This document shows positions 1 through 64,000 of a stretch of DNA of 64,000 bases, one piece after another; the stretch's first letter is position 1; each line of letters starts with the position of its first letter. The DNA lies in NCBI GenBank assembly GCA_946699065.1, contig CAMPDV010000013.1, positions 1-64,000 on the forward strand, given 5' to 3'. The stretch comes from Loxodes magnus. Its lineage: Eukaryota; Ciliophora; Karyorelictea; Loxodida; Loxodidae. The notes under the pieces are model-generated. The model had not been told where the DNA came from. It searched no databases and worked only from the letters and a program-made list of their open reading frames with translations. A program made the position numbers and the translations under genes.

Positions 1-2035
1 ACTTATAGTAAAAGATTACATTAAAGAAATATTAAAAAAAAGAAGAAAAGATACATTGAAAGAATTTTATCATATTAAAAAGTAATTGGCAAGGATTTTT
101 TGGGATCTTATGAACATATGTTATTATATAATGAATTAACTAAACAAAAAAAATAGAAACTAAGCAAGGGAGAGCAAGAGGAATTTTAGAGAAAAGTTGA
201 ATTTAATCTAAGATAAGTGTAAAAAAGATTAACGGATAGTGAAATGAATTAAGAACTAAAATTTAGCATAAAAAAATTTCGAATTAGTTAATTATATTAT
301 GCTTAATTAAACGCCAAACATAAGCTAAAATGATTATCTTATTTTAACCACTTATCTTTATTTAAATTGTATTGAATTTTATTATCTCATTTCTACTAAT
401 CAGATACTCACATCAATTATCATTATAAAATCAATCAACTAAAATTAAGTTTCTAATTATTTTAATCAATCTATTTCAAACTAAAATTAAGTCTCTAACA
501 ACTAAAAACGGGCTACCTTATATAATAGTTATGGATTAAACCTTTAAAAATTACTTATCTATACTAAATTTACTATCTCTCTTAATATTAAGCCTTTAGC
601 TTTAACTAATTTACATTTCTTTAACTAAGACTAACAATTTATTCTATTAATAAGCTATTTTACTATATAATTAAGGATCTCATTTTTAATCATTCTAGGT
701 GTTGCTGTTAAACAATAAAATTAAAGCTAGTTAAACATTATTCAAGATAAGGCTAACAAGATTAATATGATTAAAAGCTAATGAAAATCTATAATTTAAT
801 AAAATAAGAACTTCATTAAATCAACCAAAATAAATTACACCTAGAAAATTTATAACTAAGTAAATTATATTTAAGTTAAAGCTGGAATTTTAGATTGCAA
901 TTTTGATGAAAATTACCTTCAAAAGCTGAAAAATTGTATGAAATAGCTATTGGATAAAACAATTTTAGGAAAAATAAATAAAATAAAACAAAAGATAAAA
1001 TGAGAGAAACAACAATAATAAAAAGAAAAGATTAAGAAAAAAACTGAGATGCTATAAAATTAAAAGAAGGCCTAAATCTATTGATAAAGTTATTTTATGT
1101 AATTTTTCTGCTAGATATCAACGCTAAAAGAAAAAGAAATATAATGCATGCTGAATATAAACATAACTATGAAAAGAAAACTAGAAAAATAGTTGAATAA
1201 CCATAAATTCAAGCAATACTTGTTTCTAATGAGTAGAACTTACATTCAATATAACACTGTAGAAATTCGAACAAAACTTAAAAGAACAAGAATTAGATCT
1301 CTAATTGCGATTTATAAAGATGTTATGATAATTTTGAGTGCGTGCTTTGGCTTATTTAAGCCTTTAGAGTTTTTTCAAACCCAAATTTTAATTTATTTTT
1401 TTGCCTTTATTTATTCTAGCAAAATTAATTGCATATTTTTTTATATCTTAAGTGTTTCTCAATTAAATTTGTACATTTTCATAGCTTTCTATTTCTTAAA
1501 TTTATAATTTTTGCATTAAAAAATTCCATCAGCTGAGAAATATAATATCCAAGAATATTTCTTAGGATATTAATATTTATGGATTACTAAAGACTAATTT
1601 ATATAAACAGGCTATTATCTTTTAGTACCTATAGGTATTAGCTTATTTTCTTAAATTTCCTTAATAGTTCAGCTTCCTCTGATTTATTATAAATTTTACT
1701 TTCTTTATTAAAACTTTCTTCAATTGATGAACTAATTAGCTTATTATCTTACCAATTAAGATTCTAATTAACTTTATGCTTCTAATTTTCTAAATTTACA
1801 AATACTTTCTTTTTTATTATTTATGCATCTTGCAATATAGATTGTCTTTCATATTATTACACTTTTTATACAGTTCCGTCTTTTATAAATTTTACTTCTC
1901 ACCTAAGCTCCAATGAGATATTTCTATAGAAATGTTTAGCTGTATAGGTAAATATTCAGGTTAAAATTTTTTATAAATAGAGTTTTCTACTATCTATGTT
2001 CTGTTTACTTAAAAAGTTTAAATTATTTTATTAAT
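1..2035 (+). repeat. Duplicated block, copy 1 (partner 58,786-60,790)
   Basis: This segment is closely similar to 58,786-60,790 in the same orientation and is cut by the left edge of the window. Similarity stops sharply near 2,035, where the partner runs into a different gene. Single-base indels separate the copies: the A-rich run near 40 and the T-run near 105 each differ by one base. The open frame that is continuous in the 58.6-kb copy is therefore broken here. Differences between the copies show no third-codon-position bias in the stretches I compared by eye, which suggests largely neutral drift. Confidence 0.85.
734..1507 (+). CDS. Unrecognised Lys/Gln-rich protein, copy 1
   Basis: I do not recognise the family. 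Reading TAA/TAG as Gln and TGA as Trp gives a frame with protein-like composition: a Lys/Gln-rich helical first half (KAGILDCNFDENYLQ near 880), then MKRKLEKQLNN from the ATG at 1169, a basic stretch (KLKRTRIRSLIAIYKDV), and a hydrophobic tail that could be membrane-spanning (FFAFIYS, IFIAFYF). The frame may begin earlier and could pass the TAA at 1505 for several hundred bases of hydrophobic sequence. The other copy is at 59,474-60,127. Substitutions between the two fall about equally on all codon positions, so this copy is not clearly under selection and may be a pseudogene. Confidence 0.35.
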
Positions 2036-2137
2036 TTTTAATAATTTAAGACTTCACTGTAATGAAGGGTTATTAATGAACTCTGTTCTTGGCTCTATTT
2101 TTAAATAAAATAAAGGATAAAGGATAAAATTAAGTTT

Positions 2138-2662
2138 ATAGTCTTAGAAAAAATCTCCAGGGTTCACTTGTTTTTGTTCCTGCTCTTTCCTGAACTAAAG
2201 GACTGCGTAGGACTACATTAGTCCGCCATCCTTGTCTCTCCCTCATCCACTAATTATCGTTATAGTTTCTTCTTCCATTTTTATAAAACTCGTTGTTTCT
2301 TGAGTTGTAGAATTTCTTTCTGTATACTTATCCTGTTCTTGCTGGTCATATTCTGAAAAGTTAGTCTAATATTTATTACTTGTTAATTTTTTCAATTTCT
2401 TGTTTCTTCCAGCATTTTTTCCAGCAATTATTTTTCTAGCATAAATAGCACCGAATCTTTTTGCGATAATAATTGATCTTATTTATTTCTTATTATTAGA
2501 ATTCCGATTCGATTTCCATTGGGATATTTGATTATTAATCTTATTAATCTTATAATTTTTAAATTATTACTTGTTATTATTCTTGTTTTTCTTAAAGTTG
2601 CTTTATTTGATATTCAATTTAAGAAAAATGAAATTGGAACATTTGAGGGACTTCGTTAAATT
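2138..2662 (-). CDS. Unrecognised basic/Gln-rich coding candidate
   Basis: This is a GC-richer island in AT-rich surroundings. The minus strand, read with TAR as Gln and TGA as Trp, gives about 175 residues of protein-like composition. It has an Asn/Lys-rich N-terminal part, a basic middle (KRFGAIYARKIIAGKNAGRN), an acidic patch (KMEEETITIISG) and then GWGRDKDGG, whose Trp is TGA. The C-terminal part reads QFRKEQEQKQVNPGDF. No family is recognised and neither end is fixed. A short inverted repeat (GGACT...AGTCC) around 2,200 means a structured RNA is also possible. There is no second copy in the window to test the frame. Confidence 0.35.
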
Positions 2663-3569
2663 ATTTATCAATTTATTCCAATTTAATTACTATTTACGAT
2701 TAGATTTTATCTAATGATTCATCTATGGATGGGAATTATAAGTTTAATTATTCCATTAATTTTTCTAGTAAGTTTTCTAAATTTTCTATTTTTTATCTTT
2801 GCTTTTTCAAGTCATATTGGATATTTGATATCCTTTGCTGAACTGATTATGCAAAGGATTTCTTAGATTATTAATCTTTATCTTAATAAGACTATTCTTT
2901 AATTAAATTAGATTATTCTTATTTTTTAAAGTATTCGTTAATAGAGGTCTATTATTTCTTAGGTGCCATTTTTTAATCCTAATAAAATGTATTAAGAGTA
3001 AATAATAATCTGTTAGATTAGTTTTAAATAACTTATACTAGCTAATCTAATACTTATATTATCTCATATTACAAAGAAACATATTATGTTAAGTTTACTC
3101 TTTCTATTAATTCAGAAAATAATAATAGAAGATATTATAAATATGCTTTCTTTCTTAAAAAAACTTATAATTTTCTTAATAGCAAACAAATTATTTTAAT
3201 AAAGATAGTATTAATAGTGATAACTATGTTTTTTAGATTTGTATAGAATAATAGAATTAAGTTTTTATCTTTAAATAATCTAGAATGATTTAGGTATTAT
3301 TAATTTGAAATGATAATTACAAAAATAACAAAATAATAAATATTAGTTAGCTATAAAAAGAGAAAGTAATCTAAATGTATTAATTATAACTAATCTAATA
3401 TCTTTATAAATTAAAGAGAAATTAATTAATAACTAATAAAGCTAAAAGGATAAAAATTTAAGTATTTAAAAGACATAATTAAACATATTAAAGCTTATTT
3501 TAATAATAAAATTAGATATTACTATTTAATAATTGTAAGATGAAATTAGTGATACACCATTTCTAGTTA

Positions 3570-3881
3570 ATTAATTTTTACTTAAAGAGTTTTGGACTGC
3601 AACTTCTTGCAGTTTAACGACCCCAACACTCCCTTCATGGGATAACGGGGATATCCTGTTGCTTTCGAAAAGCAGCTGCCAGGGAGCTCCATCGCTATGG
3701 GCAGCCAGGCTTCAAGCCCAAACAGGAGTGGATAATCAATAGGAAGGCGTTCCCTTGCAAAGGTTGACTTTGACCAGGGACTTTCTCAGCGACAGGAAAG
3801 GAACTTGTTCCTAGCCATACAACCAGAAAGTATGATTCAGAAGGTCAATCTCAGCTCCCATCATCTTTTTAATTATTATCA
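3570..3881 (+). mobile_element. SINE-like structured-RNA element, copy 1 (14-bp TSD)
   Basis: A GC-rich 0.3-kb element inserted in block A and absent from the same place in blocks B and C. It is flanked by an exact 14-base direct repeat, ACCATTTCTAGTTA, at 3,556-3,569 and 3,882-3,895, which is a target-site duplication. It starts with a hairpin (CTGCAA-CTTC-TTGCAG) and ends CCCATCATCTTTTT, a T-run like a Pol III terminator. A second hairpin, AGGAAC-TT-GTTCCT, lies near 3,806. Other copies are at 8,875, 14,021 and 55,450. There is no tRNA-like head that I can recognise; CTTCAAG is only weakly like a box B. Confidence 0.8.
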
Positions 3882-4650
3882 ACCATTTCTAGTTAGTTTA
3901 AATATTTACTTTCTACTACTTCTATTTATTACATTTATATAACCTATTTTGCTTAGAATCAACATTATAAGTAATAAATTATATATTAGTTTATTATTTT
4001 AAGAGAGACCTTATTAATAAAAAGTTTTAATAAAATAGTAGTAAGAAAGTGGATAAATAAAAAGATTTTATCTTATAAATTCTAAAAATGCTTTGTTTTA
4101 AATAATTTGATGTTTTTTAATATTTATTCGAACTAATTAATAAGAAACTTATTTTATTTAATTTTTTTAATTAGTAAAAAGCTTAAAGAGCTCACTCTTT
4201 TGATTAAATTTAAGTGAAAAGCAATAATTAACAGTAAATTAAAAGAATTGTAATATTTTAATTATCATTTAAAAGGGTCTACAACGAAATAAGCTTTTCT
4301 TATTAAAGTCTTTGATTTAAAGCACAAATAAGTAATAATTAATAAATGTATATTAAAGCTATTATAATAAGGATATAATTCTTCATTATAAATTTTTGAT
4401 ATAATAATTTATCCTTTTATTTAAAAGTAAAAGGATATAAAATAATTAAAATTGTAAAAGTTTGTACACTATTAGTTTAATATCTTGTCTTTTTTAAGAC
4501 AAAAATAGAAAAATCAATGATTTAGAAATAAGATATTTATAAGTATGCTTAATAAATATCTTAATTGTTTAATTGTATTGAAATTAAGTCAGTAAAATTT
4601 ATTGAGTTATTTTAATTAAATAGTTATTGAAGTAAGTTATAAAAATTAAA

Positions 4651-5737
4651 ATGGAGAAAAAATAAATGGAGAAAAAAGAAAAGCAATTTACTAAAAGTAT
4701 TTTTTTAAGAAAACTCTTAAGAGCGAGAAGCCACATTTTAGGGAAAGTATCTCTACTTCATTTTAAGTATGAAATTCTGCCTAACTTATGCTACTAAAAG
4801 TTAATAAACAAGATCAGTTATGACCAAAGTAAAGGTATTTCTTTAATATTTTTTAGACTAAGTCCTTACTGGTCACACTTCACCTGTTTGCTCGGTAGCC
4901 ATATCAAGCGACATGAATTGAATTGTATCAGGTTCAGGAACTCCTGAAAATTCGATAAAGATCTGGAATTTCCAGACAGGTACTCTCCAAAGAACTATAA
5001 CAGGACATACTGATTATATTAACTCGGTAGTAATCTCCCCAGACTCTAACTACATTGTATCAGCATTTAATGACAAAACCATAAAAATCTGAAACTTATA
5101 GACTGGTTCTCTCATAAGAACTATAACGGGGCATACTTCCTTCGTTAGATCGGTAGTAATCTCCCCAGACTCTAAATATATTATATCGGGATCTGGAGAT
5201 AAAACTATAAAGATCTGAAATTTCCACAATGGTGCTCTCCAAAGAACTATAACGGGGCATACTTCCTTCGTTAGATCAGTAGTAATCTCCTATGAATCTA
5301 GATATATTATATCGGGATCTTACGATAACACTATAAAGATTTGGGATTTCTATACTGGTCAGCTTGTGCGAACTCTTACTGGGCATTCAGGTTATGTTTC
5401 ATCGGTGATAGTGTCTAAGGATAATAGGTATATAATATCAGGTTCTGGTGACAATACTATTAAGATATGGGATTTCTCTTCTGGTTAGTTTATTCGTACT
5501 CTTTAAGGTCATACAGGTGCTGTACGTAGTATTCAGTTAAGTGTTGATTCAAGTGTTATATTTTCTGGTTCTGATGACCATCTAATTAAAATCTGGAACT
5601 TTGATAAGGGTGAGTGTATATAGACTTTATATGGGCATATAGATTTCATAAATTCTATAGCATTGAGTGTTGATAATAGATGGTTAGTATCGGGAGGATG
5701 GGACAGGACAATTAGAAAGTGGAGAGTTTCGAATTGA
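4651..5737 (+). CDS. Seven-blade WD40 repeat protein, copy A
   Basis: A beta-propeller protein, expected to bind partners through its top face. The start is the ATG at 4651; the same start is usable in all four copies. A basic N-terminal segment of about 60 residues (FTKSIFLRKLLRARSHILGK) precedes seven WD repeats of 42-44 residues. Each follows GHT-xx-V-x-SVVIS...YIISGSxDxTIKIWNFxTG. A short intron interrupts the first blade (4,829-4,856 if 28 bases, or 4,835-4,856 if 22; both keep frame). TGA encodes the conserved Trp in blades 1-3, TAG/TAA encode Gln. The probable stop is TGA at 5,735, right after the last blade (KWRVSN), conserved in all four paralogs. Length is about 352 residues. Residues after GHT and around the SGSxD Asp differ strongly from the paralogs. 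Function is unknown; fungal HET-type WD domains are the closest pattern. Confidence 0.9.
4829..4856 (+). other. Tiny spliceosomal intron in WD40 gene A
   Basis: The N-terminal frame (ending ...NKISYDQ) and the WD40 frame (starting VLTGHT) differ by one base, and a GTAAAG...TTTTTTAG segment sits exactly at the change. Removing 28 bases (or 22 from the inner GTATTT) joins both parts in frame. The same segment occurs at 24,960-24,987, 40,220-40,247 and on the minus strand at 57,153-57,180. Confidence 0.75.
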
Positions 5738-6398
5738 GTAACTTGCTATTTGACTTAATTAAATTTTACGATTAAAGATATAAGATATTGGTAATGCATT
5801 TAAATGAATGTTTAATGGTAATAATGTTTTTTGTTATATGAAGTGTTTGCTTTATATTTATTTAAAATTTGTTATATTCTTAAATATTCTTTGTTTAAAA
5901 AAAGGTTGAGTAATATAGGTTATTGAAATTAGTGAGGTATGTTGATTTAAAGTAGTAATGTTTAAAAATATTAAAAATATAATTTTGTTAAATGAAGACG
6001 TAAAATAAGTTTAAGTTTAATTTTATGCTATAAAATTTTATAGATTTATTTTTAGATTTTGTAAATATTTCAAGTTGAGTATAAATTTTCATTTTTTTTG
6101 TGAAGTAGTTAAAATATTATTTGTACATGCAAAGTTAGTTTATAATTTTGATTATTCATAAAAAATGTAATTAAGAATTTTATTTATTTTATTTTAAATT
6201 AAATTTTGTTTTTATTATTTATTTTTTATGATTGATATTTAATATTAATTATTATTAATTATTATTATTATTAATTTTTAATATTTAAATTTAACATTTT
6301 TTGTTTTTGACTTGGAAAAAATATTCTGATGGTATTTTTTTTATTTATCTTTCAAGTTTAGAGCTTAAATTTCATGAAAATAAAAAATTTGTTTTTTT

Positions 6399-6941
6399 GC
6401 TCAGCGTTTTACACTACCAAAGATTTTCGGCACGGAATAAATTTAATTATTTCGGTATAAAAAATTTTAAATAGGAATAAATTTTCAAGAAAAATTCCAA
6501 ATATAAAAGATTTTTGAGAAAAAATAGGAATAAAAAAAGTTTTATATTCAAAATAGAATTTGGAAATTTTTTTTGTTGAAATGGTATTTTTTAAAAATAA
6601 AAACACATTTATTTAGGAACATTTTTTGATTTGAAAAATTTTTAACAAAATTGTTTTGTTTTTGATTTAAAAATATATTTTTGATAAGGTAAATTATTTT
6701 TGAAATGATAAAAAAAATTATTGTTTATGCTTTGGAAAAAATGCAATTTTTTAATTTTGAACTTCTTTTCGAGTAAATGAAAAAATTCGCTTTAAAAATT
6801 TAAATGTTTTAAGAATTTACTTAAATAAAAAGGATCTCTAGAAGAAAGGAGATATAATTAAATAAACCATGAAATCGTGAAAAAATTATCTTTTTTTCGC
6901 TCTGAGTTATTCACTACAAAAGATTTTCGGGATGGATAAAT
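6399..6941 (+). repeat. Paired 45-bp motif downstream of WD40 gene A
   Basis: Two related motifs about 500 bases apart share the pattern GCTC-GAG/AGC...TTCACTAC-AAAGATTTTCGG-AYGGATAAAT (6,399-6,443 and 6,898-6,941). They stand out from the surrounding A/T runs and recur as a pair at the same distance in blocks B and C, and as three diverged copies in block D. Function is unknown; a 3'-end or chromatin signal is possible. Between 5,740 and 8,870 I see no gene. Confidence 0.6.
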
Positions 6942-8874
6942 CCTTTTCTTAAAGGGATAGAATTTTAAAAGATTTGAAAAGTTTTTTAAATGACTTTTAA
7001 GAAGTAAAGATAAAAAAATAAATGACAATTTTAGGAAGAAACAAAATCAGTAAAAAAATTTTTCTAAAAGAGGGCTTAAAACTAACTTTTTAATAGATAT
7101 TGCGAATTTTTAAAAATAACTAATCTAAAAAGAGCTTAAAAATCTCTTTATAAAAATATGATCAATCAAATAGAAAAAATGAGGTACAATATATCTGTAA
7201 TAATAAATTTTTGGCCAATTTACAAAGAATCTAGAAAAAGTAATTAAGCAAGGATCTAAATAATATATCTAACCTAACTATATAAAATATAGAAACAAAA
7301 ATTTATTAATTAAGTTTAAAAATATTCTGCTTTATTATAATAATTAGAAAAACATTAAAAATCGAAAAGATGAGTAAAAGAGTTTTGAAAAGAGCTTACT
7401 ACGACTAACTATCTGTTTTTAATTTGCGAAAAGATGTTAATTTAGAAGAGAAAAATTAGTTTTTAGGAAAAAATTGATATATTAAGTATTTTTTCTCATT
7501 TCGTAATATTAAAAAGAATAGCTTTAAAGATAAGTTTTCTGATTTAAAGCAACTTGAATATATCTACTATGCATATAGAAAATTGATTTTATTTATTAAT
7601 CTTAAAACTTGAATTTCTAATGAAGCTATTTTATTAAAGTTGAAAGCTTTTTTAAAAAATGATTGATTATTTATCATTAAGAAACATTTGCTAGTAAACT
7701 ATATAAATAATTTAAATATATGCAAAATTATAAAAATCTTAACTTTCTTGTGAATTATCTTATATTTCCATCTAAAATAAGAATAAAATTATATTCTAAT
7801 ATTAAATAATACGAATTACCAAAATGAAATTTAAATAATTAAGAAATCAATATAGTTTTCATTATATCAAAAAAGGTTAAAAGAAAAGCTTTAATAGTTT
7901 GTATTAATTAAAATAATATAAAAAGTTTAATTTAATAACTATTATAATTATATCTATAAAAAATAGCAAATATTTCGTACAATATAAAAAGAAACATATA
8001 TAGCATAATAAAAAGCAAAGTTTCTACTAAGCCAATAATGCTAATAGTACACAATTTCATAAATAACCTTAATATTGAGCTATTTTTGTTTTATTCTAAA
8101 TTATTAGACAACTAAATTATAATTTATAATTTAAGCATTCCTTTAATAAGAGTTTGCTTTAATATATAATTTAGTGTTTTTTATTTAAGATACTAAATAT
8201 TCATAAACATAATAATATTTAAGGTGCTTTAATTAAAATAAATTAAAAAAACTATAAATTTAAATTTAAAATATCTTATCAAGAAAATTAAATTAAAGAA
8301 TTTTAATATTCATTTTCTAATTAAAAATAGTTATTATTTATTGTTCATTAATCTATTTGATTGATGTTTTAAAGATTGTAATTATATTTATTCATAAAGT
8401 ATGATATCAACTGAAAATTGCTAGATTTTTTAAGATAAAAACTTAACTCTTAAAAACAATCCTTTTATAAGATAAACAGAAATAAGAGGAATTATAATTA
8501 AAAAAATTCTAACAAACAAATATATAAGACAAAAAAATAAATTTTATAAGAGATCAATTAAAGTTGTGCAAGAATTTGAGAGCAAAAATATTACAGTTAA
8601 TATCAAAATATTGTAATCCAATAGTCATAGATGCAAAAATTGATGCTCAAATTAAACTAAAAATAGATTTATTATTTGGTAAATTAATCTAGAAATAAGA
8701 AATATGGCATAGCTTTAACAGATTTATTGAGAAATTTAATTTATCTTCAAACTTAATATATTTTTTATTTATTATTAAATAATAGTAAAATTAAAAGTTT
8801 ACTATGTAATTTTAAAACTTTATATTATATGTATCGTTATATTAAAATTATGTACGAATTATTAAAAAATTAGA

Positions 8875-9200
8875 TAATTAAAAAGATGATGGGAGCTGAA
8901 GTTGATTCTCTGATAGAACCTTTTAGTCTTTTGGATAAGGTCAAGTTCCTATCCAATGAAAAGGTCCTTGGCTAGAGTCATTCTCATCAGGAAAACAAAA
9001 TCTTTCCGATTATCCACTCTTGCTAGCAACTTGAAGGCTGTCGGCTCCTAGTTATGGAACCCCTGAATGAAGCTTATTGAATTAAGCAACAGGATATCCT
9101 CTCTATATGCATTGAGAGAGTGTCCTGGGTTGTCTAGCTGGAAAGGAGTTTCCAGTCCCTCGAAGAGAAATTTTAAAGTTCATAATTAATTAATTGTAAA
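8875..9200 (-). mobile_element. SINE-like structured-RNA element, copy 2
   Basis: Reverse-oriented, diverged copy of the element at 3,570. It keeps the T-rich end (AAAAAGATGATGGGAGCTGA on the plus strand), the blocks GATTATCCACTC and CAACAGGATATCC, and the terminal hairpin. Here the hairpin has different bases on both arms (CTGGAAA-GGAG-TTTCCAG), so pairing is kept. The middle hairpin is also changed but still pairs (TTGGATA...TATCCAA). I cannot identify a target duplication. Confidence 0.7.
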
Positions 9201-9304
9201 CTGCTTATTACTCCTAAGGATAATATTTTAAGATTTAAAATACTTAATTGAAAAAATTTGCTTGCTATGTTTGTAGAAATCTTTATAAGTCAGTATTAAT
9301 AAAT

Positions 9305-9470
9305 ATTCGAAAATAGTCCCCATTTCAGTTAAATATCTTAATCAAAATAGGTGAAAAGAAAATAAGTAGAATTGTCATGATATAGTACAAAACTGAGGAA
9401 GACTGCCGAAGTATTTAGTAAAGGAAATGATTTTCAATTACTTTAAGTATTTACCAAGGTGGTATCACTA
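9305..9470 (+). pseudogene. Degraded C-terminal fragment of the 46.5-kb coiled-coil gene family
   Basis: Read with the reassigned code, this stretch gives IKIGEKKISRIVMIQ then YKTEEDC, matching IIKPGEKSNSRYVIM then KTEEDYEEY of the gene at 46,525-47,366. After one frameshift it continues FNYFKYLPRWYH, matching the 46.5-kb C-terminus HLKHYISDDPNKRWYHF. Only about 55 residues remain, so it is a dead fragment. It lies just downstream of SINE-like copy 2. Confidence 0.65.
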
Positions 9471-9805
9471 AATCTCGATATTGCTCTTATTATATAGAAA
9501 TATTACCAAAATATAAGCATTAAAAAATATAAAATTTGAATTAATTTTTAAGATAAGAATAAAATTTAAAATATTTAAATAAAAAACCAAATAAATTAAA
9601 TATAAATAAGAGCTTAATAAACTGCTTAGCTATAAGCATTAAATAATACCTATTTTAACAAATTTATTATTTTATTAATTTCACTTTGTTTTCATTTAAA
9701 CAAATTCTCTTTAATTTTAATTTATAATATAATTAATAAAAATCTATAAGCTTGTTTTAGTTTAATAAATGGATTAGTAAAATTATAAAAGTCGTAAAAA
9801 AATAA

Positions 9806-11560
9806 TTTGGTTCTTAGAAAAGAATTCCTAAGATACTTAATGTAGTTGCTTAATGTGTTCAAAGTGCATTAAAATTGGCCTTATGTCGCTCAATAAATAT
9901 TTTGTAAAACACATTAGTAAATATTTAAAGGCTAAATATCTGAGTTAAAAGACTAGATTTCAACTGAAAATTTGAGAAGAGCATAATGAGCTTCAATAAA
10001 AAGCAAAACTAAATGAAAATTTATAGAATTTTTTCAAATATTTAAATAATAAAAGATATAGTAAATTAACTTCATTAAAGTTTAGTGATGATCTAAAAAC
10101 TCTTTTCTAATATCATTAATTAAGTATGTACTTCAAACCACAAATAATATTAGAGGGCAATTATAAAATAATATAAGAAAAATCGAAGAAATAATTTAAA
10201 ATTTAGAAAAAACATTATATTTACCATCATAAACTAGATAGTAACAAGAAAAAATAGTAGCATTATTAGATATAATTAAATATCAATACGAGCAGATAAA
10301 GTTAATTATTTAGAAATATAACTAAGTTAAAAAGGAAGAAGTAAATGTTAATTAAATTTCAGATCAGTTAATTAAAATTATTTTATCATTATGAATTTTA
10401 TTGAGGAAAAGTGCAGAATTAAAATCCATAACATTATAATATTGCAGATATATTAAATAAATATTTTAAATAACAAATTAAATATGATTTTACACTATTA
10501 ACAGTAGAGAATGTGCTAAATTCTTAGAAAAATTTTAAAATAAAGCTTTAGAAAATACTAATTTGCAAGAAAAACCTTTAAATTTTTCTAACATATGTAA
10601 TAATTAAGATATTTTTATTTAATTCAAACAGTTATCAAGTTAAGGTTTGATAAAAAATTGAATGATATCATAGAATTATCTAAGGCTGATATCAAAGTAG
10701 AATAAGCTTCTGCAAATGCGATAGCAATATTAAAATGCTTGAACTATATCTTTATACAAAAAAATTTAGAGGGAATAAGAATCTAAGGTGCTAATTTGAG
10801 TGAATCAAATTTTCAAGATTGTAATCTGAGAAACTCAAATTTATAAGTGGTCAATCTAAGAAATATAGAAAGAATGCGAAGCTAATCAACTGCAATTTAA
10901 ATGGAGTAAATTAAACTAAGAAGTAATACGAATTGCCCTAATTTCTTGATACTTTGTTGAAACATATGGATTGAATTTATTCGATAGAGGTCACGAGTGA
11001 CTAGAAATAATCATATCAAAACTAAACGATTCGATTATAAAGATTTTGGATTTTCTGAGTGATTTCTATAAGAGTACTTTGACCGAACGAACGAATGAAG
11101 CTGTAAAGAGGGATAGCAAATAAATAGTTTTGGGAAGTTATTCTAGTAAAATATAAATATGAGAATTTTTGAATGTGACCTTAAAAATTACTTTGATGGG
11201 ACACATGAATTATACTAGATCGGTAGTGGTAAAAAATTATCAGAAATGAATCGTCTCGGAAAGTTCTGATTAAACTATAAAAATATTAAAATTTTCAATT
11301 GGTTAATGTATTCGAACTCTCTAAGGATATCAAGATTCGATAAGAGTAATAGAATCAACTCATGAAAAAATTAAAATATCTGGAGGTCATGACAAAGCAA
11401 TAAAAATATGAAACTTTCCAACAAAAAAAAACATACGAACTTTAAGGCCATAAAATTTAGTGATAATGTTAGTAATAACAACTGACAATAAGTTTATAAT
11501 ATCTGGATCATATGACAACACTATAAAATATAGAATTTCTAAACAGATGAGAGGTTAATA
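9806..11560 (+). pseudogene. Broken pentapeptide-repeat / WD40 gene
   Basis: Several frames joined by small frameshifts read as one protein. The N-terminal part (IPKILNVVAQCVQSALKL near 9,820, then Lys/Gln-rich coiled coil) leads to a helical region (LNDIIELSKADIKVEQASAN, near 10,660). Pentapeptide repeats follow at about 10,785-10,905 (GANLS ESNFQ DCNLR NSNLQ; after a frameshift NAKLI NCNLN GVNQT). WD40-like repeats lie at about 10,960-11,545 (HMDWIYSIEVTSD, KIQIWEFL, MGHMNYTRSVVV, QTIKILKF, KAIKIWNF, FIISGSYDNTIK), with TGA as Trp. In other organisms such a pentapeptide-WD40 order often follows a NACHT/STAND NTPase; I see no P-loop here. At least three frameshifts are needed, so it is probably not functional. 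Confidence 0.65.
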
Positions 11561-11599
11561 TTATTACTCTGATATTAGGGAGAAATTTATGAATTAATA

Positions 11600-14004
11600 C
11601 TAACTGGAGATATAAAAGGAGTAATACCAGGTGGATAAGAGAAATAGATAAGGAAGTGAAATATTCGAAATAATTACAAGATCTTAAAGATGATTAAGTA
11701 TAAAAGAAGGTATGTATATAATTTAAATATAAATAGGAATGAATTTAGAGAGAATTACAATAGATATCTTCCATTCAAATAGTAATTTATAGTTTTGAGA
11801 AAATAGGAACGAGTGAAAACATCAAGCAAATGTCGAATATGAAGTAAGTTTTAGAATATGAATTAAAAAACGAAATTCATTTAATTTAAATTAATACCTT
11901 AAAAGATATAAAGCAATCTAAAATAATTTTAGCTTAACAACAGTCAAAGTTTTCATAATAAATAAAAAATATAAACTTTAAATTTTTTTTACTTTGATTT
12001 TTAAACTATTAATATTTGAGTATGGATATAAAATTTTGATATTATAAAATTATTTAAAAAATTAAAAATAATATACTAACTTTTATTATAAATTTTACTT
12101 TTCAAAAATTGAAAAAAATAATTCTGTTTTAATTTTTGTAAATTTATAATAAAACAATAAAAATAACGCTTGATTAAAAAAGTTATGAACTTATGAAAAT
12201 ATAATATGCTAAAAAGCTCTGGATTTTAGACTTCCGGAAATCAGTTAGTACAAACAGCAATATCCTCAAGAGAAGTTATTTGACTATTAAAAATTTGAAT
12301 AAAGAGTTATTAAAATTAAAAAAACGGATTAAATCTGTGATTCTTTTACAATTAAAGATTAAAGGAAGTAAACTAAATTATTTGGAAGATTTTTAAAAGA
12401 TTAATTCTTTTGTTAAAAACAGTATATGATAGAAAATTCGAGAAGCTTGACAAAATATCTAAAGAATTAAGGATTTAAAAATTCATTGAATAAAAACAGA
12501 AAAAATCTGAAAAACTACAGAACTTCATTAAATATAATAATTTTATTGCCAAAAATCTTAATATTTAGATAAAAAGTAAGGAATTCTTTATATTAAAATG
12601 ATTTTATTTTAATAAATTTAAAAAATGTAAGAGATATTTAATAATTATAAAAGAACAATATTTTATTTTTATCTTTACAATAATTTTGCTTTTAGTCATA
12701 TATAGTTAAAAATTGTTATTAATTTTATATTTTCAATTCTGATTAAGGAAATATTTTTTATTTTTTTAATCGTAAATTATAAAAGTACATTATTTTTTCA
12801 TTCTATTTCTTTAAATGAAAAAATCTTTTAAGATGCTATATTTAAGAAAAATTAAAGAAATTGTTCTTATATAATGATTTTCTTTTTAATTATATATCTT
12901 TAATTTAACAATAAAAATAATATTTTATTTTACATTATTAATTAGATTTTTTTAGTTTATTTTTACATTATACTTTTTTTAATTTGAAAATATTTTACAA
13001 TTAATTTATAATTTTCAGACTTACGAATATAAACTATCTTGATATGATTTTTTAATATGTTATAAATTAAGAATAATATAGAGACTAAAAAATTAAATTA
13101 TTATAGAATGTAGTAAAATGCAAAGAAATATCAATTTCTTTGGGATACTATTTTTATTTTGAATAAAACTTATCATTTATAGAGATTAGCATATTAAAAC
13201 ATAGACCAGTTACTTTTCTTATATCCTCCTTACAGTAAGCAAAGTTTCTTAAAATATACTTAAACTATTTAAATTCTAATAAATATTAGAATTACGATGA
13301 AAAATAATAAAAATTATTATTTTTTAAATTTATAATTTCGTAATTTAAAATTTTTCTTATTTGGGAAATAAATAATTTTATAGTTTAAACTAAAGAAAAT
13401 AATTTTATTTTCCTTTGTAAACTGATTTTTATGTATGAATAATATAAAATTTTAATTTTAAATTGTTTTTAAGATTTTAACTTTAAAATATAGAAGTCAT
13501 AAAATTATTTTATTTTATTTACTGTAAGTTTCAAAGTTTTTTGTTCAATTTCTTTAAACTATGGGATCTATTTAAATTAAAACTTTTTTAATTGTTTTTT
13601 AAATTTGCATTTAGTTTTTTTAAATAATTAGTAAATCTGTATTAAATCTATAAAATTTAAGCATCAATAACCTAATAATTCTAAATAATTATTACTTCTA
13701 AATATTTTTTCATTCATTCAATAAATTTTTTCCAATTATTCGTAGTTTACTAAAAAAGCATTCTATCAACATCTAGTTATAAAAAATATAATTAAAGTCT
13801 TAGTTATAATCCTATTATATTAAATAATTTGCAATTTTAGTAAGATAGTAAGTAAAAAATGATTAAAAAATAAACTATTAAATTAATTTTTAAATTTTAT
13901 GATTAAAGACCTGATATACGAGTTATTATCATTATATTATAAAAATACTTAAGCAAATTTAGAATATCTATACATAATTATAGTTAAAGAAAGTAAAATA
14001 AGTT
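11600..14004. other. AT-rich stretch, no gene recognised
   Basis: Very AT-rich with long A and T runs. Translation in any frame gives mostly Asn/Lys/Ile/Phe without motifs, and no duplicated partner in the window allows a frame test. Confidence 0.5.
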
Positions 14005-14020
14005 ATTTTCGAAAATTTTA

Positions 14021-14330
14021 ATAATTAAAAAGATGTTGGGAGCTGAGATTGACCTTCTGAATCATACTTTCTGGTTTTATGGCTAGGAACAAGTTCCTTT
14101 CCTGTCGCTGAGAAAGTCCCTGGTCAAAGTCAACCTTTGCAAGGGAACGCCTTCCTATTGATTATCCACTCCTGTTTGGGCTTGAAGCCTGGCTGCCCAT
14201 AGCGATGGAGCTCCTTGGCAGCTGCTTTTCGAAAGCAACAGGATATCCCCGTTATCCCATGAAGGGAGTGTTGGGGTCGTTAAACTGCAAGAAGTTGCAG
14301 TCCAAAACTCTTTAAGTTTAAAATTAATTA
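14021..14330 (-). mobile_element. SINE-like structured-RNA element, copy 3 (15-16 bp TSD)
   Basis: Nearly identical to copy 1 but reversed, so it is probably a recent insertion. The flanks ATTTTCGAAAATTTTA (14,005-14,020) and ATTTTCGAAATTTTA (from 14,331) form a target-site duplication with one base lost. It keeps the terminal hairpin CTGCAA-GAAG-TTGCAG and the AAAAAGATG end (TTTTT in element orientation). Confidence 0.8.
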
Positions 14331-14349
14331 ATTTTCGAAATTTTAAAAA

Positions 14350-17300
14350 GTCTAATTATTTTTTAATAGGTTGCATATAAATAAGAAAAATGGAAAAATT
14401 TGATAAAAATAAAAAAATTAATAGAATAAAAAATCCTTAAAATTAAAGAATTTCATTAAACATAATATTTTTAATGCCAAAAATCTTAATATCTTTGTTA
14501 AAAAAGTAAGCATTTCTTTATATAAAAGTGATTTTACTTAAATAATTGAATTATAAAAAAAAAACTTCACTTTATAATAATAATAATTTTTCTAATTTAC
14601 AGTAATAAAAATAATTAAAGCTAAAATTTAGTATAATTAGTCAAAATAAAAATAAAATTTAAACATTTAAAATTCTTAAGAAACTTCAATTTATTAATAA
14701 CTTTTATATTAATTCAGATGTAAAAATAAATATGTATAATTTAAAAAAAGATATAATTTTTAGATTAGAAAACTTGAAAAGCATAATTATTAATCGTTAT
14801 GCTTTTAACATGTCTCTTAATGATTCAAAAAGGATATATTACAAGGCATTTTACACAAATACAAATTTCTATGTAAAATTCATATTATAAAATTTAAATT
14901 CCACTTGCAATCTTTTGGATGCGTTCTCTTCAAGATATTAATTCGAATTAGAAATCACTTTAAGTTTATGAATTAATAAGAAAATATTTAATATTTTTGC
15001 TAATTACGATTTTGTTTATATGATAAAAAACTAATGGAAAACTTAAGAAACTTTTCCCAAAAACCTTGAAGTGTATCTGTATCATTTGCAGATAATTTCG
15101 AGGCTTAAGGAAAATTGATTTCTAAACTTAAGCTTTAAACACAATAAGTTTGACTTTTGCTTGCACTAAAATTTTATTGTAAAATAAGCAAAGAATCAAA
15201 TCTAAAATATCGAGAAATAAACTATCTAAAGAAAAATTCGCAAAAGAGACTTCCTTAAAGAAAATATTTTTCTCTTTAAGATTAAAACTTAAGTCTCTCA
15301 GGAATTGTCATTTTACAATTAAGGTTGAATTATTTTATTTTAGTTCTTTTTATTAGTTCAATAAATTTATATTTAAATAGAAATTAAAATTAATTCTCTT
15401 TTTAATATTCTTTGGAGAGTGTTTATATCTCTTTCTATTTATTATAAGAATTTATTTACTTTTTTAGATTGTTTAAATTCTAATTTTTAATTTAACTTTA
15501 TATAGTATAATTTGTTAATCATAGTTAATTAATTTTACAAATTATTTGCTTTATTATTATTTTGATATTTTTATAAGTATTATAATCTATTTATTGATTT
15601 TGCTCATTCATAAAAGTTTATGTTTCTGTATAATGTTTCAATTTTAAATAATGTCAGTAAATATATGAAACTTATTAGTTTAGATTTTTTACTTATGCTA
15701 TAATCTTTAAATCTTAACCATCATCTATTTTTTAATTCTAACAATGTGCAGAATAAACTTAATGAAAAACTAATTTTTTTATTTAACTCTTATAAGTAAC
15801 AAAACTATCTATATTTACTAATAAATATTTAACTAATGAAACTATAAATTCTCTCCATTTAGTAAAGTATCTGTTTAAATAATAATTTTAAATAATTAGA
15901 TAATTTATAGTAAACATACTATTTTAAACTATAAAATGTAATAAAAATTATAAATTTAGAGTAAGTAATTTAAACATAGCAAAGATATTCTAGATAATAG
16001 AATATTAATAGATAATATATTAAACTTTTACTAATCAAATCATTATTTACTATAGGATAAATAGATATTATGAGCATAAGAATAAACATTTGGTAAATTT
16101 AAATATGATAAATAAATTAATAAAGTGGTAGTATACTTTTATTTAAGATTAAAGTAAATCAAAATTAAAGATATTTTAATATCAAAATAAACACTTAATT
16201 TGAAAAATTAACAATTAGTGATTAGTCTTATTAAGTAAACATTTTTGTTAATTTGTAGATATGGAACTTAATAATAGTATCGAAGTTAGAAAAATGTTTT
16301 AAATGCTCATAAATTAATAATATCTTATGTCATTTAGATAATTCTAAAATCATAGTAAAGTATCATACATTCATTCTTACTTATATATAAATAATAAGAA
16401 TATAAAAACTCATAAAGAAGGAGATTGCTTATAAATTACTTGAAAAGCAAGTAAAATTTAGAATGCTTTGAAAGGGCTATCTAGATAATTGAAAATCGAA
16501 AAACTCAAACCAATTAAATATTTTATTTAAAATCTTTGAAATATCTGGAAAAAAATTAAAAATTAAAGGCAATAATTAAGTTTAAATATGATATCAAGCT
16601 AGAAAGAAAAAATTGTTTCTATAATTTAAAAATAAAGAGAAAAATGAATTACCACTGAAATTTCTTATTTAGAGTTCATAAGGATGAAAAAGCCTTAAAA
16701 ATTTAAGAAGGGTTTATTATAACTAAGATAATTCGCTAATAGCTGAAAGATTTATCAAGTGAATAAATTATTTTAATTAAAGGACTGATTGTTGATATAA
16801 CTATGCTTGAATATCTTAAAGTTAAATTATAATTATTTATTATTTGATAAATCTTAATCCACTTAAGGTATCTATTTTAACTATATGGTTTTTAAGTAAA
16901 ATATTATATTAAATGGCTTATTATTAGGATAATTAAGTGAATATGTGAGAATACTATTATTTCTCTTTGTTATAATTATTTTACCTAAGATATTATAAAC
17001 TCTAATGTTAATAGCTTACTTTATAAAGAGTTAAAGTAATTTTATAGACTTTAGTATATATTGTTTTGATAATTTTCTATTTAGAACTAATTATCTAGGC
17101 CCAAAAAGTCATTCTTGATGCCTTAATTTAAGCCTGGCTTATTATTATATTGGTTCAACTTATGTAAGATTAATGGTAATTGAAAATAAATGAAAAGTAT
17201 GATAGATTGAGTATAATTATATGGTTTACTAATAATAACTCAAAGTATTATTATTATATCATACAATTACTTATTATAATCTCTTTAACATTAATTTTAA

Positions 17301-19150
17301 TTATTATATCCTTTTTATAAACTGGATACTATTTCTATTTTTAATTCCTATATCATTTTATAAAATTTAACATTAGTAACAGCATTCTAAAATTATTTAG
17401 TTAAAAGTATTAGGGATTTCAATAGCTCTAAGTTTCATTATAACTTAGATTATTAAAAAGAATATTCAATTACAAAGAAATTTAAAAAAGTGCTTAAGTA
17501 TAAAATAAAAAAGTCTGAAGAAGTATCATTATGTGCTTCTCTCAATCTTAGTATACTAAATAATCTCCTAAAATCCTTAAAAAGATTAAACACATACCTA
17601 GGAGGAAATAAATCTATGCTCTAAGAGAGATTCTTAATATGGTTGTCTTTAGGTCTGTAGCTATGTTTACTTTATGCTTTAATGAAACTTACTCAAAGTT
17701 AATAATGTAACGTAAGGCAAGACTTATAATGGAATATTTCTTGTACTAATGAGATTGTCAATTATCTTTCCGAATTAAATTTATCCTTATATCTAATCTA
17801 TTATATCCTTAATAGGTATTTTCCTTTCTTATCTAGCAAACTTTAAGGTTTTAAAATATTGTAATTTAATAATAGTTTAAAATTATAAATTATAGAAGCT
17901 ATTCTATTAGTTTTAGCTTTAATAAATGAGATTTATTTTATTTTAAGTTATTTAGTTTAAAAATAACTAAAAATAGATGAAAATATCTAGATTATGTAAA
18001 AAGGGATATGTAATAAATTAAGTAGCAGTTAGTAAAATAGCAAAACTAGTTACTTTAATAGAGAATTATAGGGAACTTTCTCTTCACTAAATTATAATAA
18101 AGATTAATTTAGATTTGAATTATAAGTATGAAGCATATATTACATAATACATTTTATATCATTAATCATATTAATTATATATAAGTATAAACAGCAACAT
18201 TAGAGAATAATACTTTTATTTTAGCTAAAATAAAACATCATTATTGGTGTTAAAAAATTAAATTAATCAAACTAATTAGAATTATAATTAATATCATTTT
18301 ACACTAATGCAGCTAAGATTAATAAAGACTAAATAAACCAACAAATTAAAAAGGAAAGTCGATAAAAATAGCAAAAATACTGAACCGCAAATTAAGATTA
18401 TATGTTAAGATATAAGAAATTGGCTTTTTTTATTAAAAGGCAATTATAAAATCCTGACAGAATGATAAATTTATATTGCCGTTCATGAAACCTTAACTTC
18501 AATTATGAATAACCAATTAGTATGCTTAGCTTGTATTAGATATTAATAATGTACTAAAGTATAAAACCAAAAACATAGCAAAAAGTAAAGCTAAAAATAA
18601 TGGATTTTAAGGGATTTTGTAAATAGATATTTATTAAAACTCTTATAACATAGAATAGTAAATTAAAATATATTTGAATTAATCCTTTTTTGAGAAATAC
18701 AAAATTTGAGAAATACTAAGAAGTTTGGAAAGTAGAATAATTTCCAAATGTTCTCATTAAATGAAAAACTAAGTCGAGATAAATAAAGAAAGCCTAAATT
18801 TAATAAAAATTAATCTAATCTAATATCTAATAATATTTATTAATTTGAAAGATATTAATAATAAGCATTATTTTCTGAAGATAAATTATAAGATTTTTTG
18901 CATATGACTCAAAACAAACTTTACTCTGAATCGTTTATTTGAGAGTAGCAGCAAAGAGTTTAAAAAATATAACTTGTTATGAATTGATTCTATTATTTAG
19001 TATAGAAAAAAAGTAATTACTATAAGAACTAAAAATTAAAAAAATAATAATCTAATAAGTTACTTTTTTAGATCCAAAAAATATAAACAAAAATATTTTA
19101 CCTAAAATTGCTAAAATTAATTCATTTTCATATAAACCTGTGACATTAAG
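14350..19150. other. AT-rich region with possible membrane-protein remnants
   Basis: No gene is recognised with confidence. Around 16,650-18,000 the plus strand has runs of hydrophobic codons broken by charged stretches (for example MVVFRSVAMFTLCFNETYSK near 17,650), suggesting a degraded polytopic membrane protein, possibly a channel; frames change often and no pore signature can be read. The rest is plain AT-rich sequence. Confidence 0.3.
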
Positions 19151-19258
19151 AAGATACTGATTGTATATTTAAAAGAAATAATTCTAGAGAAAGTGACAAT
19201 GAAGATGTGTTTTAAATATTTGATACAGAATTAATAAGCAATAAGCATTATCCAACAA

Positions 19259-22200
19259 AATTAGCTTATAAATTCAGAAAAAAGACTAGAAAATGAAAAT
19301 AAAAAAATAAAGTTAAACTTTAAATATTAGAAATTATAGATATTCAACTATAAATAAATTAAAAATTAGCAATTTAATTTATTTAATTTTGCAAAGCAAA
19401 ATATCTAATACATATTTCTTCCATTAGGATCAACTGGAATAGGAAAATTTAAACTAATAAAAAAATTTAACAATATGATACTACTAATTAAGTAAAATCC
19501 TGTAAATTACAAGAAATTGCCTAAATTTTTAAACATACTAACACCTTATTCATTACATAATTTACCAGCTTTTATTAATTGATTAACTCTTTCAAAATAA
19601 ATAAAAAATAAATAAAGAGTGAAAATAATTAAAATGAGGTAGATTATTAATAGTGGACTAAATAAATAAGATAGCATCATATATTTGAAAATTTATAGAT
19701 ATAAGATTGAAAGAAATCACTAATAAATAGGTACCAATCGGAAATTATAATATAATATATGTTGGTGCCTTAGGATGAATACTACCTATATGAAATTTAA
19801 TGATATTGATTTAAAACAGTTAAAGATTGTTCAGATTTAATAGTTGGATTGTTATGCTTTAATTGAATAAGTATAATAATTTACTTACGATAAGAAATAA
19901 GGTAATAAATTAAGAATTTTATGAGTTCATATGATTGCTGAAAAACTAGAAATTAACAGAGATTCATCCATTAGTAAACGCATTGATAGATAATCTTAGA
20001 TCTATTGTCAGCAATAATTTAAGTAAAGTAAATTTGAATGGAGTTTGATTAAATAACTTTTAACGCGAAAGATGATCGTATATGATTCCAAAATATCAGA
20101 TAAGATAAATGAAATTATAAAGTCAATTAGATTATGCTTAGCGTACTTTTGGACATTCATATCTTTCTTGTACTTTTAAATATTTAATCTTATAAATTAA
20201 TCTATATAAAAATTAATATTCTAGTCTACCTCTTTAATGTCTACTTAAAAGCTACTATTTGTATCTAAAAAGGGATATAAAAATCTTACTCTATATATAT
20301 TATAGCCTTTCTATTACTTTTATGTATATCCTAGACTGTATCTCCTATAATCTTTAAATTAAAGCACTAAATATATAATACTAATAGCCTGCTTTGTTAA
20401 AATAAAGGGTTGCTAATAGTCTTAGTAACTGTAATATAATAATGGTAGGCTATTAAAATTAGGCTATAGGGATTAGTTAATTAATTAGGTTGTTAATCTT
20501 ATATCCTTGCTACTTTAATATCTAATTATTGTCGATTTAGGTTAAAATAAGAAGCTTTTACTTCTTTTAAATATATTAAGATTTAGCATTATTTGTAGTT
20601 ATAGTGAGTAAGGTGTAATTAGGTTACTACATTTGAATAGCAATCAGTTGAGTAGACTCAAGATAGTGAGATCTAATATAAAGCATCGTCTAGATTAGTA
20701 ATATGTGAAGCTTAAAAAGTTACTTGAAGTCGTTGATTGGCATCTCCTTTAGATCTTGATATGGTGAATAAAGGAACTATAATTGAAAAATTTGCAAGAC
20801 AAAAAGTTAATTCTATCTTAATAAGAAACAGTGTTCTAAAAGTCAGAGTCAGATATCAATTTCTATAGACAAAATTTTAGTAAAAAGTAGAGAATGTTGA
20901 ATGAAGAAAATAATAGACACTAAGAATGTGCTTAGAATTAAGATAAAGCGAGGTTTCGAATAATCTTCTATTTGTCATTAGTTGCTTGCCTGGTTGTGTC
21001 TATAAATTCATCTAAGAAATATTTTAAAGCCTCAAATACTTCCAAACGAGAGATTCTTATTAGTGATGTTAATTTCTCTAAGGATTGCTAAAAATTTTGA
21101 ATTTTTTAATGAAGGCTGCGGAGAACATTAAATAGCTGTCTGATTTCTACTTAACTTCATTGCTAGAATTGCGATATGTTTGTAGTTAGAAATGCTTGAT
21201 AAATAGAAAATAAAATATATAGAGGACCAATCCAGCTTTGGAAGTTTTTTCGCTATATTTTGATATATATAATATTAAGCCTGATACCTAGATAAAAATC
21301 AAAGAAACAGAAAAAGATTAAATACCAAAAATAAAACATTCCTAGTATGAAGCTTTATCTTTAAAATAAAGTCACATCTTCAAAGATAGAAACGAAATAG
21401 ACGGTTAGCTTTTAATCCAGACCTCGTTGGATATAAACTGATAGATTTGAAAAGAAGCCAAATATAGTTTAAAGATTATCTGATAAAACCATCAGAGGTT
21501 TAGAAGAATTATTACTCTTGAAAGAATAGTTTGAGCTAAAGGAATTAAAAAAAGAAAAAAGTATAGGAATGTCCCATCAACGCAAGAAAATCGATCTCCT
21601 ATTGCTTTTAACATGCTGAATATAACGACCAAATAAAGCTGACTAGTAAAAAATGTTTAACCTACCTGCTTTCAATCTTTTAAATTGCAAGTTTAGTCTC
21701 GGAACTACGCTACAATGACTAGCAGTAAAAAGATACTAAGCAATTTTCTTTATAAGGGAGGAAAAAAGCAAAAAAATAATAAATCTAAGCTATAAGATTT
21801 AAGGATTAAGGAACATGTATATCATTTACTTATCTAATAAGTAGAATCTGGAACTTAAAACTAAAAACATTTGATATATCTATTTTTAAGCTTTTCGTAA
21901 AAGAAAATAAACAACTTCATATTATTCTTTTTTAGAAGATTTACAATATTGAGGCTAAGAAGTAGATTTACCTTCAAAGCATCTGCTTGCTTATATGAAT
22001 CAATTAAGATAGTTTAGTTGCTGGTTTAGTTTCTTTCAGTTTATCTTCTTAAAATTTATGTTAAAGAAAGACAAACTATGTGTAAGAGCAAGGAACTATA
22101 TATCAATAAGCAATAAATTGAAACGATCAGAGAAGAAAGCAAGTTCAAACTGGCCAAAAAAAAACTTTAAAGTACTATCCTCAGAGTTAATAAATCAATT

Positions 22201-23476
22201 AAAGTATTTAATTGATTATTTATTATATTGGAGCTTTATTAGTAGAACTAATAAATTATTAAGATTACTAGACTCAGTATCTTTAATTAAAGATAGCCTA
22301 TTCTTTATAATACTTCTTATTTATATTTTTTAATAAATTAACAAGATACATTAAACCTTTAAATATACGATATATTTCATTCTAAGCTTTTATTTACAAG
22401 ATATTTGATAATAAGTATATTAAACTAATTTAAAAATAAAATTTAGCTTACATGCTTTTTTATGGTAGTTAATATTTTAGGATTATTTTAGCTTAGAGAT
22501 ATAAGGAAAATCAATTAGGGTAATATGATCTAAATTAAGAAGAGAGAAATTAAGCAGATAGAATTTTAAAAGATTTGATAGATAATGTTTTCAAGAGACT
22601 AAAGTATGAATGTTGTTGTAGTTTTTGGATTTAAATTTATGCCTATTGAATAGTGTAGTGAATGAAGCAGCAAATTCAATCTAAGATATTGCAAAGTTGG
22701 AGAAAAAAGCAGCAATTTTTTATATTCCTAAGAAAATAAAAAATAAACGCATCTGAAAATTTTTGATTTAAGATAATCAAGAAATTGAAAAACTTAAAGA
22801 GTTTGTACAATTATGCTACTTTGAGAATTTAGATCTCAAACTATTGCATGAATATTTCAATCTAAATTTTATAAAGGCCATTAAATATTTGTCATTCTAG
22901 AAGGATTTATATTTTTCCATTTTTTCAAAAGGATAATTCTTAGATTTATAAGTTCAAAGCAAACATTTTGGCAACCCCTTTGGACATGTACATTTCTCAT
23001 TTAATAGCAGCTTTTTTATTTAAGATTTTGATTAATTAAATTTTAGTTACTTCTTTTTTATTCATTTAGAAAAACTGGAATTCTATAATTATTTAATTCT
23101 TCTGTAAAATATTTATTACTCTATTTTATCTATAGAAAAACTTGTTAAACTATGCTTAATATCCAATCTGTTACTACTTGAAAGCTTAAATATTTTTTAA
23201 ATATCAAGCATGCCTTTTGATTGCAATTGATTATTTTAGTTTATTAAGAAAAATTGTAATTTAGCAGTTATTTCATTCTAGTTCGTAAGTGATAGTCTTG
23301 AATCTTTTAATTAATAAATTCAATTTAAGATTTAAAACTCTTATCTTGTAGGTTTTTTTTATCACTTTCATTATGTTTATTTAAATCCTTTCTTATTACT
23401 ACTAAAGATTGTATTCTTTTTAAATTTTATGACTAAAGTCAACTAGACTAGGTTTTATTGCGACTTTAATTTTAGT
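19259..23476 (+). CDS. Large P-loop protein with coiled-coil and Leu-rich C-terminal part, truncated
   Basis: One frame stays protein-like for about 1,400 codons with TAR as Gln and TGA as Trp. Near residue 57 is a Walker-A P-loop, GSTGIGK (19,427-19,447), in IFLPLGSTGIGKFKLIKKF, so nucleotide binding is likely; the usual Ser/Thr after the Lys is Phe, which may impair it. Then comes a segment (KRIDRQSQIYCQQ, near 19,980) shared with the gene at 60.8-64 kb, hydrophobic stretches, a long coiled coil (LEELLLLKEQFELKELKKEK, about 21,500), and a Leu-rich end (IEKLVKLCLISNLLLLESLN, about 23,130) resembling irregular leucine-rich repeats. A basic Asp/Glu-containing stretch just upstream in another frame (RESDNEDVFQIF, about 19,190) suggests the N-terminus is frameshifted. 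The frame ends where WD40 block B begins, so the 3' end may be lost. NLR-like architecture is only a guess. Confidence 0.6.
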
Positions 23477-24781
23477 TTTAAATAACTTATATTAGCTAAT
23501 CTAATACTTATATTATCTCATACTTATTACAAATAGGCATATTATGTTAAGTTTACTCTTTCAATTAATTCAGAAAATAATAATAGAATATATTTAAAAT
23601 ATGCTTTCTTTCTTAAAAGCTTATAATTTTCTTAATAGCAAACAAATTATTTTAATAAAGAGAGTATTAATAGAGTAACTATGTTTTTTGGATAAGTATA
23701 GAATAATAGAATTAAGTTTTTATCTTTAAATAATCTAGAATAATTTAGGTATTATTAATTTGAAATGATAATTACAAAAATAACATAAATAATAAATATA
23801 ATATTAGTTTGCTATAAAAAGAGAAAGTTATCTAAATGTATTAATTATAACTAATCTAATATCTTTATTAAAGAGAATTTAAACTAATAACTAATAAAGC
23901 TAAAAGGATAAAATATTAAGTATTTAATAGACATAATTAAACATATTAAAGCTTATTTTAATAATAAAATTAAATATTACTATTTAATAATTGTAAGATA
24001 AAATTAGTGATACACTATTTCTAGTTAGTTTAAATATTTACTATCTACTATTTATATTTATTACATTTATATAACTTACTTAGAATCAACATTAAAAGTA
24101 ATAAATTATATTAGTTTATTATTATAAGAGAGACCTTTATAAGTAAAAAGTTTTAATGAAACAGTAGTAAAAAAGTGGACAAATAAAAGAGTTTATCTTA
24201 TAAATACTAAAAATACTTTGCTTTAAATAATTTGATATTTTTTAATCTTTATTCAAACTAATTAATAAGAAACTTATTTTATTTAATTTTTTTAATTAGT
24301 AAAAAGCTTAAAGAAATTTTTTTTTTGATTAAATGTAAGTGAAAAGTAATAATTAATAGCAATAGTTTTTAAAATAATTGTAATATTTTATTTATCATTT
24401 AAAAGGATCTACAACGAAATAAGATTTTCTTATTAAGAGTTTTTGATTTAAAGCACAAATAAGTTTTAATTAATGGATGTATATTAAAGTTATTATAATA
24501 AGGATATAATTCTTCGTTATAAACTTTTGAAATAATAATTTATCCTTTTATTTAAAAGTAAAAAGATATAAAATAATTAAAATTGTAAAAGCATGTACAC
24601 TATTAGTTTAATATCTATTCTTGTTTTAAGACAAAAATAGAAAAATCAATGATTTAGAAATAAGATATTTATAAATATGCTTAATAAATAATTTAATTGT
24701 TTAATTGTATTGAAATAAAGTCAGTAAAATTAATTGAGTTATTTTAATTAAAAAGTTATTGAAGTAAGTTATAAAATTAAA

Positions 24782-25865
24782 ATGGAGAAAAAAGAAACGG
24801 AGAAAAAAGAAAAGCAATTTACTAAAAGTATTTTTTTAAGAAAACTCCTAAGAGCGAGAAACCACATTCTAGGGAAAGTATCTCTACTTCATTTTAAGTA
24901 TGAAATTCTGCCCAATTTATGCTACTAAAAGTTAATAAACAAGATCAGTTATGATCAAAGTAAAGGTATTTCTTTAATATTTTTTAGACTAAGTCATTAA
25001 TATCACCTCACCTGTTTGGTCGGTAGCCATATCAAGTGACCTGAATTGAATTATATCAGATTCATAATATCCTGAAAATTCGATAAAGATCTGGAATTTC
25101 TAGACAGGTGCTCTCGAAAGAACTATAACAGGATATACTTCTCCTATTACTTCGGTAGTAATCTCCACGGACTCTAGCTATATTGTATCGGGATCTTATG
25201 ACAAAACCATCAAGATCTGAAACTTATAGACTGGTTCTCTCATAAGAACTATAACGGGACATACTAGCTCAGTTAACTCGTTAGTAATCTCCTATGACTC
25301 TAAGTATATTATATCAGCATCTTACGATACAACTATAAAGATCTGAAATTTCCACAATTGAACTCTCCAAAGAACTATAACGGGACATACTAATGTAGTT
25401 AGATCGGTAGTAATCTCCTATGACTCTAGATATATTATATCGGGATCTCGTGATACAACTATAAAAATTTGGGATTTCTAGACTGGTCAGCTTGTGCGAA
25501 ATCTTACTGGGCATTCTGGCTGAGTTTTATCGGTGATAGTGTCTAAGGATAATAGGTATATAATATCTGGTTCTTATGACAGGAATATTAAGATATGAGA
25601 CTTCTCTTCTGGTTATTGTATTCGTACTCTTCAAGGTCATACAGGTGCTGTATCAAGTATTCAGTTAAGTGTTGATTCAAGTGTAATATTTTCTGGTTCA
25701 TGGGATGAAATAATCAAGATATGGAACTTTGATAAGAGTGAGTGTATATAGACTTTATAAGGACATGCAGGATCAATAGAATCTATAGCATTGAGCGTTG
25801 AAAATAAATGGTTGGTATCGGGAGGATATGACAAGACGATAAGAAAGTGGAGAGTTTCGAGTTGA
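24782..25865 (+). CDS. Seven-blade WD40 repeat protein, copy B
   Basis: Paralog of the genes at 4,651, 40,057 and 57,343. Start ATG at 24,782, intron 24,960-24,987, probable stop TGA at 25,863 after KWRVSS; about 351 residues. TGA encodes Trp in several blades, including KIW of blade 5 (25,596-25,598) where copy C has TGG. TAG at 25,101 encodes Gln where copy A has CAG. Blade 1 has lost part of its GHT motif by a 3-base in-frame deletion, and blade 2 reads GYT. Surface residues differ from the paralogs: blade 4 has NVVR and RDT where copy A has SFVR and YDN. The scaffold is otherwise almost identical and open, so the gene looks intact. Confidence 0.9.
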
Positions 25866-26567
25866 TTAACTTGCTATTTGACTTAATTAAATTTTACGAT
25901 TAAAGATATAAGATATTGGTAATGCATTTAAATGAATGTTTAATGTTAGCTATGCTTGTAGTTATATGAAGTGTTTGTTTTTTATTTATTTATTTAAAAT
26001 TTGTTATGTTCTTAATATTATTGGTTTAAAAAAAGAATAATATAGGTTATAGAAATTAGTGAGGTATGTTTTTTAAAGTGTTTATGTTTAAAAATATTAA
26101 CAATATAATTTTGTTAAATGAAGACGAAAAATAAATTTAAGTTTAATTTTATTCTATAAAATTTGTTATAGATTTTATTTTTAGATTGTGTAAAAATTTC
26201 AAGTTGAGATAAATTTTCATTTTTTTTGTGAAGTAGTAAAATATTAATTATACATGCAAAATTAGTTTATAATCTTGATTATTAATTAAAATTTTAATTA
26301 AGTGTTTCATTTTATTAATTTTATTTTAAATTAACCTCCGCTTTTTATTATTTATTTTTTATGATATATTTAATATTGATTATTAATTATAATTAATTAT
26401 AATTTATTATTATTAATTATTATTATTATTTATTATTTATTATTAATATAAAATTTTATATTTTATGTTTCCGATTGGAAAATAAAATTTTCTGATATTA
26501 AGTTTTTTATTTATCATTATTTTTCAATTTTAGAGTTTAAATTTCATGAAAGCAAAAAATTTGTTTT

Positions 26568-27115
26568 TTGCTCAGCGTTTTACACTACCAAAGATTTTCG
26601 GCACGGAATAAATTTTTGATTTCGGGATAAAAAATTTTAAAATTGGAATAAATTTTCAAAAAAAATTCCAAATATAAAAGATTTTTGAGAAAAAAATAGG
26701 AATAAAAAAAGTTTTATATTCAAAATAGAATTTGGAAATCTTTTTTGTTGAAATGGTATTTTTTAAAAATAAAAAACATTTTTTTTGTTAGGAAAATTTT
26801 TTGATTTGAAGAATTTTGAACAAAATTGTTTTGCTTTTGATTTAAAAATATATTTTTGATAATGTAAATTATTTTTGAAATGATAAAAAAAATTGTTGTT
26901 TATGCTTTGGAAAAAATACAATTTTTAAATTTGAACTTCTTTTCGAGTAAATGAAAAAATTCGCTTTTAAAATTTTTAATGCTATAAGAATTTACTTAAA
27001 AGAAAAGGATCTCAAGAAAAAAGGAGATATAATAAAATAAACCATGAAATCGTTAAAATATTATCCTTTTTTCACTCTGAGTTATTCGTTACAAATGATT
27101 TTCGGGTGGATAAAT
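26568..27115 (+). repeat. Paired 45-bp motif downstream of WD40 gene B
   Basis: Equivalent of the pair at 6,399-6,941, at the same spacing: 26,568-26,612 (with GGCACGGAATAAAT) and 27,072-27,115 (with CGGGTGGATAAAT). The rest of 25,870-28,760 holds no recognisable gene. Confidence 0.6.
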
Positions 27116-28762
27116 CCTTTTCTTAAAGGGATAGAATTTTAAAAGATTTGAAAAGTTTTTTAAATGACTTTTAAGAAGTAAATATAAAAAAATAAATGAC
27201 AATTTTAGGAAGAAAAAAAATCAGTAAACATTTTTTTCTATAAGAAGGCTTAAAACTAACTTTTTAATAGATATTGCGAATTTTTTAAAATAACTAATCA
27301 AAAAGAGCTAAAAAATCTCTTTATAAAAATATGATCAATCAAATAGAAAAAATGAGGTACAACACATCTGTAATAATAAATTTTAGGCCAATCTACAAAG
27401 AATCTAGAAAAAGTAATTAAACAAGGACCTAAATAATATATCTAACCTAACTATATAAAATATAGAAAAAAAATTTATTAATCAAGTTTAAAAATATTTT
27501 GCTTTATTATAGTAATTAGAAAAACATTAAAAATCGAAAAGATGAGTAAAAGAATTTTGAAAAGAGCTTACTATGACTAACTATCTGTTTTTAGTTTGCG
27601 AAAAGATGTTAATTTAGAAGAGAAAAATTAGTTTTTAAGAAAAAATTATTATATTAAGTGTTTTTTCTCTTTAAAATTTGTTCTCATTTCGTAATATTAA
27701 AATGAATAACTTTAAAGATAAGCTTTCTGATTTTAAGCAACTTGAATAAATCTACTATGCATATAGAAAATTGATTTTATTTATTAATCTTTTAATTTTA
27801 ATTTCTAATGAAGCTATTTTATTAAAGTTGAAAGCTTTTTTAAAAAATGATTGATTATTTATCATATAAAAGCATTTGTTAGTAAACTATATAAATAATT
27901 TAAATATATGCAAAATTATAAAAATCTTCACATTCTTGTAAATTATCTTATACTTCCATCTAAAATAAGAATAAAATTATATTCTAATATTAAATAATAC
28001 GAATTACCAAAATGAAAGTGTAAATAATTAAGAAATTAATATACCTTCATTGTATCAAAAAAGGTTAAAAGAAAAGCTTTAATCTTTTGTATTAATTAAA
28101 ATAATATACAAAGTGTAATTTAATAACTATTATAATTATATCTATAAAAAATGGCAAATATTTCTTACAATATAAAAAGAAACATATATAGCATAATAAA
28201 AATCCAAAACTTTTTCTAAGATGATAATGCTAATAGTACACAATTTCATAAATAACCTTAAAATTGAGCTATTTTTGTTATATGCTAAATTTTTAGATAA
28301 CTAAATTATAATTTGTAATTTAAGCATTCTTTTAATAAATGATTGATTTAATATACAATATAATATTTTTTAATTTAAGATACTAAATATTCATAAACAT
28401 AATAATATTTAAAGTGTTTATTTAATATGATTTTTAAAAGATTAAGCACTTATTTAAATTTAAAATATCTTATCAAGAAATTAAATTAAAATGTTTTCAT
28501 ATTCATTTTATAATTAAATAGTCATTATTTATTGTTCATTTATCTATTTGATTGATATTTTAAAGATTGTAATTATATTTATTCATAAAATATAATATCA
28601 ACTGAAAATTGCTAGATTATTTAAAGATAAAAACTTTATTCTTAAAAAAATTCTTTTATAAGATAAACAGTAATAAGGTTATATTATAACTTAAAAAAAA
28701 TAATTTTTTCTTGCAAATTGATTTATAAAACAAAACTTATTTTTATGTGAGATTAATTGAAG

Positions 28763-31150
28763 ATGAGCAAGAATTTGAGGAAATATAAAATAAATAGGTT
28801 ATAAGATGCAATAAATCGTCAAAAATACTTAGAATTTTTCCTACAAACTTATCTAGAATTCTTTTAGATAGATTAAGATAATCTTGAAGTTTAATATGAA
28901 TTTATAAAAATAACATCTAATACAATGCTGATTAAACATTAGGATCCTTTATTCCAGACTCAAGTTATAAAAAATATCTCGAGATTTTACTAAGAAATAT
29001 TTAAGCCTAAAAGAGCTAACTCAGTATATAAGAAGCATACATTATATTTCTGGAAGAATAAACAAATAAGTAACTAATATTCATGAAAAAGTAAAACGAC
29101 ATTTTGAATGACTTCAAGTCTAATTTGTGAAAGTTTGAAAAAAAAAGCAAAAAAGAAACTTTTATTTCTAAATGGAGATGCTAAAGAAATATTTTCACAT
29201 ACTAAGAAAATTAAAAAGCCTAAAATAATAAATTAAATGAACTTTAATTAAGAAATCAAAAATAAATCCATTGAGTCATGGAAGAATTTATTTTTAACAA
29301 AAATTTTAATTTAACTAAATAATATAATTCACAGTAAATAAAAAATAGATAAAATATAAGATAGTATTTAGGAAATTAAAGATTATCAACTCTCATATTT
29401 ATAAGGATTTTATCTTTTTACCATACAAGAAATTATAAAGAAATTAAGAATGGAAAATCAGCTGATTCAGACAGAATAAAAAGTGAACTTCTGAAATATG
29501 GTGGAAAATATTTGATAATAATTCTTCACTCTTTTCTGAATAATTTGTTAAGATTTGGAAGAATCCCTTAGGAATTAAATACATTGGCGATAATTTCAAT
29601 ATTAAAAAAGGAATCAAAGATGACTGGAAAAACTGACTACCTGTTTCTCTTATTAATATTATTATAAAAATATATGATAAAGCTTTAACAAAAAGACTAT
29701 ACAATCTGATTTATTAGAGAAATTTGATTAGTTCTTCATAAATGGGATTTATGAAAAATAGATAAACAACTTAACAAATTTGAATAATATAACAAATAGG
29801 TGTTAACTATCGGAAACGTGTTAAAGGTAAGCATTTTTACATAAACTCAATTAAAGATAAAATTTATCGAATCTGAATGCATCTAAATTTTAAAGAAACA
29901 TTATAAATAATAAAATTTAAATTTATGATTAGATAATTAACCAATTATTTAAAGGGAAAAAGTATCATATTTAGATGTAATGCTACATTAGAAGAAGAAT
30001 TTTAATTCTCATTGTATAGAAGTCGCGTTCAAGTATTTAGTTGCAATGAAAAAGCTGTTTTTTTAACTTATGAGATATAAGAATGTAATTTTTTGGCATT
30101 TTAAAACTTTATGCAAACTTTTTACATTACCTAAAGCAGAATATGGAGAGAACTAGTACCATGGTGTATTCAAAAAGGAATAACTGGAGTTTTGAATAGA
30201 ATTGAACCAAGTATGAGAATGATTTAAAGAAAAGCATTTTAAGTAGCAACTTCAACATTAATAAGCTATGTTTCATAGATTTAAACTGGTTATCTTTCAA
30301 ATACATTATGGCAATAAAGTTTTTTAAATTCTATTATAAAATGAAATAAGAAAGTATTTATTTTTCAACATCGACAATAGGCTCTCTTTTCATTACCAAC
30401 TGAAAAAAAGGATTTCAATGCTATGATCAAGTTTACCAATTATCAGACCTCTATAGTATCGACCTGTAGAATTCCAATATTAGTACAAATTAAAAAATTT
30501 TTACTAAATATATAAGAGACAAAATAAAATAATATTTCTATAATACAGCTACTCAAAAGTTTAAGAGAATGAAAAAAGTTAAAATATATATTAAGCAGTT
30601 TCGTATCTTAACCAATTTCTAGTAATTAATTACACTAAGTTGAACAAATAATTTAGACAAGAAATTATCAGTATATATAAACTTAGAACCCAATCTTATA
30701 ATTTTCGAAAATATCTTTAAGATCGTCATTATCCTATTGATAATCCCTACTGCATGCGTTGAGAGCATAATACATTTGAGCACATTTTTAAATGCATATA
30801 TTATTCTAATATAAGAGATTGACTATCGTAAAAGATTGAGAATTATGACTTAAGATACCTTATATTATATGATTAAGGACTTATAAACTCCCTTCCAAAG
30901 TCTTATTTGGGATATTTAGATTTATAAATAAAAGTATTTCACAAGAAACTTTTGTCAAGAAGATTAGAATTATTAGAAATGGAAAAAGCAAAAAGGGAGA
31001 AATAAAAGATGAGACTATAACAAGAGTAATTTAAAATTGATAAGTTCAAGATTATATTAAAAAGCATTAAAAACATTTACTAATGTCTATAATTGAAGGA
31101 AGCAATTCATGCAGTTATAGATGTCAAAAAACTCTCTTAATTTAAAATTT
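28763..31150 (+). mobile_element. Degraded LINE (non-LTR retrotransposon), reverse transcriptase with internal deletion
   Basis: The frame starts MSKNLRKYKINRL. With frameshifts it reads the linker (INRLQDAINRQKYLEFF), the RT entry block (KNGKSADSDRIKSELLKYGG, about 29,445), the NWLPVSL motif (about 29,630; Trp is TGA), then SSSQMGF. About 370 bases carrying the catalytic RT motifs are missing at about 29,826, joined at GTAAG, which occurs at both deletion ends in copy C. The thumb region (ELVPWCIQKGITGVLNRIE) follows. At the C-terminus a Cys/His knuckle survives as C-x2-W-x7-H-x4-C (30,751 onward), where TGA replaces the second Cys. The last residues (SIIEGSNS) match the LINE at 49.6 kb. Not autonomous. 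Confidence 0.8.
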
Positions 31151-31299
31151 AAATAAACAGTTTCATACAATAACTCTTTTATTAAAGTGAAATATTATTA
31201 CTAAATAGCTTTAATTTATACCATTCATTTTTATAAATAAATATTAAAATTTAAGTTCTAAAAACTAATTAATCTGCTAATGAAATCATTTAAAGAAAT

Positions 31300-33300
31300 T
31301 TTTATTTAACTATAATTAATAAAAGATGGAGAATATAAAGGAAGAAATATTTAAAAGGAATTTTAGTTTTAAGTAAACTAAAGGAAACTTTAGCTTTATT
31401 ATTTTAATAGTATAAAATTCTAAATGATAGCAAAATATAGTTTAAAAATAATCCTTTATAATAGTAAGATATTAATATTAAAAATACTATATCAAAAATC
31501 TAAAATAATTAAATAATTATATGCTTAGCTAGAATTAATTATCTTTGTATCAATTTAAAATTAATAAAGAGGAAGATTTTCATAATTTTAATATGAGTTT
31601 TAAATAATTGGTTAACAATAAGCATTTGATTACTAGATTATAAAAATATAAAAGTTCTCATTTAATAATTAATGTCTACAATAATTAAAACAATAATTAG
31701 TAAATTAAAAAATAAATATAGTTAAACATATCTTTAGAGATAACTGTATAAAATAAAATTAATAAAGAATTATCAATAATTATAAATTTAATGAATGTTA
31801 ATTTTTAGTTCTAAGTAATATAAGTAATTATAATAATAATCTTAACTAACTTTTATTATATTTTAAAATTAAGTATAAATTATCAATAATTATAAATTTA
31901 ATTAAACTTATTATAATTATGTAAAATTAATTATTTTATAATTGTCAGTTTAAATAAATTTAAATATAAGCCATTATTATTAATTTGCTAATAAAAGAAA
32001 ATTATATTTACATAAAATATTTAACTATAATTAAATTACTTTATTTCTTTTATTTAAAAACATATTTTAACTAAAACTATCCTTTAATATTATAAATGTT
32101 AAAAAATTTTATTTATCCTATCATTTTTATTATTTATATATATATAAACAATTATATTAGAAAATTCCCATATTTTAGCTTAAAAATAATTAAAATAAAT
32201 GATAATTATTAAAATAATTTATTTTAATTTTTAAATTAATAGTTAAAAAATCTTATTTACTATTTAAAAATTTAAATAATAAGTCTTAATAATAAACTAT
32301 AAGAGATGAAATATTTTAAATATTGAGACATAATTGTATAATTGGTGGCCTTTAACCAGGCAAATTACGCTAAATTTAAAAGTTTCTATATTTCATTCAT
32401 GGTTCTCTTTCACTCTCATCTTGATAAAGAATTTTTCAGCTAATTAAATCTGTTTATGGGTTTTTAATATAATCTATTTTCTATTCACTCTAGTTCTTAA
32501 AATCTGTAATGATCTTCTAAATATTATTGATGAAATATTTTTATGTACTTATCTAATTTAATTATCTTATCTTTTTAAACTATTTATTAATATAGTTTTA
32601 GTCATATAAAACAAGTTTTTTACAATATTTTCATTAATTATTTTAAGCTTATTAAAAATTTTTAAAATATCTGTAAAAAAGATTACGCTTGAAAATGTGC
32701 TCAAATGTATCAAATTCCTATCTACTTTAGCAAAGTTTATTAAATCGAATTTGATATATCGATGATTCAGTTCATATTAAAAATTAAATGCATAAGTAAT
32801 TAATTTTTAGATGGAAATAGTTTCTTAAAGGATGTCTCTTGTATTTAGCATATATTATTAAAGAGAAAACTTTTTATATATTTTTTATTAAATCATCAAA
32901 TCATTTTACTGTTGACATGACTGCATTCTTTAAAGGCATTCTTAGAATAAACATTTTTATTTAAATATTGTTATGCTTATTAAACTCTTTGAATCATCAA
33001 TTATAATATCTATTTGCACATATTCATAAGTAAGCAAGGTTTTGATTATCTTGACAACTCTTAATTTTTAATAAATATTTATCTTACTTCAGATTTATTT
33101 CTTTGCTCTGATTTTGAGAATAAAGATTATATGTTGTAATTTTTATCTTTTTACTAATAGAATTATTTTTGTTAAATTGGAGCTAGCATTGCTGATATTA
33201 TAATGAAAGGTAAAATTCAACTAATATTCTAACACTAGTGCAATATTTTATAATATAAATCTTTCTCTTACACATGTTTTTCTTTTTGTTAAAATACTAT
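31300..33300. repeat. Unassigned AT-rich repeat (partner 46,320-49,620)
   Basis: Collinear with 46,320-49,620 apart from two insertions in the partner. The minus strand between about 32,650 and 33,130 has a protein-like reading (SLFSKSEQRNKSEV, SKPCLLMNMCKQ), but one-base indels separate the two copies there, so at least one is non-functional. I name no product. Confidence 0.6.
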
Positions 33301-33419
33301 TTTAGGAAATAATAGTATGTTACATTATAGTAAAGCAAATAATTAAAGTAACGGGTTATTAAGGAGGAACTTTGAAGCAAACATTTTAAATTTCTAAATT
33401 TTAATTTTAGAAGTACCCT

Positions 33420-34150
33420 TAAACTATTGGTTCTTTTTCTTATTTAAGAAATAGAAATAATTTTAGTAGAGGTTTGATATTAATAGGAATAAAGTAAATG
33501 GTATTTAGTTTTTTTTAGTTGTTAATAATCTAATAACTAGGTATGGGTTTGGATTTAGTAGAAGTAAAATAGGTTATAGTTTTTGTTATAATAGTAGAAT
33601 GTAATATTTGTATGTTAAATAATAAATAGATATTATATAAGTTATTAAAGAATTAAGGAATAAGAAGTAATTTGAAATTAGTTATTTAGGTTTGTTAGTA
33701 AAAATATGTAAATAGTATATTTGATAGTAGTAATAGTAGTTTTGATAGTTACTGTTGATATAGTTAAATGTTATTTAAATAATGTTAAATGACTATGAAT
33801 TGATAAATAAATAATTAGTATATTTAATTTAAAAATAATAAAATTAATTAATTAAATTATTATTTTATCAAAAAAGATTAATTTAAATTAGTCATCAAAA
33901 ATATAAAAGCATTATAAGGGATTATACTACTAATATTTTAAAACTATAAACATTATTATTCAAAATCAATATAATCATTAAATCATTAGTCTATTATTCA
34001 TTAACTACTTTAAGTCAAAATACTAACTAATCATTTTATCCTTTTTATCATTTATTAAATAATCCTAATTTACTTTAAATATTCAAAAATTATCACTAAA
34101 TCATATTCAATTTATTAAAAAGCCTAATTTAAAACTTTCATAATCAAGGA
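33420..34150. other. Sharp strand-composition switch
   Basis: From about 33,420 to 33,790 the plus strand is rich in G and T with almost no C. From about 33,900 to 34,150 it is rich in C and A with few G. No gene is recognised on either side. The cause could be opposite transcription or replication-linked bias. Confidence 0.45.
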
Positions 34151-36220
34151 ATCCCTTTTAGAATATTTAACTATATATTAATCAAAGTATTTTAAATCTA
34201 TTTTATTTATTAAACTTAAATAACTAATTTTATATTATATTTTTATTACATTTTAGCTAGTTTATACTAAATCAAATAATTAAACTTTGTGGTATAAGAA
34301 TTAATTATTTAATAATAATAAAACTTTAGAAATTATTTTTTACTTAATAGATTCATTAATATACTATAAATATTATCTCTTTTAATTTCAACTTTTTTCT
34401 TTTAGAATTTATTAAGTTTTAGATATCTTTATCGCTCTATTTATTAAATTAAGATAACCTATTAATTTTAGAATTTAAAGTCACTGGACTTATACATTTG
34501 AATCTTTTTAGTGCAAAATTATTTCATATGAGTATCTATAAGGATGTTTTTTTTAAAAACAGCAAACTTAGTCCTTTTAGTAGTTGCTATAAACTTGAAA
34601 TCATAAATTTTGCAATTTAAGGCATATACTATTTAAAATGCTCTAATATTTTTTAAAATATTTTCAAATTAAATAACATTTATTTAACTAAGATTCTGGT
34701 CTAAAAATAAATTTCTAAAAAAAGATTTAAATAATCTTAGAATATTTCCTGCCAGTTTATATACAGTCATGATATTTTTAACTTCTTAAAAAGTAAAAAA
34801 GTTTAATTTTTAATATAGTTAAAAATAAACATATCTTTATGGCCCGCTTTATTTTGATATAGAATGTAACTATTACGATGTGTGAATTATTAGTAAATTA
34901 ATTTGTAAAAACTGGTTCAAATAGATACAATTTAGTTTTGAAAAATATGGGAATATACTTGAGTAATGAAAATCAGTCGTAAAAGAATCTAAAAGAATAT
35001 GATAAATATTATAAATGACACAATTTAATAATAAAATTATTACGAAGAAAAATGTATTGAAACAATCAAATAATAAATATAAAATTTAACTATTAAAAAT
35101 ATTTAGAATCTAATAATAAAAATTATAAATAAATATGCATAAACAATAAAAATAATAAGAAATTAAAATGCTATAAATGTAGTGTTAAAGAATTATATAA
35201 ATTTAACTATTTGATTTATAATTATTATTAAAATAGCAATATTTATTTCTATATATAACTTAAAATTATTTAAAACTATGCTTAAAATGTTTAAAATTAA
35301 GAAAATTATTTTTTAAGCTATTTAAATATATTAAATAAGTTTAATTATATTTTTTAAATAGGATACATAAATTTTATACTTTCTTTTATTTCTAATTATA
35401 TCTTAAAATAATATTATATTTTTATTACATTTTTAATCATTTTACAAATTAAATATTTTAAATTTGATATCTAAATTTTTTTTAATTTATAAAGATTTTG
35501 CTAAACTAAAGTTATATGAAAAATTAATTAAAGCTGCTTTATAAATATAAAAATATATTATTTTAATATATAATAAGAAATTAAATATTTTTATAATAGA
35601 TAAAAAGAATCCATTCATGATGTAAAATTGATTATTATATTCTTTATTTACTTTATAATTTCTTTGCTTAAATTTATTATCTATAAAATACATTTTTTTA
35701 CAATGCAAAGGCTTTAAAATGCTAGTCTCATTTTTTTAATTTTTATATATATTTGAAATTATGATAACCGCTTGCTATAATATAATTAGAAAGAAATTAT
35801 CTTCGATAAAAGTATAAATATTACTTATCAACTTGATAGAGTTTTTAATTGATTCAAAAAGAGATTTTTATAATTAGTTTCGTAGAAAATGTTTAAAAAA
35901 TAATTTTTAATAGAAAGGGATATTTTAAACTAAAAATAAGAAGGGATATATACTCTATTGATATAATTAATTTTATAAATAAATAATTTTTTCTTATGTA
36001 ATTTTAATTATCTATTTTAAGTAAAAAAATAGCATTTTCCAATCTCTTAAACCTAGAATTTGAAAGCTTTTATTTTAATTATAAATTAGATACAATTGCA
36101 TTAATTATTAAATACTAATCATTATTAATTATTTTTCTATGAAATTAAATTTATAAAAATAATAAATATAAGATATATAAATAAATTATAAATACTATTA
36201 TAAATAAATAAATTTTATTA
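34150..36220. other. AT-rich stretch, nothing recognised
   Basis: Long A/T runs; no motif, copy or structure that I can support. The short open reading frame at 35,487-35,708 is Tyr/Phe/Asn-rich and looks like chance. Confidence 0.5.
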
Positions 36221-36257
36221 TAGAGCGCGTAGCACTCTCATTGGTGCGCAGCTCTTT
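36221..36257 (+). promoter_or_regulatory. GC-rich hairpin upstream of RNA locus, copy 1
   Basis: TAGAGCGCGTAGCACTC... to GCGCAGCTCTTT can fold GAGCGCG against CGC(A)GCTC. A shorter version, TAGAGCGCGCAGCTCTTT, lies at 47,999-48,016, also upstream of a GC-rich structured locus. Shared position suggests a promoter or leader element; this is inferred from two cases only. Confidence 0.45.
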
Positions 36258-36411
36258 AAAAAAAATGTTTCATACTGACAAGAATGTTTGTTACTGATAA
36301 AATTATCAGATACTGGTAGATCTTGTACAATACTGGTATAATTATTCAGTAATGATAAAAATGTTCAATACTGATATAATTTTAGAATACTCGTAATCTT
36401 TAATACTTGCT

Positions 36412-36700
36412 GGAGGTCCAAGGACATGGCAGGATTGTGTCTCATTGCATCACCAAAGCAGAGGACGACATGTGTCAATTATGGGTACTTAAATTCCCCA
36501 CCTCTGAAGCTCGCAATATTATTTCTTTTTCGTTCCAGTATTAAAAATAAACGAAACCAAGTCAAGCCAACGTCGAAGGTCTAAGGATCTTATGTCTCGA
36601 GGCCAAACCAAAGCAGAGGAAGACATAAAGTCGATTATGGGTACTTAACTTCCCCAACCTCTGATGAAGATGACCTTGTTGTTCACCTTCGAACAACTAT
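36412..36700 (+). ncRNA. Candidate structured RNA with tandem duplicated module
   Basis: A GC-rich island with two related modules about 155 bases apart. Each module is closed by CAGAGG...CCTCTG (36,459-36,464 with 36,501-36,506; 36,614-36,619 with 36,658-36,663). Inside each are a small GAC...GTC hairpin, whose loop and stem bases differ, and ATTATGGGTACTTAA...TTCCCC, which can form GGG-CCC. Both modules follow an AGGTC element (GGAGGTCCAAGGA, GAAGGTCTAAGGA). Upstream (36,265-36,400) is a run of diverged ATACTGATATAATT units. An open reading frame from an ATG at 36,426 also crosses both modules, so a repeat protein cannot be excluded, but kept pairing favours RNA. Confidence 0.5.
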
Positions 36701-36719
36701 GGCGGTTTTAAAAAAATAT

Positions 36720-38620
36720 TATAATAATATTATTTTCACTAATAATTAATAACTATAAATGAGTAAATTTTTATAAAATTTAATTACCAGAAATATTTTA
36801 ATTAAAATATTTAAATAATATTAAATTTTAAATAAGCAAGAATGATATTCAAATTTACTATCATTTATATTTTATTTTTTTAATGGAAATTTATCAAAAA
36901 ATTTAATCTTATTTTATTTGTATATCTATTGTTCTTAGACAATCAGTAACTCTCCTTTTAAAAAAATGCTCCTAATTTCATTATTTTTAATTTATAGGCA
37001 TATTTTAATCAATAAAATAAAAAAATAAATAAGCTTTTATTCAAAATTTTAATTAATTTTGCTACTTTACTTAATATTTAAAGTTAGAATGTTAATATTT
37101 AAATAATTAAATTATTCTAAAAAAATGAAGATGGATTTCATATTAAGTTTAGAAAATAAAAAATTAAATAATTCTTACTTATTTATTCAAATATTGAAAA
37201 GTTTCCATTTAAGAAAAAGTTAAAATTTTAGATTAGTAAAATAATTAGTACTTGTACCATATATATATCCATAATAGATGAAAAATAGTAAAAATAAACT
37301 AATAGGCTGATTATAAAAATCTGAGATTTAGAGAATTTTTTAACATTTTTAGCATTTTTAATTTTTTATATTTTGAAATTGAAAATTTCTAAGAATAATT
37401 ATTTTTATGTTGAATTACTTTATTTAAAAAGTCAATCGTCGCTAGATTAATAAAATTTTATATTCTTTAATATTTATCTTTTTCTCAAATATTGTTAAAT
37501 ATAAAATTTTAAATTATAATTTTTATTTTAAATTAATTTATTTATACTTTATTTTTTCTTTTAGTAATTCTTTTAAATAATTTAATAAAGTTGATACTAT
37601 CAATTAAATAATTAGTAAATTTTATATTCATTTTTTATAGAAAAAATTAATTTCTTAAGTTTTCTTTATAATTTTTCATTTAACTTTTAAAAATATTTTA
37701 CTACATTTCCAAGGCTAAACTAGAGATTACATAATTTATTATATGTTTTATCTAAACATTAATAAAATATTTAAAATATTTATTTATAATATCATTTAGA
37801 ATTATATATTTTTTTAATATTTTTTAAATTATATTTAATTAATTATTTTACATTTACTTTGGTTTTTTATAAAATATTTAGAGATTTTATATAATAAAAT
37901 ATTTTAAATTTTTATTAAGCAAATAGAAAAATATTAATTTTCCTTATTTTAATTTAAAATATTATTCTTCATTAATAAGAAATGCAATCACAGTTTTATT
38001 AAATATTTTATCTAGAGGATAAGAAAATTTCTTATTAGTCTCTAATTAAACCTATCTTTAACTAGTTAAAGTACTTAGAATATTTGCAAGTACAGTTAAA
38101 TTAAAATGAATTTTCTTTTAAGTTTTTATGAATTATTATTACTAAATGAGTTAGTAAAGGAGGCTATAATATATTAAACACTTGATTTAAAGATAAATAG
38201 AGGATTTTAGATATATAAATAAATGACTCTATAGAAGATTTAAGCTAGCTTTTCTTTATTTAATTATATAAAAGAATAATGTTTTCTTTTGATTATTTAT
38301 TTTAGTACATATAATTACCTAAATGTTTTATAGAACTAGTATCATTAATACTTTCAATTTAATATATTCTTATACTCACTAAAAATTATAAACTTAGATA
38401 AATTAAGACTAAATATTTTACAAAATGTATCTTTTTATCAGTTTTCCAAGCAAAAGTTAATTACAAAAGATAGTTAAAAAAAGGAATATATAAATATAAT
38501 TTAAATTTAGGAAAATTATAAATAATCTAAAATTCAAACTTATTTTAATGCCTAAGTTTCAAATAATTCTATAACTATCTATATCATCTTTTTAGGTTTA
38601 AATCTTTTGTAATGTATAAG
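36720..38620. other. AT-rich stretch, nothing recognised
   Basis: No coding frame, copy or structured motif that I can support. Confidence 0.5.
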
Positions 38621-40056
38621 ATTAATAAATGATGATGTGCTATAAAGCAAAACACGAAGAATTGTTTATTAGGAACAGAAAGATATAGAATAATAGTAGA
38701 TTAATAAAATGTATTAAGAGTAAATAATAATTTATAAGATTAGTTTTAAATAGCTTATATTAGCTAATATAATACTTATATTATCACATGATTATTACAA
38801 AGAAACATATTATGTTAAGTTTAATCTTTCTATTAATTCAGAAAATAATAATAGAATATATTAAAAATATGCTTTCTTTCTTAAAAAAGCTAATAATTTT
38901 CTTAATATCAAACAACTTATTTTAAGAAAGAGAGTATTAATAGTGTTAGCAATATAATTTAGACTTATATAGAATAATATATCTAAGTTTTTATCTTTAA
39001 ATATTCTAGAATAATTTAGGTATTATTAATTTGAAATGATAATTACAAAAATAACACAAATAATAAATATAATATTAGTTTGCTATGAAAGAGAAAGCTA
39101 CCTAAATATATTAATTATAACTAATCTAATATCTTTATTAATTAAAGAGAAAATTTAAATTAATAATTAATAAAGCTAAAAGGATAAAATTTTAAGTATT
39201 TTAGTAGACATAATTAAGCATATTAAAGCTTATTTTAATAATAAAGATAAATATTACTATTTAATAATTGTAAGATAAAATCAGTGATCAATCTTTTCTA
39301 GTTAGTTTAAATATTTACTTTCTACTACTTCTATTTATTACATTTATATATTTTGCTTAGATCCAATATTATTATTAATAAATTATATTATTTTATTATT
39401 TTAAGAGAGACCTTTATAAATAAAAAGTTTTAATGAAATAGTAGTAAGAAAGTAGACAATTAAAAGATACTATCTTATAAATTCTAAAAATAATTTGCTT
39501 TAAATAATTTGATGTTTTTTAATATTTATTCAAACTAATTATAAGAAACTTATTTAATTTCATTTTTTTAATTAGTAAATAGCTTAAAGAGCTCACTTTT
39601 TTGATTAAATGTAAGTGAAAAGCAATAATTAATAACAGTAGATTTAAAAAAATTGTAATATTTTATTTATCATTTAAAAGGGTCTACAACGAAATAAAAT
39701 TTTCTTATTAAGAGTCTTTGATTTAAAATACAAATAAGTAGTAATTAAATAAATGAATATTAAATTTCTTATAATAAGGATATAATTCTTCGTTATAAAC
39801 TTTTGATATAATAATTTATCCTTTTATTTAAAAGTAAAAAGAAATAAAATAATTAAAATTGTAAAAGTTTGTACACTATTAGTTTAATATCTTGTCTTTT
39901 TTTAAGACAAAAATAGAAAAATCAATGTTTAAGAAATAAGATACTTATAAGTATGCTTAATAAATAATTTAATTGTTTAATTGTATTGAAATTGAGTCAG
40001 TTAAAAATTGAGTTATTTTAATTAAATATTTATAGAAGTAAGTTATAAAAATTAAA

Positions 40057-41128
40057 ATGGAGATAAAAGAAAAGCATTTTACTAAAAGTATTTTTTTAAG
40101 AAAACTCTTAAGAGCGAGAAACCACATTTTAGGGAAAATATCTCTACTTCATTTTAAGTATGAAATTCTGCCCAATTTATGCTACTAAAAGTTAATAAAT
40201 AAGATCAGTTATGACCAAAGTAAAGGTATTTCTTTAATATTTTTTAGACTAAATCATTACTGATCACACTTCAAATGTTTGGTCGGTAACTATATCAAGT
40301 GACCTGAATTGAATTGTATCAGGTTCAGTAATTCCTGAAAGTTCGATAAAGATCTGGAATTTCCAGACAGGTAATCTTCAAAGAACTATAACAGGACATA
40401 CTTATCATGTTTACTCGGTAGTAATCTCCCCTGACTCTAGCTATATAGTATCAGGATCTGGTGACGAAACCATAAAGATCTGAAATTCATTGACTGGTGC
40501 TCTCATAAGAACTATAACAGGACATAATTCATATGTTAACTCGGTAGTAATCTCCCCTGATTCTAACTATATTATATCAGGATCTGAAGACAATACCATA
40601 AAGATCTGAAATTTTCACAATGGTGATCTCCAAAGAACTTTGTCTGAGCATACTAATACAGTTTTCTCGGTAGTAATTTCCTATGACTCTAGATATATTA
40701 TATCGGGATCTGGTGATAAAACTATAAAGATCTGGGATTTCTAGACTGGTCAGCTTGTGCGAACTCTTACTGGGCATTCAAGCTTAGTTTTATCGGTAAT
40801 AGTGTCTAAGGATAATAGGTATATCATATCTGGTTCTTATGATAGAACTATTAAGATATGGGACTTCTCTTCTGGTTAGTGTATTCGTACTCTTTAAGGT
40901 CATATAGATGGTGTATCAAGTATTAAGTTAAGTGATGATTCAAGTGTTATATTTTCTGGTTCTTTCGACAAAACAATCAAGATATGGAACTTTGATAAAG
41001 GTGAGTTTATCTAGACTTTGTAAGGGCATACAGGATGAATAGAATCTATAGCGTTAAGTGTTGATAATAGATGGCTGGTATCGGGAGCTAGAGACAATAC
41101 GATAAGAAAGTGGAGTATTTCGAGTTGA
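40057..41128 (+). CDS. Seven-blade WD40 repeat protein, copy C
   Basis: Start ATG at 40,057, intron 40,220-40,247, probable stop TGA at 41,126 after RKWSISS; about 347 residues. The N-terminus is a few residues shorter than in A and B (MEIKEKHFTKS). Trp is TGA in blades 1-3 and in GHTGW of blade 7. The last three Trp-type scaffold positions before the stop use TGG where Trp is present. Variable positions differ again: blade 2 YHVY with GDE, blade 3 SYVN with EDN, blade 4 NTVF with GDK, blade 6 DGVS with FDK. Blade 4 starts EHT instead of GHT. The frame is open and the scaffold conserved, so it is probably functional. Confidence 0.9.
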
Positions 41129-41820
41129 GAAACTTGCTATTTGACTTAAATTAATTTTACGATTAAATATAAGATATTGGTTATTCATTTAAATAAATGT
41201 TGAATGGTAATAATGTTTTTTGTTATATGAAGTGTTTGATTTTTATTTATTTATTTATCAAAAGGTTGTATATTCTTAAATATTCTTGGTTTAAAAAAAA
41301 GTTGAGTAATATAGGTTATTGAAATTAGTGAGGTATGTTGATTAAAAGTGGTAATGTTTAAAAGCATTTAAAATATAATTATGGTAAATGAAGACATGAA
41401 ATAAGTTTAATTTTATTCTATAAAATTTTATAGATTTATTTTTAGATTTTGTAAAATATTTTGAGTTAAGTATAAATTTTCAATTTTTTTTGTGAAGTAA
41501 TTTAAATATTATTTATAAAGTTAAAGTTAGTTTATAATTTTGATTATTAATTATTAATTAAAAAAATTAATTAAATATTTTATTTATTTTATTTTAAATT
41601 AAATTAAATTAAATTAAATTTTTTATTATTAATTATTATAATTATTATAATTAATTATAATAATAATTATTATTTATTATTATTATTAAATTTTAATATT
41701 TAAGTTTAATATTTTATGTTTCTGATTGGAAAAATCATTTTTCTGATATTAATTTTTTTATTTATCATTATCTTTTAATTTTAGAGCTTAAATTTCATGA
41801 AAACAAAAAATTTGTTTTTT

Positions 41821-42367
41821 GCTCAGCGTTTTACACTACCAAAGATTTTCGGCACGGAATAAATTTAATTATTTCGGGATAAAAAATGTTAAAATTGGAA
41901 TAAATTTTCAAGAAAAAATTCTTAATATAAAAGATTTTTGAGAAAAAAATAGGAATAAAAAAAATTTATATTCAAAATAGAATTTGTAAATTTTTTTTGT
42001 TTAATGTAATTTGTAAAAATAAAAAACATTTTTTTTGTTAGGAAAATTTTTTGATTTGAAGAATTTTTAACAAAATTGTTTTGTTTTTGATTTAAAAATA
42101 TATTTTTGATAAGGTAAATTATTTTTGAAATTATAAAATAATTTATTGTTTATGCTTTGGAAAAAATACAATTTTTGATTTTGGAACTTCTTTTCGAGTA
42201 AATGAAAAAATTCGCTTTCAAAATTTTAATGTTATAAGAATTTACTTAAATAAAAAGGATCTCAAGAAAAAAGGAGATATAATTAAATAAACCATGAAAT
42301 AGTGAAAAAATTAAAAAGTTTTTTCGCTCTGAGTTATTCGGTATAAAAGATTTTCGGGATAGATAAA
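41821..42367 (+). repeat. Paired 45-bp motif downstream of WD40 gene C
   Basis: Same pair as in blocks A and B: 41,821-41,865 (GCTCAGCGTTTTACACTACC, then GATTTTCGGCACGGAATAAA) and 42,325-42,367 (GCTCTGAGTTATTCGG, then GATTTTCGGGATAGATAAA). The rest of 41,130-44,000 shows no gene. Confidence 0.6.
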
Positions 42368-44010
42368 TCTTTTTCTTAAAGGGATAGAATTTTAAAAGAT
42401 TTTAAAAGTTTTTTAAATGACTTTTAAGAAGTAAAGATAAAAAAATAAATGACAATTTTAAGAAGAAAAAAAATCAGTAAAAATTTTTTTCTATAAGAGG
42501 GCTTAAAACTACCTTTTTAATAGATATTGCAAATTTTAAAAATAACTAATCAAAAAGAGCTAAAAAATATCTTTATAAAAATATGATCAATCAAATAGAA
42601 AAAATGAGGTACAATACATCTGTAATAATAAATTTTAGGCCAATTTACAAAGAATCTAAAAAAAGTAATTAAACAAGGATCTAAATAATATATCTAACCT
42701 AACTATATAAAATATAGAAAAAAAATTTATTAATCAAGTTTAAAAATATTTTGCTTTATTATAATAATTAGAAAAACATAAAAAATCGAAAAGATGAGTA
42801 AAAGAATTTTGAAAAGAGCTTACACCGACTAACTATCTGTTTTTAGTTTGCGAAAAGATGCTAATTTAGAAGGGAAAATGGAGTTTTTAAGAAAAATTGC
42901 TATATTAAGTATTTTTTATCTTTAAATTTTTTCTCATTTCGTAATATTAAAAAGAATAGTTTTAAAGATAAACTTTCTGATTATTAGTAATTTGAATATA
43001 TCTACTGTGCATGTAGAAAATTGATTTTATTTATTAATCTTAAAATTTGAATTTCTAATGAAGCTATTTTATTAAAGTTGAATGTTTCTTAAAAAAATTG
43101 ATTGATTGTTAATCATATAAAAACATTTTTTTTAGTAAACTATATAAATAATTTGAATATATGCAAAATAATAAAAATCTTCACTTTCTTGTAAATTATC
43201 TTATATTTCCGTCTAAAATAAGAATAAAATTATATTATAATATTAAATAATACGAATTACTAAAATGAAATTTAAATAATTAAGAAATTAATATACCTTC
43301 ATTATATCAAAAAAGGTTAAAAGGAAAGCTTTAATCGTTTGTATTAATTAAAATAATATACAAAGTGTAATTTAATAACTATTATAATTATATCTATAAA
43401 AAATGGAAAATATTTCGTATAATATAAAAAGAAACATATATAGCATAATAAAAAGCAAAGTTTCTACTAAGCCGATAATGCTAATAGTACACGATTTCCC
43501 AAATAACCTTAATAATGAACTATTTTTGTTATATTCTAAATTATTAGACAACTAAATTATAATTTTTAATTTAAGCATTCCTTTAATAAATGTTTGCTTT
43601 ATTATATAATATAGTATTTTTTAATTTAAGATACTAAATATTCATAAACATTAAAATATTTAAAGTGGTTTAATAAATATGATTTTCAAAAGATTAAGCA
43701 TTTATTTAAATTTAAAATATCTTATCAAGAAATTAAATTAAAATGTTTTCATATTCATTTTATAATTAAATGGTCATTATTTATTGTTCATTTATCTATT
43801 TGATTGATGTTTTAAAGATTGTAATTATATTTATTCATAAAGTATGATATCAACTGAAAATTGCTAGATTATTAAAGATAAAAACTTAATTCTTAAAACA
43901 GTTCCTTTATAAGATAAACAGTGATAAGATGATATTATAGCTTAAAAAGAAATTTTTTCTGCAAATTGATTTATAAAAAAAGACTTAATTTTATATGAGA
44001 TTAATTGAAG

Positions 44011-46300
44011 ATGAGCAAGAATTTGAGGAAATATAAAATAAATAGGTTATAAGATGAAATATATCGTCAAAAATATTTAGAATCTTTTCTACAAACTTAT
44101 CTAGAATTCTTTTAGATAGATTAAGATAATCTTTAAGTTTAATATGAATTTATCAAAAATAACATCTAATACAATGCTGATTAAACATTAGGATTCTTTA
44201 TTCCAGATTCAAGTTATAACAATTTTCCTCAAGATCTTACTAAGAAATATGTAGGCCAAAAAGGTCTAACTCAGTATATAAAGAAGCACATATTATATCT
44301 GGAAGAATAAACAAATAAGTAACTAATCTTCATGAAAAAGTGAAATGACATTCTGAATGACTTCAAGTATAATTTGTGAAAGTTTAAAAACACAAAGCAA
44401 AAAAGAAACTTTTACTTCTAAATAGAGATGCTAAAGAAATATTTTCACATACTAAGAAAATTAAAAAGCCTAAAATAATAAATTAAATGAACTTTAATTA
44501 AGAAATCAAAAATAAATTCATTGATTCATGGGAGAATTGTATTTTTAACAAGCATTCTAATATAACTAAATAATAAATAAATCTTATTAATTAAAAAATA
44601 GATAAAATATAAGATATTATTTAAGAAATTAAAGATTATCAACTCTCATATTTATTAGGATTTTATCTTTTTACCATACAAGAAATACAAGAAATACAAG
44701 AAATTATAAAAGAAATTACGAATAGAAAAGCAGCTGTTTCAGCTTGAATAAAAGGTGAATTTCTGAAATATGGTGGATAATATTTGATAATAATTCTTCA
44801 CTCTTTTCTGAATAATATGTTAAGATTTTGAAAAATCCCTTAGGAATTATATACATTGGCGATAATTCCAATATTTAAAAAAGGAAATAAAGATTACTGT
44901 AAAAACTGACTACCTATTTCTCTTATTAATATTATTATAAAACTATATGATAAGGCTTTAACAAAAATACTATGCAATCTGATTTATTAGAGAAATTTGA
45001 TTCACCCTTCATAAATGGGATTTATAAAAATCAGATAAACAACTTAATAAATCTGAATAATATAACAAATAATTTATAATTATCGGAAACGTGCTAAAAG
45101 TAAGACTAAATTAATAGCAACACTGATAGATGTTGAAAAAATGTTTGACTCAATAGAAAGAAGACTTTTGTTTGATTAACTTAAGAGAGTTAAACTACCA
45201 CTTGGAATAATAATAGCCTTAGAATCTTTTTACAAAAACCTAAATTTTTCATTTAAAATAGAGGAAAGAACACCAGAACATTATAATACAACAATGGAGT
45301 TATGTAAGGAAAGTCACATGGACCATATGACGTAGTATATAGATATTTGGAAAGTAAAAATACCTAATTGGGATTCAAATGCCAGGGCTGGAGTATTAGT
45401 TTCGCATGTAGACGATGAGCAGATGATTTGATTCTTCTTTCCAAAACTTCAAAGTAAATGCAGGAGTTAATAAATGAAACAAGTAAGCATTTTTACATAA
45501 ACTCACTTAAAGATCAATGTTATCAAATCTGAATGCATCTAAATTTTAAAGAAACATTATAAATAATAAAATTTAAATTTATGATTGGATAATTAACCAA
45601 TTATTTAAAAGGATAAAGTAACATATTTAGATGTAATGCTACATTAGAAGAAGAATTTTAATTCCCATTGCAAAGAAGTCGCGTTCAAGTATTTAGCTGC
45701 AATGAAAAAAGCTGTTTTTTAGCTTATGAGATATAAGAATGTGATTATTGACATTTTAAAACTTTATGCAGATTTTTTACACTACCTAAAGCAGAATATG
45801 GAGAGAACTAGTACCGTGGTGTATTCAGAAAGGAATAACTGGAGTTTTGAATAGAATTGAATCAAATATGAGAATGATTTCAAGAAAAGCATTTGAAGCA
45901 GCAACTTCAACATTAATAAGTTATGTTTCATAGATTTAAACCGGTTATCTTTCAAAAACATTATGGCAATAAAGTTTTTTAAATTCTATTATAAAATGAA
46001 ATAAGAAATTATTAATTTTCCAACATCGACAATAGGCTCTCTTTTCGCTACCAACTGAAAAATAGGATTTCAATGCTATGATCAAGTTTAGCAATTATCA
46101 GACCTCTATAGTATCTACCTGTAGAATTCCAAGATTAGTACAAATTAAAAATTTTTACTAAATATATAAGAGACAAAATACAATAATATTTCGATAATAC
46201 AGCTACTCAAAAGTTTAATAGAATGAAAAAAGTTAAAATATATACTAAGCAGTTTCGTATCTTAACCAATTTCAAGTAATTACTTACTCTAAATTGATAA
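44011..46300 (+). mobile_element. Degraded LINE with catalytic RT motifs, 3' end deleted
   Basis: Collinear with the LINE at 28,763 but keeps the part deleted there. Motifs in order: MSKNLRKYKINRL; NWLPISLINIIIKLYDKALT (about 44,905, Trp is TGA); DVEKMFDSIERRLLFDQL, the first catalytic Asp region (about 45,130); and WADDLILLSKTSKQMQELI, the YADD-box equivalent (45,416 onward), whose Trp is TGA. Frameshifts occur between these motifs. The thumb (RELVPWCIQKGITGVLNRIE) is kept. The C-terminal knuckle region, about 650 bases present in the 28.8-kb copy, is deleted near 46,290. The two LINE copies thus carry complementary deletions; neither is active. Confidence 0.85.
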
Positions 46301-46511
46301 CGAATTCATTTAAAGACTCTTTATTTAACTATAGATAATAAAACATGGAGAATATAAAGGAAGAAATATCTAAAAGGAATTTAAGTTTTAAGTAAACTAA
46401 AGGAAACTTTAACTTTATTACTTTAATAATATAAAATTCTAAATGATAGCAAAATATAGTTTAAAATAATCCTTTATAATAGTAAGATATTAATATTAAA
46501 AATACTATATC

Positions 46512-47388
46512 GATATACACAAAAATGGCTGGCTTCAAGAAAGATTTTTTTACCACCTCCTCAGAGTAGGAGAGAAAACCTGAAGCATCATCTCTAGCCA
46601 CGTCTTAGCTTTAACTAACCCACTCTTCTTCCTAAGATTTATTAGATCCTCAGAAAATAATTTTTGAAAACCTCTAAAAAATGTAAAATGATAATAACGA
46701 ACTTTCCATACAACTTAATTCACTGAAAGAATAAATCTAATGCCTGATCAATAACGTGAACACGCTAAGATAAGAAAATAGTAACTACAAGACTGAACTC
46801 AGCAATCATCCTTAGTTATTAGAATTTAACTAGAGAATCAAGCAGACAGAAGAAAAATTAAACTAATTCGCTGAGATTACTGAGAGTCTGTTTCTAAAAA
46901 ATCTCTCTCACAACGATCCTATGGATATAGAGCCAGCAATTCAACCGGCTAAAAGAAATAGAATGAAGGAAAAACCTAAATGCTGGTCATTTTGTAAGAC
47001 AATGCTGGAAATATTAAAATAAACAAAATGAAGAGAATAAAAGAATTTAAAAACACTGAATAAAATAAGCAGACTGTATGTTATCAAGAGGGTAAAATTT
47101 ATAGACTTAAGATAACAAACGTAAAAAATTAGTAAATCGGTCCTGAAGAAAATATATGATTTAGACCCCAGTAAATAATTGGAAAAGAACTAGATTTTAA
47201 CCAAATCCCTATAATAAAACCTGGAGAAAAAAGTAATAGTCGATATGTAATAATGAACCATAAGACAGAAGAAGACTATGAAGAATATATCCAGAATACT
47301 TTTTTTTAACATTTAAAACATTATATCAGTGATGATCCTAATAAAAGGTGGTATCACTTTAATTAATTATTATAACTATTATTATATC
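46512..47388 (+). mobile_element. 877-bp insertion carrying a coiled-coil gene
   Basis: The empty site is preserved in block B at about 31,492 (ACTATATC followed by AAAAATCTAAAATAATT). In block C these halves are separated by 877 bases, with TATATC on both sides (46,506-46,511 and 47,383-47,388), a likely 6-bp target duplication. Base composition is clearly richer in G and C than the surroundings. I find no terminal inverted repeats. A fragment of the same gene lies at 9.3 kb, which suggests the unit moves or is copied. Confidence 0.7.
46525..47366 (+). CDS. Coiled-coil protein of the 877-bp insertion, one frameshift
   Basis: Begins MAGFKKDFFTTSSEQERKPE at the ATG 46,525. A Ser/Thr/Gln-rich N-terminal 50 residues is followed by a coiled coil (ENLQKMQNDNNELSIQLNSL, LKEQIQCLINNVNTL, RIKQTEEKLNQFAEI) to about 46,900. 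The frame then changes once between about 46,900 and 46,960. The second part reads NKQTVCYQEGKIYRLKI, KPGEKSNSRYVIM, KTEEDYEEYIQNTF and ends DDPNKRWYHF near 47,363. The fragment at 9.3 kb matches this second part, which confirms its frame. The coiled-coil-plus-globular layout resembles ORF1 proteins of non-LTR retrotransposons, but I see no clear RRM, so that is a guess. No good intron explains the frame change. Confidence 0.55.
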
Positions 47389-47998
47389 AAAAATCTAAAA
47401 TAATTCAATAATTATATGCTTAGCTAGAATTAATTATCTTTATATAAATTTAAAACTAATAAAGGGGATGCTTTTCATAATTTTGATATGAGTTTTAAAT
47501 AATTGGTTAACAATAAGCATTTGATTACTAGATTATAAAAATATAAAAATTCTCATTTAATAATTAATGTCTACAATAATTAAAACAATAATTAATAAAT
47601 TAAAAAATAAATATAGTTAAACATATCTTTAGAGATAATTGTATAAAATAAAATTAATAAAGAATTATCAATAATTATAAATTTAATGAATGTATAATTT
47701 TTAGTTCTAAGTAATATAAGTAATTATAATAATAATCTTAACTAACTTTTATTATATTTTAAAGTTTAGTATAAATTATTAATTTATATAAATTTAATTA
47801 AACTTATTATAATTATGTAAAATTAATTATTTTATAATTATCAGTTATAGAAATTTAAATATAAGCCATTATTATTAATTTGCTAATAATAAGAAAATTA
47901 TACTTATATAAATATTTAACTATAATTAAATTACTTTATTTCTTTAAAAACATATTTTAACTAAAACTATCCTTTAAATAAATAAATTAAAATGATTA

Positions 47999-48016
47999 TA
48001 GAGCGCGCAGCTCTTT
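47999..48016 (+). promoter_or_regulatory. GC-rich motif upstream of RNA locus, copy 2
   Basis: TAGAGCGCGCAGCTCTTT, the short form of the hairpin at 36,221. GAGC and GCTC can pair around GCGCA. It starts the 0.4-kb insertion in block C and lies about 200 bases upstream of the structured RNA candidate. Confidence 0.45.
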
Positions 48017-48212
48017 CAATATTAATATTTAATATTTAAAAATGTTCTCATGATTCTTGTTAAATTCTAGAGGTCCGATGAGTTATGTCAGCTTCTCCAA
48101 ATGGGGAATCTTCTTATTAAAAATTATTCTAAAATCTTGAGTCAAATGCTTCAGTCTTCTTGAATAAGGTCCAAATAAGAGATAGTTATTAAGTTGTTAA
48201 TTAGAAGGTCCG

Positions 48213-48366
48213 TCAGTCAAACTTTGATACTGCTAGAGAGAACCCTCGGGGTAAGTTAGGTACGTCTCAACAGAGCTTATCCACCCTTTCCTGTGGTGGC
48301 ATCTAGTGCGAGATTACTCGCAATGCAGTACACACTGCACAAGATTACCTACTAGTTTGACTGACG
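48213..48366 (+). ncRNA. Candidate structured RNA: 13-bp closing stem with four hairpins
   Basis: CGTCAGTCAAACT (48,213-48,225) is exactly complementary to AGTTTGACTGACG (48,354-48,366), giving a 13-bp stem around 128 bases. Inside are four hairpins in order: ACCC-TCG-GGGT (48,242-48,252), CCACC...GGTGG (48,281-48,299), TGCGAG-ATTA-CTCGCA (48,307-48,322) and TGCAGT-ACAC-ACTGCA (48,324-48,339). The island is GC-rich in an AT-rich genome. It does not match tRNA, 5S rRNA, U1, U2 or SRP consensus that I know. The upstream part (48,060-48,212) repeats AAGGTCC two or three times. A Gln-rich reading frame from ATG 48,076 crosses the region, but the nested perfect pairing argues for RNA. Confidence 0.65.
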
Positions 48367-49619
48367 CGGCCGACATCCATTTTCCTAATATTATAAATGC
48401 TAAAAGATTAAATTTTATTTATTCAATCATTTTTATTATTTATATATATCAACAATTATATTAGAAAATTCCCATATTTTAGCTTAAAAATAGTTAAATA
48501 AATGATAATTATTAAAATAATTTATTTTATTTTTAAAAAATAAATAAATAAATAAAAAATCTTATTTACTATTTAAAAGTTTAAATAATAAGTAATAATA
48601 ATAAACTATGAGAGTTTAAATATTTTAAATATTGAGACAAAATTGCATAATTATTGGCATTTAACCAGGCAAATTACGCTAAATTTAAAAGTTTGCATAT
48701 TTCATTCATGGTTCTCTTTCACTCTCATCTTGATAAAGAATTTTTCAGTTCATTAAATCTGTTTATGGGTTTTTAATATAACCTATTTTCTATTCACTCT
48801 AGTTCTTAAAATCTGTAATGGTCTTCTAAATATTATTGATGAAATATTTTATGTATTTATCTAATTTAATTATCTTATCTTTTGTAAACTATTTATTAAT
48901 ATAGTTTAGTCATATAAAACAAGTTTTTATACTATTTTCCATTAATTATTTTAAGTTTATTAAAAATTTTTAAATTATCTGTAAAAAAGATTACGTTTGA
49001 AAATGCGCTCAAATGTATCAAATTCCTATCTACTTAAGCAAAGTTTATTGAATTAAATTTTGATATATCAATGATTCCGTTCATATTTAAAATTATAAGT
49101 ATAAGTAATTACTTTTTAGATTGAAATAGTTTCTTAAATTAGATGTCTATTGTATTTAGCGTATATTATTAAAGAGTAAACTTTTTATATATTTCTTATT
49201 AAATCAGCAAATCTTTTTGCTGTTGATATGACTGCATTTCTTTAAAGGCATTCTTAGAATAAATTTTTTTAATTTAAATATTGCTATGTTTATCAAACTC
49301 TTTGAAATCATCAATTATAATATTTATTTGCAAATATTCATAAGTAAGCAAGGTTTTGATTATCTTGACAACTCTTAATTTTTAATAAATAGATATCTTA
49401 CTTCAGATTTATTTCTTTGCTCTGATTTTGAGAATAAAGATTAAATGGGGTAATTTTTATCTTTTTACTAAGTAGAATTATTTTTGTTAAATTGGAGCTA
49501 GCATTGCTGATATTATAATGAAAGGTAAAAATCAACTAGTATTCCCAACACTAGTGCAATATTTAATAACTTATAGATAGCTAATCTAAATCTTTCTCTA
49601 TCACATGTTGTTCTTAAAT

Positions 49620-51909
49620 TTTAATTTTAATTTAACTAAAAGAGTCTTGAGACATCTTTTCATTGTTGGAATTACTTCCTTCAATTAAAGATATTATAAT
49701 GTTTTTTAAAAGTTTTTCAACTCAAACACTTTCTAATTCATCTTCTTCTTCAGCTATATTATCTTCGTCATCAGTTTATTCATTCTAATCTTCCACTTGC
49801 CCATCTTTTTCTTCTTGTTCTTCTTTTCCTTCTTTATTTTCATTATTCTCTTCATCTTTATCTTGCTCTTTCGCTTCTTTACCCTTAGTCTCAGAACTTT
49901 CTTAATATAAGTTTTTTTCTAATTCGAATAATTCTAATCTCCTTTTAAGTAACATCCTATGGAAAATTTTAATTTGTAGATCAATGTATTCTAATTTGTT
50001 TTTTGGAAATTAATTGATATAATTTGGTCATAGGTTATTAATTTTCTAATGTCGCATTTTCCAATTTTTGCTATTAACCATTCTCGCATATCTATATAGC
50101 AATCGCATTCCAGAATATGTTCAAATTAATCAAATCTCCACACATACAATGGGAATTCTCAACTAAATAATGTCTGTCTTAAAGATCCTTGCGAAAGTTG
50201 TAACTTTAGGTTCTGAGTTTGAATATACAAATAATTTCTTTTCGATACTATTTATTTAGTATTGGATAGGTAATCCACGGGAATTATTATTATTATTCTA
50301 ATTATTCTATAAATAACTTTGCAGTGCGCATCCTTTTTAGTCTTTTAATAGTTACTATGTTGAATCTTACTTTTAATATATTTTGTAAAAGTATTAAAGC
50401 TACTATTATATTCTTAATTATTAATATCTATTTCGTAACATTCAGATAGTCTTGTTGCTTAATCTCTATATTAATATTCTTCTTACCAATTGTTCTTAAA
50501 AAGGGAATTACTTATTAATTAATTCTTCCAAACTACGTGTGAGTTTCTTTATAAACTTGATTAGCTCTTTTAACTTCAATATACTTCTTCATGAGGTCTT
50601 TTGTAAGTTTATTATATTTAAGGTCTGGAATAAATGAACCTAATATTTCATCTGCATTATATTAATACATGAGTATTAATCCTCTAAATTATTCCTATCA
50701 GATTAAAGAATTCATTATAAGTTTCAAAAAAAGATTCTTAATATTTTTATCTGTCAATAGGGTCTTGTAGCCTGTTAATTTTATATTTTATTTAGGTAAT
50801 TATGTTCTAATAGAGAATTGTGTTGAAGAGAAAATTTACCGTAATTGGTATGTGATCAGTAAATAGTTAGTTACAATGAACCTTGAAGTTTTAAAATTGA
50901 TTAATATTCAGGTGATTGTTTCTTACAATATAGCCATTGCAATACATAAAACCTGTTCCTTTATGTATGCAAGTGTTGCTGCTCATACTATTTACTATTT
51001 CAAGATACTTCTGAATAAGAAGTTCTGGGAATCTGTTTGTATTATCATAATCATTATTAGGATTATCTCCATAATCTTATAGGGGAGTATTGAAATCTCC
51101 CATTAGAATATGTGGGTTATTTGGGAATTGATTAAGTAGAAATTAATATAGTCATATGCTTGGTCTTTTATGTTCTCATTTTAGTTATTATCTGGCATGT
51201 AACAGGACGTAATAAATATATTATCTAGTTTGGCTATGATAAATTGATTCTAGGTACATCAATTATATTAGTTTCTTCAGTACTACTGAGTTCTTCTTTA
51301 ATAACTAGACATACACCTCCTCTTTTCCTGAATTTTTGTAATAAGTTCTATAACTTTATATTAATATTGGATGGAAATCTTGTTTTTACCAAGTTTCATT
51401 AATTGAAAAAATGTCAATACTATTCTCTCTTATGAATTCTTCTACTTTTATATAGTTTACTTGCTAATCCATTTATGTTGACATATCCAATATTAATTTG
51501 ATTGACGTTACTTCTTTTTTAGTGGTTATCTTGATCTAAAATATATGCTTTCCTTTTTGATTTAGTTAAGAGCCTCCTTTCCACCCAGGTTCATAAATTA
51601 AAATTTCTTTTTTTTATCCACTGATTTCAAGATGAACCTATTTTTTTAATGTTATTTATTTTAGTCATAAAATTGAATTATAATATAGAGATATTTTCTG
51701 CTATATATCTTTAATAATCTCTTATCAATGTTAATTTTAGCTACTTGACTGTCAATCTATCCTTTATCAAGTTCTTAGTCAAGTACAACGCATCTGTTTT
51801 AAATTATAGTTTAGAAATTAGTTCTTCTTCAAAAGTTAGATAATATAAAGTCTCTTAGCTATTTTGAATTAACATTGTAATTTTTTATGAAAACTTTATT
51901 TTCTTCCAT
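49620..51909 (-). mobile_element. LINE with APE-type endonuclease, RT domain deleted
   Basis: Minus-strand non-LTR element. From ATG 51,909 (MEENKVFIKNYNVNSKQL) it passes through a basic region into an AP-endonuclease-like domain. Motifs there are INIGYVNINGLASKLYK (about 51,500), FIRENSIDIFSINETW (catalytic Glu region), GKRGGVCLVIKEEL, FITSCYMPDNN, PHILMGDFNTP (about 51,095) and NTCIHKGTGFMYCNGYI. The linker matches the other LINEs (INRLQDPIDRQKYQESFFETYNEFF region, about 50,700). The RT catalytic region is missing, and the frame resumes at the C-terminal knuckle (WRFDQFEHILECDCY, about 50,120). An acidic Glu/Asp-rich tail and SLIEGSNS end near 49,640. Frameshifts are present. Endonuclease motifs look intact, but the element is defective. 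Confidence 0.8.
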
Positions 51910-51929
51910 TTTATTGATATGTTATTTAA

Positions 51930-54084
51930 TAGATGGAAAATTGGATCTGGATATTTTCTCTTTAATTAATTTATAGAATCTTATTCCAAAGAATTTCTTA
52001 AATATCCTATTTTAGATTTTATGAATGAGAGTTGTTGAAAATCTAAAAAGATTATTCACAGAATTTTATGGATAGAAATGTTAAATTGGAAGAAATTTAC
52101 TACTTTAAAATTTGGCTCTATTTCAGATTTTCCATTAAAGTACATATTTATGATGCAACTTTATCAAAAGCTTTGATTTAATTGATTAGTTGCTCATTTA
52201 GTTGATCCTATTATTTCTACATTTTTATGTATTTAGAATCAATAATGTCGCACTAGGAAATTTAATCCAAATATAGTAGGTATGTTCCAGTAGTCGTATC
52301 TAAATTCAAAATAATTGTTTGAATTTTTTATTCACTGGATTAAATTTCAACCTGTGTGTAATCATTCTATAGTTAAGGTATTTTTGCTTATCTGAAAGCA
52401 TCTTTAAATTCTTGGATATACTTATTTTTTTACAAATGTAATTAACTTATTTTGCTTTAATAATCCAATTCTTTAAGTTATAGATTTTATTAAAGTTTAT
52501 TACATAAATAAGTTTCTAAGAATATTTCTTTTCTCATTCAAAGTTAAAAATATCAAGTTAGCTTTATAATATTTATACTTAATCTGTTATTTTTTAATTT
52601 TAAGATTTCAGTTATTAATTATAATTAAAAATATAGTTTAATTCAAGTTCAATATTAGTTTTTTTATTATCAAACTTCTTAAAGTAGTTACCAAATGCGT
52701 TGTTATCCAGAAAATTACTATTAGTAGAATGAAATTTATTATTTTAAATATTCCTATTTTGAATATAATAATGATTCTTCAGTTTATGTTTGATTCATTT
52801 CTAATTTATCTATTGCGTTTACGCTTCTTAATTTATAAAAACTCTATTGTTAGTTTAAGTTCTTTATTCAATACATTTCATTATAAAATCTGTTTAAACA
52901 GTTATCTCTTTAGAATTGACATAAGTTGTTTATACTGATTATTCGTGAATTCTTATTTACTCTTTGGATTAAAATGAAAACTAATTCCTCTCAAATTTTT
53001 ATTGAAAAATGTTCTAAAGTAGTTATTAATTATGTTTTACTATAGAAAGATATTATTTATAAGTAACATTATCTAATGAAAATTGTTCAGTTTAATCTTC
53101 TACTTTAAAATTATTAATAGGTTATTTTTTATCTGTTATAATATTTAATTATTTTTCAATAGCTTTTCCTAATAATATTATAAGGCAAATTTTAGTAACT
53201 AATTTTATTTTTTTGTATTTCTAATTAATTTTATTAATATATGGTTTATAATATGCTTTTGATGATTCTTAGTTATTTATCAAGGTTTATTTTTCTAGTT
53301 CATATTTTGTTTCTGTACTATCTAACTTTATTTAATAAACAGTTCTTATCTTTTAGTATTTATATATCTTATTTAAGTACTTTTATTTATTAAATAAACT
53401 AATTTTCATTAAATTAATTATTAATTGCTTAATTTTATATTTCATTTATTGGTTCAACATTTTATTAAAGTTGTTTATTTTAATTCTAAAGATCAGATAA
53501 ATAGTGATACTTTGAATTAACAGAATTAATATTATTGTCTTACTTTTAACTGTTTTTATTACATTCAATTTAATCGAATTTGATTACTGTTATTCAAAAA
53601 TAAATCTTAAGTTTACGTATTTTTTGACTATTGTAAAAGGATATTTTTATTTAAATTTTAATTCAGATTTGAAAGCATATCTTAAGAGATCGGAGTATCT
53701 TAGATAATATCTTAATTTTGCAAAGATTTTTGTATCTTTTTGTATCTTCGGCGGTAGTATTTTAGGTGGTTAAACTAGTTTCTACCTATAGATTTATTTT
53801 TCTTTTAATAGATGCTACAATTGATGTCCACGATGAAGAGAATTTCGAATTGATTTCAGTGGAACGTGTAAGAATTTATTTTATAGTTTTTTACTACAGA
53901 TATTTAGTAATTTTCTAAATAAATCCATTATTATGTTTACTTATTTGATTTGTATCAACTCCAATTCTTTTATTTGAAGGTTTTTATGCCCCTGCCTGTG
54001 TTTGATCTATCAGTTTGCAGCTTCTTAATAATCAATTAAAGAAGAGTCGCTAGTTAAAACTAGTGAATTTTAAATATTTTCCAT
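51930..54084 (-). CDS. Coiled-coil protein with VQT/TQT motifs (paralog of the 60.8-64 kb gene)
   Basis: Begins at ATG 54,084 (MENIQNSLVLTSDSS). A basic helical N-terminal part is followed by coiled coil (FNENQFIQQIKVLKQDIQIL) and, after frameshifts, TETKYELEKQTLINNQESS and VEDQTEQFSLDNVTYKQYL. A run of short motifs follows: SVQTTYVN, ITVQTDFI, QRTQTNNR and EAQTQQI (about 52,800-52,900). A second coiled coil leads to KIPQLQNDYTQVEIQ and LDTTTGTYLLYLDQISQCD (about 52,260), which matches LDSTTGTDLLFLDQSTQCD of the 63.2-kb gene with many synonymous differences, including CAA/TAA. TQT-type motifs are known binding sites for dynein light chain LC8 in other proteins. At least two frameshifts, so possibly a pseudogene. 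Confidence 0.6.
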
Positions 54085-54129
54085 TTTTTTTACTTTAAAT
54101 TGGTGCTTATAATGATATAATAATTACAC

Positions 54130-54385
54130 CACAATTATACAGTTTCTTTGTATACATGTATTTAACTTTACTATCATTCATTATTTCAAAATCATTTTGT
54201 AGGAGAAATTCTTATAATCTATATGTATTATCAAATTATTTTCAGGATTGTATGCAAAACCTTATAAAAGAGTGTTGAAATTTCCTGTCAGTATACGTGG
54301 ATTCTCATCAAACTTATTTACCAATGTGTCAAGAAGTTCATAAGCTTAATCTTTGATATCTTAATTTAAAAAGCATTGCTAAAAA
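54130..54385 (-). mobile_element. LINE endonuclease fragment
   Basis: Minus strand reads DIKDQAYELLDTLVNKFDEN, NPRILTGNFNTLLQ and AYNPENN, matching the endonuclease of the LINE at 49.6 kb (KDQAYDYINFYL, PHILMGDFNTP, DNPNNDYDN). The catalytic GDFN is changed to GNFN, so it is inactive. It is cut off at its 5' side by WD40 block D. Confidence 0.7.
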
Positions 54386-55449
54386 TTTTTATATCTATCA
54401 AAAATCTAACCCTTTTTTTTAATTTATCCATCCCGAAAATCTTCTGTAGTGTAAGAACTCAGAGTTAAAATATAAAAATAATTGTGCACAATTTCATTCT
54501 TTACTTTCTTTTCTTCCTTTTTAATTGAGATCCTTTTCAATTAAGTAAATTCTTATAAAATTTAAAAATTTAAACACTAGCTTTTTCATTTACTTGAAAA
54601 GAAATTCAAATTTTTTTAATTTTAGTTCCAAGTCAAAAAAAATTCATTTTTATCAAAAACATAAACAATAACTTTTTTTTATCATTTCAAAAAAATTAAA
54701 CTTATCAAATTTTTTTTCTTGAAATAAAAAAGCAACAAAAAATTTGCTAAAATTTTTCAAATCAAATATTTTCTCTTCAACAAAAATAAGTGTTTTCATT
54801 TTTACAAAATACCATTTAAAAAAAAAGATTTACAAATTCTAATTAACTAAAAAATTTTTTAAATTCCTATTTTTTTCAAAAAGCTTGTATATTTGGAATT
54901 TTTTTTGAAATTTTATTCCCTTTTTACTTTTTTCATCCCGAAATAAAAAAATTTATTACTATTCAGAATTTTTATCCCGAAAAAATTAAATTTATTCCTT
55001 CCCAAAAATCTATGGTATTATAAATAACTGAGCAAATAACAAATTTGAAATTTTTCGAACAATTTTTTTTAATCAATAGAAGCTATAAAAATTCATTTTC
55101 CTAAAAAAAACAACTATTTTCAAAATTTTTTATTCCTATTTAGGTGTTTTTTATTCCTTTTTAGTTTTTTTATTCCTATTTAGAATTTTTTATCCCGAAA
55201 TAATTAAATTTATTCCGTCCCAAAAATCTTTGATAGTGTTAAACGCTGAGCAAAAAACAAATTTTTCATTTTCATGAAATCCATACTCTAAATTTGAAAA
55301 ATAAAAACTTACCATCAGAAAAATTAATTTTCCAATCGGAAATGAAAAATATTAAACTTAAATATTAAAATTTTATAATAATAATAAATAATAATTAATT
55401 ATAATTAATAAATAATAATAAGCAATAATAAATATCAATTATAAAAAAA

Positions 55450-55765
55450 AAAAATTGAAAAGATGGTGGGGGCTGAGAATGACCTTCGTTACAACATTTT
55501 CTGGTTTTATGGCTAGGAACAAGTTCCTTTCCTTTCGCTGAGAAAGTCCCTGGTAAGAGTCATTTTCTGAAGTGAACACTATCTTTGAGATTATCCGCTC
55601 TTGGTAGGGGCTTGAAGCCTGGCTGCTCATAGCGATGGAGCTCCCTAGCAGCTGTGTCTGGAGCACAACAAGATATCCCCGTTATTCCATAAAAAGAGAA
55701 AGTCGGGTCGTGCAATCGGAAAGGAGTTTCCGGTCCAAAAACTTTTTAGTTGAAATTAATTAATT
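55450..55765 (-). mobile_element. SINE-like structured-RNA element, copy 4
   Basis: Inserted in block D and absent from the matching place in A-C. Conserved blocks include the AGTTCC/GGAACT hairpin, GAGAAAGTCCCTGG and GATATCCCCGTTAT. The terminal hairpin is CGGAAA-GGAG-TTTCCG, with compensatory changes relative to copies 1 and 3. A 75-codon ATG-to-stop frame crosses it, but that frame is not kept in copy 1: a one-base indel pair shifts the conserved GGATAATC block between frames, so the conservation is in RNA, not protein. Surrounding low complexity hides any target duplication. Confidence 0.75.
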
Positions 55766-56274
55766 AAAAAATAAATAATAAAAAACAAAATTTAAAAAAT
55801 TATAATTTAATTTAAAATAAAATAAAATAAAATACTTAATTAAATTTTTAATTAATAATCAAGATTATTAACTAACTTTAACCTTATAAATAATATTTTA
55901 ATTATTTCACAAAAAAAAATTAAAATTTTTACTTAACTTGAAATTTTTACGAAATCTAAAAATAAATCTATAAAATTTTATTGAACAAAATGAAACTTAA
56001 ACTTATTATACGTCTTCATTTAACAAAAGATATATTTTAAATATTTTTAAACATAGACATTTTAAATCAACATACCTCACTAATTTCTATAGCCTATATT
56101 ACTCAACCTTTTTTTAAACCAATAATATTTAAGAATATAACGAATTTTAAATAAATATAAAACAAACACTTCATATAACAAAAAACATAGTTATCATTAA
56201 ATATTCATTTAAATGCATAACCAATATCTTATATATTTAATCGTAAAATTAAATTAAGTCAAATAGCAAGTTAC

Positions 56275-57343
56275 TCAACTCGAAACTCTCCACTTTCTTA
56301 TCGTCTTGTCCCATGCTCCCGATACCAACCATCTATTATCAACACTCAATGCTATAGAATATATTTCATCTGTATGCCCTTTTAAAGTCTATATACACTC
56401 ACCCTTATCAAAGTTCCAAATCTTGATTGTTTTATCCCATGAGCCAGAAAAGATAACACTTGAATCAACACTTAACTGAATATTTGATATACCTCTTGTA
56501 TGACCTTAAAGAGTACGAATACACTAACCAGAAGAGAAATCCCATATCTTATTTGTCTTGTCGCTAGAACCCGATATTATATACCTATTATCCTTAGACA
56601 TTATTACCGATAAAACTTAGTCTGAATGCCCAGTAAGAGTTCGCACAAGTTGACCAGTCTAAAAATCCCAAATTTTTATAGTTTTATCAGCAGATCCCGA
56701 TATAATATATCTAGAGTCATAGGAGATTACTACCGAGTAAATGAAAGAAGTATGTCCCGTTAACGTTCTTATGAGAGTTCCATTGTGGAAATTTCAGATC
56801 TTTATAGTAGCGTCTTCAGATCCTGATATAATATACTTAGAGTCATAGGAGATTACTAACGAGTTAACTTATGAAGTATGTCCCGTTATAGTTCTTATGA
56901 GAGAACCAGTCTATAAGTTTCAGATCTTGATGGTTGAATCACCAGATGCCGATATAATATACTTAGAGTCGTAGGAGATTACTATCGAGTAAATTGAACC
57001 AGTATGTCCCGTTATAGTTCTTAGGAGAGCACCTGTCTAGAAATTCCAGATCTTTATCGAATTTTCAGGATATGCTGAACCTGATACAATTCAATTCAGG
57101 TCACTTGATATGGCGAGAGAGAAAACAGCTGAAGTGTCAGTAAGGACTTAGTCTAAAAAATATTAAAGAAATACCTTTACTTTGGTCATAACTGATCTTG
57201 TTTATTAACTTTTAGTAGCATAAGTTAGGCAGAATTTCATACTTAAAATGAAGTAGAGATACTTTCCCTAGAATGTGGTTTTTCGCTCTTAAGAGTTTTC
57301 TTAAAAAAATACTTTTAGTAAATTGCTTTTCTTTTTTCTCCAT
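56275..57343 (-). CDS. Seven-blade WD40 repeat protein, copy D
   Basis: Minus-strand paralog. Start ATG at 57,343 (MEKKEKQFTKS), intron 57,153-57,180, probable stop TGA at 56,277-56,275 after KWRVSS; about 346 residues. Blade 1 lacks GH by a 3-base in-frame deletion (VLTDTSAVFS). Blades keep the scaffold with many synonymous changes: blade 6 differs from copy A at ATA/ATC, GGT/GGC, GAC/GAT and AAA/AAG. The amino-acid changes sit in the variable slots: GSIY with GDS, SQVN with EDA, SFIY with ADK, DQVL with SDK, RGIS with WDK, DEIY with WDK. In the blades TAA/TAG (Gln) also appear at variable positions (SQV, DQV). Confidence 0.9.
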
Positions 57344-58616
57344 TTTAATTTTTATAACTTACATAAATAAATATTTAATTAAAATAACTCACTTAATTTT
57401 ACTTACTTAATTTTAATACAATTAAACAATTAAATTATTTATTAAGCATACTTATAAATATCTTATTTCTTAAATTCTGATTTAAAAATTCTATTTTAGT
57501 CTTAAGACGAGACAAGATATAAAACTAATAGTGTACAAATTTTTACAATTTTAATTATTTTATTTCTTTTTACTTTTAAATAAAAGGATAAATTATTATA
57601 TCAAAGGTTTTATAACGAAGAATTATATCCTTATTATAATAACTTTAATATGCATCCATTAATTATAACTTATTTGTACTTTAAATCAAAGACTCTTAAT
57701 AAGAAAACCTTATTTCTTTATAAACCCTTTTTAAATGATAAATAAAATATTACAATTCTTTTAAATCTACTGTTATTAATTATTATTTTGCACTTACATT
57801 TAATCAAAAAAAACATTTATTTAAGCTTTTTACTAATTAAAAAAAATGAAATAAAATAAGTTTCTTATTAATTAGTTTGTATAAATATTAAAAAAAATCA
57901 AATTATTTAAAACAAAGTATTTTTAATATTTATAAGATAGAATCTTTTAATCGTCCACTTTCTTACTACTATTTCATTAAAACTTTTTACTTATAAAGGT
58001 CTCTCTTAAAATAATAAAATAATATAATTTATTACTTTTAATGTTGATTCTAAGCAAAATAGGTTATATAAATGTAATAAATAGATTTAGATAACTTTCT
58101 CTTTTTATAGCAAACTAATATAATATTTATTATTTATGTTATTTTTGTAATTATCATTTCAAATTAATAATACCTAAATTATTCTAGCTTATTTAAAGAT
58201 AAAAACTTAATTCTATTATTCTATATTATATTGATACCACTATTAATGCTCTCTTTCTTAAAATAACTTGTTTGTTACTAAGAAAATTATAAGCTTTTAA
58301 GAAAGAAAATATATTTTTAATATTTTCTATTATTATTTTCTGAATTAATAGAAAGAGTAAACTTAACATAATATGTTTCTTTGTAATAAGTATTAGATAA
58401 TATAAGTATTAGATTAGCTAATATAAGCTATTTAAAACTAATCTAATAGATTATTATTTACTCTTAATATATTTTATTAGTTTACTATTATTCTATATCT
58501 TTCGGTTCCTAATCAGCAATACTTCATGTTTTGCTTTATAGCACATCATAATTTGTAAATTCTGCAATACTGAAGTGCAAGACGAAACTTCCATCATAAG
58601 TACATGAGAATAATAT

Positions 58617-59070
58617 ATGGAAGAAAGAGAAAGATGTAAATTTTAATTGTACAACATTTACCTCAATAACAGGTTAGAATTAATAGATCTACCTAACTTT
58701 GAACTAATACACATATATGAGGCAGTTACAAATTTGATTACTGAATACGTAATCAATAAGAAAAACTGAAGTAATAAATAGACTTTATAGTAAAAGATTA
58801 CATTAAAGAAATATTAAAAAAAAGGAAGAAAAGATACATTGAAAGAATTTTATCATAATAAAAAGTAATTGGCAAATATTTTTTTGGGATCTTATGAACA
58901 TACGTTATTATATAATGAATTAACTAAACAAAAAAAATAGAAAATAAGCAAGGGAGAGCAAGAGGAATTTTAGAGAAAAGTTGAATTTAATCTAAGATAA
59001 GTGTAAAAAAGATTAACGGATAGTGAAATGAATTAAGAACTCAAATTTAGCTCTAAAAAATTTTCAAATT
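58617..59070 (+). CDS. Unrecognised Lys/Glu-rich protein next to block D
   Basis: From ATG 58,617 the frame reads MEERERCKFQLYNIYLNN, LPNFELIHIYEAVTNLITEY, then a Lys/Gln-rich helical part (LKKYQKKGRKDTLKEFYHNK, GEQEEFQRKVEFNLRQVQKR). The frame is also open upstream (CKFCNTEVQDETS), so the real start may lie nearer 58,545. Beyond about 59,070 it turns hydrophobic and its end is not clear. The last two thirds lie in the duplicated block; the copy at 1-290 has frameshifts, so this is the better-preserved copy. No family recognised. Confidence 0.45.
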
Positions 59071-60790
59071 AATTAATTCTATTATGCTTAATTAAAAGCC
59101 AAGCATAAGCTAAAATTATTATCTTATTTTAACCACTTATCTTTATTTAAGTTGTATTAGATTGCATTATCTCATTTATATTACTCAGATACTCACATCA
59201 ATTACCATAGTAAAATCAATAAACTAAAATTAAGTCTCTAACAACTAAAAACTGGCTACCTTATATAATAGTTATGGATTAAACTTTTCAAAATTACTTA
59301 TTTATACTAAATTTACTATCTCTCTTAATATTAAGCCTTTAGCTTTAACTCTTATTAAATCTCTTAACTAAGACTAACAATTTATTCTATTAATAAGCTA
59401 TTTTACTATATAATTAAGGATCTCATTTTTAATCATGCTAGGTGTTGCTGTTGAAAAATAAAATTAAAGGTAGTTAAACATTATTCAAGAAAAGGATAAC
59501 AGGGATAATATGATTAAAAGCTAATGAAAATCTATAATCTAATAAAATAATAACTTCATTAAATCAACCAAAATAAATTACACCTAGAAAATTTATAACT
59601 AAGTAAATTATATTTAAGTTAAAGCTGGAATTTTAGATTGCAATTTTGATGAAAATTACCTTCAAAAGCTGAAAAATTGTATGAAATAGCTATTGCATAA
59701 AACAATTTTAGGAAAAATAAATAGAATAAAATAAAAGATAAAATGAGAGAAACAACAATAATAAAAAGAAAAATTTAAGAAAAAAACTAAGATGCTATAA
59801 AATTAAAAGAAGGCCTAAATCTATAGATAAAGTTATTTTGTATAATTTTTCTGCTAGATATCAACGCAAAAATAAAAAGAAATATAATACATACTGAATA
59901 TAAACATAACTATGAAAAGAAAACTAGAAAAAAAGTTGAATAACCATAATTTCAAGCAATACTTGTTTCTAATGAATAGAACTTACATTCGATATATCAC
60001 TGTAGAAATTCGAGCAAAACTTAAAAGAACAAGAATTAGATCTCTAATTGCAATTTATAAAGATGTTATGATAATTTTGAGTGTGTGCTTTGGCTTATTT
60101 AAGCCTTTAGAGTTTTTTCAAGCCTAAATTTTAATTTATTTTTTTGCCTTTATTTATTCTAACAAAATTAATTGCATATTTTTTTATTTCTTAGTGTTTC
60201 TCAATTAAATTTATACATTTTCATAGCTCTTCTATTTCTTAAATTTATAATTTTTGCATTAAAAAATTCCAACAGCTGAGAAATATAATATCTAAGAATT
60301 ATAAATCTTAGGATATTAATTTGAAGATCAATGAAGATTAATTTATATAAGTAGGCTATTATCTTTTAGTACCTATAGGAATTAGCTTATTTTCTTAAAT
60401 TTCCTTAATAATTAATATTCCTCTGATTTATTATAAATTTTACTTTCTTTATTAAAACTTTCTTCAATTGATGAGCTAATTAGTCTTATTATCTTACTAA
60501 TTAAGATTCTAATTAGCTTTATGCTTCTAATTTTTTCTAAATTAACAAATACTTACTCTTTTATTATTTTAAGTCTTGTGCAATATAGATTGTCTTTCAT
60601 ATTATTACATTTTTTATACAGTTCTGTTTTTTATAAATTTAACTTCTCATCTAATCTCCAATGAGATATTTCTATAGGAATGTTTAGTTGTATAGGTAAA
60701 TATTCAGACTAATTTTTTTATAATTGGAGTCTTCGACTATCTATGTTCTGTTTACTTAAAAAGCTTAAATTACTTTATTAATTTTTAAAT
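58786..60790 (+). repeat. Duplicated block, copy 2 (partner 1-2,035)
   Basis: Direct repeat of the left end of the window. It is flanked on the left by sequence with a continuous coding frame and on the right by the start of the long coiled-coil frame at 60,794. The junctions show no obvious terminal repeats. Confidence 0.85.
59474..60127 (+). CDS. Unrecognised Lys/Gln-rich protein, copy 2
   Basis: Second copy of the frame at 734-1,507. It reads LNIIQEKDNRDNMIKSQ, KAGILDCNFDENYLQKLKN, KIKWEKQQQQKEKFKKK (Trp is TGA), MKRKLEKKLNN (ATG 59,912) and KLKRTRIRSLIAIYKDV, then a hydrophobic part. Glu, Lys and Gln dominate. Downstream the frame differs from copy 1 by a one-base loss near 60,190. No domain recognised; neutral-looking substitutions make it uncertain. 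Confidence 0.35.
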
Positions 60791-60793
60791 TAA

Positions 60794-63700
60794 ATTTATT
60801 AAAAGAAGAAAAAAGCTAATCCTTAATTTATTGAAGCAAGTAAATCATTATCAACTTAATAAATCTTACTAAGCGATTGTATTAGCTGTAGAGATTAAAT
60901 GTCATTATAAATGATTTATAGAATCAGTAAAACCTTCTATTTTTGTGATAAAGTTCATAAGTAAGTAGTGAACAGTTAACTTGCAAGATTGAGGAAGAGA
61001 TTTAATTCTTAATAGAATAATATAAACATTAGAAGTAGCAAATGAAGACTAAGATAAGAACACTTTATATCACTAATATGTATAATTATAACCTAATTTA
61101 AATACAACTTAAAGGTGTAAATTTCAAGTTCTAAACAAAATTCTTAAATGGTATCATGCTGAGATTTCAATTCTTAAAAATACTAGGATTTAACTTAAAG
61201 AGATAATTTTTAAGAAGAAAAGAATATTCCAAATAAGATGTTTAAAAACATTGAAGTTAATTAAAGAGATTAGCTGAAAGTTGTAATTTAAATTAAAGGA
61301 TTTTATAGAAGTCAATTCTCCATTGGCAGGATTGCTGGAAAACTAGAAAATAACAGAGATTCACTCGTTAATAAACGCATTGATAGATAATCTTAGATCT
61401 ATTGTTAGCAATACATTAAGTAAAGTAAATTTGAATGGAGTTTGATTAAATAACTTTTTATGCAAAAGATGATTATATATGCTTCCAAAATGTCAGATAA
61501 GATAAATGAAATCATTAAGTTAGTTGGATTATGTATAACGTACCTTTAGACACTCATATCTTTCTTGTAATTTTAAATGTTTAGCCTTATAAATGAGTCG
61601 ATATATAAAATAATATTCTAGTCTACCACTCTAGTAATTAAAAAATAGGCTTCTCATTTTAGTCAATAAAGCTAGATTTCTAGCTTTTATTATTATTGCA
61701 TTTTAATGTATTTAATTAAAGATAGGCCTTCAAGAAACTAAAGCTATTAGATTTACTTTTCGAGCTACTTAAATCTATTTTTTAAATAAAATTTGGCTTT
61801 CTTACTTTTATAGAATAAAAAATAAATACACTGAAGATTGTAGCAACCTGGCTTAATTCACTTATGATTTCAGCTGTAAGAAAAAGAAATAAAAATAGAA
61901 ATGAAATTTTTGATTTTATCTTTAAACTATGCTTATAGCAGATGTTGAGGCTTTTCTAAAAATTGGATGAGAGAATAAATAGCTTCAAAGGTAAATTTAT
62001 TAACAGATTTGAGAGTCTTTTGTGGAATTGTAAGCAAATCTGAATTTTATATCAAAATGAGAAGAAAAACCAAAGGTTTCTTGGTATAATGAAGAGACAG
62101 GATAACATGTTAGCAAGATTAAACTCAAAAAGAAGAAGCAATCAATGAAAAAATTTGTGCTCTTTAAAAGAAAATTTGCTATATATTAAATAAAACTGAA
62201 AGAGTAAACCAAAGAAAACCATTAATTTGCAGTAAAAAAGCTTTTAATGCAAAATATTATAATCCACATTAATTCAGAAAATATTTTCAATAAATAAAGT
62301 AAAGCCAAAGAAATTAGCAACAGCTAATAGAATAAATAGCGATATTATAAATATAGATAGGAAGTTATTGAAGAAATTAACATCCTTTTGAGTAAAAGCA
62401 GAGAAAATAGACGGGTTTTCTTTACATAACTTCTAGAAAGGTAATTGAAACTAAATTTGACTATTTGAAGAGTATAAAAAATTACTGAATAACACAGAGC
62501 TTAAACAATTATACATATGCAGGATATGAAGGAATAGGCAGAGATAGGTAGAATTTACTATCTAATGTGTAGATTTCTAAAGCAACATTTTCATTAGTAA
62601 ATGAGAGCCTAAAATTTGTAAATAATGCTACAAATAAATAATAATCAATATAAATGAATACTGATCTTTCCTTAACTTAAATATAAGAATTGGAAACTTA
62701 GAGTTAACTTCTCACTTAGACTTAATAGCAAAGTATAGTAAAACAAGCTATGCTTAGTGAGGAGCTAATGAACATGACACAATCATTTAAACTACAAGAT
62801 GAGGCAATACTTGCTTCCAAGTAAGAAGCCCAAAATATTATAAACAACTTGGTTACTCAAATTTAATTCATTCAAGCTGAATTGAGTAAATGTAATTTGA
62901 GACATAATGAAGTATAATAACATCTTAGGGAGGTAGAAACTCTTAACTAAAATCTCAAAGGTGAAAATTTTCATTTATTAAGCAAAATAGATCAGATCGA
63001 CTAAAAGGTACATTCACTCACAGTCAATTGCCAGTAACAACAGGCTTAATGTTAATTATTACAAAATGAGAATTATTAAATATCATAGGAACTGAGCTTT
63101 CAAAAAAATAAATATGCCAAATCAGTCAAAAGCATTTTTACATAAACAATCACTCCTCAGGCATAGAATGAACAAACATAAATTGAAATTCAATTCAGCA
63201 ACTAAATTTCTCAAGCAACTATATCGACTTTAGATTCAACTACTGGTACAGACTTATTATTCTTAGATCAATCTACCTAGTGCGACTTCGTTGAATTGAA
63301 GTATACAAAGTTGTAGAATTTATATGATAAATTAAACAAATAATTTATCAATTAAGATATATAGAGTGTCTACTAAAGACTTGTCTCGTGTTAATAAAAA
63401 TAGTTTTGAGAAAAGGAAACACAAACCTGTTTAAAAATTAATAGCAAAGATGCTTGAACATGAACAGAAAAAGGGAAATTAATAAGCAATTATAGTTAGA
63501 CAAGAATCATGGAGTTAAAGAATTAGGTTATTTAAACTTAAAATTCTATCAAGGCTAAGGATGAAGGAACAATAACAGTAGTTACCAATCATTAGCTAGT
63601 TGCTTCTTAACAAGAACTATAAATCACAAAATAGAATAATGGAAAACTGTAAGAGTAATATAATGAATTAAACGGATTATATGTTTAACTCATGCAGGAT

Positions 63701-64000
63701 TATGAGCATCAAGTAGAATTGAAGCTAAATGTTTATGCATAAATTTCAGAAATATAGAGAAAATAATAAGATGTTAAAACTCAATCTTACTTGAAAGAAA
63801 TAAAATGAAACGCTTCAACATAAACACTTTTAATTGATTAAATTTAAGAAGATTAGCAGATTGAAATTTTAGAAAATTCAAATATCTAGACATCATATGT
63901 GATGAATTGGGATAGCCAAACAAAATTTGGAAAGAGAAGTTGAAGAGATGCCAAATTTAACCAAGACACTTTAAACTTAAAATAGTCAAAATTTGGGTTT
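60794..64000 (+). CDS. Long coiled-coil protein with TQT motifs, partial at right edge
   Basis: A single frame with TAR as Gln and TGA as Trp stays protein-like for over 1,060 codons to the window end. ATGs at 60,899 and 60,911 (MSLQMIYRISKTFYF) are possible starts. The segment KRIDRQSQIYCQQ (about 61,375) with FEWSLIKQ matches the gene at 19.9 kb. Then come a hydrophobic stretch (about 61,550-61,700), LYITSRKVIETKFDYLKSIK, and from about 62,640 a long Gln-rich coiled coil (LREVETLNQNLKGENFHLL). Short TQT-type motifs recur: IFTQTITP (63,134), STQCDF, KETQTCL, ASTQTLL and NIQTSYV. LC8 dynein light chain binds such motifs in other proteins; here that is inference. Trp codons TGA occur at FWEKET, DAWTWTE and EIKWNA. 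The block KYTKLQNLYDKLNKQF is conserved in the minus-strand paralog at 52 kb. Confidence 0.7.

Follow-up and report, generated by a model that had tools for sequence, protein, structure and literature searches.

In Podospora anserina, the NWD/HNWD genes (HET-D, HET-E, HET-R) are under positive selection at codons 7, 9, 25 and 27 of the WD40 repeat. The NWD family has ten members, the HNWD members containing HET and NACHT domains, and the repeats are variable in number and 80–100% identical within a gene. Among ciliates, the available part of a description of LRR genes with 90-bp exons in Tetrahymena reports more than 1,000 LRR genes in most species, places the youngest genes of T. thermophila near centromeres and telomeres, and likens the family to plant innate immunity genes; the term 'hypervariable' is absent from that paper. 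The LRR-ROCO genes of brown algae are candidate immune receptors with four positively selected positions per repeat. In the literature searched, which lacks bioRxiv preprints and the majority of subscription papers, no publication dealing with Loxodes and WD40 together was found, nor, by title and start of abstract of the papers listed, a description of a comparable protist family.

The window (the whole stretch of DNA analysed, 64,000 nucleotides of contig C13 of the 705.7-Mb Loxodes magnus assembly) contains four paralogous WD40 genes, described in an earlier note as intact; all four are, and their coordinates and exon structure are resolved in Table 1. Each gene is made up of two exons separated by a 22-nt intron, a conserved amino-terminus of about 56 residues and seven WD40 blades of 126 bp. 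In Gene A, removal of the 22-nt intron brings the amino-terminus and the blades into one frame. The genes lie in duplicated units whose boundaries differ among the four copies. When the window was compared with Rfam, nothing was found at gathering scores. A bacterial genetic code was rejected, as it gave no frames of at least 150 residues, and table 6 with TGA read as tryptophan was adopted instead.

Table 1. Features of the WD40 genes and their duplicated units in the window (feature, position, strand, details).
Gene A	4651..5737	+	exon 1 4651-4834, intron 4835-4856, exon 2 4857-5737 including stop TGA
Gene A alternative in-frame ATG	4666	+	within exon 1
Conserved N-terminal segment, copy A	4666..4833	+	56 aa
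Seven WD40 blades, copy A	4859..5734	+	blade 2 from 5003, later blades each 126 bp
Duplicated unit holding copy A	2979..8580	+	mostly AT-rich DNA outside the gene
Gene B	24782..25865	+	exon 1 24782-24965, intron 24966-24987, exon 2 24988-25865 including stop TGA
Gene C	40057..41128	+	exon 1 40057-40225, intron 40226-40247, exon 2 40248-41128 including stop TGA
Gene D	56275..57343	-	exon 1 57343-57175, intron 57174-57153, exon 2 57152-56275 including stop TGA
Equivalents of the copy-A unit	23472-29831, 38702-45104, 58554-54346 (reversed)

In the 349-residue protein, Pfam recognises seven WD40 stretches (E 2.4e-81), and the AlphaFold model is a seven-bladed propeller of 28 strands (pLDDT 96.3, pTM 0.92). 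Neighbours of this model in the PDB reach a TM-score of 0.95, with entries 7big, 2ymu and 7bie among the closest solved structures (42–43% identity, r.m.s.d. 1.2–1.4). Neither a HET nor a NACHT domain was seen in it: of its 63 matching Pfam families, the best 25, those listed, are WD40 or propeller models without exception. The amino-terminus is modelled as a single long helix with a low pTM of 0.42; a Pfam search with its 58 residues gave nothing above cut-off (the one match, zf-CCHC_4 with E 0.0092, falls short of that family's threshold), and comparison of the amino-terminus with the PDB gave only E 0.14. Hydrophobicity over 19 residues peaks at 1.01 in copy A, which suggests that the protein has neither a signal peptide nor a membrane span.

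The family is far larger than the four paralogs seen initially: a genome-wide search, which the earlier note had proposed, matched the intron junction at three mismatches or fewer to 1,405 copies in the 705.7-Mb assembly, while a control returned none. The family thus has more than 1,000 splice-junction copies, most of those sampled being intact. Full-length, in-frame loci make up 72 of the 84 sampled, and 12 are broken or truncated by the test used. One of the failed loci (L093) was scored so solely for a measured intron of 21 nt, the splice acceptor is altered in three others (L088–L090), and in L118, on a piece of C272, no blades were detected by the blade scan; a truncated locus that had passed the first test (L080) was removed before counting. 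Nearly all sampled copies have seven blades, and the scaffold and the stop codon are conserved across the 72 full-length copies. These were reduced to 47 non-redundant paralogs by a 1.5% cut.

In these 47 paralogs, diversity is concentrated in five slots per blade, positions 4, 5, 7, 23 and 25 when the G of the GH motif is numbered 1. Because of a two-residue insertion in blade 1, its slots 23 and 25 were omitted, and pooled figures refer to blades 2–7. There, mean entropy is 2.0–2.75 bits at slots and below 1 at all other positions, with exceptions in single blades, for example at position 3 of blade 6 and position 36 of blade 3. The ratio dN/dS is 2.05 (95% 1.86–2.29) for slots versus 0.28 for the scaffold, and the mean synonymous rate of the scaffold is surpassed by all 30 slot codons and by 17 of the 214 codons in the scaffold. 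Among copies A–D the values are 0.18 for the amino-terminus, 0.27 for the scaffold and 1.97 for the slots, so that the earlier description of a nearly identical scaffold with mostly synonymous differences is a fair one; every one of the six pairs of copies has differences at 20 to 29 of the 30 slot residues in blades 2–7. For blades 4 and 6, the residues given in the earlier note are also correct, except that blade 4 of copy C begins EHT, not GHT. Statistics are pairwise Nei-Gojobori contrasts bootstrapped over sequences, chosen instead of PAML since tree-based site models are unsafe when copies exchange sequence.

As the slots were chosen from the same data, the fair tests are held-out ones. 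When the slot set is derived from five blades and then checked on the remaining one (positions 1–34), four or five of its five positions recur, whichever of the six blades is held out (per-blade p = 3.6e-6 or 5.2e-4). Loci fetched later have the same five top positions, and loci selected by their intron junction alone (7 usable of 8), taken together with copies A–D, give dN/dS values of 1.86 for slots, 0.32 for the scaffold and 0.11 for the amino-terminus. On the AlphaFold model, the slots sit within or adjoin the d-a and b-c loops, which form the classical binding face. Mean entropy is 1.19 in the d-a and 1.38 in the b-c loops, versus 0.36 and 0.41 in the opposite a-b and c-d loops. Diversification of five top-face positions per blade clearly exceeds the neutral rate, and the remainder is under purifying selection. 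The proposed clustering of diversifying selection on one face is thereby supported; neither an even spread of variable codons over the propeller nor a dN/dS near 1 throughout, the outcomes named beforehand as refuting, was observed. Variation at four of the slots, and also elsewhere, is seen in a second WD40 family, which forms giant tandem arrays.

Blades 2–6 of one gene share 57% identity on average, and corresponding blades of different paralogs share 81%; judged by these identities, the blades carry blade-specific scaffolds and are not homogenised within a gene. Correlation between slots drops from 0.19 at a distance of 1–2 codons to 0.06 at 18–21, and slot variants appear to be shuffled by short-tract exchange. 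An exact donor context for one variant or more turned up in 16 of 22 slot changes and in 52 of 90 changes elsewhere; contexts for both variants were present in 1 of the 22 and 10 of the 90, respectively. Cross-blade donors were not detected, as none of the 22 slot cases listed had a 27-base context anywhere but in the same blade.

The family is probably a convergent, NLR-free intracellular recognition repertoire. Each gene would encode an intracellular binding protein of about 350 residues whose top face has a specificity of its own, and the constant amino-terminus would link binding to a single shared response or partner. Short conversion tracts passing between genes in blade register would, together with point mutation, create new specificities, and selection would favour new slot combinations, the targets (invading microbes, viruses, retroelements or non-self alleles) being variable. 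Such proteins may work like the fungal HET-D/HET-E sensors, minus the NLR signalling part. Several results count against this reading: the donor test is not slot-specific; nine independent pairs less than 8% apart have a slot pN/pS of only 1.18 (scaffold 0.33); 18 recent pairs less than 3% apart have just 32 nonsynonymous and 5 synonymous slot changes; the Pfam search of the 349-residue protein revealed no recognisable signalling or effector domain; and there are the 12 broken or truncated loci. The sequences are equally compatible with a binding role in which variability would serve some purpose other than non-self recognition.

The broken loci, and the location of the slots at surface positions, would also fit relaxed constraint, with pseudogenes whose surface merely drifts. 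This is very nearly ruled out by the conserved scaffold and stop codon of the full-length copies and by a slot pN 2.7 times the scaffold pS. Slots of the window copies differ at 41–61% of bases versus 7–9% in the upstream non-coding flank (downstream values of 27–37% for pairs with copy D were excluded because homology ends there), a strong argument against relaxed constraint unless conversion homogenises flanks but not blades. Targeted hypermutation of slot codons, as by a diversity-generating retroelement or a deaminase, would explain why differing codon pairs more often differ at two or three bases in slots (15,373 of 25,577) than in the scaffold (6,589 of 54,563), a tendency that had been noticed in the window, and the higher level of A at slot second codon positions (0.44 versus 0.25). 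It is nevertheless highly improbable: for a shared amino acid, slots do not exceed the scaffold in variability of codon choice (about 14.0% versus 13.4% over all degeneracy classes), variability in slots being lower in two- and three-fold, similar in four-fold and higher in six-fold classes, and the excess of A is also compatible with the residues used (Y, N, D, K).

Substrate receptors are commonly WD40 propellers, and the proteins might be diversified receptors serving a ubiquitin ligase or some other degradation machinery, docked through the short, constant and predicted helical amino-terminus. We regard this as rather unlikely, since Pfam found no F-box in the amino-terminus at E up to 1, and WDxR, the DDB1-docking motif, is absent from the ends of blades 2–7 in the four commonest variants listed for each. 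The high copy number, the enclosure of the genes in duplicated units of about 5.5 kb and the repeat-rich genome could instead point to a repeat spreading mainly by segmental duplication, with genes of little cell function. That is improbable given the variable unit boundaries, the lack of any Pfam match at E ≤0.01 for ten long AT-rich frames of the window, and the sharply patterned selection inside the protein. About as improbable would be an adaptive-like protist repertoire, in which conversion rewrites the slots of about 1,000 propeller genes, possibly also during development of each somatic nucleus (in Loxodes even at asexual division), so that repertoires differ between cells or clones, and the giant WD40 arrays are a further reservoir of slot variants.

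A recognition repertoire of this kind would open a test of whether unicellular predators maintain large intracellular recognition repertoires, and the family offers a natural propeller library on one scaffold for probing top-face binding. Highly repetitive beta-propellers (PDB entry 2ymu and the WRAP designs) are structurally among the closest to the ciliate propeller; they are natural highly repetitive or designed proteins, and their entry titles claim no diversified repertoire. The Tetrahymena LRR genes are also from a ciliate and in most species number more than 1,000, but have leucine-rich repeats in separate exons, and the available part of their description contains no slot pattern. The LRR-ROCO genes share shuffled repeat units and positive selection at fixed repeat positions, and differ in their LRR and GTPase modules and in exon shuffling.

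Compared with the NWD/HNWD genes, the ciliate family has more than 1,000 junction copies of a short gene, roughly a hundredfold more, without a visible NLR part. Its seven blades are near-constant in number and their identity within a gene is well below the fungal value of over 80%. As HET and NACHT domains were not seen and the blades are not homogenised, the ciliate genes are not members of that family. Apparent exchange among family members and the top-face location are shared. The parallel with HET-D/HET-E/HNWD is closer than the earlier note had it, with non-self recognition itself a candidate role in the ciliate: ciliate slots 5/7 and 23/25 have the same spacing and loops as fungal codons 7/9 and 25/27, flanking conserved positions 6 and 24 as the fungal codons flank 8 and 26. 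Four of the five slots thus correspond to positively selected HET-D/HET-E codons, when the two numberings are matched on spacing and loop position rather than through a sequence alignment. The same two loop pairs of the WD40 blade are diversified in a ciliate as in fungi, pointing to a shared solution.

Each of the four window copies (A to D) begins with an amino-terminal segment of about 56 residues, separated from the blades by an intron of 22 nucleotides, the removal of which restores the frame; an alternative intron of 28 nucleotides, read from an upstream GT, is equally frame-restoring. Seven WD40 blades follow, of 42 codons each except for blade 1 of copy A, which has 44, and a TGA stop is located at the same position in all four copies. 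Within the blades, in-frame TAA and TAG stand for glutamine and TGA for tryptophan; PMC11441545, on the published 706 Mbp somatic assembly of L. magnus, gives table 27, in which TGA is tryptophan or stop. Tryptophan TGA codons in exon 2 of the four copies are concentrated in blades 1–3, the exceptions being a pair in blade 5 of copy B and a single codon in blade 7 of copy C. The G+C content of the window is 15.5–27% per 2-kb block, and read with the bacterial code it contains no frames of 150 or more amino acids. The AlphaFold model of the blades of copy A, with copies B–D as alignment, contains 28 strands (mean pLDDT 96.3, pTM 0.92), and the solved structure closest to it is a designed seven-bladed propeller. 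For the amino-terminal segment, nothing above the cut-off is found in Pfam (sole match zf-CCHC_4, E 0.0092), nor any relative below E 0.14 in the PDB.

The family is very large. In the assembly (705,730,643 bases in 7,843 contigs, the window being positions 1–64000 of contig C13), the amino-terminal search gives 2,751 first-look candidates, with 95–98% identity among the 150 scored. A 33-bp pattern spanning the intron junction has 834 exact matches, rising to 1,405 when up to three mismatches are allowed, with no control matches in either case; distinct genes number fewer than 1,405, as the assembly may contain both haplotypes and duplicates. Where sampled, the family is mostly intact: of 84 copies (80 of the 150 listed loci plus A–D), 73 were scored as intact and 11 as not. 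One locus, L080, is truncated although scored intact and was removed, leaving 72 full-length copies, which a 1.5% redundancy cut reduces to 47. The genome-wide survey proposed in the earlier note has yielded many further copies. Among roughly the first 100 of the 834 exact matches, copies are grouped by region, often near contig ends (judged on those contigs whose length is known), with exceptions on contigs C78, C132 and C156; this could reflect a subtelomeric position or contig breakage at these repeats.

Diversity is confined largely to five slots per blade, at positions 4, 5, 7, 23 and 25 (the G of GH being 1), with mean entropies over blades 2–7 of 2.04, 2.70, 2.30, 2.75 and 2.01 bits (n = 47). 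Every other position averages below 1 bit, although single blades exceed this (blade 6 position 3, 2.30; blade 3 position 36, 2.14, for example), and some slots are lower in individual blades, such as slot 4 of blade 3 (1.14 bits). Slot residues are enriched in S, Y, G, D, K, N, R and W and depleted in P, C and V. Each blade has 31 to 41 distinct five-slot combinations among the 47 copies, pairs of which differ at 0 to 29 of the 30 slots (median 23), and the 72 copies have 50 distinct 30-slot signatures.

The earlier note had described a constant scaffold with changes at fixed slots, and dN/dS among the 47 copies bears this out: it is 0.28 for the scaffold and 2.05 for the slots, the latter somewhat biased because the slots were picked from these very data. 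The amino-terminal value of 0.04 is biased low, because loci were selected on amino-terminal similarity; among A–D it is 0.18. A second set, of eight out of 20 loci chosen solely by the intron junction, seven of them usable (in-frame alignment of L124 failed), gives 0.11, 0.32 and 1.86 for amino-terminus, scaffold and slots when combined with A–D, with the same top five positions; in this set L122 is short by about one blade and L125 and L128 have small amino-terminal gaps. In nine independent pairs less than 8% apart, pN/pS is 1.18 for slots and 0.33 for scaffold, and in 18 recent pairs (below 3%) it is 1.58 (32 nonsynonymous and 5 synonymous changes) and 0.33.

The excess at the slots is more than relaxed constraint by itself would produce. 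Pairwise, the window copies differ by 7.1–9.3% in upstream non-coding DNA, and by 41–61% in slots, 7.3–11.1% in scaffold and 1.8–4.7% in the amino-terminus; the downstream flank differs by 6.2–16.2% in the A/B/C pairs. In 24 of the 47 copies, family-wide identity is 84–88% from −700 to −300, 91–94% in the final 300 bases before the gene, 95–99.5% in exon 1 and 81–93% in the blades. As to how the variants move, the between-slot correlation of identity falls from 0.19 at a spacing of 1–2 codons to 0.06 at 18–21 and 0.035–0.048 farther away, and because of this decay we read the slots as shuffled near-freely, apparently in tracts of tens of bases. In recent pairs, slot changes adjoining silent changes occur, as do lone single changes. 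Of the 22 recent slot changes, 16 have a variant that recurs, with all 27 bases of its context unchanged, in a paralog over 4% diverged, and in every case the match lies in the corresponding blade; such a match also exists for one variant of 52 of 90 non-slot changes. Contexts for both variants are rare (1/22 slot, 10/90 other changes). As non-slot changes find donors too, this points to exchange in general, not aimed at slots. Codon choice per amino acid is overall no more variable in slots than in scaffold.

The slots are predicted to cluster on one face of the propeller, as the earlier note had anticipated. In blades 2–7 of the AlphaFold model, slots 4 and 5 are located in the d-a loop and slots 23 and 25 in the b-c loop, and slot 7 is residue two of strand a. 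The d-a and b-c loops of the model have mean entropies of 1.19 and 1.38, versus 0.36 and 0.41 for the a-b and c-d loops. The d-a and b-c loops share one face in WD40 propellers, as stated for fungal repeats in PMC1805685, and it is on this face that diversification is concentrated.

A distinct 126-bp blade forms tandem arrays on contig C1503 and other contigs (C119, C9, C620 and C6957), with matches spanning tens of kilobases on three of them (C1503, C119 and C9). The pieces from C119, C620 and C6957 contain the blade kind of C1503; the blade scan found none in the C272 piece. The 114 blades from five C1503 loci comprise 38 protein forms, with entropies of 1.00 bits at slot 5, 1.55 at slot 7, 1.43 at slot 23 and 0.56 at slot 25, slot 4 being almost invariant; variation extends to positions 41 and 42 (1.24 and 1.23 bits) and 2 and 3 (about 0.5). 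Genome-wide, a pattern for the blade end has 7,220 matches (none in the control), a count that mixes both families, since blade 4 in the window family and further WD40 genes match it as well. The arrays may be either giant genes or reservoirs, and one stretch contains a frame break. The window itself contains decayed blades of a type other than its own family.

A GC-rich repeat of about 300 bp is present as an insertion in the unit of copy A compared with those of B and C, with flanks that match in part. A 28-bp pattern from one of its ends has 1,683 matches across the genome when up to two mismatches are allowed (control 0), and the repeat resembles a short retroelement or the terminal part of a longer element.

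Positions of repeats, duplications and family clusters
Feature	Location	Positions	Remark
GC-rich repeat	window	3575–3878; 14019–14322; 55450–55690	an end at 8874–8899
Decayed WD40 blades	window	about 10990–11600	+ strand
2-kb duplication	window	1–2041; 58785–60788	93% identity; near both window ends, separate from the WD40 unit
Family copy cluster	C13	4–405 kb	contig of 1760 kb
Family copy cluster	C33	1030–1286 kb	contig of 1366 kb
Family copy cluster	C84	774–875 kb	contig of 889 kb
Family copy cluster	C127	6–175 kb	contig of 736 kb

Taken together, we infer a putative role in intracellular recognition of variable targets, via a common partner of the amino-terminus. WD40 is not mentioned in the main text of PMC6935857 or of PMC11441545. 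The likeness to the fungal HET-D/HET-E/HNWD genes suggested in the earlier note extends to individual positions: slots 5, 7, 23 and 25 correspond to Podospora repeat codons 7, 9, 25 and 27, matched by spacing and loop, not by alignment. In a 2025 paper (PMC12222747), fungal repeats are classed by seven positions, which include all five slots given our own matching of the numbering, and rearrangement of fungal repeats is described in PMC2873952. Further parallels are the Tetrahymena LRR genes among ciliates (PMC6564038) and the brown-algal LRR-ROCO genes (PMC11378527).
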